In this document: one piece after another, positions 1 through 64,000 of the stretch
Layout: every line of letters begins with the position of its first letter
How positions within the stretch are numbered: position 1 is the first letter of the stretch
From: Pseudoscleropodium purum
Taxonomy: Eukaryota > Streptophyta > Bryopsida > Hypnales > Brachytheciaceae
DNA: 64,000 nucleotides
Reading direction: 5' to 3'
Assembly: GCA_963969395.1 (NCBI GenBank)
Contig: OZ017798.1
Location: 4,030,001-4,094,000 of the forward strand
The notes under the pieces: model-generated
Told to the model about the DNA's origin: nothing
The model's input: only the letters and a program-made list of their open reading frames with translations
The model's database searches: none
Translations under genes and position numbers: made by a program

Positions 1-720
1 GCTATCATTCACCTCATTTGAAGTTGTAAAACAATGGTAGTACTCATTCAAAGTTTAGTTTAAGAATTGAAAGTTGAAGTTGAAGATTAAAGGAGGTTTT
101 GAAGACTTTTTTTGTATGTGTGTCTTTGTAGCTGTGTGGCTGTATGTGGCTGTGTGGCTTTGTAAAATTTGTTATTGCAGGTGGCTTGGCTTACACCAAC
201 GCTAACTTCATTTTGTATCGTGGGTAATGAAGTAGGGTTAATTGCCTATATGATTGAGATTGGGTGACGAAATGGGGTTAATGGTCCATATGGTTGAGAC
301 TGAGTGGCAAAGTGGGATTAATGGCCTATATGGTCTAGACTTGCTTGTTTTTACAGTGAAGTTTGGTTCTTAAAGCTGGTCACCAGGAGTTTGAAAGTTT
401 AAGAGCCAATTTTTTGAATAGTTCAGCTTGTGATCTAGCCATTCTATTTTACCCGTCCAAAGCCGTGGAATCTTATCACACACCTTAAATCTTATACCCA
501 TTTAGAACCAACTAATATAGGATAGGTTAATGGGTAGCAGATCAATGACAGTTTAGAAGATTCAGCGTTCAAGTTCAAAGTAGGTGAATCTGCGAGTAAC
601 AAGTTCATTTTTTTAATTTTTTATCATCTTACGACTTCTTTCATTCCCAAGCCATTTTTGGTTGCAACTAAAATCTCTGTGATTTTCCAAAGCAAACGCT
701 CTCAACATGACATCGGGGTG
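1..720. repeat. LTR-like dispersed repeat, copy 1 (truncated by window edge)
   Basis: This stretch is clearly related to 25,800-26,440. Shared blocks include the opening 'gctatca(t/c)tcacct', the segment around 'aagccgtgg' at about 463 and 26,205, the 'ggataggttaa'/'ggataggccaa' block near 531, and a final block near 690-710. No coding sequence was found. The structure (non-coding, about 0.7 kb seen here, about 1.7 kb in the other copy) suggests an LTR or other retroelement end, but no TG...CA ends, primer-binding site or target duplication could be fixed. Confidence 0.6.
231..350. repeat. 3 x 40-bp tandem repeat
   Basis: Three consecutive 40-bp units start at 231, 271 and 311, each with a GGGTTAAT-like core followed by a CCATATGGTT-like block. 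The related copy near 26,060 has a single unit, so the triplication arose in this copy. Confidence 0.85.
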
Positions 721-1884
721 ACTTTTTTTCAAGCTCTTTTGAAGAACATTAGGGTTCTTTCAAGTTTTACCTTCATCTTGTGAATTCTCAAATCCTTGTA
801 TTAATGTTTTTGTGAAGTCTTAAGTCATTGTACTAATCATAGAGAATTCCCCCTCCGTACTTTGGCGATGCCGCTTAGGGGAACTTCTACTGCTTGGAGA
901 GGTGTTTGAAACTCTTGATTACATGTTGAAGTTGACTTGCATTGACATTATCTAATTTTATGGTTGTCCATCTAACAACAAAGCTTTGACTTTGAATTTT
1001 AGAGTTTATTAAAATATCCAAAGTTTCCATTCCTACAATGAAGCTTTGGCTTTGAGTTTTAGAATTCATTAAGATTTCCAAAGTTTTCATTCCATGGTGA
1101 AGCATTAGTGGTAGTTGTTAAAAAACCTCTTAAGGTTTTGATTGGAAAGGTGAAAGGGGAACCACCACCCTTTTCCCTTGTTTAGTTTTTTGTGTTTTTT
1201 TGTAAAACCCTTTTATCATTATTGATATTTATTTATTTCTCAACCATTGGGGTTTAACCAAAGACAAAGATAACAAAAATCTGGAAAGGGAATTGGCTCC
1301 AGGAAGGTCGGCCTAGATGGCATAGCAAGGAGCGAAAGGGAGGTTCATTGGGCACGTTGAGGCTACCAATTGGGGTCCAGCCACTCCCACGGTGCCACCT
1401 CAACCAACCACATAGCCATCCACATGAACATACAACGGGAATCCGACTAGTTGCAAAGTGACACGTGGTAGACTTGCGATGAAAGTGGAATCTATATACA
1501 AGGCCATTGAAGGCCTCCAACGGCTGTGCCCTTTGGCTTAGCTAGGGCCTCCGACTCAATGAGGGCCTCCGACTACAAATTGGAGAGAGGGGGGCCTTAG
1601 GTTGCTAAAATTTGGGGTTGTTGCACAAGGAAAGGAAATATAAAATCACTCAAATAATTGAGAAGGTGTTGCGGACGGCAACTCTTGGACGGAACCAAGA
1701 TCAGATTTGAGGGGATACCTCAAACAGAGACAAGAACAAGCTAGAAGTGAGGGGATTCCTCACACATGACTCAGAACGTGCTTCAAGATGAGAAAACTAG
1801 AAGATGTATTGATAACATGAAGTCAAAGAATGACTGGGTACAACTGGTGTTGAAGAGAGTGAGGGACAATGGCCCTCGACTCTT
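721..1884. other. Non-coding stretch downstream of a minus-strand promoter
   Basis: No supported gene. Short open frames exist on the minus strand (for example 1,254-1,520) but begin at non-ATG codons and match nothing recognised. It lies where a minus-strand transcript from the promoter at 1,885-1,892 would run, so it may be transcribed LTR or retroelement leader sequence. Confidence 0.4.
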
Positions 1885-1892
1885 TATTTATA
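1885..1892 (-). promoter_or_regulatory. Putative TATA box, minus strand
   Basis: On the minus strand this reads TATAAATA, followed by AAGAG. It lies about 60 bp downstream (in minus orientation) of the heat-shock-element array at 1,951-2,150. The arrangement of activator array, TATA box and then a GC-balanced leader fits a promoter firing leftward. Confidence 0.5.
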
Positions 1893-1950
1893 CTAGACTA
1901 AGGAACCTTTCGGAATAAGGCCTTGGAAACATTTGGAAATATCCATAGGT

Positions 1951-2150
1951 CTTTCCGGAAGCTTGTGGAAGCTTCTAGAAACTAAGAGGCTCTAGTGGAA
2001 CCTTCTGGAAGCTCGTAGAAGCTTCTAGAAACTAGTGGAACCAAATGGAACCTTCCGGAAGCTTGTGGAATCTTCTGAAAACTAGTAGAACTAAGTAGAA
2101 CCTTCCAGAAGCTTATGGAAGCTTTCGGAAACAAATAGAAACTAATGACG
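1951..2150. promoter_or_regulatory. 4 x 50-bp tandem array of heat-shock elements
   Basis: Four units of exactly 50 bp (1,951, 2,001, 2,051, 2,101), each built of five 10-bp sub-units, most ending in GAA. The sub-units create perfect inverted triplets of the heat-shock element nGAAnnTTCnnGAA, for example GAAGCTTCTAGAA at about 1,968 and 2,018 and GAACCTTCCGGAA at about 2,048. The 10-bp phasing puts sites on one face of the helix. HSF binding sites of this form are known in heat-activated plant retrotransposons such as ONSEN; activity here is inferred. Confidence 0.7.
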
Positions 2151-4073
2151 ACTATTGGAATCTACTAGAATCATTGGAAACAATTTGTACACTAGGCCAC
2201 CGCTTTTGAGAAGGTTCTTAAGAGGCATCCTTGTTGCAAAGGCGGTGGAGACTCTATTAGGGACGAAACTACTGGATAAGGCCCGGTATGGCACGTCCGT
2301 GACAGAAGGTAGGAATATAAAAAATCATAATATAGAATAGTGACATCAAAAACACAAGAAAGAGGTAGAAGAAGAGAAAACTCTTCATAGCAACTAGAGT
2401 CACTATCTAGAAGTAGAAGAAGCAAGGAGGAGAATGAAGAGTGGCAACCATCAATTGAAATAGAATTTAGAACATGAAAGTATAAATTAGATGGGAAGAA
2501 ATTAAGGAGAAATCTTTGAGGTCAATAGGAACCACTAAATGTTTGGAAAGATAGGATAGTAATTGATCAATAAGGTAGAAGTCAAGAGACAAATTATTGT
2601 TAAACATTTTTCTATAAGTTCCCAAGTCAACTCTTGAAATACAATAATGGATTCTAAATAGTGCCTAAGAGAAAAAAATAGAAGATAAGGAAAAGATGGA
2701 GTAGTCTTGGGAAAGCTTGGAACTTGTAATTTTACTCTACTTTCAAGCCAAAGGTAAAATCACCAAGGGCGGAAAAAGATGGCGAACAAGGAAGAATATC
2801 AAGGACTATACCATAACCTCAACAATGACCCCACTCTCAAGGTGAGTAATTAATTCCTCTTTTTCCTTTGAATTTTCAAAGATAAGTAGTTTTACCACAT
2901 AGCCGAAGGTTCAAAGCCAAGTCAGGGAACCTAGATTAAATTTTTTTCCTAAAGTTAGGTGTTTCATAGTAGAGATAGTGTTTAGAGGTTTCCAAAACTA
3001 TATTATACTTAGAATTCCAAGATAAACTAACAAAGATATTATTAGATGAAGTTAGGAGTCATATTGGATGCAAATTAGTTCATTTCATCCATGGGGAACA
3101 AAAGTGGAAATTTAAATAGGTTAGAGAATTTGGAAGTCCAAAGTGAAGGAAAAACTCAATTTTGAACTATAGTTTAGTAGAAAACTATGGATGAAATTTG
3201 AAGTACCGATTCATGGTCAAACTTCATCCTTCAATAGCTCTCATTAGGAAAGTCCGAATTTAGAGTTTTCTATCATTATAAATAGGGTGAACTAAGATCT
3301 GTATGAAACCAATTTAAATTTTCCAAAAATAATAAATTATTTAGAAGAAGCTTAGACCTTAAAAGAGCGGAAGGGAGTTCAATTGAAAATTATAAAACAA
3401 TACTTAGACATTCATAGTAAAAGGTTAGGAAGTAGGGAACATTATGAAACCATAGGAGTAGGAATTCTAGAAAAGATCCATTACTTACAAGGCACAATGG
3501 ACCGACATTAGAACACCCATAGGCTAGAAATCAAAAACACAAGAACTTGATTGTGGTTGTTTATTTACTAAGGGTGGATAAAAAAACGCTCACATTCATG
3601 TATACAATTTGATCCACTTAATCCTAAGAACTCACTACAACAAAGATATAAGAGTTATGAATGGTCAAACAATTATTTACATACTAAAAAATAGATTATT
3701 TTTTTTCACAACATTGTCAAGGGTATAAGCAAAGCTTGAATTTAGTTATTTTTAAAAATTTCATAATGTGGATTGTATAAAAAATGGAACGCTTGTGTAG
3801 TGAATTTTAGCTCTTTGAACTTTTGTTCTTATTTTGTATTCTTTAACTCCTAAGGCTCTTTGCAAGTTGAAAATAAATTGTCTAAAATTTGTGCATCCAA
3901 AAGGTAGCTCAAATTCTCATATGAATTTGTGCACCTAAAATGTAGCACTCCATGTTCTCACATAAGCAATTGTCAAGGTGGTAGACAAGTTTGCACTTCA
4001 ATTCCAATGCTTTGTATTTGTATTATCCACCAGACTAAATTCATACAACTATCTAAAGAGCACCTCAAGTTCT
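2151..4073. other. AT-rich spacer, no supported gene
   Basis: Apart from the candidate short exon at 2,779-2,841 I see only short, interrupted frames. Base composition and lack of long frames suggest decayed repeat sequence. Confidence 0.5.
2779..2841 (+). CDS. Candidate isolated first exon (unrecognised)
   Basis: An ATG in a reasonable context (aaagATGGC) opens 21 codons (beginning M-A-N-K-E-E-Y) that end exactly at a good donor site, AAG|GTGAGT. No matching downstream exon could be identified, and no protein family is recognised. It may be the start of a decayed gene or a retroelement leader exon. Confidence 0.25.
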
Positions 4074-4083
4074 CTATTGATTC

Positions 4084-5820
4084 TCATTCGGGGTGAAAGA
4101 CATTGACGAGTTTGTTGGCCTTGATGATGATGCAAAAGTACAAGCTATAAAGAAGAGAGACAAAGCTAACAAGAAGATAGCATTGAAGAATTCAAAGGCA
4201 ATGGATAAAGCTAAGGTGAAAATCACAAAGAAGGCCTTGAAACTTATTGAGACTAGAGAAGCATCAACAACTAAAAAGACCAAAAGGAAGAAGACTAACC
4301 AATAGATTCCACCTTCATCTACTAAAAATGAGGGGTTTTAGCACCAAGATTTCATTTTATAAGGGACCAAGTATGATGTTGAGTATGTTTCACTCATTGA
4401 TAGTGGCATGTTGCATGGTGCATTAGTTGTGGAATTTCTAAATGATGTAGAGGTTTCTACTTCTAAGTTCATTTTTAATTATTCATTCGTAGTATTGGCT
4501 AATCTTCTACCCCAAGTATACCACAACATTATTAATTTCATTGATATGGTTAATAATTATACTTGCCATGTTGAACTTTGTGTGATATAATTTTTTAACT
4601 TCATTTCTTTGTTTTATTGACCCACAAAGTTCTTTTGTATCACAAAAGGGACAAGCTAGCAAAGTTTCTTCAAAGGAATCAACAACGATAAACTGTGCAT
4701 TGACCTCATTATTGCGGACATGCCAAAGGATTTGTTGGTACCTACACCCAATATTCCCAAGTAGAACATAAACAATCTTCTTTGGCTGGAGGTAATTTTT
4801 GAATTTGTAGATGGTCATTTATTTGCATAACAATGTCTCTCTTATCATTATTTATCTATAAAGGCTACTATTCTCAAGTATGGTACTATTTATTCTTTTG
4901 AGAAGATGAAGGATTGTAGGGAATACACTAATTACATTTGGCCTCACTTCTTTCTACTTCAAGAATGGTATATTCACTTGCCTTTCAGTTTTGAGTATAC
5001 TAATTACTTATTAACATTTTTTTGTTAAACCAAATGCCTTCATAGTTTAGTATTCCTTTTTCAATTTTGATGCAATGCCATATCTATTTTTATTTATTTT
5101 GAATGGTATGCCTTGAGAGATTTTTCAATCTACTTTGATTTTCAATTAAGCTTGTTGACTATAATTATACATTTTATATAGATTCAATGTCTTCATACCT
5201 CTTCATTCTTGCAAATACAATGCTTTGGAATTGCATTGTTGGTGGGGAACTTGCATGGTATTGGTCCTTCTAACTTCAAATTTTAGAGGTGTCTAAGCTT
5301 GAAGAAATTAGAGGTGGATGTTGCCCGTGATGATGTCCTTCATTGTTTCACCAAGCTCAAGACTTTGACCATAGACAACAACTCCAAGCCTTGGAGAAGG
5401 GCATGAGGAAAGGATCCTTGATTCTTATAGATGTTGATAGAAGCATGCCCACTTCCAAATAACATTGTTCTAGATTGCATTGCTCCAATAAGTAATATCA
5501 AATGCCTTTTCACTAACTATTATTTGTAATCTTCATTTCCATATTCTCTTTCAGCGTTCAAACCATTTTTTTTACAATGAAATTTGTATCATTCTTGTTA
5601 TTGGCGGCCTTCATCCATGCTTGCAAGATTTTAAGTAAGCTCATAGTTATACTTGAGGAAGACAAAGCCATCTTCGATGCAGTTTTGGCTCCAATGATTT
5701 GCAAAGTTCCAAGTGTTTCTACATCAACTATAATATTCTTCTTACATTCTAACAATGAGGACACATTGGAAGTTGAAGTTCCCCACATTGTCAAGAAATT
5801 TTGTTTCATTAAGTAACTCT
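4084..5820 (+). pseudogene. Scattered coding-like fragments, unrecognised
   Basis: Three pieces look more protein-like than the surrounding DNA: a Lys-rich 70-codon frame at 4,093-4,305 (opens at GTG), an exon-like piece at about 5,287-5,405 after a pyrimidine-rich acceptor that ends in a stop codon and has a leucine-repeat flavour (L-x-x-L-x-L pattern), and an 80-codon frame at 5,577-5,816. They do not assemble into one gene by eye. They could be debris of an LRR or F-box gene, but this is a guess. Confidence 0.2.
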
Positions 5821-6379
5821 ATCTATAACTAGCATTTTTTTTCAAATTTATATGTGTAATTCTAAACCATTATTTATATTCTATTTACATTTATGTTCTA
5901 CATTTTTTACATCATGCAAGGTATTTTCAAATCATTTATAATAATTTGTTTACTATTTGTAGCATGATTTCTAATGCAATAGTTCATCAACCTTTTTCAT
6001 TCTACCTAGTTCTTTTTCAAGCTCAAAAAGGTCCCTATGTACTGCCATTGTATGCAAAGGCTTTAGTTTTGACATTTGCATCTCAACAAACTTTTTCTAC
6101 ATGGAAAAAGTCTAGTTCTACAAATCCTTGATGTAACAGCTTTAGAATCAAACATGGAAACATCATTGATTGATAGTAGTGGCCACTCTCAATCTAATAT
6201 CTATATCTTCTATGTGATTCTTTATTTTGTTGCATGGCACTTGTTCAATTTTAGTTTGTCATCATTTATACATTGTTTTTTGTACTTCAATCATTAGTAT
6301 TCTATGTACCTTACATTGTTATGCTCTAAGTTTATTCTAACCTTATTTTGGGTTGGCAGTTACTACCACTTTTCAGTGC

Positions 6380-6402
6380 ATTGTGACACTTTGTGTCACA
6401 AT
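6380..6402. repeat. Perfect 10-bp-arm palindrome
   Basis: ATTGTGACAC at 6,380-6,389 is followed by TTT and its exact inverse complement at 6,393-6,402, at the left end of the ~430-bp element. It would form a hairpin with a 3-nt loop. Confidence 0.8.
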
Positions 6403-6815
6403 ACACTAAAATTTAAAAATTTTGGATTTAAAAATTTTGAAATTTTTATTTCTAACCGCCCCTCTCCCTTTTTGTAATTTTAGAAACCAACTTGTTTGAC
6501 AATCAATATGGGACAATTCATCTCATATCCGTGTTTGATACTATATTCGTATTTCATACTTAATACTTATTTATATGCGATACTATATTCATATCCATAT
6601 TCAATATTTAGTAAGTATTTGTATGTAGTACTGTATCCATATCTAGTATTTCATATTTGGATGGCTTAGATTAAATCTCACAAGATCAACAACTTGTAAT
6701 TTTTTGAGAAATCAATAGCAATTTTGAAGGTAAGCATTTCTTTTTACAAAAATCAATGGCCTGTGAATTTTTTGAGAGAGGGGGGGCAACCATTGCAAAC
6801 CAAGGTGGTACGCCT
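6385..6815. repeat. ~430-bp dispersed element, copy 1
   Basis: Related over most of its length to 47,622-48,048: both have a pyrimidine-rich left part, a run of ATATCCATAT-like repeats, a shared 'catatttggatggct' block and a 'ttttttgagagaggg' block near the right end. It is bounded by a 16-bp direct repeat (6,369-6,384 and 6,816-6,831) that could be its target duplication. It is non-coding, so it is a short non-autonomous element of unknown class. Confidence 0.6.
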
Positions 6816-6831
6816 CTTTTCAGTGCATTGT

Positions 6832-9800
6832 TATGTTCTAAATTTCCTCTTGTTTTAGAAATTTACTAGTTCTCTATGATATTGTATTCAAAATCTTGTA
6901 GTGTTGTTGAAATGTGAAGTTCATTTAGTATCTATTTGTGGTAGAAAGAACTTATGACCATTGACCAAAATTTGTGGTATTTGAAGGCAAAGTATGTATG
7001 AGAATAAAGCTTGCAAAGTGGAGCAAAATATATTTTTCAATATTGCCAAACTTTTGACAATGTTGTTGTGTTGAATTTTTGAGCCTTTTAATTCAAATCC
7101 ACTTTGCAAAGACAATATAGGGACTTCAAATTTAAATAGAGCCTCAAGTTAGGAAGAAGTATGCAAATTTTCAAAGCAAAATGAATCTTCACTCCCTTTC
7201 TCCATATTGAGGTCGAAAACAAAAAAACTCATAACATTTTTTCAACCATTTGATCTTTATAAAAAATAGATTCCTAAAAAATTTGTATTAATTTCTATTT
7301 TGAAGAAAAAATGAGTTTTTTTAATACTATATGAAACCTGAATAATTGTCTAGAGAGTAAGATCTTATGGTTACAAATTCTAAGAAATGCATAAAATTTG
7401 ATATTTTCAAGATTGCTGATTTTTGACAATTTTGTGAGTGTTTGCCAATTTCAAATGCATGGATCTTTAGAGGTTAAATTAATGTGCATCTCAAATCTGT
7501 GGTTTAGCTCTCATTTATTAGCATAGAACAATGTGTACTTGGTAGGTACCACAAAATAGTGAATATTTTGGTGCCAAAATGCTATTCTAAGTTATTCATA
7601 CTACTAATTTAAAAACTAATGCACAAACATTTTTAGAAAAAACAATCTAAAATTTTTCTCACAATTTCTAATAAGTTTTGAAACTCTAATGTGCATAAAG
7701 TCTAAGTACGTATAATGTTATAACTCTAACTCATATTAATTAACTTCTAAAGTTCTTAAAATTCTTATAGAGCTCTTTAAAAGGTTTCCAAAATTTTGGA
7801 TAGGTTTATATTAAGTTAATTTTTAGTGGATGATCATCATGAAATATTTACCAAAGATGAGGATTTGTGTAAATTTTCTATAAATATAATTTTTTTCAAT
7901 TAGGTGTCGAAGTCAAAAGTTATGGAGACCCAAGAGTTTAGAGGTAGTTTGAATAGCGTGCTATTAGAGAAGAGAAGTAGTCAAGCAAGCTATGAATTCT
8001 TTCCATTAACTTTAAACATTTACATCTTGCAATCTATGAAGTTAAAAGGGCTGAAATTTTTCCCATATATTTTCATATTGATATAGGTCAATAGTGTATA
8101 AGTGAAAATGAAAAAAAATTCACAATTTTCACTTAATGTACTAAATATGTTAGTTTTAGAACAACTTTAGAACCATTAGCTCAAATTCTAATGTAAATTT
8201 ATGAGATTTTTTATTTTTTATGTGATTTAGGACAAGAAAGATTTGTATTGATTGTTGAAAGTTTGATTCTTCCAAAGAATGAGTTCTTCAAAAATAAAGT
8301 TAAAATCTTACTCATGTAATTGCATATTTAAAGACATCTTTGCAATACAAAATGATTAATTTGGGGTATATTAGACACCCTTGTATCTTTGAAAATTGGT
8401 TTGCAAGTAACTAATATAACTACGAAGAAATGGAAAAAAAATTCCTAAAGTTGGATAGTGCCTCTTTCTTTAAAAAATTGAATCAAACTATATTGAATCA
8501 ATTGGATGGGCCTAAATTTATTTTCTTCAAACTCCAAATGTGATAATGGTTTGCATTCTACATAGCCATTGAATAGGCTAATTTTTTCCCCACAAATTTA
8601 TAGAATAGCATAGTAGAAATTTTTGAGGTTGAAAGTTTTTTAAATGTAATTATTTTTCAATTGTGCTCAAAAGGTGACAATTTTGGTTACTTTTGTAAAA
8701 AATAGTTCAAGAACTTTAATAGGGTTTGGGATATCTTATTGATGAATTATTTTTTTTCAAATAGTAAACTTCAAGGAGTAATTCTTCCATGATGAAGAAA
8801 ATGGAGCCAAAAAAAAATTTACTTTATAATAAAATTCCACCAATCACAAATTCTAAGAATGTAAAACCAATGAAACTCAAATATTTGTTCTATGTATTGC
8901 AAGACATTACATACACAAAAATATATACATCATGCATGAAAGCAATTGGTTTTTTAATATAATATAAAGTCTCCATTCATCATACATGTAAACTTTGAAC
9001 CTTTCCCTAGAGACACCTATTTGGACACTTACACCATCTAAAGTTTTGTTTATTTATTTTATATTGAACTAAAAATCAATTGCAAAACATAAAGATCAAT
9101 AGATTAAGTATTATCACACTTAGCTCAAAATAATCAAAGCTCACGTACATGGTCAATGGAACCTCTAATGTACTATATGGTTAATGGGGTCTCTACCTTA
9201 CTAGTAAATAATACTTTTATCAACTTGAAAATGAAAATATTATTATGCAATGTGTAGCTTATATAATAATGATAGACATCCCAATGACAACTTTGACAAG
9301 TGGAAAAGAAGAATGGATGAAAACCCTTGTCTTTGACCTCCTAATCCTAAATTCTCTACCTTGTGTGTCAGGTTTTTGTTAAATGTTTGTTGCCAATGAG
9401 AGATATCTCTTGTTTGTGAGAGACTAGTGCCAAGATATTTTTGGAAAGCATCAATTTTTTGACTAGTTCTTGATAATATAATTTGAAATGCTAGAACATA
9501 GATACCAATACTTATGCCAACTTTAGAACACAAATCAAATGCTAATTTATTAGAATATAGCATATGTGAGTTGAATTTGTATGAATTAGGCAATTTTTTA
9601 ATATATGTACTTTTGGGGGCAAATTAGGTTAGTAATATCCCAAAAATTTAGGCATTATTTTAATTATGTACTTTTTGACCAAACCACTATGAAGCTACAA
9701 TAGCCAAAAATAGACCAAATATGCAGATGATTTTCCAAAACTATCATCCATTATAATTGTTAAAAAAAAATGTATAATTATTGCAATAAACAAGATAATT

Positions 9801-9944
9801 TTAATAAGAAAATAAATCATGCTAGCATTTAAGATTAAAATCTTTGTAATTAAAAATAGCTCGTAGTTTGTCACTTAAAGTAATAATTTACTCTAGAGTA
9901 TTGTATATGGAACTTATAAATTTACATTATAATATAGAAACATG

Positions 9945-9947
<3 letters not shown>
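6832..9947. other. AT-rich intergenic DNA
   Basis: No supported gene. Frames such as 9,243-9,593 (minus) and 7,904-8,086 (plus) have compositions expected of AT-rich non-coding DNA, with no recognisable domain and no splice-site support. Confidence 0.5.

Positions 9948-10034
<87 letters not shown>
9948..10034. repeat. (AT)n microsatellite
   Basis: About 87 bp of uninterrupted TA/AT dinucleotide repeat. Confidence 0.97.
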
Positions 10035-10036
<2 letters not shown>

Positions 10037-11105
10037 CATTCTTATAATTAAGTGTTTTATTTAGCACCCTTTAGAATAAACTTTCTCCTTAAATTCTACT
10101 ACACCAATAATAATTATAGTTGACTTCAAATATAATGATTGAACCTATTATAAATTGGAGACTTTTAAAAACTATCATAATTGTACTAAGGTTTTGAAGC
10201 TTTATTAAAATTAACAATATATATTTGATGCATTTGTAACCTTTCATATTTATAAAAAGACATGCCTTTTAACTTTTGAAGTGACGTCATTGGTATAATA
10301 AATCCATTGATCTTCTTCACTAATTTAAGGTCTTATATTGTAACTTTGAGTTGGAGTCTAATAGTATGAGTGATGAGTGTTTATCAAATTTCAAAATGGA
10401 AAGAAAAGAGATGACTTCTTTTGTTCATAAACTAAATAGGAAGTCTAAACTTGTTCTATGTTGTATTGAAAATTCAAAGTATCTAAGAAAATTATATAAG
10501 TCTCCTATATTATCCATTGCCAACTAGTCAATCATTATTTATATTGTTCCATCTATTTCCAACTATAAAGTTTTAGAATTTGACCATTAATATTTTGATA
10601 TTTGATATTTTTAATTTGAATCAATAAATTATGAGTTTAATCTAGATACTCTTTACTTAGAATCAAAGATGTAGGATATTGCTTTAATCATCAAACAAAC
10701 AAAAATTAATTATATAATTTATCCTAGTGATACGAACATAAGTTTTTAAAATTTTCGCTTCAACTTTTTTGCCTTGAGATTTGAGAGAAGGAACACAATC
10801 ATTTTCATTTGTAACCATCAAATTGTTTTAAAATTGACAAGACATTGTTACAATGGTTTCACCAAATTGTGCTTTGATCCATGAAGCTTTTATACATGTG
10901 AAGAAAAAAAAAAGGTGCAAGCCTATTTCAAATAGGCAAGCATCTAGAAGCAACTTATGAAGAGAAATTAGATGCAAAGAAAAAAAAATTATCTTTAGGA
11001 CATTCAAATCACTTGTTCAAGAAGGAAAACTTTTGCAAAAAGGAATTGTTTACAAAACTACAAAGCTACAAGCCATTGTACATGTTGACATTCCTAAAAG
11101 AAGGC
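10035..11105 (+). other. AT-rich DNA ending in a coding-like fragment cut by the 25-kb element
   Basis: The last ~130 bp before the element (from about 10,985) are open without stops on the plus strand in one frame and read like protein (Lys/Gln-rich). With the element and one target copy removed, the sequence continues across the junction for some codons; 36,508-36,788 is open in a different frame. The element therefore probably landed in an older, decayed coding repeat. Confidence 0.3.
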
Positions 11106-11113
11106 ACCATAAA
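11106..11113. repeat. Left 8-bp target-site duplication
   Basis: ACCATAAA directly precedes the terminal CAGGGTTGAC and is repeated exactly at 36,500-36,507, after the other terminus. Confidence 0.85.
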
Positions 11114-11155
11114 CAGGGTTGACGAATCTCAACGTCCACCCCAAAATAGCATTCG

Positions 11156-11275
11156 TTTTCCGGACGCACGGACGCTAGCGGACGCAGCGTCCCTCCCACC
11201 ATCGGAAGGCGGACGGGCGGGGCGAGGCGGACGGGCGGACAGACCAGACGGGGCGGACGGGGCGGACTTCGCATT
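11156..11275. promoter_or_regulatory. GC-rich GGCGGAC cluster A, left subterminal
   Basis: A dense run of GGACG/GGCGGAC/GGGCGGAC motifs starts 42 bp inside the left end in otherwise AT-rich DNA. A hairpin with 7-bp arms (GGACGCT at 11,170-11,176; AGCGTCC at 11,186-11,192) precedes it. By analogy with other DNA transposons, subterminal motif arrays are transposase-binding sites; here that is inference. Confidence 0.6.
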
Positions 11276-11569
11276 GCCATTAGTCATTAGAAAATTTTAT
11301 ATTGTTATGTAATTTGAATGTTACAGAATCAAAAATGAATGCATCCACGTAAAATAAGATGTACATATAAAAATATTTTTATACTCAAATGAAAATATAG
11401 CATCTTTATATATAAATATATATGTATAAACAAAATACATGAAAACATAGTTCCAATATCACTATTGAATCCTATACAATCTTTTTAAGATCTAAATCTT
11501 TCACATTCTTTTTTGTTTTTAAACAATGAAAGGACCATTGTTTTTAAAAAACAAAATTCTCCTCAAATC

Positions 11570-14500
11570 CTACTTTCTACTGGATGGACCACTACCTTCT
11601 CCCAAAACAAAAGGAAAATCTGCTGTACCGAGGAGTTTAGCAGATGATTGACGAGTTGACCGTTGTTGACTTGGACGGACTATTCGCCCTCCAGATTGAA
11701 TTTCGATGTCCACCTTATGAAATTGTTTTTTGGTTTCCGAAGAGAAGTCATCGTCCTCTTCACGCTTCCTTTTTTGTTTTGTTTTCGGTGATAAATCGAC
11801 TTCGTCTGCCTTCAAGGTTCTCAAGTTGCTCTCCACACGATCTACCATCGCTTGAACAACTTCATCATCTCCTTTCCCTTGCCATACTGTGAGGTAATCT
11901 CCATCCTGACCAATAGGAAAGCCTTCCAATGCCCTATAATATCGCCAATGCGCCTATCAAATGCTGCTGCCACATCTACAAATGAATGTCATGTGCTTGT
12001 TTGTCCATTTGTATCGTAGACAGCACGGACTTTTGTAGCCTCTTCCAACTTCGACAATAGAAGGGCCCTACCTACGAGGGTGTGGTCGTATGCCTTATAC
12101 TGCTCATCGAACTCTTTTTCATGGTTCACCTCCACCCAATTATTTTCTGGTCCTCTCTCCACTTTTTTATCTGGAAAACGAAAGAACTTTTCGTGTTGCA
12201 AGCTCCAATGTCCTCCCATGTTGCAACAAAACATTTCACGGGCCGCGTCACCTACGATTCCTTGAGCCCGCAATTCCACCTCTCTATTGTGAGTCATCCA
12301 TACATCCAAATCCAATGGTTGCTGAGATTCCTCGTACAAATCATGCCTCTGTTCATTTGCATTCCACCGGATTGGCTTCCTCCAATGTTGATAATTTTGA
12401 AATTTGTACGGCGCTTGATCAAGAGGAAGATTCCAACGATTGTACTCATGGCCTGGAGGCATAGCTTCCAAGATACCAAACATTTCGTAGAACCTAGCAC
12501 TCAATGGACTACGACACTTGGCACACACCGAACGAATGAGTGATGCTTTCACAATGCAAGTGACATGGAAAGTGTGGCGACATTGGCCCATGGTTACCGC
12601 ACCTTCCGGTCCGAAGAGGCCTTGGCAAAGGCTACAACAACCATCCAAGACTGGAGAGGCTGGATCACAAGCATGCACCATTTACTTGTCTTTCACATTG
12701 ATGTGTGCTGAAAGTGTGTTGTAAGGGACCCATCCTTCCTCTACTTCCAAGGCCCAATTGATGGGTGAAGCTTGGTCCTTCTTTGTGTGGTTTAACCGCT
12801 CAAACATGGCATCCATGTCTCCCCAACATGTGATCTCCGTATATCCCTTTGAAGGATGTTGATCAAACATAGTCTTGAACCAACTCAAAGAGCTTTGAAT
12901 GGCATCGCAATTTTCATTCGACTCCATTGCCAACGTTTGAAGACCTGCCATTGCTCGAGATACTACAGAGGGTCTATCTTGGAGTCTTTGTACCCATGCT
13001 AACCATCGAGACTCCAAGCCGCTAGATGGCATAAATTTCTTCAAATCCAAGTACAATTGCAATCGATTCAACTTGGATTCAACGATTCCTTTTGCTTCAA
13101 TTGCCTCCTCCAATTTATGCTTCAACTCTTCAAAATCACAACTCTCCGTTTGCGTCTCCGCATTCACGTAAACGGATGAAAGCTTTTCCATTGATGGTTG
13201 TTGTGTCGCTTTTAACATGCTCATGTCGTGACTTTCTTGTACATTCACAATGGCAGGGTTTTCGCTTGCTTCGGCCTTATCAAAAGGAAGAGAGAGCTTA
13301 TCTTCACTCTCTTGAGTCTCTTGACTGTCTCCGAGTACAATCACTGGTGAGATTGCAACCTCACTCGGATTCTTGGAGGTCCTTTGTAATTTTGCAATCC
13401 ATTTACGCATCTTCATCAACTCCTCCATTTGCCTTGATGATTGTTGATTTAAATGTTCAACCTCACTCTCCAAAGTCTTTAATTTCAACTCCAACATTTT
13501 GCACCTTGCTTCCACTCCTCCAAGGTCAACAATTTTCTTCTCATATTCCGCCAATTGTAGTATGTGAACATCTCTTTCTTCGAAAAGTGATCTGAAAGTC
13601 TTCGTGAGATTCTGAAATGCTATAGCACCTTTCAACATCTCTGGTGCCATGAAAGAAAACTTCTTGGCCAAATTCATAAAAGTCGGGGCAACTTTCGCTA
13701 AAAATTCAGTTGACATCGTCATCTTGAAAGCTGTATCAAGTATATGTGCAATATTCTTTGGATCTGCAAGTGGACTCATTGGAACAGCAGTAGCACTATC
13801 ATTGGGGTTAGACGATCCGCCTATTTCTTCATGAAGGTTAGCAAACTGAACCGAAAGCTTCAAAAGATTTTTCAATTGTTTTGGATTAGACATGTCTTAC
13901 AAGGTTCGATGTAGAGGACTTGGCAATGACGTTGTAAACGGAAACTCCTCCGCCCGCCTTTTACGCTCGGAACTCCATAATGAGGATATATTATCAATCG
14001 TCACACCTTGTCCACGAGGCGTATGTACTTTGTCTTCTAAACTTAACGCTGGATTAGATTCAATGCCTTGATGCATAGGCGGAGATTTGTAGACCAAACT
14101 ATCAAAACAATTTTTGGCTATCAGACTATCAATTGTAGCATTAGCCTTTGCCACTTTCTCCGCCAAGACTTCGTCTACTTTACTTTTTGAAGTTTCTCCG
14201 CGTTCCGTGCAAACATTGCCTTCGTTTATAGACTCCGTTTGCGTTTGTGCCGCAACATTTGGTGTAAAGGTCAAACGCGTTGGAGCTGTGGAAAAGACTT
14301 CACCCTCCTGCGCCTCTACATCTTTCTCCACATCTTTCTCCACATTTTTCGAAGAGCTTTCATTGATTGCTTTTGTTGAAGATTGTACAGACCGTAATTC
14401 TTCAACAATTGAGGCTTTCTCCACACCATCCGTTTTCACCTCAATAGTATTTTTTAATAGTTTTTTTGTTTCTCCCTCTGAATTGTACAAGTCGGGAATG

Positions 14501-14933
14501 TCCTTTTGATTGGCTTCAAGTAGAAGTGGGCAAGCTGTTGTTGTCGAAAACGCGCTCCAATCAATCTTGCGCCCTAAACCATACACGCCATGTTATAATT
14601 AATATAGCCTTTGCTTCTGCGCTTGTTTCCGAATAGAACACGCCACACCTCCTCAGATCGATGAACAAAATGTTTGTTCTTGTAAGTCCATGGTTTACAA
14701 CAAAAATCCCATGTATGATTCTTGTGCGACTCCTGAGGCCACAACTTGTCAATGTGGTACATTTTAACATAGGTCCTGCACATTTTTTATGTCCAATACT
14801 CCGCATCTTCATCTTCCCACCCGCTCTCTGCTTTAATTGTAGGGTCATTTAAAATGTCAAGCCGAAGGTCATGTGTAGCCCCCTTCACTTTGCTTTTTTT
14901 CTTGGCTTCGCTTCCCGGAGTCACCCCATCCAT
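11570..14933 (-). pseudogene. RING-H2 / coiled-coil cargo gene, interrupted
   Basis: Starting at ATG 14,931-14,933, one protein of about 1,120 codons can be followed with four in-frame stops (TAA 14,787-14,789, TAA 13,897-13,899, TAA 12,682-12,684, TGA 11,989-11,991) and two frame changes (near 14,580 and 11,950). Order: a basic N-terminus; a domain with YVKMYHIDKLW matching the cargo gene at 18,256; a disordered Ser/Thr/Glu-rich part; a coiled coil (about 13,500-13,300); a RING-H2 finger at about 12,655-12,500 (CSLC, then C-R-H-x2-H-x2-C, then CAKC), suggesting E3 ubiquitin ligase ancestry; and a Lys/Arg-rich tail that could be a nuclear signal. Three of the stops are followed within two codons by ATG in the same frame, so shorter proteins could be made. 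I call it a pseudogene, but the long open segments are intact. Confidence 0.6.
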
Positions 14934-15168
14934 TTTCGATCACCTTTGCCGTTCATGATTGTCAATTGGATTCAATAACCAATTGCAGTGAATAAAAAAA
15001 TCTCACGTGATAGTCAAAAGTGATGGCATCAACCGTAACACAGTAACAAAAGATAGAGGACCCCAACTCTCCACCCCGTAGGAGCAACTAGTGCATAAAG
15101 CAATAGTAGCACATCCAACTTGGCACCGAAGGAGAATTGAAGTAAGAAGAAATGAAAGTCACTCCATC

Positions 15169-15175
15169 CTTATAG
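15169..15175 (-). promoter_or_regulatory. Putative TATA box of the RING cargo gene
   Basis: The minus strand reads GGCTATAAGG immediately downstream of GC cluster B and 236 bp before the ATG at 14,933. The neighbouring GGACGGCT also occurs just downstream of the TATA box of the cargo gene at 18,256. Confidence 0.45.
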
Positions 15176-15176
15176 C

Positions 15177-15415
15177 CGTCCGTCGCCGGACCTGACCCGG
15201 ACCGCACGAAGCGGCCTCGAACCTCACGTCCGCCGCGCGGACCGACGACATCCGCTTCGGCAGCAGACGTGTTGTCCGCCCGTCGCTCTGTCCGCCCGTC
15301 CCGTCCGATCGCCGTGTCTGCCCTGTCCGCCTTCCGACGCCGTCCGCGCTTTGGACACGTCGACCGCCCCACTTAAACACTGACCGCTACCGGTGTCCGC
15401 CCAGCTGTCCATTGG
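15177..15415. promoter_or_regulatory. GC-rich GTCCGCC cluster B, upstream of the RING gene
   Basis: About 240 bp packed with GTCCGCC, GTCCG and CGGAC motifs, in sharp contrast to the AT-rich flanks. It ends a few bases upstream of the TATA box at 15,175 on the minus strand. Frames running through it (15,088-15,412) are Arg/Gly/Ala-rich and reflect base composition only. Confidence 0.6.
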
Positions 15416-17837
15416 TGCATCCTATGAGGCCATTATTACTCAAAAAGAGCGGTCACATTTCAAAAAAAAAATAGCCTAATAATCACTGCTAAATGAAGAT
15501 CAATGTAATTGGTTTATCATTTAAAAAAAAAAAATGTAAACCCTAAATCCTATACCCTAATTATCCTAAACCTTTTCTTTTCTCCCCTAAATTGTTTTAC
15601 AAATGAGGGGAATGTGGTTAAGTTGAATATGTTTGGATTATTTACTTATATTATCCTTCTAAATAGGTTTTGAGAAGATCTGAAGATGGTGGAGATTTTT
15701 TTAAAGTTCATTAGGAAATCAAATGTTTTGTAGAAATAATCAATTCCTTTTTCATCGTAAGCAAATGAAATTTTAAAAAAAGGCCCCAATACATAATTAG
15801 AATAACAGTTTAATGGATTTCAACCTCATGATATTTAATGAAAGGTTGTGATTTCTCATTAAAAGTGCATCACGATCTTCAAATGAACATCGAGTCTTTC
15901 ATATTTTTTAATGAAATTTTGATTAGATTTGAAAACAAAGAAAAAGAATCAATGTTTTAACTTTCAAATCATGTATGGCTATATTTTTCCTTAAAAACAT
16001 AGAAAAATTCGTTATTTGAGTTGGTTGAGTAGAATACATTATACACTTATACATGTGCTATATTTATTTTGAAGGATAATTCCAATATTCTTATTTTAGA
16101 TGTTTTTAAATATTAATTTTAAAAAAGAGGGTTCATTGTTTAAAGATCTAAAAAATTGACAAACATAATTTCTATTATAAATAGGAATTGAATTCGGAAT
16201 TCGAATTTTGAAATGATTCAAATGAACAAGATATTGATTATAAAATATTTTTTTGTTTGAGTTTTCAAAATGAATTCAGGAAACAATTGCAAACTTTTGA
16301 ACTTAGGTATATGGTATTGTTTTTCGTTTGTACTTTGTAGAGTATAATACTTCAATTTTAATCCTAAATAAATGAAAAAACTCCACATGAATGAAATGTT
16401 TTCATGTATTGCACAAAGATTTCTACCAATTACTATGATAATTAGATACATTGTTACATTTCATAAAATATTCTACATAGAAAGAAAAAATCATTTCAGT
16501 TTTCAATCATGATAAACGATGTCTTCTACTCTTTCTGTTATATGTTCATTTTGTATAACGTGTACATTGTACAATCTTTGAGAGCAGGGTAGTTCATTTT
16601 TCATTTTTGACTCTCATTGAAATAGAAAATATATTTGTGTTAATGTGTTTGGATTTTGAAATCATTATGTATTCTACAGTCTTGCAAGAATGCATCTTGC
16701 TCCTTCCTTTGAATCCTTTTGATATTTTCTTTTTTTTCCTTTGCTTTTTGTCTCATAGGGCTCTTGTTCTCTTTTTCTCTTCATTTGACCAACCTATTTG
16801 GCTTGGCTCTTAGTTTTTTTTTTTTTTAATACAATGGTTTATGCATATGTTATAAAAAATATATATTATTTATTTAAAATTAATATATTGATGAACAAAC
16901 GCATAGAGGCATTCAATGCTTTCACATTTAAAGTTATAAATCTATCATAAATCACTCTTGCAAATTTGAATCGAAAATTTGAAAATGTAATTACAAGAGC
17001 TTTCAATTCAATCAATTGCATAAATCATAAATGTTGAAATGCAACTTGTATGAGTTTAGCATCTATGAAGATTAATTCATGCCATCCACATGCAATTTTC
17101 CAATTTAATAAAATGCAATTGAGTACTTCAATTTTTTTCCCTCCAATTCTCCAAGTAACATTCACTTCATATCTTTCTCTATTTGTTTATCTATTTTTTG
17201 GGAACAAATGGAGAAACCATCTTTGTCTATATTTGAACATGCACTCTTATTTGATTGATGAAGAATAGATCTATGAAATATATAATCATTGATTTGTTCA
17301 TGTTGATTTATCTAATATATTTTATGTATGTATATATATTTATATATATATATATCATTAAAGGAGTATGAAAGACAAGATTGACAGATTGTATTCGAAT
17401 GTTGTTGATTTTGAAATGATTTAGTACTATATCATTTATAAGAATATTATAATAGTGTTATGTTATAATATTCCTAAGACAATTGCAACAAATATTAAAA
17501 TACATGCTAAGTTAGGTTTGTTAGCCTACCAATTGTTCATTAATAGACATAATTGAGTAGCCCCCTTAAATGAAACATTCAATATCTAATATCTTACAAT
17601 CCAAATGGTGGATTTGTCTAAAATTTTTTCCACATCTTTTCCAACTAATTTACTATAAGATCATACGGTTACATTTGCCCAAAAGTATTTTTCTTCTAAA
17701 ACTTGGTATTTGCACTACTAATGTTAGTTTTGAAGTGTTTTTAGTGAAAAGAACTTTAGGGGTTAAACATCTATACCGTGAGATTTTGAAAAAAGAACAA
17801 TTTACTTCATTGGATTTATGGTTTAGGGTTTAAGGTG
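15416..17837. other. AT-rich spacer inside the 25-kb element
   Basis: No gene. About 17,565-17,785 is a copy of a dispersed repeat also seen at about 48,090-48,310 and 54,190-54,420 outside the element (shared 'ttttttccacat(c/t)tttt' and 'agttttg(g/a)a(a/g)' blocks ending in 'aggggttaa'). The element therefore contains host-type repeat sequence. Confidence 0.5.
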
Positions 17838-18070
17838 AGCCGTCCGCCCTATCCGCCCTGTCCGCTCCATTCGCCTCGTCCTCCATCCGCCCGGTCCGCC
17901 TGATCCGGCGTCCGCCTTGTTCGCCCTGTCCGCCCCGGTACGGCTGTCCGCCCGGTTACGGCCGTCCGATTGACACGCGGACTGATGTGGTCCGCATGAT
18001 CTAGACGTCCGCCTTGGGGCGTCTGCATATATATATGGGGAGGCGGACGGCTCATCCCGAACAATCGTTC
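17838..18070. promoter_or_regulatory. GC-rich GTCCGCC cluster C with TATA box, upstream of 18,256
   Basis: A run of GTCCGCC, CCGCCC and GTCCG motifs on the plus strand, followed by a TATA box (TATATATAT, 18,028-18,036) and a GGAGGCGGACGGCTC block. This is about 190 bp before the ATG at 18,256, and a pyrimidine-rich stretch ending in CAG just before the ATG could be the acceptor of a 5'-leader intron. Confidence 0.6.
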
Positions 18071-18255
18071 TCTTTTGGAGTGGGCAGACCAGTGCCGTGG
18101 AAGCTCTACGCGCCCCTTCCGCTTTGAGTGAATGATTGTTGTGACATTGTTACAAATTTTCACAAAGTTCACGCTTGTAAAATTTTAATTAATTAAATCA
18201 AAATTTTGGTTCTTAAGCTTTCTAATTGTTTCATTCTCTTTGCTTCAGCTTCATC

Positions 18256-19518
18256 ATGCCGAAAGATAGAACACCCAAAAAAAGTAGTCGAAAGGGAAGA
18301 CCCCAATTGTTCGATTGGGATGCTTGCGCCGATCCATTGTGCGTGGGTGAACCGGGATGGGAAGAAGAATCAACAAGAGTGTGGGATTGTTCAATGTGCA
18401 AAAAGTATGTAAAAATGACTCACATTCAAAAACTTTGGCGACGTGAACGTGTAGAGCACCAAGCGCCACGTTGGGAAGGACAAATGTCTACGTGCCAAAG
18501 TGAGCACTTCAAACAACGATACACACAAGTGCATCGAGTTCTTGGCATTAAAAGTGCCAAATCAAATATAATGAATTATAATGTTATGGCAATGGTTTGG
18601 GCAGAGATTATACTCTACAAGGACGTGGACTGGCGTACCGCTACAGGTCGCAATGTGGAGAACTATACGCGCACGGATGCCGTTATAGATACACAGTGGA
18701 GGGGCGAAAGCGATTGCATGCCAGAGTGGTCCAATCAAGGTTATCTACAACAACCTTCAGTTGTTCTACGAGATGCTGAAGATGCGTGGACAGATGACGA
18801 TGATGACGATGATATGCAAGCGCCTATCACATTTGGAGTTAGACACGAGCGGTTAGAAGAACGAGAACAAATTGAATTCGAGCAACAAATGCAAGAGGCA
18901 ACACGCAGAAGCCTTCAAGATCGTGGACGGCAAGATAGGCATGGTGGTTCCTACGGACATGAACATGGAACGCGAGAATCTGAACATGGAAGAGGTGGTT
19001 CATACTCTGGTTACGATCCTCAAAATAGATATGAAGGTGGAAGAGGGAGCTATGGATCCACGCATTATGGTGGTTCAAGTGCAGTTGGTTCTCATTATGG
19101 CACTCCCCCTGAAATTGGCTCTCAAGGTGGAGTAGGTAGCTATGACAATACGCACTATGGTAGGTCTAGTAGATCTGGTTCATATTATACGACGCCCACT
19201 CAAGTGGGCTCTGAAGGTAGTGGAAGAAGTCATGTAACCTCGCAGTATAGTTGCTCTCTTCACGGAAGTGCCCAATACTATTCGGGATCAACTAGAAGTG
19301 ATTCATACGAGCATCATGGGGCCTCTTATTATGGGGCTTCAAATGAAAGAGGATCAGAGCCTACTACTCCGGTTCCTCCTCCCACTTTTGAAGGTTTAAG
19401 CTATGGACAAGGAGGTGTACCAAGTGGATATCACGGAAACTACGGAGGTGGTCCGTTCATTGGAGTACAAAGAATAGGCAGCGGTCAACAATTTGAGTCC
19501 GATTCAGATTCCGAATAA
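18256..19518 (+). CDS. Cargo protein with Cys/His domain and Gly/Ser/Tyr-rich tail
   Basis: An intact, intronless frame of 420 codons. The first ATG is at 18,256; the open frame continues 30 bp upstream but without ATG. Residues 1-126 form a domain with C24, C29, C45-x2-C48, C80 and H84 that could bind zinc, and the block YVKMTHIQKLW; the same block and following spacing (F-x-H/Q, W/H-R-V-L, Y-N-x-M-A) recur in the broken RING gene at 14,933. A run of seven Asp follows near residue 190, then an Arg/Glu-rich helix. The last ~190 residues are low-complexity Gly/Ser/Tyr with degenerate repeats of the type GSYxxTHYGxSS, prion-like in composition. Function is unknown; the fold suggests nucleic-acid or protein binding and condensate formation. 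It is the only cargo gene without a disabling change. Confidence 0.7.
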   Translation: MPKDRTPKKSSRKGRPQLFDWDACADPLCVGEPGWEEESTRVWDCSMCKKYVKMTHIQKLWRRERVEHQAPRWEGQMSTCQSEHFKQRYTQVHRVLGIKSAKSNIMNYNVMAMVWAEIILYKDVDWRTATGRNVENYTRTDAVIDTQWRGESDCMPEWSNQGYLQQPSVVLRDAEDAWTDDDDDDDMQAPITFGVRHERLEEREQIEFEQQMQEATRRSLQDRGRQDRHGGSYGHEHGTRESEHGRGGSYSGYDPQNRYEGGRGSYGSTHYGGSSAVGSHYGTPPEIGSQGGVGSYDNTHYGRSSRSGSYYTTPTQVGSEGSGRSHVTSQYSCSLHGSAQYYSGSTRSDSYEHHGASYYGASNERGSEPTTPVPPPTFEGLSYGQGGVPSGYHGNYGGGPFIGVQRIGSGQQFESDSDSE

Positions 19519-20116
19519 AAAAACATGCAAGTATATAGTGAGCATGTATTTGCTCAATTTTCTCATTTTTACTCTGACGACAAGTATAGAGCACTAGATT
19601 AGTAGAAGTAGTACAAAATTTTAAATGAATAAAACAATTTTGAACAATAATTTTGTTCACTTTTTCAAAAAGTGTTGTGTAATAGTGTACACCAAGTATG
19701 TATGTAAGCAAGCATATTGTTGAAGACATCATTGTATTATTTTATAATAGCGTTGATGTATAAGGCTATAAGCGACTTTGATAAATAATAAAAATATGAA
19801 GAAGAAATGTAATTTTATAAGAGCCATATTATGTCTATTTTTGAATTTAGCATTCGAGGTTAAATATGTACTAGCATGGTGTGTATTTTGAAATTATTGT
19901 TGTGTGTTTATTACATTTAGAAACTCATAAATGGTATAAATGTATTTCTAATTAATTTATGAAAGATTGATTGATTTGAATATTTGAAATTTTTTTATTT
20001 TTCATTCAACAATTGCTAAAAACTAAAATGATTTCTTATTGGTATGAAGAAATGCCTAAATTAGATAATTAGTGGTTCTTCTTTAGATTCTATTTTCAAA
20101 TATGGAAAATAAATTG
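19519..20116. other. AT-rich 3' flank of the cargo gene
   Basis: No gene. It probably holds the 3' untranslated region and AATAAA-like signals (for example at about 19,627 and 19,785). Confidence 0.4.
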
Positions 20117-20390
20117 GATCGGGTGGACGCTTGATTTGTTCACCCGTGGCCGTCCGATCGGGTGGACGGGGCTCGAGGATTTCGGGGAGGCAGATGGCCG
20201 ATGCGTCCGCCACCCGCAGCTCGTCCGATCGGGCGAACGGTTTGGGGCTGTCTGATGGGGTGGACGGGCCGTCCGTCGCTGCCCGTCGGATTGGGCAGAC
20301 GCCAAATTTGTCCGCCCGTGGCCGTCCAATCGGGCGGACATGGCTGTAGGGTTTCAGGGAGGCGGACGGCCGATGCGTCTGCCAGCCGCG
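20117..20390. promoter_or_regulatory. GC-rich tandem array D, left half (split by the CACTA insertion)
   Basis: Units of about 150-170 bp begin at 'ccgtggccgtcc' (20,144; 20,316; continuing at 34,183 after the CACTA element) and contain GTCCGATCGGGCGGAC-type inverted motifs. Once the CACTA element is removed, the array lies directly upstream of the kinase-like gene at 34,440. Confidence 0.65.
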
Positions 20391-20890
20391 CACTACAAGA
20401 ATATAGGCATTCTATGACTACGTAAATGACTACTTTTTCAGTCATTTTGGACATATATGACTGCTTGTGAAAATGGGGCTCTGTAGTCATTGTGGACGAG
20501 TCCTTTAGGACATGACTGCATTCTTAATATTACCATCCGTCATCGTACAAGGAAAGTTTTGGATGAATTATTCCTACGTGGCCTCTGACGTGTTCAAGTC
20601 TGTATGACGTGGCACTTGGGTTCGTTAGTCATAGTGTAATCATTTTTTAGTCCCACTATAGTCGAGTTCTGATGGTGGGCTCCACTTAGTCCACATGGCT
20701 ATTGCTGGTAGGCGGTTCAATCCAATGTTCAGACGTTCAGATGGACAACAAGTTCTGGTGTAGTTATTCCCTAGTAGGGATTCAGTTGAACTACAGTCAT
20801 GTCATTGTGTATTGTTGCAATTGCAACTGCAGCTTAGTGAAGTGGTAGTTAAACAGTAGTCAGTCTCCTATGCTTAAGTGCTACTGCAAT
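20391..20890. repeat. CACTA left subterminal region with AGTCAT/TGACTAC repeats
   Basis: Many copies of TGACTAC, AGTCAT and TAGTCAT occur in both orientations. Matching motifs crowd the right end (33,720-34,080). In En/Spm such short subterminal repeats are the TnpA binding sites. Confidence 0.75.
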
Positions 20891-21386
20891 TGCACCTGAG
20901 TTGCATCTCAGTTATATTTCAATACTAGGGTTGACAATGTAATGAAGCTTAGAAGCTGTTTTAGTACGATGTGGTTGTATAGCTCAGCATTTGCTTTCAT
21001 GAAAATGATAGAAAATTGATAGCCAAGTAAGCCAACCAACATGAGAACTATTGAGAAGAAAAATAGTTGTACAAGCAATGGATGCACATACCATTACAAA
21101 ATGGAAGACAACTAAAGCATTTTGTCAATGTCTACATCCATGATTGCATTTCTCTGAATTATTATACACAAGGTTTTGTGAGAATTCAAGGCATTGACCA
21201 CTCTAAAATCAAAATACGTGCCCTCTTCCTTTAGAAGTACGACAATTCTATACTATAGAGGGCTATCAATCTTGCATGCAAATGTTACACTACACTTACA
21301 CCAGCGGCGAAGTAATCTCATGGGTTCAACTTTATATACTTGGAATCCCAAATGACGTTTCCACCTTGAACGTCGTGCATTACTTC

Positions 21387-21584
21387 TTAGTCAGCCTCCG
21401 GCTTGGGAAACATCAACGACACCTTCGATTGCGAAACCTCCTGCACGTCCACTCTAAACCAACCATCTGGAATGAGCATGCCATGGAACTTATCTATCCC
21501 TCCTATACCACTGATTCTTCCTAAAGCCACCTTCTGCCGAGTGGATCGTGGATTGACGAGGTACACATTGTCATACAAGCTGAG
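21387..21584 (-). CDS. TNP1/En/Spm (Transposase_23-like) C-terminal exon
   Basis: After an acceptor CTTTCAG| at 21,585, the exon reads through a segment with VALGRISG, then FHGMLIPDGWFRVDVQEV, and stops at 21,387. The pattern V-A-x-G-x-I, then G at the strand turn, then W-x-x-V-x-V is that of the C-terminal domain of TNP1-type proteins of plant CACTA elements. Confidence 0.65.
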   Translation of the reverse strand, partial: LSLYDNVYLVNPRSTRQKVALGRISGIGGIDKFHGMLIPDGWFRVDVQEVSQSKVSLMFPKPEAD

Positions 21585-24500
21585 CTGAAAGATAGATTTG
21601 TTTTGTTAGATACAGGAAGTACTCCTGCCCGTGGGACCTTCAAAACATACTTCTCATTGCCAATGTAGTCACTCATACAATAAATAACTGAAAATTGACT
21701 AACAACTTCCCCAGTTGAGTCACATATGAGGACTGGATGAGGATAATGCAACTACCAAATGACTACGCAGTCATTCCTGAGTCATACAATTGAAACAACA
21801 TTGACCTCAGCCTTCTAATTCCCCGAATGAAATTTGTGTACTCCAACACATTTAAGCTTCAACATCTCACCTTTTTTTTGGAAGAGTCACGGTTCTTGTC
21901 CTTTGTCGCTGTCGTCTTTGCCCTTGTCTCTCTTTTCCGTGCCTTCAACAAACACACACAAATTTTTTGTTAGAATTGAAAACAATTAGAAGGTGAGGGG
22001 ACACGAATGAGCTTGAACCTTATGGTCCACAAGTCCCCTCACCTTCCTCTGTAAGCGCATTGTCACTGAGATCTGAATTTTGTGTCAAATCATGCCCTTG
22101 AACTGCATTGTTCTGCACATGTGAAGCATTCTGTGCATGGAACTCCTTCACATCTATAGCGACATACAGAGCTTTCAAAAGTGGCCACAATGTGGACTTC
22201 AAGTAATTGTTGTCATCAGCTAGTTTTGCCAAATCAACAACATAGAATGCACTAGTGATGACAACATTGGCTTGCAGATTGCATGACACTCTTGATGCAT
22301 TGTTGTCAACGACCACAGTGTTTGAGGGGCTAAATTGAGGCCATTCACTGTAAACTTTTGACAAAGGCTTCCCCCAAGCTATTGGTTTGCCGCCTTCAAA
22401 CTGTACAGCCTCACATTTCTTCCCACCCCACACAAAGAGAGGATTGAAGTCACAATGTCCTTGCCTTTCTGTCATTGTGGGCACAATGTCTTCCATGTAA
22501 GACTGACTCTTACTGCCCCAAAATCCCACTGTGAAATTAAAGAAGTACCGTGCCAAAAAGGGTTGCAACCATGGTCTTAAAAATACCCTCTTGCTCTTCG
22601 TTCTCAACGTGGGCCTAATTCTAGAGTTTGGATTCTTCTCCTCAGCCAGACTACAATCCAGCAAGGTCCCATGAATGTTGAAAATTAGCAATTTAGCTTT
22701 TGCATTTTTGATGGGTACAATGCGTAAATTCGAAGCAGCTCTCACCTGACCTGACCCAGAATCAGGGAGTGCTGCCTTTGCATTTACCTCAGTGGATGCT
22801 TTCGTTAGCTTCTTCTGCTTCTTTAGAGAAGATTTCATTGGAGCACCACTTGCTTCCACTGCCTTCTCTGAGTCGTCCACCATGTTTTTCCCAGCTTGGA
22901 CTACATCCACTACTTTTGTTGCCTTCTTCTGCTTAGGAGGGGAAGACTTGGTTGGAGCAGCAATTGGTTCCACAAGTTCTCTGGGGTCCTCCACTTTGTT
23001 CTCTCCATCCTCTTCAAGATCCACGATATTACTTGCATCACCGCCAGTAATATGCGTGTCGGAGTCCACTTTGCTGGTGTCCACATTCACAAACTCCCGA
23101 TCCTACACTTCCGATGGAGGACATTGGCCAATTCCGTCTACAGGGATGTCACTCGCGTCGGCCAAGAAATCATTGCCTTGTACGACCTTCGGAATTCCTT
23201 ATGTGCATTTCGAAATAGTCTCGTCCACATTGCACATCGGAATGCTAGTCTTCATACGCGGATTTAATGTTGTTTTCGGCTTTGGACTCATAGTTTGACA
23301 TATTGGGGTCGGGGATGATCTCTCTCTCTCTCCAGCGCAGGGTGCCTATTTCTTGCCTTCTTCTCCAGAGGGTGACTGCACTTCCAAGTGCAGCGGTTCT
23401 TCAGCCGCACTAGTTGTCTGCAACGGGGCGGGAGGAGGAAGTGACTCAGACCTGGGCACTTTTTTTCAACAAGGATCGGTCATTAAGTTGGCTCTGTCTC
23501 CCTCTTGAAGCAAAATGGACGTCTGAATCTCCACAGGAGACTTAGATGTTGAGGGGCTTCCATGGGAAGTGTCCTTCATTTTCCCCATGAAAGTGCTGAA
23601 CATTGACTTCAGCTCTTCTACTGTGCTGTTCGTAGCTGCTGTACTCACAAGAACTTTCGAGAACTCGTCCTTCAAGTCTGTCTGAGACTTCTCTATAGCA
23701 CATATTCTTGCTGAATCTCCTGCAGTGAGACCCTAAAATTCTCAACCGCCATTCAAACAAGGGAAACTCCAGAGTTAGTCAATTATCAAGTTTCTACCAA
23801 TGGGGTCACTGATCAATGACTTGCCTACTGCTGAATGACTACGTTTTGACTTGTCCACCTACGTACAACAGAAAATGCGACTGTGTTATGACTGCGCTAC
23901 AACCACTGTAGAGATGACGCCACTCATTGTTTAGCAACATGAAAACATAAAATGTGAGAGAAGTTCAAAGGGCCTCACCGATCTGTGTCCAACATGGCCT
24001 GCAGATAACTGCATTCCATCTGCAATGTCCATTAGTCCTGAGCTGGTAGGCCTTCCCTCCTTCTACATCCAACATGGTAATAGCATTCAAATGCGGCATA
24101 TTCATTTGCACATATTCTTTACAAGTGAAAGCACAGAACAAGCAAGAACAAAGGTAATACTATCTTCCGAACGTGGAAAATGGAGAACCCTAATCTCACC
24201 AACTCTACCTCCTTTCCGGCTTCCCTTTTCGGCCCACAGCGGAGAAATTCTTCACTTGCCTCCTTGCATGGGCCATTGTCGCCGCTTTCTTTTGTTGCGT
24301 CTCTGTACTCCAATAATCCTGCAGCCTACTCCACTGATCTGGATTCACGTGAGATGGGCATTCATCTTCTGCGCTGCTTAGGAAATGAGCCTTCAACCTA
24401 GAGCGCTCTGTCTTCAAGTACCTCTTGATGGCATTCCTGAAGCCCAGCATGCTCAACTTGTTGCCTAAGTACTCGAAGTCATTGTCCAGGGTATTCCTCA

Positions 24501-27500
24501 ACTTTTGCACGCTCTCATGCTTCTGTTTTTCCCAATCTATGATACTCATGTCAAGAATACGTGGCACATATGTCCTCACTGAGCTGTCCCAAGCATTTTT
24601 CCCCACACAACCAGCATCAATTTCTCCGTTGTCGTGCTGCGAAACACTGCATTATGTAAAAATGCGTGTTTATTTAGATTTGATTGGATTTGAATTAGCG
24701 GTTAGTTGTTTAGAAATTTAAATGACCAAGTAAAAGGTGGGGTCGTGGTGAGAACCACGGTTTGGGGGTCAATGCGGGAGCTTGTTAACGATCTTGGGGT
24801 GCCTGCATCTTGTCACTATAGCTCAGGGGTAGGGTAGCGGGTCGGCTGTATTTTCCTGCCTCACTAGCAGTGCCAAGCCGTGGGTTATCCGGACCAGTCG
24901 ACGAGCCCGACGGGGATCGAAACTCGGACCGGTCGGTTAACCATCGACGACTTTAACCAGCCGACCAAGTCTACGACTTGGCGACTGGTTTCGACTATCG
25001 AACGGTTTTGTTACCTCCATCGACCTGTCACTTCACCATTTGGCGTTTATTTTTCCATCTAACTAGTTCCGTTACTTATTTTACCCTTATTAGAATTTTA
25101 TTAAGTATTTGAGTTGATTTGGCCTTGTTACATAGTTGGAAGGTGAAGACTGTTTCACGTTCTTTCTTAAGTTTTACTTCTAGTTAGAAAAATAAAAACA
25201 AAGCCATTTGGCTAAGGTTTGGAGGTCCACCCATGTGAAAGTGGTATGGGCTGGTCCATGTGGGACTTTGGCATCTAGGAAAAGACTTGGGAAGTTTCCT
25301 GAAGTCGGTTTGGTAGTGTGGAGTTGGAGTTTTGGAGGGGGATTGGGAACCGAATGTTTGGAGGGGGAGATCTCATTGTGTGTGGAGAATTTTGTAATGA
25401 AATTTGGAGCTTTTGTGTATCATGTTGTGATGTTTCCAAAAAGTCCTTGCTTGATTGATTTGAAGTATGCATTTGAGAGTTGTGCTTGTTTGAGTGGAAG
25501 AGGGTCTGCTGCCTCCCATTTGAAGGGACAAAGACTTCGATCGACCAAAGAAGACGGACAGGTCTCTTGTTTGCTTTGAGATTTTGAGGAAGTGTAGAAG
25601 AATTTGTTAGCTTTCTAAAAAGCTATCATTTGAGTTATTTGGAGCATTTATGAGTGAGTTGTGAGTGTCGAAGTGAGGAAGGGTCTGCTGCCCTTGATTT
25701 TAAGGGCCAAAACTTCGGGAGTCCATGGAGGTTGGACAGAGTGTTAGATTGAATTGAAATTTGGAGGGAGAGTAGAAGTTTGTGTTAGCTTTCCAAAAAG
25801 CTATCACTCACCTGATTCGAACCTTCGGAGTGACAGTGGTGCATGATCGAAGTTCAGCCAAAACACTGAAGATTTGAAGATAGAAGAATCGTGTGTTGTG
25901 GCTTGTGGCTTGTTATTCCTAGCCGGTTTTGGAGGCTTGTTGTCATTTATTGTTATTCCTAGCCAGATTTGGAGGCTTGTTGTTTTCAAATTTGCATTGT
26001 AAACCTGTTGCGAGCCGTGGTTATCCAATAAGCGCTCCATTTTGTGTTTGTGGCGGCGAAGTGGGGTTAATGGCCCACATGGTCGATCTTATTTGTTGTT
26101 CCCACTGGTGAAAGGCGCTTCCTGGTCACCGTGGGTTTGAAGTTTAGGATCCTTTCCCCCGGACAGCTCAGCTCGTGGTCTGGCTGTCCCGTTTTTCCCG
26201 TCCGAAGCCGTGGTTTCTTATCACATTCTCTAATCCCTGACCCATTTAGAGCCATCACAGGATAGGCCAACGGGGAGCAGTTCCGAGACGGCAAAGAAGA
26301 TTCAACGACCAAATTCACGAACATTTACGACAGTGTTTCACTGCGACAGTGTTTTGTTCAGACAGTGTTACGATCATTCCTGCGCCAATTCTAACCGCAG
26401 CCAGAATCCCCGTGATTTCCTGAGGCAGATCGCTCTCTACCCGACACCGTCATCAGTGACTGTGATGTTGTGGGGTTTTTTGCCAACCCTGCTCCGCTCC
26501 CTCCTTCCCTCGTCATAGATGCTGCGTTTCAGACGTCGCGATGCCCTCCCCACGCTATCTGAAGACATTTTGCCTGCATTGCTAAAGTCTTGTCCTAGAG
26601 AATTTCCCACCCACCTGTCCGAATAGGGAACTGAGGAAGGTTGTGGCCCAGCACTCCACTGCGGTGGCTGCATCCATTGGCCATTAGGCACCCATTGCCA
26701 ATTCCCAACATATGGAAGCCCTGCTTGCAATGGTACTTCTAAGGCGCGTTGTGCAATTGGAGACTGCGGTCGGTGAATTTGTATAGGGGACCGCATTTGC
26801 ACGTCGACTCTCTTACGCTTCTGCCTTTTGTTGATGAGGTTCTCCTCAGCGTCCAAGTCATCGTCCTTTGAGTCGAACACTTGCATCGTACTAGCTTTAC
26901 CTGCATCCACGTCCAATAATATTTTCATCAGCAACCCTAAACCGCTCAAGTCCTTCCCTGTGTGGCATTGCTCTTCCATCTTGCAAGTAAAGAAGAAGTA
27001 CAATTGTGAGTCAAATCTGCTTCTCTATCCAAGAGTTTTACTTGAACTACAACGTGTATACAGTGAAGTAAAAACCGCCATCTTTTCTAACAAAACAAAT
27101 CACACTATAGCCGTCACAGAATGCAACTTCTATACGTACCATTCTCCACTACGATGACGTTTACAAACCCTACTCAACGTACGAGGAGGCCCACACCGCG
27201 AAAAGGGCAAATTACCTGTAGGCGGGACCTCCGAGGTCGCCTTGCTCTGAACATGTGCACACATAATTGCTAGATTCATCATACCTGCGGCAATACCTTC
27301 GTCGTCTGTTTTGGTTTCGTCGAAAGAGGAAGCCGCATCTACACTCATTTTGCCCCTCCTCTGCACGCGCTTGCTCCTACGTCGTGCATTTCCCCTCACT
27401 GGCAACGTCGGATGACTTCGTCTGGGCAATCCAAAGTTCTCTCTTGCAATGTGACCCCTTCCCGCATCAGCTGCTTCAAGCAATACTTCTTTCTGGGGAT

Positions 27501-28199
27501 TCAAATCCTTTGTTCTACACACATGAATTCACAGCTTACTACAGTCCAATATGTCGCTACGAGGTAGGTCAAACAAAATACAAGAACGCATGCTATCGTG
27601 AATGTCGACAAACTCTCTACTCCAAAGTCCGTGCCTCAGAACGGGTTTAGGGTTTCGCTAGCCTTTGCAGCCTCCGTACGCCACCATACAGCCGCCAAAC
27701 GTGTGCAACGTGGCGGTTTTCTAGTACTCCTCAACTTATTCAACTAGTTTATGCCCACTAAACTAATGTATGACTCTACAGTGACTCGAGTGCTACTAGA
27801 ATAACAAACGCAGTCATACATGAGTAGTACGCTGCAACTGGAAGTCTACTATACAATGACTGGACTCGGCTTCCGAGACCAATTAATGTAGCAATTGAGC
27901 AAGAAACAAGAAAAGCGGACAGAAATTGCACAAGAACTCCAGTGCATGAAGAACAGAAGGCTGAGGACTTACATTCTTTGGATGGCCACTTCCATAGGCT
28001 TCAGTTTTTGTCGTAAGAGCTGCACACGCTTGTCTCGTTCTAATTCGTAGGCAGACTTTCCCTCGTCTCCTATTGCCGTCTTCTCTTCCTCCATCTGCTT
28101 CTGAATTAGATTAGTGAAATGCCCGTAGTGCCCAACAATAGTACTGTAGGGATTGACGTTCACAAGCAGCGCGTTACCAAGAAACAAGGGTATGCCCAC
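21387..28199 (-). CDS. CACTA tnpA-like accessory locus (multi-exon, uncertain joins)
   Basis: Minus-strand coding blocks at about 28,199-27,969, 27,522-27,130, 26,979-26,437 (starts ATG after a good acceptor; Lys/Arg-rich, then Trp/Pro-rich), 24,635-24,205 (Transposase_24-like), 23,719-23,466 (short coiled coil), 23,291-22,020 (FCP1/HAD-like) and 21,584-21,387 (Transposase_23-like). Whether all belong to one transcript is not certain, and some ends are only approximate. In En/Spm, TnpA binds the subterminal repeats and works with the TNP2-type transposase. Introns contain further AGTCAT-type motifs and, at 24,740-26,436, an unrelated LTR-like repeat. Confidence 0.55.
22020..23291 (-). pseudogene. 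FCP1/NIF-like HAD phosphatase domain in the CACTA element, catalytically degenerate
   Basis: From ATG 23,291, about 423 codons with two in-frame stops (TAA 23,199-23,201, TAG 23,103-23,105); the part from 23,102 on is open. After a Lys/Pro-rich linker the HAD core shows LLIFNIHGTLLD where active family members have D-x-D-(E/G)-T-L, so both catalytic aspartates are replaced (N and H). Later motifs fit the FCP1 homology family: RVFLRPWLQPFL, FWGSKSQSY, and NTVVVDNNASR near the second acidic site. It lies between the Transposase_24-like and Transposase_23-like exons. It is probably a captured host domain, perhaps used for binding rather than catalysis. Confidence 0.6.
24205..24635 (-). CDS. Transposase_24-like (Ptta/En/Spm) exon
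   Basis: The segment contains W-x-x-L-x-x-Y-W followed by a Lys/Ala-rich helix and an R-x-x-x-x-x-F-x-x-x-G pattern (residues corresponding to about 24,300-24,220), preceded by an R-N-A-I-K-R-Y-L block. This is the layout of the Transposase_24 family found beside TNP2 in plant CACTA elements. The exon appears to start after an acceptor TTTCGCAG| near 24,635. Confidence 0.65.
24740..26436. repeat. LTR-like dispersed repeat, copy 2, inside a tnpA intron
   Basis: Its right third matches 1-720 of this window. It also contains an internal near-duplication: 'agggtctgctgcc' at about 25,500 and 25,681, and 'gttagctttc(t/c)aaaaagctatca' at about 25,608 and 25,785. It is non-coding. It separates the Transposase_24-like exon from the exon at 26,437, so it inserted into the CACTA element or was incorporated with it. 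Confidence 0.6.
24823..24926 (+). other. tRNA-promoter-like (A box/B box) segment
   Basis: TAGCTCAGGGGTAGGGTA resembles a tRNA A box, and GGGGATCGAAACTCGG about 80 bp later resembles a B box (GGTTCRANNCC). The spacing is too long for a tRNA gene, and no cloverleaf was found. A tRNA-derived SINE or a chance match are both possible. Confidence 0.2.
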
Positions 28200-29314
28200 C
28201 TTTTTCCTGCTCCATCACTATCTTGCAGGCGCCTAAGTGATCGGACGTTTGTCACAGGAAGAGAAGTGATGACTGCGTGCCGCAGCTACGATCAAATAGT
28301 AGAATGCAAAAGAGCCGGCTTTGTCGTGAATCTTAATTTTGCTGCCTTCCTAGCGTTGTTGAAGAAATTCCGCTAAAGTGAATAACGAAGAAGCCTATAG
28401 TAGCCAGTACTCTGTGTCGCTATAGAACGACGGCAGAAAATCACCTCTTGATACGGTAATAAATGTCCACTGAATTTGGTCCTTTTCTTGTGGACGTCAA
28501 TCATGAGAGCAATGTCCGTACTTTGCGTCGGTGATAATTTTGTGGGATTGCCTTTGAGGGCACGGAGTGTTAGCCTTTTATTGTAGAAATTGCCTTTCAA
28601 TGAATTCTGAATTTCTTAAGTGCTTTCAACCCTAAACTGCTCATATGTCTTCAAAATTATGCCGAACTTACCTCAAGCACTAAATGTTGTACTTCACGAT
28701 GCTCTGCAAGATGATCCGACAGTCTTAATTTGAATTACTGTGCTTTCAAAAGTTCTTATATTTTCCCTTACATGCCATGCTGTGGTTCCTTGTGCATATG
28801 CTACATTGCCCATGTACATTCTCCTTCAGTTTCTTGTTGTGTTGAGAAGCCATGTGAAATGAAGGGGATGCTATGTACATGTCAGGAAAATTGTATTCAA
28901 GTGTGGACTTCCCCTTGAAATTATACGGACTACGTCATTGTGCAATGAAGTAGACAAGGTAAAGACTCAAAGTGAACCCTGCGAAGTCATTACTTTGTTT
29001 GAGAATGAGAGACGTTGGTAAATGACTAGGTATTAACTCGTTGAAGTCATTCTGTAGTTGTATGTAGTTGTCACTCAGTTGACCTTCGGGCTCTTCAGTC
29101 ATTTTGTACTTTCATGAAGTTGGCTATGAGTTCACAACAGTCATATCATAGTCTGTTTTCATTGTATGTGAAGAAATTTAAATGTGGTCCGCTTGGAAAT
29201 TTTCTGGCATTCCATAATTCTATTGTCAAGGTTAGTACTCAGAAAAATTTTGGAACTCACATTTGAAAATGACATCCTCGCGTAGTTGTTGAAGTTCAGA
29301 AGTATACGATCAAA

Positions 29315-32300
29315 ATGCTACCAGCGCGCTTGCCCCTTTCAAATCCACAAAGGCAACGTCTCCGCGATGAGAGATTATGGATTCGCGAGTTTCAGCGAGC
29401 TCGTCAACTCAATGCTTCCAGAATCCATTGCCTATGCATGGATTGCCAAGGTCAACACAAGCTGCTCATAAAAAATGTGTGGGAACACCTCATGCGAAAT
29501 GGACGGCATCCACGGTTCAGGGTGTGGAGAGGGCCTGGCACTCGAGACTTGTCCGACAATGAATGGGAGGACGAATTCTGGGGCTCCCATGACAACTGTA
29601 GCGTGGGTGTGGATGCCCAAGTGGATATGCGAGGGATCCTTGAGAATGCATTCACTCATGACGATGGGACAAATGATATTGAAGAGAGAGTTCTTGAAGA
29701 AGTGGCACAAGCCTTCATGACCACCGATTCACTGCACGATGAGTGCAGCATTGGGTCAATGCAAGGCCCACCAAAGAATGACGAAGGTCTTGCTGATGGG
29801 GTGCTTGTCGGTGAAATTGGAAAAGCCGCTTGGGAGGACCGACAGTTTGATCCTCGCCACTTACAAGAGGCAATTCAAGATCTTTTTAGTGGCGCCAAGT
29901 GCACAAAGCTAGCAACCACAATTTTGCTTATGAACTTGTGCACAGTGCATGGAGTCAGTAATACCTTTGCGGACGAGTTGTTCAATATCTTGCATGGTCA
30001 CATATTGCCTGACAGGAATTGTTTGCCGAAGAACTACCACGCAGCATGTTCTTTGACACAGACATTGGGACTTGCCTACACAAGCATACATGCTTGTCAA
30101 AAAGGTTGCATCCTTTTCAAAGGCTTACATGCAGATGCAATGCGGTGCCCTCAATGTGATGGGCCTAGGTATAGAGATGAAGAAAGGAAGATGTTACCTA
30201 TGAAGGTTCTGAGGCACTTCCCCATCATACCAAGACTACAAAGAATGTTCAGGAGCCCCAGCATTTCAAAACTGATGCTCTGGCATTCCGAGAATAGGAG
30301 CGATCAGGAAGGCGGGGATGGTTTGGTCAGGCATCCCTGTGACTCAAAGGCATGGCGGCATTTTCACGAAAATGTTGACCCCACTTTTAGCAACGACCCT
30401 AGAAATATCCATTTCGCTCTAGCCGCAGATGGGGTGAATCCGTATAAGCAGAATCGGTCCAACTAGTCTACTTGGCTGGTGCTTCTACTGAATTATAATT
30501 TGCCACCTTGGTTGAGCACGAAGAAGTTCTTCATTATGTTGTCTTTATTGATCCCGGGGAGGCAGTTTGTCACCTGTGAAAATTTTGATGTGTACTTAGA
30601 GCCACTAGTAGAAGAGTTATTGCAATTGTGGGAAGGTGTTCTAGCTTATGACATAGCAAAGGAAGTCTCAGCAAGAGCATTCACATTGCGGGCCATGCTC
30701 CTATGGACGATTCATGATTTTCCCGGCTATGGGGTGGTTGGCGGATTTTCCCATCAAGGATTTGCTGCTTGTCCTTGGTGCAGTTCAAACTTGGGTGCAC
30801 AACACTCTATGGAGCTGGGGAAGCAGACATATGGTGGGACTAGGCGTTGGTTGCTAGAAAGACACAATTACAAGTCAACTCACATGAAAGACTTATTTGA
30901 TGGTTGTATGGAGAATCGACTGAAGCCTCCACGAGTGACGGTCGAGGAACAGCTATAGCATGCAGCCGACTATGAAGCATGGAAAGCAGCGCCAAATCGA
31001 GAAGCAGGATCAAGGGACCCATCTAAAGTGCATGGTGTCAAACGATTGAGCATCCTGTACAGGTTGCCTTACTGGAAGGTAATGTTGTCTTCAGACGCTA
31101 GTAATATGTGTCAAATTAAGTATTGAAGACTTTTTAGAGTTCAATTCTGATTTCCACGAACAAGTTAATGCAGTTTACTGATCTAGTAGCCTATTGTCAA
31201 ACCACTTTAGATTGTCTGTCTATGGTATTGGCCTACAAACTATGCATATAAAGAACTTGTTAATTGAGGTGCCGATGTTCCAGTGTGGTGGTCGCAGACT
31301 ACAAGTACAATAATGAGACAATAGGATAGGTGTTACTTAGTTGTGAGGTGGACAGTAGTGACTTAGCGGTGACTCTCTTTCAACTGTGTCTGTCCTACTA
31401 ATTAGTCATTTCTTAGACGTGCCATAGTCATGCAGTGAAATTATAGTTATTCATTGCTCCAGCGCAGACAACAATTCACGATTGAATTCTTATACCGTCT
31501 CCTGAGTGCATGCAGAAATTGCTTATTCGCTACACTTTGGATGTCATGCATTGCGAAATGAACTTGGCAAAGAACTTTTTGAAAACCATCACTGGGAAGA
31601 AAGACACTATGAAAGTAAGGCAGGACTTATAGAGGCGGAATATACGACCGCATTTGTGGCTAACTGTGCACCCAAGGAATCCAATGAAGATGGTGAAACC
31701 TGCAGCACCATATGTATTGAGAGATGCAGAGCTTGAAGTATTCTTAACGTGCATTGAGTCTTTGAAGACACCAACAGACTATTTCTCTGACTTAAGCAAG
31801 CACTTACGTAAGAAAAACTTTGGTGGACTGAAGTCTCATGATTATCATGTCTTAATGTAACAAATATTACCATTGGCTTTGAGAGGTTTGATGGAACCAG
31901 GTCCCAGGATGGCTATCATAAGGATGAGTAAGGTTTTCAGAAGAATTTGTACCAAAGCATACAATCCTGTTGAATTCTCTTCCTTGGAAGCCGATGTGGC
32001 GGAGACCATGGCTTTGTTGGAAATGGAATTCCCACCGTCATTCTTTGACATAATGACACACCACCCATATCATTTGGTTCAAGAGCTGGACTTATGTGGT
32101 CTAGTCAGCGCAAGGTGGATGTACCCAATAGAACGGTACATGAAAACACTGAAAAATCATGTGAGGAATTTGGCTCGCCCTGAAGCATGTATGGCTGAGG
32201 GATACCTCAAAGATGAATGCATTGGATTTGTAACGGAGTACCTACAGAGCTTTCAGTTCACAGAGAGACGTGTCTGGGATGCTGACGAAGAGTATGGTGA

Positions 32301-33361
32301 TGCAGAGGAGGTGCTACAGGGCGAAGGAAGACCGTACATGATGACTCCTGCACTCCGGGATGTGGCACATCAGTACGTTTTGGCCAATGTGTCTTGTTTG
32401 CAGCAATATTATTTGTAAGTAGACCGTATACCTTATTTGTTTTCTATGCATATGTACGTTAGGCACAGATGTACTAGTTTTTTTATTTTATTTTCTATGT
32501 CTTCCAATGGAAAAGAATGTGCAATACCAAGATGAACAATGCTGAAATACTCTATGTTAGTAGCAATGACAAAGTCAAGTGCGAGTTGTTGTGTAGTCAA
32601 CTGTGAGTCACAGCTAGTCATTGGATGACGGCTCTTACTATAAAATGACTAAGTGCAGTTGTAACTGAGTCATTGATCAAAAGAAACCACTAATCACCTA
32701 AACCGTGAACTCCTTTTGCTGTAGTTGAAATCTTGTAGGAAGTGGTCTCTATTTTGAGTTCTATGTATTGGAGGTTCACATTTCTACCTTCAACTATAGG
32801 AATTGGAAGGCCGAAGTTCAGCAAGATGCGACTATTCCAGCATTTGAGGACTGGCTCCCGAATGTAGTATAGAACTCGGCATTCGATGTGACAAACCCTG
32901 ACGACAAGGATCGATTGATGCTCATCAGAAAACCATCACAGAAGGCATCAAGATATACGAAGATGAAATCATTTGATAGCCATTTCAGAGTAGATGATGG
33001 AGATACACATCGTTTCCAAACATATAATTCCGGAGTAGCTTTGGTTTTTGAAGTACCAACTGCAAATGCAACGGATGTGTCCGTGAACTACGTCAGAGTT
33101 CTAAAGGACATATTGAAGCTTGACTATGGGCCACTGCATACACCAATCATTCTTTTCCGATGCCAATGAATGAAGACTACAGATAATAGAGGCAATGCAA
33201 CGTATGTCCGCGATGATGCTGGCTTTTTGATGGTCAACTTCAAGCACAAACTACCATGCATGTCGGAGCCCTTTATTTTTTCCAACCAAGCAACACAAGT
33301 CTTCTTCTCTGATGTGCCACAGAAACCAGGATGGAAAATAGTTTTGCAAAAAGAAGCATGA
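29315..33361 (+). pseudogene. TNP2-type CACTA transposase with several nonsense codons
   Basis: Three exons can be followed: 29,315-31,078 (donor AAG|GTAATG), 31,516-32,414 (acceptor TGCAG|A, donor GTAAGT) and 32,800 onward. Diagnostic TNP2 blocks include CLCMDCQGQ near the start, ADGVNPYKQ at 30,426, STWLVLLLNYNLPPWLSTKK at 30,467, the LRAMLLWTIHDFPGYG block at 30,688, LDVMHCEMNL across 31,538 and YNSGVALVFEV at 33,028. In-frame stops lie at 30,464 (TAG), 30,956 (TAG), 31,630 (TAG), 31,858 (TAA, where family members have Gln), 32,870 (TAG) and 33,167 (TGA, where members have Trp), with no frameshift seen. The gene appears inactivated by point changes only. The frame stops at 33,359-33,361 or, reading on, at 33,526. 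Confidence 0.85.
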
Positions 33362-33719
33362 GCTAAAAGGGAGGTGTTGGATAGTCCTAATGTATTCATA
33401 AGTACCACTGTAGAAACTCCTGGTCTTACAGCTCCAAAAGTGGTGTCAACACCTTCACAAGTACCGTCTCTAATTGGGGCCATTGATTTGTCACCTAAGG
33501 ACAATTTGTTAGCACATGCAATATACTAGGTTGATGAGCATTCTTTTTCTCTAGGAATTATGCTCACACCCTTCCATTTGCCTTACACAACAAAATGAAA
33601 GAGGTCTTCTACATGTGGATGACTATAATTTTGTTTCAATGCATGTGAGTCTTTTTGAAATTCATTTTCAAGACCGTAGGATGCCTTGATTTCCACTAAT
33701 CTCATGGAAAAGAATATAA

Positions 33720-34103
33720 TTTCAAGTTTGAGTATGTTGACTGTGGACGTCACAGTCATCTCCTAGTACAGATCAGTCATTCCTTAGTAGGAAGAAGTCA
33801 TTCATGCAGGCAAAACACAGTCATTAACGGACTACCATACAACTGAGTATGTCAACCGCAAGTCGTCATCCGCCCACGTCATGCCATTGAACAATGCGCT
33901 CATAAAAAACCAGCAGATGAACGCACTGTTTGGTCATAGTTCCAACAGTCTTCATCTCTACGTCTGCAAAATGACTATAAAATGACTACCTTACAAAAAT
34001 GTCGTGTAAAATGTGAAATAATAGAGCTCTAGTCATAGTGTAGTCATTTAGGACATCCAGTCATACTTTAGTCGGTTGTGCCGGACAGGTTTTTCTTGTA
34101 GTG
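33720..34103. repeat. CACTA right subterminal region
   Basis: Clustered AGTCAT, TGACTA and GTAGTCAT motifs as at the left end, finishing with TTCTTGTAGTG at 34,093-34,103. Confidence 0.75.
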
Positions 34104-34260
34104 GCGGCCCGTCTGATCGGGCAGATGGTTTGGGGCTGTCCACCACTGCCCGTCGGATCGGGCGGACGCCAGATTTGTCCGCCCGTGGCCGTCCGATCGG
34201 GCGGACGATTTGGGGCCGTCCGATGGGGCGGACGGGCCGTCCGCATTGTCACTTTTGCTT
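34104..34260. promoter_or_regulatory. GC-rich tandem array D, right half, upstream of the kinase-like gene
   Basis: It begins with the second GCG of the CACTA target duplication and continues the array of 20,117-20,390. GTCCG, GGGCGGAC and CCGTCCGATCGGGCGG motifs end about 180 bp before the ATG at 34,440. No clear TATA box was found. Confidence 0.6.
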
Positions 34261-34439
34261 TGCCCCTTGTGAATGCAAGGTAGAGCGGAGAGCTTGGTGG
34301 TTCATCCTCCATTGGCTCCTTTCCGAGGCAAGGCAAGAGTGGTTTATTGGGGCCCCCTTGTTGCCAATTTTTTGGACACTTGCACGTGAATTCAATTTTA
34401 AATTAAAAAATTTGATCTATATCAATTTCATTTGTCACG

Positions 34440-35939
34440 ATGCCAAACAGGAAGAAGAAGGTTGCGAAGCTAAAATATGGAGAGGAACCATTAAACTTGG
34501 AGGTAGCTCGCCAAAGTCCTTCGAAAGAATGCAAGAAATTCATGATCGAGCGCATCGTTCAATTTTATGAATCGGAAACAACATTGTCTTTAGACAATAA
34601 GTACATCAGATATCAAAAAGAGTGCGTGTCTAAATTCAAGGTAGACATGACACAGATGTTGTTGGATGTATTGAATGTGGCGAAGTGGCATGACAAAATG
34701 CATAAAACGCACTTCACCAAATGTTTGAAGAACAAGGTTCATGATGCTTTGTGGAATTCCAAAGTCATTTTGGTTAAATATGGCAAGGAATATCAACCCA
34801 ATGACGCCCAGTTTGAAGAAGTGATTCTAAAAGCGAACTTATTTAGAGGGCGATGTGCTCCATTCACCAAAAGGCACAATGGAATTGGTTCGATTGCTTG
34901 GTGGAAAAACAATGATGGAGTTGCTGAAGTGGAAAAGACCAAACGGCACCTCATAGCACTTCTAGATACAGCACGCGTGATTGTTGTTGATAATAGAACG
35001 ATGAGAGGTGGATATGCAACGATTCGAAAGGTTCGAATTGAAGGATGTTCAGAAATACTTCCTTATTGGGAGTTTGTGGCAAAGAAATCCATTCACCACC
35101 AAACTCGACCTGATCTTGCAAAGTTAGAACATCAAAACAAATCAATGGCTGTTCAAATTCCACACGCGAGTATGATACGGTTTGCTACGGTGCACGGAAC
35201 GACGTGTGAAGGTTATGCGTATTGGTGAAATGGTGGAACTCTTCGACAAATGTTGAATATGGATAAGGACTATCCAGACAACATTCAAATTCGTTTGATG
35301 TATACGAATCCAACCGAAGAGGAGGTTGTAAAAGCTCACCTTTTAGGGCGATATCGGAAGAAGCGCACAGAGCTTACATGGGCCTTTATGCATATAATGT
35401 ATGCTGTGCATCTTGCTGGACATTTGCACAATGATTTTTCTCCGAACAATATCTTGTTGCATTTTTCAAAGGATGAATCACTTGTGTACATTGAAGTTTG
35501 CGATTGGGGCATGACCACCTTAGCTTCTCAACCAATGAAGTCTTTGTACACATTCACATCAACAGATGAGATGAAACAGACTTTGCAAAGGAGATGGTGG
35601 CATTGGTGGGTGGATCCACGTATTGCATATTTGCATAAAGCAGGTGCAGATGTAGAAGTCATTCTGATGTATTCACATAAGTCGGAAGAGTATGCCATTC
35701 GAAAAATTGCTCGGCGGATGAATAGAAACATGTCAGAGGCGTATTTCAACTTGCTACTTAAAACACCTAGTGCGACACAATTTGCCTTTCATGACTTTGC
35801 AAAAGTGTTTTATGCTTACTTGAAGCGCATTTCTTCGAAGACTGACGATGAAAATACTAGTTTGGCCCATGCGATTACGCAATTTTTTAATACATATCGT
35901 TGGCCGATGCCAGATGAACATTTTTGCCATTTATATTAG
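34440..35939 (+). pseudogene. Divergent protein-kinase-like cargo gene with an in-frame TGA
   Basis: From ATG 34,440 the frame runs 262 codons to TGA at 35,226-35,228 and then continues in the same frame to 35,939 (499 codons in all). Kinase landmarks in order: a glycine-loop-like RGGYATIRKV (about 189-198), a lysine in EFVAKK (about 215), a hinge-like NGGTLRQML just after the TGA, the catalytic loop HNDFSPNNILL (Asp about 332, Asn about 337) and CDWG in place of DFG (Asp about 355). The key Lys, Asp, Asn and Asp are present, but HRD is HND and DFG is DWG. An N-terminal ~180-residue helical region is unrecognised. A TGA in the hinge would remove the whole C-lobe unless read through or sequence-specific to this copy. 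It sits downstream of GC array D. Confidence 0.65.
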
Positions 35940-36339
35940 ATTGGTAGTGCAGAAGTAGTAGTTGAATAGGTTATATAGGCATTAAAAATTAGTTTAGAAA
36001 TATAAAGTTGGAATGAAAAAAATTATATGTGCAATTAGCCAAATGTGCACAATGTATGGTATTCTATATTAAATTCAATACATTTTGCCCATATTGATTA
36101 TGTTTGTATTTGTGTTGATCTTGATTTTTTAAATAGTATATATATATATTTGAAGTCACAAACTTTTTTAGTTTGCCTTCTGAAAATGAATTGGAATTTT
36201 TTCATAGTTTCAAGACTATCATGGACTCGTGGTCAAACTTTACAATCTTTCAACTTATAAGAGACATTGTTTTAATAACAAATCGCGAACCATTGCACTT
36301 CATTTAACATTTAATTGTTTAAAGATTAAGGGAGTGACT
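35940..36339. other. AT-rich 3' flank of the kinase-like gene
   Basis: No gene. About 36,211-36,275 resembles a piece of the dispersed repeat at about 55,270-55,335 ('tggtcaaac(t/a)tta(c/t)aatctttca'). Confidence 0.4.
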
Positions 36340-36490
36340 GCGGGGCAATTTGGGTAGGGCGGTCGGGGGAAATAGGGCCGTCAAAGCGGACGGGGCGGAC
36401 GGGCGGGGCGGTCGTGGCGGACGCTGCATACGCTGGAACCGCGAATGTCAACGGACGCTGCGGACACAGCGTCCGTGTCCGGACGTCGTG
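36340..36490. promoter_or_regulatory. GC-rich cluster E, right subterminal
   Basis: GGGCGG, GGCGGAC and GGACGCTG motifs, with a hairpin of 8-bp arms (GGACGCTG 36,453-36,460; CAGCGTCC 36,467-36,474), matching the organisation of cluster A at the opposite end. Confidence 0.6.
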
Positions 36491-36499
36491 TCAACCCTG

Positions 36500-36507
36500 A
36501 CCATAAA
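36500..36507. repeat. Right 8-bp target-site duplication
   Basis: ACCATAAA, identical to 11,106-11,113, directly after the terminal GTCAACCCTG. Confidence 0.85.
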
Positions 36508-36788
36508 CAAACACCCTTCAAGACTTAAAAGACATTCTAGAAGATGCCATTACCATCGCTATAAACTTCAATACAAAAGGCCCCATCATGGTTGATATCG
36601 ACATCATCGTCATTGTGGACAACACAAGATTTACATTCGAAGAATTCACCACCAAAAAATTTAGAAGTAGACATTATACAAATGAGCTACCCGAGCCACT
36701 AGATTATACCAATAGTATTCCATCAATAGAAATTCTTGATAGTGAGCCACATAGGTCTACATCTCAATCATCAAATAAACTTAATTAG
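36508..36788 (+). other. Coding-like fragment at the right edge of the insertion
   Basis: One plus-strand frame is open from about 36,508 to TAG at 36,786-36,788 (ATG at 36,588), Ile/Asp-rich then Glu/Ser-rich. No family was recognised. It is likely a remnant of the repeat or gene into which the 25-kb element inserted. Confidence 0.3.
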
Positions 36789-37254
36789 ATAAGCATTAGT
36801 AAAAGAATACAAAATTGAAAGGAAAGAATATAAAATTGTTTAGATGTATTATTCAACATTTTTTATATTTATTCATGATTTATTTAAACTTTCATTTTAT
36901 AGGTTTTAGATGAATAAAAATACATAATAATTATCATTTGTGTCATGGAAAAGCTTAGATGAAAATGATTTAAAAAAATCAAAAAAATTCTTTACTTCAT
37001 AAAGTTGTTTTTATACAATATCCAAATGATGACTCTTAATGGTTAATTGTACATTTTTTTTTTCAAAATTCAAATTTTATAATTATATTTATCATTTATT
37101 AAAGTATTTTAATTAAACTTTAAACTATCCAAAACTTTACCACTGTCAAATAGGAGTCATTAAAAAGAAATTCAAGTACAATGCTATTTTTTATATTTCA
37201 TTGTAAATTAAGAATTTGAATATATGAAATAAAAAATTTAATGAAATTTTGTAG

Positions 37255-37303
<49 letters not shown>

Positions 37304-39379
37304 AAGGCAATACTAAAGGCATAATAAATTAAAGGGGATATAATATAATGCCAAAGAATTATTTCAAATTAAACTTTTGAATTGTATTTTGGGGTAAACA
37401 TCTTCATTTCAAGACTATGGATATTTTATTTCAACTTTTAAGAAAAATTTGATAAATTATTTGAGGATGCTATAATTTGTTTTGCAAATAGAATCGACAA
37501 ATAAGAATAAATTGATATTGTTGTTAGAAAATATAAATAATGGCTAAGCAACAAGCATAATCTAAGTCTAGTAATTTTTTTTATTAATCAAATTTACTTT
37601 ATTAAATGTATGGTTAATTATTTAAAATATTTTAACATTTAAAGTGTTGCAACTTGGATCCTACAACCTCACCTTTAGCTTTCAACTTTCTTTGTTTTAT
37701 TGTTTGTTGGCCTTCTCTTTATAAAATATAACAAATAAATGAAAGCAAGAAATAGCCATGTGGAGTTGAAATGTCTAATAGCATCTCTCTTTTAATCATT
37801 AGTATCACACTTACAACCTTGTTAGAATTCTCTTCATCTTTGCAGTGTCTTCAAATTATGTTACCAAATTGTGACATTCAGCATAAAATAATGTACAACT
37901 TGCCAAATCTCATGAAAAGGAAAGTCATTAGATGAAAAACCATAAAGCTCAAAAGTTCAAAAGAATAGTAGATGAGAAATATTTTTGAAAAATTAATGAA
38001 TTAATTGAAAATGAGGCATATGAAGAAAAGACAAATTAAAATTTGGATAGCATTCCATGGAATTGAGATAAGTGAATATTAATTGAAAAATGTTATAGCA
38101 AACACATTTTCAATAAATAAATAAATTTTAGTTTAAGAAAAATAGAAAATGATCAAAATTGATTTAAAATACAAACTTTGGTATCACTTAATATGCAATG
38201 TCAAAGCAATGCAATTGTCCACAATATAAAAGTCCTTGTACTTTTGCATTACTAATGAAAATAAAAAGAATTATTGAAATGTAATTAAATCTTAATCCTT
38301 CAATAAAATAGATCATTGAAAATTAAAATAAACACAATGTTTTCCAACTCAATCTTGGACTTTGAACAAAAAGTTACAATTTTTGATTCACAAATCAAAT
38401 TTCATTAAGTTTGATCACCTAGAGAATGCTACATAATTAATTTAATTAGTCCACCTTGTAATAATAACATTAACACTTGATAATTTGAGAATTGTTTATG
38501 AGAATCTATGAGGTAACTAATATGAAAGTTCTAACTAGTTTTGTTAAACTTAATGTACTATGGTCTTAACTATTTTCAACTATTATGATTGTCATTTAGT
38601 TTTCATGCAACTTTCATCTACTTCTATTTCTATCCATCTAATTTCATCTAAAACTCATTTATATGTTCACTTTTACTAACTAGAAGACATTCATCCAATA
38701 TTCCATAATTATAGTTGTGGGGTCTCACTTTTATTTATTTGAATTAAGTTGTTGACTGATAAGATAAGCATATCAATTATCAACATTGTCTAAAATGTGA
38801 CAACCTACATTTGAACCTAAAAAGTGTTACAAAAACCTAAATTTTGATTACACAAGGTGTACACAATCAAAAGAAGAGAGTTTACAAAAGCATGGTATTG
38901 TTTTATAATACACTCAAAAATAGTCACTTAAAAAATTCATAACTTATTCATATGTTATTCTAAAAATGCATTCTAAAATGTGTTGAAATCCTCTTTTACT
39001 TTCCAATTAGATCTTATAAAAGTAATCAATGTTTAATAATAGTAACTATGCTTAGTTGCAATTCGTGACGATTGTAGATGCCATTTTGACAGGTGATGAG
39101 GCTTTGGTCGAGATGCTAACTTCTGGAAAGGGATATGGAATTGGGACGTGGGAGGTGGATAGACCCTTCAAGACCTCAAGCGTCTGAGCTTTTTAGCTCC
39201 TGCTCATTGTTCGCCTTCAGAGCAGCACTAGACGACGTGTTGCCACAACAATCTCCTGCTCCAATCTCGCCTTGCGGCACTGGAATGACGATGGAGGATC
39301 TCTTTCCGTAGTTTAACTACTTTCGCAATCCTGAATTGCATTTGTGCTCTCTTTCAGAAGATCAATCAACGACGGAGCC
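36789..39379. other. AT-rich spacer upstream of the SET gene
   Basis: No gene. It includes a (TA)n tract and, at about 38,795-38,885, a short repeat also present at about 60,400-60,500 (shared 'acaaaaacctaaattttgat' in one copy, 'acacaa(g/g)' and 'gtacacaatcaaaa' blocks). The last ~300 bp are more GC-balanced and are probably promoter and 5' leader of the SET gene. Confidence 0.5.
37257..37300. repeat. (TA)n microsatellite
   Basis: An uninterrupted TA dinucleotide run of about 44 bp. Confidence 0.95.
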
Positions 39380-42300
39380 ATGACCGCCATGGCATTCAAC
39401 GCCGTTTGTCTCCGTTCCTCCTTCCTGCCCCCGGCGGCACTCTCTGCTCCTTCTCTCCCTTCATCTCCATCTCTGTGCATCTCTCCTATTATTGTGTCTT
39501 CGCTGCAGAGCACTAAGGAGAAGGAGAAAGACTGGTATTTCCTATCACCTCTGATTCTTGTTTTTTTTTAAGCTTCTCCCCGCATTTACACCGCCTTTAT
39601 AGTAAAAGCTCATCAATTTCAGAAAATGTTCCGTGCCTTGACCTAATTCTTAGATTAGTCACAGGTTATGCTGCTTCACTAAGCAACTGTCTCGAATGAA
39701 TATCCTGCGTTGTCATGCACTGTGATATGCCGTCGGAGTGCATGTATGGTTGCAGCTGCAGCTCGGAGTGTTGAGAAATATTTGATTAGGAAATATCTTT
39801 TCATTAATAAGACTGCACGACAAGAACTGATCGAATTATGATTTTTTCGTGCCTTGGACGAAGTTTTAGTGGACATGAGATTATTTACGAGTAGCAATTG
39901 CCAGTAGCAATTTTTTGTTTCTACATGTCTCTACGTATCTTCTTACAATATCTGCTGGACTGTGTACGCACATGAAATTCGAACAGTGTCTATCATCTTC
40001 CTGTCTGAGTGATAGTACGGTTTCTGCAAACTTGCAAACCATCAGAGATAACATAGATCTTTCACATTAGCATTCAGAGTTGTTAGTAGTTTCTCTGTAG
40101 TTCAGCTATTTAGCGTAATGACCTCCAACTGTGACTCTAAAAGAAGCTGAATCTCGTCGTTTAGTGGTAATTATGCTTCTACACTAAGCAGTTACTTCGA
40201 ATGAGCCTCCTACGTTGTCGGGGTTATGGATAGGTTTCAGCTGCAGCTCGGAATGTGACGAAATCCCTGATTAAGCTAGGAAGTGTCATTAATTTAAGAA
40301 CAATTTTTCAGATTTGGAACTGGAAAATCAAGGGAGGAAGTATCGCTTGTCGGATTTGCTCTTTTTTTTGTAGATAAAGCAAGTTTCTTTGGAACATATA
40401 GTTGAATGTACTTTTGCGGAGTTCTCGGATACACCATCGCTTACGTTCACGCAATGAAGTGGATTTTGCCTTCGAATATTTTTTCCAATTCGCTCTAAAA
40501 GGAAGTTGAGTCTTGAACCTCGGATTTGCACGCTGTTTATTAGAGTCTTGAGACATTGCGTTATACGTCGCATTGGGGAACGATCTTATAAAACTTGCAA
40601 TTTTGAATGTATTGTAGGAAGAGGACGGGTGTGAGCTGGGGATGCGAGCCTCAGTCTATTGAGAACGGGTCGTTGCTTCAAGATTGGTTAACCAATGAGG
40701 GCCTTGCGAAACAGAAGCTGGTATTGGACAGAGTAGATTCTGGAGGCAGGGGCCTTGTGGCAACGCAAAGCCTGCGTCAGGGTGAACGACTGTTGTTTGT
40801 ACCGTCGAGGCTTCTTATTTCTGCTGAATCGGTGAGTTGGTTCCTCAGGTGTTATTATGGTCCCTTGCCATCACTATGCCTTTAGTGCCTGAACTACAAA
40901 TTGAAAATTCACTTTGGAATCTCATAGGCAATTCCAGTAATTTTCAGTACAGTTTTTTTGTTCAAAAACTTCGGCATGGTTTCTTCGTTCTATAGATATA
41001 TTTTGCTAAATGATTCATTTCAAGTCCTAAAGATATGGAAGTGGCTACTTGTGTCTGTTTAGGCACTTAGGGGTTAAAACTGATTGAAATATTTTTTCTA
41101 TGTCATTTTTGTATAATTTTGCTGTAATGTGGTTGCTGTCTTTTCAGGCTGTGCGTTTCTTTCAATATTGTTGCAATGTGGATAGTTGTAATTTTATCAT
41201 TTGCAACACGTCCGGAGGGTGGGCATTAAATTTACGCAGGAAAAGTCCTCATTTAGACGACAGGCCTATTCGTCTTACCTCTGTCCTGACACGTGTCGGG
41301 GCAGGAGTGGGGTTGTGCTCAAACAGGAAAGATAATCAGGGAGGCTGGACTTTCAGAATGGCCTACACTGGCAGTTTTTCTCATTAGTGAGGCCAGTCGA
41401 GGAGAGTCATCGCGTTGGTTTCCTTACTTCGTTACCTTGCCAAAGACACCTTCGTCCATCTTGCAGTGGTTAGTGATCAAGCATTTTCTGCTACAGCGTA
41501 TTGCATCTAAGTAGCCTCCAGTCACAGATTTCCACTCTAGCTCAGTCAAGGATTCAGTTCGCACTGACACTTTGACAAATAAAATTCGTAAACACATTTC
41601 CTTAAACAGACTTGTTGGCGGGTTTTTGAACAGGACCGAGGATGAAGTCAACATTTGGTTAACTGCATCACCTGTCAGAGAAAAAGCCCTGGAGTATATC
41701 AGAGATGTGACAGAAACGTAAGGATATGTACCACATTTTTCCCAAACCGGCATGGAACTTAAGGGCAGATTAGTTTGCAATCGGTCCTGAAGAGTCTTCA
41801 TGGCAAGCTGCGTGTGGATCACTAAGAGGATTGAGGTTTTTGAACAGATATCGGGATCTCCGGGCAACGATTTTCTCCAAGCATCCTGAAGTGTTTCCGT
41901 CTCAGGTATTTCAAACGTTTCTGGGTACGGTACTTCTGTCTAGTCAGCTTCATGAGTCTTCCGTTGCGTCAGGAACTCACTGTTTATGTATCAGATTGCT
42001 TATGGCTATGACTATAAGAATATATAGGAATGAAGTACCCCGTTGCAAGCAAACTTCAAGCTTTGACGTTTGGAAAATCCCCAGGTGTATACATTGGAGG
42101 CATTCAAATGGGCTTTTGGTATTCTCTTCTCCCGTCTAGTAAGTTTTCACCTTATTCTTCCTGTCTGTTGACAATTTTCTTAGTTCGTCGTCATATGTCA
42201 TGTAAATTTTGGAAATCAGCTGTCGAGTGTAATGGGAGTTAGCTCTAAACTTGCTTAAAATCTCACATTTTGCATGTAATGGAAACGTAGAAAAGCATCT

Positions 42301-44124
42301 TTGTTAACTAAAGATTTCTGCGAATTTTACAGGTAAGACTGCCTTCACTTGGAAAACTTGCCCTTGTACCCTGGGCCGACATGTTGAATCACAATCCTGA
42401 GGTACTACTTTCTACTTTTCAACGGTATATGGATAATATCAATTTTTTAAGGCAAAAATGGATCAAGGATCTTGTATTAGACAATTTGTGCTATCTTTAA
42501 CTTTGAGACAGCATCTTTGAAAATTGTTCTGATTTGACCTAGAAGAGATAATGATTATTTCTGGCCACTGAAGCACCGCCAGGGGATTTGCAGGTAGATG
42601 CTTTTTTGGATTTCGATCAGAGCAACGGAAAGTCAGTTGTATTCGTCGCAGACCGTGCTTATCAATCTGGAGAACAGGTATGGGATACAGGCTTGCAAAT
42701 TCTGCATTGTTTTTGGCTGTATTGCCATCATCTATTATTGACGAAGTAATTGCTGTAATCTCGTTCTAAAAAATAATTATGCAATGGATTTGAATTTGGG
42801 TTCGAGAAGGGTACTATACTGCCACAACCCAAGTATGGGAACGTGTCTCAGTAAGATATCTGGAACAGGTCTTCATTTCTTACGGTAAACGACCAAGCGG
42901 AGAGCTTCTCCTCGCGTATGGCTTCATTCCGTCTGAATTCAACGCACATGACTCTGTGGAGCTCGAAATGGATTTAGACAATGAGGACCCTTCATACGAG
43001 ACCAAGTTGACCGCGTTAAGAGAACAAGGCCTTTCTTCGTATCCTTCACTTTTGATGTCAATTTAACTCAATAAGTCCACGTGGAATCTAAAGCTCACAT
43101 TTTCAAGGTCATTGCAATTGTGTGCGTTTGAATTCGATTTATTTATCATTTTCTTTCTCTCTACTTCGCGAAGGGAGAGTTTGGATCTTTGACTAAAGCA
43201 GGCCACAGCGGTTTCCAGTAAGGAAGGATGGTTTTCCAGCACAATTACTTGCCTATGCTCGGCTAATTGCCACCCGATCTTCAGACCCTACACAAATTTC
43301 TCAGGTATGACGTTCGTTTCAAGCTTTTCACTAAAACTGAGAGAACACCAAAGTCGCCCATTCAAAATTGTATCTTTCATTAGTTTTGAATTCTTCAACT
43401 TGGGTTGTTATGAACTGCTGGTACTCGGAATGCCCAGATAGATGGCTAGAGCAGCCACAGAAGCAAAAGCGACAGAAAATGACACTTCTGACGTGGAGGC
43501 CATGCTTTCCGCTGACGAAGAGACTAATGCTTATGAGCGAGTTCTGGCAGTTTGTGAGAATTCTATCACGGAGTACACCAATTTTTTGGAGGTAAGCTGA
43601 ATACCATTCTAGAATATTAAAGATCGTCCTTCAAGAATCTGTACTGATGATCTCCAAGAGCTGAGTCTTAGTAAAATTGGCCGGGTTTATGATTGTGCTT
43701 ATTAAGCGCTTGCTGTGTTTGTTCGATCCTTCTCCAGGCGAACGAGGAGTCCGACGACGATACTGATGTAGATGCCAGCGCACGTATCAGCAGAACTCGG
43801 ATGCAAAAGGAGTTGGCAGTGAAACTTTGTAAAAATGAGCAGCGCATGCTGTTTAGGTTACAATATGTGAGCAGTCTATCCTTTTCCATTTGCAATGAAA
43901 TGTTTTTCTGTTATTCACAATACTGAATATGATAATGTGCTGCGAGAGAATTTTTAACATCCTTCTCTCTTCTGTTGCAATAGATACTGCGAACTGATTT
44001 GCGAGGACTTCGAACCTTACCCGGCTCAGAAAGCATGAGTGGGGGTGCCAAGGGGAAGGCAAAGCGTGCGAAAGGAGGTCTTTTTAACCTGTTTAAACGG
44101 AATATCGACTTCCTTGAAAAGTAG
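39380..44124 (+). CDS. Plastid-type SET-domain protein lysine methyltransferase (Rubisco LSMT-like)
   Basis: Thirteen exons with GT-AG borders: 39,380-39,534; 40,618-40,831; 41,305-41,468; 41,634-41,717; 41,848-41,905; 42,085-42,138; 42,333-42,401; 42,594-42,677; 42,869-43,038; 43,202-43,304; 43,442-43,591; 43,738-43,866; 43,984-44,124. They sum to 524 codons without a break. The Ser/Ala/Pro-rich, acid-free N-terminus looks like a plastid transit peptide. The split SET domain shows GRGLVATQ (start), then WADMLNHNPE (the NH motif that binds AdoMet), VFISYGKRPSGELLLAYGF and a Rubisco-LSMT substrate-binding-like C-terminal part. It resembles the Arabidopsis At5g14260 type more than classic Rubisco LSMT. 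AdoMet-dependent lysine methylation is expected; the substrate is unknown. It is convergent with QCR8. Confidence 0.93.
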
Positions 44125-44728
44125 GTTTGGGGGTTATTAGAATCAGAGGATCGATCCGACACTGCGGAGAGGAATAGGTGCAAGCCCTTATTTCATAACA
44201 CTCGTTAAATAGTGACACAACAGTCATGTGAGGTACATTTCACATGACTTTTATGACCTTGTTTGTATCTATCTTTCTCCCCTTTTAACGATACAAAGCT
44301 GAAATCTCACAAATTCTGGCACTTCCGCGTGTCAATGGATGTCAATGAAATGTCTACATGAGCATGTACCGGTATTTTAGTTGTAACGCTGCGTTGGCTA
44401 ATCTTCACATTCGAAGGACTATTTTGTATAACATCAAACCATAAGTAAATGCCCTTCGTTGAATTCAACAGGTTAATACATGCAACTGGGACTATATTGC
44501 ACTCCTGTAATTAGCCACTGTTGCGAGCTTTTTCTTCTGGTATGAAGGTCAATTACAATGTCAAGTTTGGGGATAAACAGTGTCTCTATAGATTGCTATC
44601 AACTGTAAGTTCAGAATGATTCTTAATTGCCCGAAAATATCGTGCAGGCACTGGAAGCTGTTTCAAGAAACTGCGGGTTAGGGTTTGTTGTTCTTCTCTA
44701 AAAAGTCCAGCCTTGAATCTTGGTGCTT
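44125..44728. other. Shared 3' region between two convergent genes
   Basis: This 604-bp tail-to-tail interval between the stop codons of the SET gene and QCR8 presumably holds both 3' untranslated regions. Nothing else was seen. Confidence 0.6.
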
Positions 44729-45396
44729 CTAGTTTCGGTGGTGTAACTTCTCTCTCTCTCTGTACGCCTCAGCATACCTGCACAGGCAAACATGTCATGT
44801 ATAAAGGTCCTGCACCAGAACTACATCTTTGATATTAGTGACCCTTCTTGTCTCTCAAAGCCCCAGGAAACAACGTTAAATTTCCAAATTGATTGCCGAT
44901 CATGAGGGGCAATTCAATCCAGAGCCAGAAACGCCTGCATGGAACCTGCCTGCCAGCAGCTTCACCACAAAATCAGGCAAGCAAACTAATAACATTCTTG
45001 CAGGCGTTCCTTTCGCCCTTGGCCACCTCTCTTACCCAAGGAATAATTATATGCTTTCCCCAAATACTTGCTTTCAAGATTTACCAATAATTAATTTTTC
45101 GAGGGGCTTGCAGTGAAAGAGCATTCCAGGCGTCAAGGCCTATACTTGGATTCAGAGGTACCCCACTACATCTCTTTTATGAGGCAAGACAGAGGAGGAA
45201 AGAAAGAATGAGAGAAACCCACTCACCCATAGCTGCCGAAGACAGGTACCAGCAACCAGAGAGCAGAGACCCAGTTGTCGTTGAAGCGCTTCTTGGTCTT
45301 GTAGCTGAAGTCGTGGAGGATGCCGCGCCATATGTACTGATGGCAGGGCGACAGCGAGTAGGTGACTTCTTTCAAGCGCACCGGCACCTTCCCCAT
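44729..45396 (-). CDS. QCR8: Cytochrome b-c1 complex subunit 8 (QCR8)
   Basis: Two exons, 45,396-45,227 (donor GG|GTGAGT) and 44,777-44,729 (acceptor TGTGCAG|G), give 72 residues, the usual length of plant QCR8. The protein starts MGKVPVRLKEVTYSLSP, has a membrane segment around WVSALWLLVPVFGSYGYA, and ends with a charged tail REREKLHHR, all typical of the plant family. The subunit belongs to mitochondrial complex III (ubiquinol:cytochrome c oxidoreductase) in the inner membrane, near the quinone sites. ATG 45,396 is chosen because upstream codons are a (CTG)n-derived Ala run without another ATG. Confidence 0.95.
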
Positions 45397-46979
45397 CGCC
45401 CACGCTGCTGCTGCTGCTGCTTTCACAAAGGTGAAGAAGAGCGAGGGAGCTTTCAAGCTTCAGCAGGAAGAGGATGGTGGAATTGACAAGATAAAGTGCA
45501 AGAAGAGTTGCTGCGTTGATGAGGAGCTGCAGGGGCATAACTTACAATGGAGGAGAAGGAAGAAAGAAAGCAGAAGGGGTAAGTTATTAGTAGGAAGGAG
45601 ATGGCCAGATGGGTGCAGACGGTGCAGTGGTTTGTTGAGGAATTGTCGAAGCGCTGCCTGCTGCCACTTGGGCCTGGCCGTTATGCTCCTCTGGCCGTTT
45701 GCCCTTCCCGCCCTCGGGACTAAGGTAAGTTAAGCCTTCTTCTGACGCGGCTTCCACCCAAACAAAGCGTTCAACTTAGATTACAGTTTTTTTTAATTTC
45801 ATTTCGGGAGCAAAGGTGTCGTCGCTTCTTACTGGCGGCAAGTGTGAGGAATTTTGCCGATTACATGACCGAGCACACCAGCTTTGGTGTAAGCTTTGAA
45901 GTTTTGGTAGACTGGTGAGAAGCAATATCATTCTTGTATCTATTGTTTGACAATGCAATTTTGGAGTGTTTTTCGGTAAAATGTAGCTATGGAACTTCAG
46001 GTGTTAACACATGATTTTTGCGGTGATATATTGCACTCTTTCACATAATTGAGCTTGTGCATCATTGTGTCTCCAAATATTCTTTAGGTAAATGAAGAAA
46101 ATGATGGGCTTGTTGTTCAAGGTGGTCTTCCATGGACATAGATGAAATATGCAAATATGGACAAAAACTAGTTCATTATTAAAAAAAAATACCATCTTAT
46201 AAATTGTAGTAGTTTAGCAATATTGTCCACTAAGGTAGGACCAATCATTCCCAACCAGGGATCCATATCCAACTTTTAGAGTGTAATCATTTCCAACTGT
46301 AGTTTGAAATGTATTTTTTCCTCCTTTCTAAGGTTGAAATTAGTAAGGATGTGACACATGTTCCAAAATAGTAAATATGAAAGTAGGAATTTATGAATGG
46401 GAAAGTAGGGCCAAAGAGGATGAGAAAGTAGTTCTTGAATGATTGGAATTGAAAGAGTCTAAACATTAGCTATAGGTCCTAAGCACTTTTGGGCTTCCAA
46501 AATTGATAGTAATTTCAAATCAAGGGATAAAATTACTAAAAATTTTGCAATCCCCGTGATTTCTACCAGTATTCATTATATATTTTTAGGGGGTCTAAAA
46601 GGCCATCTCAGGCTTATTCTTGGCATTGTTCCTCCAATAGTTTGGGAACGGCCATTGTCAAAGTTTATTATTATTATTGTTATTATTATTTTTAAAATTA
46701 CAAAAAAATTCTAATTTTTTTTTTAAATTAAAAAAATTAAAAAATGATGAAGTAATTGCTATGCCACATCATAGTAAAAAATTTACATTACTTTATATTG
46801 CTTCAAAACATGCATAAATTATTATTGTATGTCATGGATGGTTCTTGTATATAAAAGTGAATCTTTGAATTATTATTGTTTGTTTTTCAATACAATTTAA
46901 ATTCATTCATTGGGCAATAACAATTGACATGACATTACAAAGTTAACCCCTAAATGCCTAAATTGTAATTGTATTTATT
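45397..46979. other. QCR8 upstream region and AT-rich spacer
   Basis: The first ~350 bp are GC-balanced, include a CTG run (about 45,404-45,421), and are probably the QCR8 5' leader and promoter. The rest is AT-rich without a gene. Confidence 0.5.
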
Positions 46980-48310
46980 GGCAACATAGAAATTTTGGGC
47001 AATTTACTACAAATGGAGTTTTTCTTTTTTTTCTTTGAAATTTTCACACATATGTACAAGGAGTAACTTTAAGACCCAACAATTTTCATAACTTTTGACT
47101 ACATAGCTAAGAAATTATTGTATGATATGTAATTTTGGATGTTTAGCAAGTAGCCCAAAAATTTATTAAAAATATATTTTTTTAAGAAATAAAGATTTGA
47201 AATTAATTTTCTAGATTTGTATATACATGGAAAGCTTTGAATCATTCCATTTTGATTAATGAGATGAAAGTTATGAAGAGTTTTAGTTTGTAGGCAATTA
47301 TAAATTTCCTACTCTAAAATAAACTTTGAAGTCCTTTATTTAACTCAATTTTTCATATTTAAAAAAAAAATCACGGTATGTAAATTGTTTATTACAACAT
47401 TACAACCATTGACATTGGCATTTTTCAATTCCACAACTAGATTCTTAACACTATAGTGTTTTGAATCATTCTCTACTTTTTCTACTTATTATTTTTTTTC
47501 TATATGTTTTACAATTCCAAATAATCTAAAAAATTTCAAGCATATAGACAACTTGCCTTGAAGAATGAATCCAAAGAAGCATCAACATTTTCAACATTTT
47601 TTCATGCAAATGGGACCTTGTGAATGCATAGTCACTCATAGTGCCACTTTTTAGTGTAAACATTGACATTTTAAATTTTAAAATTTTCATCCCTCCCTCC
47701 TCCTTCCTCCTCCTTCCTCCTCCCTTGTAATTTTCATAAATGAACTTATTTAACAATCAATATGGAATAATTCATCCCGTATCTGTATCCAATACTCATA
47801 TTCAATATTCAGCACATATTTGTATATAGTATTGTATCTATATCTAATATTCATTTTGTATTTCATATTTGGATGGCTCAAATTGAATCTCACAAGATCA
47901 ATAGCTTGTGATTTTTTGAGAAATCAACACCAATTTTGAACGTAAGCATTTTTAAGGAAGAAAAATCAACAGTTTGTAAATTTTTTGAGAGAGGGGAGGC
48001 TACTAATGTAAACTAGGGTGCACAACCTCTATAATCACAATAAATAGTGACCTTGTAAAGTATAGCTACCCAATTTTTTGTAAGGTCATAAAAAGGATTC
48101 TTGTCGCTAATATCTTGCAATCTACAAGGTGGAAATTTTTGAAACTTTTTCCACATTTTTTCAAACCAGATTACTACAAGATCCTACAAGATCCTACATT
48201 TACTTGAGCCCGTAGATGTTTTTTTTTCTAAAATTTGATACTTGTACTACAAATGGCAGTTTTGGAACGGTTATGGTGAAAGCATAGTCCAAATTAGGGG
48301 TTAATGAGCA
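46980..48310. repeat. Long AT-rich dispersed repeat, copy 1 (with a 427-bp insertion)
   Basis: Matches 53,490-54,420 in order and orientation. Shared landmarks include 'cataacttttgactacata' (47,089 and 53,610), 'atgtttagcaagtag' and 'ctttatttaactcaattttt'. The match is interrupted at 47,622-48,048. It is non-coding. Confidence 0.8.
47622..48048. repeat. ~430-bp dispersed element, copy 2, with 8-bp duplication
   Basis: GACCTTGT occurs at 47,614-47,621 and 48,049-48,056. The sister repeat at about 54,143 has the corresponding single site (gaccttgc), so the insertion boundaries are supported by an empty-site comparison. The interior matches 6,385-6,815. Confidence 0.75.
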
Positions 48311-49308
48311 CCTCCAACATTATATTTGATTAGAAAATTGAGTTTGTACAAATACATTTAATCTAAGAAGGCACGATTAACTTCAATAAATTATCAATCA
48401 CTATTATTTGTAGGTTGCGAAAATGAAAGAAATAAGGTGAAATCTTAGGTGAGTCTTACAGAATATGTTCATACTAGTCTGAGCATTATCCTTCAATTGG
48501 ATATGCCAAAAGAATCATTTTAATTTTCTCTTTTCACTAAAAATGGAAGGTTTTGGAGTGGTTTTTGGTACGACATAGTTGTCGTCTCATGGGACTTTTA
48601 AGGGTTAACAGTAATAAAAGTCAGTGAATAGAACAAAGCCAGAAAGAGCCCCTTGCGTTTTACTGCAACAACTACAAATGGGCGAAGTTCCTGGTCTACC
48701 GACTCAGAAAAAGCAGACCAAAACATTGTGCAACTCAAGACGCTGCTCCGTCATTTCCCCCTCGGTACCTGCTTCTCCTATCCTCGACATTACATCACCC
48801 ATCGTTGTAACGTTGATCTCGTCTACTACCGTACATGGTTTTACGCCCAGATGCCTCATTTCGATGTCTCCTTTGTATGATTGCAAGATTCCCTAAACCT
48901 CCAGGTAATGAGCTAAAGAGCCCACTCAAGAGCTTAGTATAAGCCTTTGAAGAAGCTAAATGAAAACTAGATGCACTGCTAACTAAGCATGTGTCACGCT
49001 GTCTAAACTTTTCTCCAAGAAAAAATCCCCAAGCGCTGGCAACGACCTTTTAAGCTAGAAAAAAACAGGCTTCTCAAGGAGTAAAATGGTACATGAAAAT
49101 GGTACAGTATTCGTCGAATTCTTGAGAGATGATGACATCATGAAAGCCTCAGTGCAATTCCAAGACCATCCTTCAGGTGCACACATGATTCTGGTCCAAC
49201 TCTTTCATGATGCTGCATGTATACATGGGATGCTCTCCAGCCATTTTTTCATATTTTATCACAGGTTGCACTGCAAGGATTTGGCGTCCTCTTCTCCACA
49301 AGTAGGTA
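48311..49308. other. Spacer with a GC-balanced segment downstream of Crooked neck
   Basis: 48,620-49,080 is less AT-rich than its surroundings and has open frames on both strands (48,624-48,896 plus; 48,704-48,886 minus), but none shows a recognised family or codon pattern that decides a strand. It could be an old exon or 3' region. Confidence 0.35.
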
Positions 49309-52300
49309 TCAAGATTCATCATCGGAACCTCTCTTCTGCCTTTTCCATTTGTAAGCAGCTTCCAAAATTTTGAGGTTAGGAGCCATGCCTGTCTCGTCAG
49401 GGAAGATGTAGTCGGTATACTCCTCAAAACCAGCAGGTGTTCCATCCTCAGCAGTTATTGGACGCTTTCGTTTCACTTTCCTTGGCAATTTTCTTTGAAC
49501 AGCTGTAGGATCTCCAAATTCTCCAAAGTTGCGCTCTGTTTCCTTCCACTCCTCAAGTAACATGGCTCTCTCTTCTTTCTGCTCAGGTGCTGACGTTCGC
49601 AGGCTATCATACGCCCTTTCAAACACCCCTAAATGACCAGAAGTTACAATACACTTAAATTAGTACACAATTTTAAAGCTATAATGGCCATAACAATAAA
49701 CATAAATGACTAATAGACGCAAAGCAAACTGAGAAATACTTGGGAGACATGCTCGTAACATCCAGAAGACCACGTCAATAGACAAAAAACCAAAGAATTA
49801 CAGCTAAAGCGCCGACGGAACTAGGAAATCAAATCAAATCAGACTGCATTACCTCTCGTTCTCTGGGCACGATCTTCAGCCTGTCTTGCTGCCTTGGCCA
49901 TATCAGGCTCTCGGCCTTCTTCTTGGGCAGCCACATCCTCTTCCAGGGGTACTGCTGCCTCAAACTTGGCATAACTTACCCAAACCTTCAAATGCTTGGT
50001 CCGGTCAAGGAGTCTCTCATAAAGTTGCCGTGTGAGGTCATGCTCCCCCTCGGATATTTCAAACTCAATGTAACCCTGCATTGTACAATACACACGTCAG
50101 AACTCGTCAATACTAGCTCTGTAGCAGCACTTTTCAAATTAAAGAATTAACTTCTAAACCTGACAAGGTCACAAATGCTGATGAGGGGAACATGTCTGCT
50201 TCTGCTTTCTCAATTTCCAAAGGCGAATAAAATGAATCTGCTCAGAGGTGCTATCCAATTGTGCGAACCATAAGTTTCTTGTACATAAAAGAGGCAAGAC
50301 AGAGAATTGGTGTACGATCAAGTAAAACAAATAAACCAACAGCCGTCACCAACCTTCCACAGCAACTCAGGCATATCGAGAAGTGGTTGTGTAATAGCAA
50401 TTTCGAAGATTGAGCGCCCCCTTTCAGTCTCTCCTAAGGACCTCTCTAATTCTGCGTATTTGCTCCATGCATAGCAGTTTGCTGGTGACCACTCCAGGTA
50501 CTTCTCATAAAGAGTTCGACAACGACTTATGTTACCAAGCTGCAGCTCTATCTCAATGTATGTCTTGAAAATCTGTGACAAGCAAGCAAACAGTGTCAAC
50601 TTTGAGGGAGAGTAATAAAGCCATCAGGGAAGTCAATTGAAACTCAATCACAAATTGAAGGTGCAAAAAATAATCATGCGTTCATAGTAGCCAATGAAGA
50701 ACCTGACAGCAAGTCCAGCGTTATTAATCCAGAACTGCCTTTCACACCAACCATAGGGAGAGGAGGCAAAGACGCAACAAAAGAAAAATTCAGACAAGTA
50801 CCTTGTCTTTTGGAGCCCTTCCAATAGCATTGCCTAAGATCATTCGTGCAGCTTTTAGATCTTTCTGCCGAATCTCAAATTGCGCTGCCATGATCCATAT
50901 CTTCGCAAACGTAAACTTTGCATGCGGAATAATGCCCAAGCACGCCCTGTAATAAATATAAGAAATGCGATGAGACCTTATACAAATAAAGAGATTTTCA
51001 AGCACGCCCTGTAATAAGTATAAGAAATGCGATGAGACCTTATACAAATAAAGAGATTTTCAAGCACGGAGAATAGAAAATTCAAGTGAACTGTTCGTAA
51101 AAAGCATGTTCAATAAAAATACAAGAACTGGAGAATAAGATTACGTGGACCAGCAGGTACATACTTGAAAACATCTCTAGTCCTATCGTAGTCTTCAGCC
51201 TCCAGCTCCTCGTAAAGAGCATAGTTGATCCTAAGAACAAGATGCGTGGAATGTCAGGTCCAATCACGACACAAAAAACGTCAGACGGAAGGAATATGAA
51301 ATTCAAATAAGAAAGGCAGGGACAACTCGTCGAACTCTACTACAAGACTGTAGCCAGCAAAGAGGAATTGGAAAATCAGCAGTACCATAGATAAATGTAG
51401 CGTTGCCAGTATCGCTTCTGCTCAGCAGGAGGCACGTTGGCAATCGCCCTCTCGTAAACCTCTCGGACCTTTTCCTTATCACCCACACTTTCTTCCAAGC
51501 GAGCATAGTCGAACCACGAATCATAGTTCAACGGGTTTTTCTTCACTTCTTCTTCATATTGAAACCGCCTTTTCCCCACAATCACATTCTCAATCCCCTC
51601 TCTGTCACCATATTGCTTCTCGAATTGGACGAACTTCTGATATAGTGTCTCTGCTTTCCCCTTTGGAATATGATCTAAAGCATACTTGAATATCACTCTG
51701 GCACGCTCGAGCTCCTTGCATCTCTCTTCAAATTGAGCAAAAGCAACAAAAAGTTCCTCCGTCTGCCCATCTTCACCCAACTGCTCCATGGCACGCTCGT
51801 AGCATTGTCTAGCTCGGGCAATTTCACCACTCTTCACTTCAAACTTCGCATACCGAATCCAAGCTTTATCACCAGGGTGACATTCTACATATCTACATGT
51901 TTCAAACCAAAGCAAAGAAAGTTGAGTATAACATATTAAAAATGACAGCCAGTATGACAAGGCCAAAAATAAGCACTATCATGAAATGCTATGCACCCTA
52001 ATCCCTAAACAGATCGATTGCAGCATTTGAACTCCAGAATAGGTCAAAAGTCTCAGACTACAAAACCTGTCGTAGATTGACCTCGCCCGATCGATTTCGT
52101 TGTACCGAAGCTCAAACTTTATATACGCAGCCCAGCCATGATGATCAGGTTCCCAAGTCATCCACCGCTCAAAGATTTGTCGAGCTCCAGGCAAATTTCC
52201 TAACATCTCCTCCATGTGAATATACTTGTACCAAAGTTGGTCGATTCTCGGGAGCAAAGACACAGCCCGGTCCCACACATTCCGGGCATGATTGACGAAC

Positions 52301-52740
52301 TTGTTTTTCATTTCCATCTCGCTGTACTTCAGCCATAGCGTGGAGTTCGTGTAATCTACTTCGATAGCGCGTTCCCAAATCGACCGTGCGCGAGCGAAGT
52401 CGCGCTGGCTCTCCTCCCACTGCGCATACTTCACCCAGACGCTGGTGTTCCATCGCACTCTCCGAATTAGGTCTTCGTACTCCTTTCGCTTCCGCAAGCG
52501 ATACTCCGCGAGCTCTTCCGCATCGGTGATCTTCTGCTTCGGCGGTCGGATTTCGGCCTCCTGGCGCTCCCGAGCCTCACGCAAAATCTGCTCCGCGGTG
52601 ATCTGCACAGGCGCAGGGGTTTTGTTCTTGACGCGCGTGGGACGAGGGAGCTTCACCTCCGTCTCCTTGCGCGTAAGGAATCCTAACGCCGGGTCGCCCT
52701 CCTTGTTGCTCGGAGGCTCTTGATACTGCGTGATCTCCAT
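49309..52740 (-). CDS. CRNKL1: Crooked neck / CLF1 pre-mRNA splicing factor (HAT repeats)
   Basis: Seven exons: 52,740-52,067; 51,892-51,386; 51,230-51,165; 50,946-50,802; 50,572-50,354; 50,075-49,853; 49,628-49,309. They give 717 codons without a stop. Nearly the whole protein is tandem half-TPR (HAT) repeats, seen as W-x-x-Y/W-A-x-x-E and A-R-x-I/V-x-E-R-A patterns (for example [13 protein letters not shown], then ARSIWERA). It ends with a conserved YTDYIFPDE block and a Lys/Arg-rich tail. Crooked neck/Clf1/Syf3 is a scaffold of the Prp19-associated (NTC) spliceosome complex in the nucleus and is essential for spliceosome activation. ATG 52,740 (MEITQYQ) precedes the repeats directly. Confidence 0.96.
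50938..51061. repeat. 2 x 62-bp tandem duplication across a 3' splice site
   Basis: Units 50,938-50,999 and 51,000-51,061 differ at one base. The duplicated segment includes the exon-4 acceptor of the Crooked neck gene (TTACAG|GGCGTGC on the minus strand) and the first bases of the exon, so a second, upstream acceptor exists with exon start at 51,008. Confidence 0.95.
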
Positions 52741-52810
52741 CACGACAAAACGAAATCCCGCCCAGCGCACGAGCAAAACTGGAAATTTCAAAATTGAAAT
52801 GGAAGGCCCT

Positions 52811-52830
52811 AAACCCTAACAAAACCCTAA
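52811..52830. promoter_or_regulatory. Two telo-box motifs upstream of Crooked neck
   Basis: AAACCCTAA at 52,811-52,819 and again at 52,822-52,830, 70-90 bp before the start codon. Telo-boxes are common in promoters and leaders of plant housekeeping and translation-related genes. Confidence 0.5.
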
Positions 52831-52947
52831 AAGGAAACGCAGGGTCATCATCCCAAAGGGAAAGAATCACATGGTGATGACGAGACGAGAGTGGAGGTGT
52901 ACAGAGAAACGATGAATCGAGAAACCAGATCTGCAAAGGGGCAGGGG

Positions 52948-52973
52948 CAGCAGCAGCAGCAGCAGCAGCAACA
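52948..52973. repeat. (CAG)n trinucleotide tract
   Basis: About eight CAG units in the upstream leader region of the Crooked neck gene. Confidence 0.9.
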
Positions 52974-53089
52974 GTGAAAATTCGAAGGCAAAGGAGGTGA
53001 AGAAGCTTGGATCACTCCAGCTAACAGACGCAGACGAAATGACCCCGCAAGTGGAAAAAGGTCGGGACCATTTGGTGAAGGGTTTAGGG

Positions 53090-53489
53090 TGCAAATTGTT
53101 TAGTGAAGATTTTTTTGCTCAAAATAATCATAAAAGGTGCAAATTGAGTGGGAATTGTTAACCCATATAGTGCTATATCCAACATTTTGAGGCTCAAAAT
53201 ACTTTCAAATTTCTTGTACCCAAAGGCTAAAATCTTCATCTATATATTTGTTCTTTAACAAATTCAATCATAGTACTCTTAGTTGACTTGTTGAAGTACA
53301 TCCTTCAGAAATTTTAAAGTAAAAATATCCAAATTCAATATGCCTAAATTTCAAAAAATAGATTTTTGAAGTTTTGTCTTTCAAAATTTTAAGGAAAAAA
53401 CATTTATCTCCCATAAATTCTGCAACTTAGTCAATATGTTGAAAAATGGGTTGAGGATTTATATGCATAAATTTAATCGTAAAGGTCAA
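53090..53489. other. AT-rich spacer
   Basis: No gene or recognised repeat seen. Confidence 0.4.
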
Positions 53490-54420
53490 AATTGTGTTTT
53501 TTGACAACATAGTGAATTTGGGCAACCCTACAAATAGAATTTATATTTTTTTTTCTTTGAAATTTTCACACAAAATGTTTTTGAGGATTAGCTTCAAGGC
53601 CCAACAAATTTCATAACTTTTGACTACATAATTAAAAAGTTATTGCATGATATGTAATTTTCAATGTTTAGCAAGTAGTCCAAAAAATTCTTAAAAAATC
53701 ACTATTTTCAAAAATAAAAAATTTTAATTGGTTTTCTAGATTTGCAAATATGTGGAAAGCTTTAAATCATTCTATTTTGATTTATGAGATGAAAGTTATG
53801 AGGTGTTCTAGTTTGCAAGCAATTATGGATTCCTTCCTCTAAAATAAACTTTGGAGTCCTTTATTTAACTCAATTTTTAATATTTTTGAAAAAAATAAAA
53901 GCATATGATATAGATTTTTTATTACTAAATTACAACCACTAGAATTGGAATTTTTCAATTCCATAATTAAATTCTTAACACTTTAGTGTTTTGAATCATT
54001 TTCTACTTTTTTCTACTTACTATTTTTTTCCTATATGTTGTGTAATTCCAAATGATTTGAAATTTTTCAAGCATGTAGCCAACTTAATTAGGAAAAGAAT
54101 TCAAAGAAGCACCACCATTTTAGACATTTTTTCATAGAAAAATGACCTTGCAAAGTGCAGCTGCCTAGTTTTCAGTAAGGCCAAAAAAAGATTTTTATCA
54201 ATTCAAAAGCTAATATCTTGTAATCTATAGGATAAGGATTTTTGAAATTTTTTCCACATCTTTTCAAACTATCTTACTACAAAATCTTATGGTTTTATAT
54301 GTTCAAAAATGTTTTTTTCTAAAACTTTGTATTTGTATTAGAAATGGCAGTTTTAGAGTGTTTTGAGTGAAATTATAGTCTTTGACCTTTAGGGATTAAC
54401 CAAAAAAAACTTCCATATTC
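53490..54420. repeat. Long AT-rich dispersed repeat, copy 2 (uninterrupted)
   Basis: Same order of blocks as 46,980-48,310 but without the 427-bp insertion. The terminal ~230 bp also occur at about 17,565-17,785 inside the 25-kb element. Confidence 0.8.
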
Positions 54421-54841
54421 ACTTTTAAAATCATTATAATTGATTTTCCACCCAAAGTTTGAAAAAAAATCATTATCTATACATAAATATTTATTAATTC
54501 ATAAAAATTACCAAGACTTTGTCAATTGATTATATAAAAGCTAAATTTAACTTGATAGTGGTGCTTTGATTTGAAGGTCATCACCTAGGGTTTTTTGGGT
54601 GTAAAAATAAAAACCATTATTTGAAAAGTTTTCATACTATTCTTCATGGCTACTTTTTCCTCTTCAAAAAATTTGAAATGATCAGATTACAGTTTTTGTC
54701 ATTTTTACCAATTTTCTTTTTGCTTGTAGCTGAAAGTACAAAAAATTCTGATTTGTTGCATTATGGGGAGTATTGGGAGTATTATGAACTTTAAAAAAAC
54801 ATGAAAAACATGAAAAAATGGAAATTAATCCCTAAATGCCC

Positions 54842-55392
54842 AAGGCACCAAAATCTAGTGTTTGTAAAACTTTGAAGTTAAATAAAACCTAATCAAGTTG
54901 CTATTTTTAGTAGTTTATATTTCTGTAAAGTTCTTCTTGAAGTCTTGTTTTAGCATCAAAATCCAATCTTGAAAATAAATGATAGTGATTTTTCTATTCA
55001 AGATTTTGTGCAAAGGTACCCATTGCAATCTTGACTTCCCCCATAGAGTTGAGAACTCTTGGAAGTGAGCCTCAAATATACTAGATCTTGGAGAAAAAAT
55101 CACATTCAAAATTCATTTAAGAAAATTATAGAGTAGAATTTAAGAAGCCATAAATTGATTGGAGTTAATCATAGTAGGCCCTTTAACCTCATTTGTTTTT
55201 GTTCACCAACTTTTTAGATTTGACTTGTGAAAAGAGGATTGAAAGACTTTACATCACTTTTGTAGTTTTAACACCCTCATGGTCAAACATTATAATCTTT
55301 CACTCCATAAGTGATATTATTGTGTTTTCTTTTCTTATGAGATTTCTAACAAATCTAATTTAAATTTTGTATGGTTACAATTTTTTTTTAAA
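54842..55392. repeat. Inverted repeat arm, left
   Basis: It matches 59,811-60,334 in inverse orientation: 'gttgctatttttagtag' corresponds to 'tagcaacttggt' inverted, and the blocks around 'attcaagattttgtgcaa' and 'gtcaaacattataatctttc' also pair. The sequence is diverged and non-coding. Confidence 0.7.
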
Positions 55393-56495
55393 TTGATAAA
55401 ACTTATTAAAATGTTAGTATTTTGTTTAATTTAGAGCAAAGCTCAAAACAAGCCTTGAGCGTTTAGGGGCTAAATAGAATACTACAAATAATGCCTTCCC
55501 AAAAATTGAAGCCTAAAAGATAATTATTGACTCTAAAATTTCAATAAAAAAATTCCGAGAAAATAGATGCTATAGTGTTCAAATTATTAGAAAGTAGTGA
55601 AAACATCTTTTTTTTAAATAAGAAATTTCTAAAAATTTGATTGAGATGAGATTTTATAAAAGACACATAGAAAAGAATGATCAAATGACTAGAAATGCAT
55701 GTACAAAAGAAACCTTTTTGCACCTATGTAGAGGAAAAGGAATTCATTAGAGAAAATTTGGCCCATGCAATGAACTCTTTGACTTTCTGCAATTGTGCAA
55801 ATTTAGAGGAAAAAAAGTATTTAAAAAAAAATCATTTTAGTCCCCAGTCTTGAATGTCACAAATTATGATCACATGGACTAAATAAATAAATAGTAATTC
55901 TTTTTTGTAAATGCACATTATCATGCAATCAAACATCCCATTGCATGGTCCTAATTTTGTCTAATGTAACATACTTTAAATTCCGTTACCAAATACTAGC
56001 ATTTCTAATAAAAGAACATGACCTCTAAATTTCTAAATGGAAATTATTGTTTTGGAGTCGTTATAGTACTCCAATACCCTAAAACTTGAAAGTATAACAA
56101 ATTAGAAAATTTGAGTTTTAAATAATAAAATATTCTTAAAATTTATTTAAAAAAAAATACAGATCACCTTAGGCAACACAACATTTAACTTTGGTATAAT
56201 TTTAAAGTAAAACAAGCAAAAAAAAACTTTAAAAAATTATACTCAATTGTAGTAGGCAAGAAAAAGTTGACTTCAAAATAGTACAAATGTTTTACATTCA
56301 ATTTACCCTCTTGTTTACATAGTACATAGATTATAATCTAATATAAAATAAATATAATTTTTTATGTTATTGGATAAATAACAATTAGTCTATTGTAACA
56401 AGAATATTACATTAAAGCTCAAATACAATTTAAAAGGCTAAATTAGATTAACAAAAGTTTAACCAAATTATAGTAGAACTAGTCCTTTAAGGATA
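55393..56495. other. AT-rich spacer
   Basis: No gene seen; very AT-rich with poly-A/T runs. Confidence 0.45.
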
Positions 56496-58017
56496 CTATT
56501 CTGTGAATGTGAGTGTGAGCTTGTGAGCTTGTGAGCTTGTGAAAGTATAATTTTTTAGAGATTCTATTTAAAAATTGTGGTCAAAATTTATTATTTTTGA
56601 TAAATTTTAGTACCTATTTCCATGGACCTAATTACTGTGAACCTATTATCGTGGTCCCTTAGTCAACCTTAATGTGCTACTTATTGGACTTTGCTAAATT
56701 TTCAGAAGAAAAAAATTGGTTATTAATTATGATTTGTTTGAAATCGATTGAGAATGTTCTATTTAGATTTAGATTTTTATGATCACTTCCATCTTGTTGC
56801 TGGGTACCTCTCGACGCCAAGAGGAGTCCTATTAGCTATGGAAGAAAAAAAAAATTCTCTCCCTAGAACAAGAGAGACTCCTCTCAACACCAAGAGGTAC
56901 CCAACAACAAGAAGGGAGTGATTATAAAAATCTAAATCTTAATGGAACAACCATAGTTGATTTCAAACAGATCTTAATTAATAACCAATATTTTTCTTCT
57001 TAAAATCTAAAAAAATTCAATAAGAAGCACATTAAGATGGCAAGTGCTCGATCCTCCTCTTAGCAATGAGAGGTCCCAAGCAACAAGAAGTGATTAACCA
57101 AATGACCGTCTGATCAAAGATGAAAGAATTGGACTCCCAAAAGAACCTACAAAAAGATAATGATCAATTAATCAACACTTTGGTGCAATTAAGCTCATTT
57201 TTTATAAAAATAATTCATATCAACCAAATATTTTCTTCCAAAATCTTAATAAGGTCAATTACCAACACATCAAGATAGAAGTATAGGTATCTCCAGTTGC
57301 CTCAAGAGGATCCTCACTATTACAAAATAGTGATCAACAAAAATGAAATTCAATGCAGCTAAGCTTTTTCCACAAGTAATGAATTCCTATGAATAAAATT
57401 TTGTTTCTAAAATCTAAACAAGTTCACCAACTTGCAAATTAGAAAAGAAATATTGGTACCCTTCTATTGATCCTAAGAAGATCTAGGATGCCAAAAGAGA
57501 ATGATCAACCAAAATAAAATTCACTGTCACAAAGATCATTATATATAAAAATAATTCTTATCAACAATTTAAAAAAAAAAAATCTAAGCAAGTTCAACAA
57601 TAGTGCATCAAAAGAAAATGATTGGTAGCATGCTATAAGCCCTGAAAAGACCCACATTGCTATATGATAGTGATCAATCAATATTCTATGCAAACTTATT
57701 TCCATCTCCATTCATCTTTCACATCAATTGAGTTCATCATTTTCATAATGTATACTTTTAATATTTTAAACACAACACTAAATATTATAATTTTCATCCA
57801 AATCTACATAACCATAGTAATAGGTTCATAGTAATAGGTCCATAGTCATAGGTACAAAAATTCACTAAAAATAGTAAATTTTGACTAAAATTTTAAGATG
57901 GAATGTATTTTTAAAATATTATTAAGTTTCTTAGAGCTTCTTCAAATTCTTGAGCTCAATGCTCACATAATCCCTATTCACTGTTTACAAGTTCGCATTT
58001 GTATGCTCACAAAATAG
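56496..58017. mobile_element. 1.5-kb fold-back (FB-like) element
   Basis: The outer arms pair as inverted repeats (left from 56,496 CTATTCTGTGAATGTGAG; right end CTCACAAAATAG at 58,006-58,017), and 56,555-56,650 pairs with about 57,790-57,910. Inside, 56,660-56,850 pairs with 56,870-57,050 around a short A-rich loop. The right arm unit (about 175 bp, with 'aatattttcttc..aaaatct' and 'agtgatcaa' blocks) recurs about three more times to 57,700 in decayed tandem form. It is non-coding. A target duplication was not found. Confidence 0.65.
56515..56538. repeat. 3 x 8-bp GTGAGCTT
   Basis: Three exact tandem copies near the left end of the fold-back element, a typical subterminal short repeat. Confidence 0.9.
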
Positions 58018-59810
58018 CACTGTTGATTAGTCATTTAGGGGTTGTATTGAAAATTATGACTTTCTATTATTCATATGGTATTTTAGGTGCTTAGTTGAAA
58101 ACCTCACAGCTTTAAAATTTAGGACAAATATAGATTTGAAAAAGTTTATTCTAAATTATCTTCATATGCAATTTTATGACCCTATATGAATTAGCTATGA
58201 ATTATAAAAATGTTGAAAAATGGTAAACCTATAAGCAACCTTAGATTCTCATGATTGTCATGAGTAGAGGCTTTACATTTTTGGTAAGAATTTTTTAGGG
58301 ATTAGTTTTAGAAAGGGGGTGACAATTAGATACCCTATATACTAAACAATGAAATATTTTATTAGAGCTCTACATGCCAACTTCCTTTCATGTACAACAA
58401 ATTTCACCATTGTAAAGCTTTTTTTTTTTTTAAATAATGAAATTCTTTATTCAACTTCTTCATCTTCTTTATGGCAACAATTGAATTCAAAGAGGTTAGA
58501 GGTTCTAAGACAATATAACATTCAAGGCAAATTAACTACAAGAAAAATAAAATGTCCCTTATAAAATTAAGTTAACTACATAAAAATGTAATCAACTAAC
58601 TTAAAAAGAAATTTTATAATTAGATAAATATTACATTATTTTATATCAATAAAAATGAATAAACCACATTAGTAAATAATTAAAAACTCTAATAGTAAAT
58701 TGTGTGTTTCTATTTAATTACTATATCAAATCTAAATGCTCCAAAAGTGTCTAAAGATGATTTAAGCTTGGCCCACAATGCCCCTAAAATGCCTTAGAGT
58801 TTTTTTTGTGTTGGACCCAAGACATCTTCAAATTCTATTTGAAATTCAATCTAAAACTATTTGTGTATAAATTCTATGTTAATTTAAAATTGCGCATAAA
58901 GTTTTTTAATTAATTTTTTAATTTTCAAAATAAATGAAAAAATTACATCTACAAGAACTATAAGAAGACAAATTAAGCAAAATGAAGTTAGTAGAGTTAA
59001 AAGTCAAAATTCTAAAGTAGTAAGGAAAGAGATATCGGTGTAAAACATCTTTCATTATAGAAATCGATGAAAGGATCTAGGAAAGGCCATACTTTACACT
59101 TTGGCCCATGTATACATGGATTTATCAAATAAGAATCCTAAATAAGATAACGCATAAGGTATACAAGTGTACATAAATGAAAGAGTTTGTTGTAAAGACA
59201 TTGGGATGGAATATGCTCCCCTATGTTAGCATTGAAGTCATTAAGTGGTTAAATTTTTTAGTAAGACTTTTCCTTGATCAAGAAATATTGGTTGCTTATA
59301 GCCTTACTAGAAATATTAGCTTGTTTTTTTGGTAGCACATTAAAATATCAAGAGTTATTGTGTTTTGCATTAGATTTTGTACATAGCATGTAGCTACAAT
59401 GTGTTATAGCCATAGAAAACTTCCTACTCTATTATAAGAGGCTTTGGACTTTGGCACATTATCTTCCAACCTTGCTTTTTTAATAACAATATCCTCACCC
59501 TTCACATTATTGTAGATGTAGCTTTTATCAATACAAGGGTTCTTGTTGTCATGACCAAAATAAATGGGCACTCTTCTTGGTCATGATAGCAAACTCAAAT
59601 TTTTCCAATTGAATGTAAAAGTAGATTATGATATCCAAACTGAGCCTCTTTTTTTTCAATCAAGACTCAACATCCATCAAAATGACATTTTGTTTTCAAC
59701 TTCCCTATAGGACCTCTACACTTAGTGCCTAAATGTCTAAGGCCTTTTTCGAGATTCTAGGAATTTGATCTAAATTGAACAAAAATCCAACATTTTGATA
59801 CTTGGTATCA
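58018..59810. other. AT-rich spacer
   Basis: No supported gene; the longest frame (58,349-58,564) has no recognisable content. Confidence 0.45.
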
Positions 59811-60334
59811 ATTTTTTTTGAATTAAAACCATACAAATTAAAACTAGATATGTTAAAGATCACATAGGAAAAGAAAATACAATATCACTTATAGATTATA
59901 ATGTTTGATCATGAGGGGGTCAAAACTATGAAAGTGATTTGAAATCTTTCAATCCTCTTTTCACATGTCAAATCTAAAACATATGAAATTAAAGGACATA
60001 ATATGCATAACACAAATCAATTTACAGCTTCTCAAAATCTCTTGTACAATTTTTTAAAATGAATTTCTAATGTGAATTTTTCTCAAAGATCTAGTGTATT
60101 TGAGGGTCATTTCCAAGTGCTCTCAACACTACGGAAAGTCAAGATTACAATGGACACCCTTGCACAAAATCTTGAATAGAAATATCATAATGAATCATTT
60201 TCAAAATTGGATTTTTGATGCTAAAACTAAACTTCAAGAAAAAAATTTCAAAAAAATAAACTAATAAAAATAGCAACTTGGTTCAATTTCATTTAACTTC
60301 AAAGTATTGTTGACACCAGAATTTGGTGCCATAG
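59811..60334. repeat. Inverted repeat arm, right
   Basis: Inverse copy of 54,842-55,392; see that entry for the paired blocks. Confidence 0.7.
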
Positions 60335-61402
60335 GTATTTAAGGGTAAAAGATGTATTCAAAGGCAATATCTAGAAAATGACAAACATTTGGTGATAAGA
60401 TGTGTACACCCACAATCAACACTATCCACATTTGTACCAAAAAGCATCACAAAAACCTAGATATTGATTACACAAGATGTACACAATCAAAACATGGGAG
60501 TCTATGCTCTCATTGGTTTTGGTATTAGCTTAATACCTGGAGCCAGTATCCAACTTTAAAATTTACCCGTCACCCTGTCACCCTGGAGCATCCAACTGGG
60601 CGTCCAAGTGTCTTCCCAATTCATCCCTCCATGATCCTACGCTAACTTAGAGCTGTTTCCTGCTTATCTGACTAAGTTCGTTGTTTCTGTGAGAACCTTG
60701 TTTCCATTCAATAGCAATTATATAAGCAGCATTGAAGACTAAGCAGGCAGGCCTCATCTATTATATTAGCAAAAATGAGTAGAGTTGTAGCATCTTCACT
60801 GCTGTAATCCTCCAACCTAAGGTACCAGAGCATTAGCATTGGGTTCCTCCTCCGACTACCAGAACTGCCGCGGTTCGTCAGCACCAAACCTTGGTTAACC
60901 TCGAAGCTGCCAGCCTTACGATTCTGAAACTATTTCTCTTCAAAAGTCTAGGTTCAATCACTGAAGAACCCAATATATCTAATGCAGTAAGTCACCCAGC
61001 TGCAGTTGGTCTTTGGAATCCAGATTGTCCATGCGGGTACCAAGTTTCGGGTTCCGAAAATGGGCCTAGTTCACGGAATCAACTTCGATCTGTACAAGTA
61101 GAAGGCATCACACTACTTGTATGATCGAAACTTCTCCTTGACAATAGTGTCTGTATCTGAGTTCAGACACTAACTAGTACAGACCAGCATAGCCATACTC
61201 TGTCTGTACTGTACTGTACAGTACAGTACAGTACAGTACAGTGATGCGGGTAAGTAAGAGATCAAGATCAAGTCCACTTGAAATCAGTTCTCATCGCCGG
61301 ATTCATGGCTGATTGATGAACCCAATGCAACGTTCGTTCCTGCAATTGGATAAGACTATCCTGCGGCCTCAGTGCACACGATTGTGTGCTACTTTACCCT
61401 CT
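60335..61402. other. Spacer and 3' flank of the receptor gene
   Basis: 60,480-61,130 is more GC-balanced than the DNA to its left and holds a 77-codon plus-strand frame (60,891-61,124) without a recognised family. The last part is probably the 3' untranslated region of the receptor gene. Confidence 0.4.
61205..61242. repeat. (TGTAC/AGTAC)n palindromic microsatellite
   Basis: GTACT units switch to ACAGT units, giving a self-complementary pentanucleotide tract that could form a hairpin. Confidence 0.85.
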
Positions 61403-63877
61403 CTAATGGGTAGCAGGGGCTCGGAAACTATCCCCTCCCCTGAAGCTGTCCGATCCGCGGAAACTGCTCCCTCCCACGAAGTCCATAATTCTGCGCATAG
61501 ATTCGGTCCGAACGGCCGGGTGGTTTCTTTTCCGTCGGCGCCAATACACAGCGCCTGCCACCACAGCCAACAGAGCGACCGCACCAACGAGAGTACCGGC
61601 AATAATCCAAGCTTTGGTTCTGCTCGAAATCCCATTTGGGTTGGGTCCCGTATATGTCTGCAAAACGAGTGTAAACATTTCAACATAAGAAAGTAGAAAC
61701 GAAAGCTGCCAATAAAGTCTTCTGGTGCAGACTTCGACAGACTCCAAGTCTTTATGTAAATGACAAATTTGACAACAAAGCAACTACAGAATTGGAAGCA
61801 TATCGTACCGAATTTGGGGAATACTCGCTCCCAGGCGGTATAAGCAACTGTAAATTGCGCAAAGTGCCGTTCTTTATCTCGCCCTTGACCTGCACACGAA
61901 GTGTCCACCTTCAGAAAGATCTCCAGTAAGAGTATCTTGTACACGTTCTTGAAGTAGATCCGACACAAAATTCGATTTCCTAGGCCAGGTAGAGGAGGCA
62001 AGAGCAAGTTTTAAGGATAGACTCGATTATAAAGCAGGAAACTCTGTAACGTCAAAAAGCTTGCTGTCTCGTGCTGTGACCCAACTCTGAGTTCACAATG
62101 GAGCATTGAGAAGAACGAACTTCTCAAAGAGAATAAACCGGTTAAGCCGAAGGGAACAACAGGCAATCTCCCTGAAAGTGCAAGTTAAAAGTCGAGAGCA
62201 ATTCGGAAAAGCAACGACATGAGGGAGAGAGTTAGTTCATTGAGACGCACCTCCCAATACGAAGGCGTCAGGGAGACTAGATCATAAGCAGGGACCTCTG
62301 TCGCTACACTTCGACTACCAGTTGAAGGGTCAAACGAGACAATGCCGGTACAGCCTTCAAACTTAACAGCTCCAGGTCCGGAACCATTCAGCGCTCGAAA
62401 AACATTCTCTTTGGTGACGGTCACTTTTGCCTTGATGAGGTCATCGACAATGAAGAAGAAAGTTTGCACAGCGTCAATCAGGTGAGGTACGTATGAACGC
62501 GTTCTATTTTTTCCTTCTGAAGGAAAGCCTGGATAATTTTTAACTTTCCAATAAGTGTAAAACTTCTCACAAGCAGGGTTGTTGAGGATGTCGCCACCTG
62601 AAACCATTGTCAAGATTCGAGTGTGTCATACCAAACTTGTTTGACGCAGTACAATCTCTTCAATGACAAATAACCTTTGCATCTCTCTGTAGATAAAAGA
62701 GGCTTAATAGAAAGACAGGCATCCCATGAGCTGGGGCTTCCACTTATTGCATCTTGATCCTATAAGCCTGTGGGCCACTACGTTACACTTAACATGTTAA
62801 TCTTAGAATAACGACACCTAAGTGTAACGTTGTTTAGCTTCCGCAACTTTCAAGAAATTCAGATCCTTTCATCTTTGTCAACAGATTATAAGGTTTACAC
62901 AGGATACTATGCTCTAAGCAAGGTTGCGTAATACACCTACCATGTGGAGAAACTCCAATTTCTCCTTGCAGGGAGTTCACCAAATTAGGATCTGCAACAA
63001 ACCGACAACACTTCGAAATTCAGTACGAGAAACACATCATCAACATCGTCTGAAGTACTTAAGTTTGCTAATTTGGATTTCCTCTCAATTTGGGGAGTTG
63101 CACGTGTCAGGACGAAAGAGTCACACCTGTTGCGTTCGTATCTGCAGGATCAAAAGCCGTTACTCCATCTGTCCCGAAATACCAAAATGGAAATCTTATC
63201 CTGTCCTGTACATGAAGAGAAGTATTGTTACTCAAACCCCTGAACATTCTTAAAGACAACAGAAATATCAATTATACCAAGGAATAACAAATTAGAAAAG
63301 AGTTGCAGACATCACGTTTACTTCCACTCCATCTACATCGCAGTATACAAACCCTGATGCAAGACCCAGTTCGTACCAATTCATAAGCAGCTTTCCAAAT
63401 ATCATAGGCCTGAATTGGTTGCACAGCCATGATCACAAACTCATCCTTTCCAACTTTATCAAGGACACCCTTAAGCTCATTAGTGTCAATAGTTGAATTG
63501 TCACCCAAGTGGAGAAGATATGTATTTACAGTTGCCAAGGAACCCACAGCCTGCATGTGGAGAAACACGCTCATGAGTACATTAAAGCTGTGATATGCCA
63601 GAAATCATGACTCAGTAGCACGAACACCTGTAACATTTTCAACCGCATCGCCCCGTTGAATCTAGATAACCAACCGACATAACCAACGAGGACGGCTTAT
63701 TTCAATATGCTTTTGACGACCAAGGTGAGAGTGGGACTGCAGTAACTAACGTATGGATGCATCAGCAAATAATATCAAGTGAAAAGTACTGACGTCGACA
63801 ATATTCATGCCGAGGTTCATGCTGTAGTACTGCTGAGTTGTCAGCAATGTGAGACGTTTGATTTTCAGTTGCGCCAC
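61403..63877 (-). CDS. Single-pass receptor with periplasmic-binding-protein-like ectodomain (3' part)
   Basis: Eight exons read in frame: 63,877-63,794; 63,661-63,626; 63,550-63,377; 63,205-63,127; 62,991-62,941; 62,597-62,251; 61,889-61,809; 61,657-61,403 (368 codons and a TAG). The donor at 63,626 is atypical. The 5' exons lie outside the window. The ectodomain has features of the type-I periplasmic-binding fold (ANF receptor/LIVBP): D-E-F-V-I-M-A-V then the QAYDIWKAAYEL helix, FWYFGTDG, a Y-V-P-H-L-I-D-A-V-Q-T helix, a T-x-E-N-V-F-R-A-L helix and G-I-V-S-F-D. A 24-residue hydrophobic segment (AWIIAGTLVGAVALLAVVAG and on) is followed by WRRRKR and a short Ser/Phe/Arg tail with SFRG repeats. 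A cell-surface receptor for a small ligand is inferred; no kinase, cyclase or channel domain is present. Confidence 0.8.
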
Positions 63878-64000
63878 CTGAGATCAAGTTCACGTTAGAA
63901 AACCAGCGCAACAATGATGACAAGCCATGAATAATAACAAAATATTCATTTTCGGAGGAAAGAAATAGATGCTAGCAAACACAGAATTAAGTATTGATTA
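63878..64000 (-). other. Intron of the receptor gene running out of the window
   Basis: An acceptor CTCAG| lies next to the exon at 63,877; the remaining bases look intronic. Confidence 0.5.

Follow-up and report, generated by a model that had tools for sequence, protein, structure and literature searches.

The feature at positions 11114-36499 of the window, ie the whole 64,000-nucleotide stretch of Pseudoscleropodium purum DNA analysed here, is very probably a copy of a high-copy satellite of the hAT superfamily, mobilised in trans by the transposase of a sister element and subject to exchange of modules. The element is abundant, and the copy in the window, although damaged, still carries three genes of regulatory type, A, B and C. 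The architecture, ends, duplications and abundance, the sharing of modules, the hAT transposase of the sister and a nested CACTA element were all read directly; the features of the window are given in Table 1.

Table 1. Features of the satellite copy and of its nested insertion (positions in the window).
Feature	Position	Strand	Remarks
Target duplication, left copy, 8 bp	11106-11113		ACCATAAA, exact
Left TIR	11114-11123	+	CAGGGTTGAC; 10/10 inverted match with right terminus
Left subterminal GC-rich array	11123-11299	+	GGCGGAC-type motif
Gene A	11570-14990 (approximate)	-	N-terminal Cys/His domain, coiled coil, RING-H2
GC-rich array, boundary of gene A and central DNA	15145-15427	-	
Central block between divergent genes	15315-17813	.	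Mostly AT-rich; ~94% with three of four fetched hAT sister copies
GC-rich array preceding gene B	17815-18032	-	
Gene B	18226-19518	+	430-aa open frame; Cys/His domain and Gly/Ser/Tyr-rich tail
GC-rich array behind gene B	20112-20413	.	Cut by CACTA insertion
Nested CACTA (En/Spm) element	20391-34103	+	13,713 bp, foreign to satellite
NIF-type phosphatase ORF within CACTA element	22020-23102	-	
Tnp2-type transposase pieces of CACTA element	29273-32418	+	Transpos_assoc, Transposase_21, DUF4218
Continuation of split array, preceding gene C	34070-34289	.	
Gene C, protein kinase	34416-35939	+	In-frame stop at 35226-35228 in window copy
Right subterminal GC-rich array	36317-36507	+	GC-content call, extends past terminus
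Right TIR	36490-36499	-	Reads GTCAACCCTG on + strand
Target duplication, right copy, 8 bp	36500-36507		ACCATAAA, exact

The perfect inverted termini, exact 8-bp duplication and similar subterminal blocks reported in the initial annotation are all present, the last as GC-rich blocks at both ends, and its view that the terminus and duplication length are hAT-like was supported. With the ends fixed, eight matching flanking bases would arise by chance about once in 65,536 cases, assuming equal bases. hAT TIRs typically begin CAGGG, and the CAGGGTTGAC terminus common to satellite and sister is a short, CAGGG-like TIR of that superfamily. The left-end and right-end 201 bp each gave 40 scored places in the genome, the left end with identities of 83-92% outside itself. 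The search proposed there for further copies did find the same ends and genes repeatedly. Among ten other satellite copies the 8-bp duplication is exact in six, matches at 7/8 in one and is missing from three, and five have a base change in the terminus at one or both ends.

The outer span of 25,386 bp had been taken for a single 25-kb element without a transposase. It is a composite, and appears to be 25 kb because an unrelated CACTA transposon landed inside an element of about 11.7 kb. The insert has termini CACTACAAGAA...TTCTTGTAGTG, a 3-bp duplication, GCG, at 20388-20390 and 34104-34106, and a Tnp2 transposase, as is usual for the CACTA class; PF02992 and PF13960 scored above the Pfam cut-off and PF13963 just below it. 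Without the insert the element measures 11,670 bp. The ten other copies, which match the window on either side of the insert and have no CACTA element at this site, measure 11,524-11,904 bp. No match to 20267-32236 or 33589-34103 was found in any of the ten. The segment 32237-33588 matched somewhere in the fetched DNA of one of them. A single true 25-kb cargo element, for which the exact outer ends and duplication could be cited, is scarcely credible: the 13.7-kb interior is bounded by CACTA ends and a GCG duplication, encodes a transposase of its own and is absent at this site from all ten copies. The 25-kb size was rejected.

The sister element, 9.6-9.7 kb long, agrees with the satellite in its ends, 8-bp duplications, central DNA and kinase, with a hAT transposase replacing A and B. 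Its ends and duplications were determined in three completed copies, h1 (9568 bp) and h41 (9704 bp) with exact duplications and h40 (9571 bp) with a 7/8 match. The right part, including the kinase, is 93-94% identical between satellite and sister in all four sister copies. The sister's hAT ORFs matched DUF659 (1e-31) and the hAT dimerisation domain Dimer_Tnp_hAT (PF05699, 1.7e-9). That domain was not found in the scanned satellite ORFs, and no transposase family matched among the scanned ORFs of A, B and C. With no transposase found in these ORFs and with ends common to a sister that encodes one, the satellite fits the description of a non-autonomous hAT element. The KDZ transposase domain PF18758 gave no match in the genome, nor in 14 control genomes. 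The sister has recently been mobile, since h1 has a twin on C1 (99.8% identity over 853 bp) with a separate exact duplication, GGCGGGAC, that of h1 being GTTGAAGA. This recent twin is of the hAT type and does not belong to the satellite.

The two sets of modules are nearly exclusive. Among the 142 kinase matches listed, 22 have hAT upstream, 52 have gene A or B upstream, none has both, and 68 are without any listed partner. One of the 98 listed gene B matches has a hAT match in the same orientation 12.3 kb upstream, a distance exceeding that between gene B and the left end. Downstream of one of the 150 listed gene A matches, at 4.5-6.4 kb, is a hAT copy that starts with a left terminus of its own inside the flank of gene A and is therefore read as a nested insertion. 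Within 12 kb and in any orientation, a hAT match accompanies 3/98 of the gene B and 6/150 of the gene A matches listed. As to whether the genes occur outside such ends, eight lone gene A matches (ie without a listed B or C partner) were checked and all have a left terminus close to where it would be expected. Of four lone kinase matches checked, one yielded the right terminus, another a partial subterminal match and two nothing. The kinase is not exclusive to the satellite because the hAT sister carries it too.

Variable GC-rich arrays of the GGCGGAC type separate the modules, and satellite and sister architectures switch there. In the mechanism that we favour the sister (approximately 9.6-9.7 kb) would supply the hAT transposase, which would act on the common ends and make the 8-bp duplications. 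The satellite, with genes A and B in place of the transposase module and with the central block, kinase module and both ends kept, would be cross-mobilised in trans. Modules may be traded by recombination at the arrays, as the coincidence of the switch points with them suggests, and A, B and C may serve the element, most likely by shielding it from host silencing or by lifting such silencing. Trans-mobilisation had already been proposed in the initial annotation, and the sister family with the same ends supports the idea; a new type of mobility is not supported.

All three genes described from the window by the initial annotation were found, one coding for a RING-H2 protein, one for a protein with Cys/His and Gly/Ser/Tyr-rich parts and one for a divergent kinase. 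Scored genome places number at least 98-150 per gene, with at least 150 listed matches for gene A, 98 for gene B and 142 for the kinase. In the window gene A is broken into separate ORFs (13897-14592, 12682-13896, 11989-12681 and 11570-11953); its limits were projected from copy c40b, which has a frame of 1137 aa. The likely start of gene B is the Met of MPKD at 18256, and the 505-aa frame of gene C is intact in five of the ten other satellite copies. When window ORFs were taken singly, their matches to RING and kinase families fell below the Pfam curated cut-offs, and the predicted structure models were of poor quality. There are stops in many copies of all three genes. For A, B and C respectively, the substitution ratio for singletons (0.90, 1.23 and 0.93) looks neutral, and that for variants common to several copies (0.88, 0.57 and 0.57) indicates weak constraint. 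Decayed copies and neutral-looking singletons, together with the transposase not found in the satellite, are what would be expected had a hAT element passively captured host genes or pieces with no function for the element, as in Pack-type transposons. That origin is nevertheless unlikely, since gene A has full-length homologues of 1140 and 1120 aa, with identities of 46 and 45% at 98-100% coverage, and gene B has full-length homologues with 42-46% identity over 90-97% coverage. Some of the homologues occur in many copies (P0067, P0079 and P0037 have 59, 65 and 126 member sequences), and key residues are retained. The RING-H2 ligands C772, C775, C790, H792, H795, C798, C809 and C812 are invariant in 8/8 sequences, and kinase residues K223, E242, D340, N345 and D363 in 22/22.

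Homologues of A, B and C reach down to 28-38% identity, an N-terminal Cys/His domain is common to genes A and B, and these two genes are probably linked in another genome. Together these observations suggest accessory genes that have been kept for a long time, and that perhaps counter silencing at the GC-rich arrays. The A-B linkage, the high copy number, and the lack of any Pfam match for gene B and the shared domain could also be read as signs that A, B and the kinase make up a transposition machinery not recognised as such, the hAT copies being a side branch that gained a transposase. This is very improbable, as the hAT-encoding sister has the same ends and 8-bp duplications and gene A resembles only RING-like and weak coiled-coil-type families. 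Points against the preferred reading of a trans-mobilised satellite are the hAT type of the recent twin, the decayed copies, the neutral-looking singletons, the three copies without a duplication, the exceptions to exclusion and the partnerless kinases.

Ac/Ds-type hAT pairs consist of autonomous and non-autonomous elements with a short common TIR, 8-bp duplications, subterminal motif clusters and local reinsertion, the transposase acting in trans. The satellite and sister share all of these, trans supply being inferred. Unlike in Ac/Ds, the dependent element is no deletion derivative (11.7 kb compared to 9.6-9.7 kb for the helper) and retains three genes, which are open over their full length in some copies. 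Pack-type elements are likewise non-autonomous, with non-transposase genes and gene fragments. The satellite also carries non-transposase genes, but some copies have them complete, and distant homologues match them over their full length. VANDALs are not hAT elements. They encode VANC anti-silencing proteins and have fast-diverging noncoding tandem repeats (PMC10398659). Element-encoded accessory proteins and noncoding repeats are common to both systems, here known from anatomy (the arrays and the Cys/His domain); compared to VANC, an anti-silencing role for the three genes of the satellite is a proposal. Fungal DNA transposons including hAT7 carry a TET/JBP dioxygenase and make 7-bp duplications (PMC12730594). 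hAT7 as described there resembles the present family in having an extra enzyme gene adjoining the transposase. The present family differs in its genes, which are of the kinase and RING/Cys-His types, in its duplications of 8 bp and in having a coding satellite without a transposase.

It is possible, if rather doubtful, that these elements form a two-part selfish plant system, with a hAT helper that carries a kinase and a longer satellite that has exchanged the transposase for genes A and B, the proteins of which lift silencing family-wide. Equally tentative is the suggestion that A and B, with their common Cys/His domain and one RING-H2, act at the GGCGGAC arrays of helper and satellite alike. 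Were the two-part reading true, satellite and helper would be mutually dependent and selection would keep the satellite coding. The usual view of dependent transposons is that they lose their genes. The dependent hAT element here exceeds its helper in length, occurs in at least about 100 copies and has three genes; for two of these, gene A and the kinase, distant homologues retain key catalytic or metal-binding residues. It can now be tested whether a satellite may supply what its helper lacks, eg anti-silencing, and whether the GC-rich arrays are sites of module exchange.

The inverted termini and the 8-bp duplication of the satellite were both as described in the initial annotation (see the table). 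Its reading as one 25-kb cargo element was not upheld. The inner part is a nested CACTA element, inserted into a GC-rich array. Ten other satellite copies match the window to its left and right, and it was absent at that place in all ten; one of them matches a stretch of it somewhere in its retrieved DNA. Without the insert the satellite measures 11,670 bp in the window, and the other copies are 11,524-11,904 bp. Their target duplication was exact in six, a 7-of-8 match in one and absent in three. The CACTA element also holds a NIF-type phosphatase ORF, which scored at 113 genomic places; roughly 50 of these matches are full-length, with identities of 92% or above. It may thus be a further transposon that carries a regulatory enzyme.

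Positions of features in the window and of two genomic loci
Feature	Position	Detail
Left terminus	11114-11123	CAGGGTTGAC
Right terminus	36490-36499	inverse of CAGGGTTGAC
8-bp duplication		ACCATAAA, on either side of the element
Nested CACTA element	20391-34103	start CACTACAAGAA, end TTCTTGTAGTG; GCG at either side; encodes Transpos_assoc, Transposase_21 and DUF4218 domains
CACTA stretch matched in one other copy	32237-33588	
Central block common to satellite and sister	15315-17813	
Gene-A flank	15069-15146	
Gene-A flank joined to hAT-type left terminus (L073)	C45:21402000-21403700	
Converging gene-A copies	C41:16713929-16726145	

Gene A lies on the minus strand, and its longest frame, 1137 aa, was found in one copy; among ten copies, five kept gene C, the kinase, as an open frame of 505 aa. 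In the window gene A is broken, gene C has a stop and gene B (Cys/His plus Gly/Ser/Tyr-rich) is open. All eight RING-H2 ligands of gene A were invariant across 8 aligned proteins. In gene C the catalytic positions (the kinase lysine and glutamate, the aspartate and asparagine of the catalytic loop, and the DWG aspartate) were kept in 22/22 proteins of an alignment made up of the query and 21 out of 60 matches. At their N-termini genes A and B carry a common domain, aligned by hhalign over 122 columns with a probability of 99.7%. Homologues numbered 7, 12 and 60 for A, B and C, with lowest identities of 31%, 38% and 28%. P0063 (gene A) and P0076 (gene B), each 46% identical, are probably linked in another genome, because both are listed with a longest contig of 17,649 bases; no kinase homologue was listed with a longest contig of that length. 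The kinase homologues include Ceratodon purpureus proteins (P0037, P0023); P0037 represents 126 member sequences (contig 110.5 Mb, locus tag KC19_VG055000), which suggests amplification in that moss. Another, P0002 (73% identical), is assigned to a metagenome bin of Bacilli, which is probably contaminated with plant DNA.

In the genome searched (313 Mb, 52 contigs) the RING part of gene A scored at least 150 places, gene B at least 98 and the N-terminal part of the kinase at least 142, with identities outside themselves of 89-95%, 88-92% and 85-89%, respectively. Variants were compared among 11 copies of A and B, 15 of C and 4 of the transposase. Those in one copy only gave ratios of 0.90, 1.23 and 0.93 for A, B and C and look neutral, against 0.88, 0.57 and 0.57 for variants common to several copies, so that most changes seem to have arisen after insertion; the transposase ratios were 0.81 and 0.94. 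The case for long-term constraint rests on the distant full-length homologues.

The hAT dimerisation domain scored at least 150 places, and the transposase at least 60 (91-94% identity outside itself). For 22 of the 142 kinase matches listed, with both kinds of hAT match pooled, a hAT place lay about 6 kb upstream of the kinase and on the other strand. Four such loci were retrieved, three with left flanks, so lengths and duplications refer to three copies of this sister family. They measured 9568, 9571 and 9704 bp, with termini identical to those of the satellite and 8-bp duplications that were exact in two and 7 of 8 in one; ORFs of two copies matched DUF659 and Dimer_Tnp_hAT. Sister and window have in common the left 110-151 bp and, on the right, the part that holds the kinase; the central block is common to the window and 3/4 sister copies, with 195 bp of it in the fourth.

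Among the matches listed, gene A was near 39/98 and the kinase near 37/98 copies of gene B; of the 142 kinase matches, 52 had a gene-A or gene-B partner (38 and 37, respectively), 68 had no listed partner, and none had both hAT and gene A or B. A kinase partner accompanied 13/60 transposase and 15/150 hAT-domain matches. A hAT match within 12 kb, in any orientation, was found for 3/98 gene-B and 6/150 gene-A matches. There were two exceptions to this separation of hAT from genes A and B, both in the same orientation: one of the 98 gene-B matches has a hAT match 12.3 kb upstream, and one of the 150 gene-A matches, on contig C45, has a hAT copy downstream. On that contig the gene-A flank passes directly, at the border between gene A and an array, into the left terminus of a hAT-type copy, which is read as a nested insertion in a satellite copy, seen from its left-terminus side; to judge from this sequence, members of this family seem to land in one another. 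In a check for genes outside the element ends, 8/8 partnerless gene-A matches had the left terminus near the expected distance (five exact, two with the first base changed, one with the last); four partnerless kinase matches gave one right terminus, one partial match and two with none.

Recent movement of the sister is suggested by a second hAT-type copy on contig C1, inverted relative to sister copy h1, which has its own exact duplication GGCGGGAC and matches h1 over the end stretches compared (99.8% over the left 853 bp; near the right end 99.1% over 585 bp and 91% over the last 126 bp). The DNA around it is GC-rich, and a match to another copy's left end lies nearby. This C1 pair is an independent insertion. 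Element-gene copies up to 45 kb apart formed 25 inverted and 3 direct pairs among the matches listed, a count that pools four overlapping match lists and many contigs (e.g. loci L057, L058 and C1:2658498-2690152). In two inverted pairs checked, the identity of the arms was 99.9% or higher along roughly 2.0-2.2 kb, up to the limit of the retrieved stretch, with spacers of 2.6 or 3.7 kb. Local reinsertion, inverted duplication and assembly error are candidates for the excess. By coordinates only, two gene-A copies on contig C41 converge in a space too small for two complete elements; the arrangement resembles a fold-back element with a left end on each side.

GC-rich arrays sit at both ends of the element and between its modules, and the switch between the satellite and sister architectures falls at or beside them. 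Conservation within the element is lowest in them: mean pairwise identity among ten copies, taken per 250 columns, was 0.78-0.93 there vs about 0.94-0.98 elsewhere. With the CACTA insert left out, the element has 27 GGCGGAC motifs, counting either orientation, whereas the window outside 11107-36507 has none.

The satellite would most likely be moved by the transposase of its sister; no other source of transposase for it was seen. Genes A, B and C may be retained as element-encoded accessory factors; for extra enzyme genes in hAT elements, fungi provide a precedent (PMC12730594). The three genes might act together with the transposase on the GC-rich arrays or, alternatively, would perhaps lift silencing, in likeness to the accessory VANC of VANDAL elements (PMC10398659).
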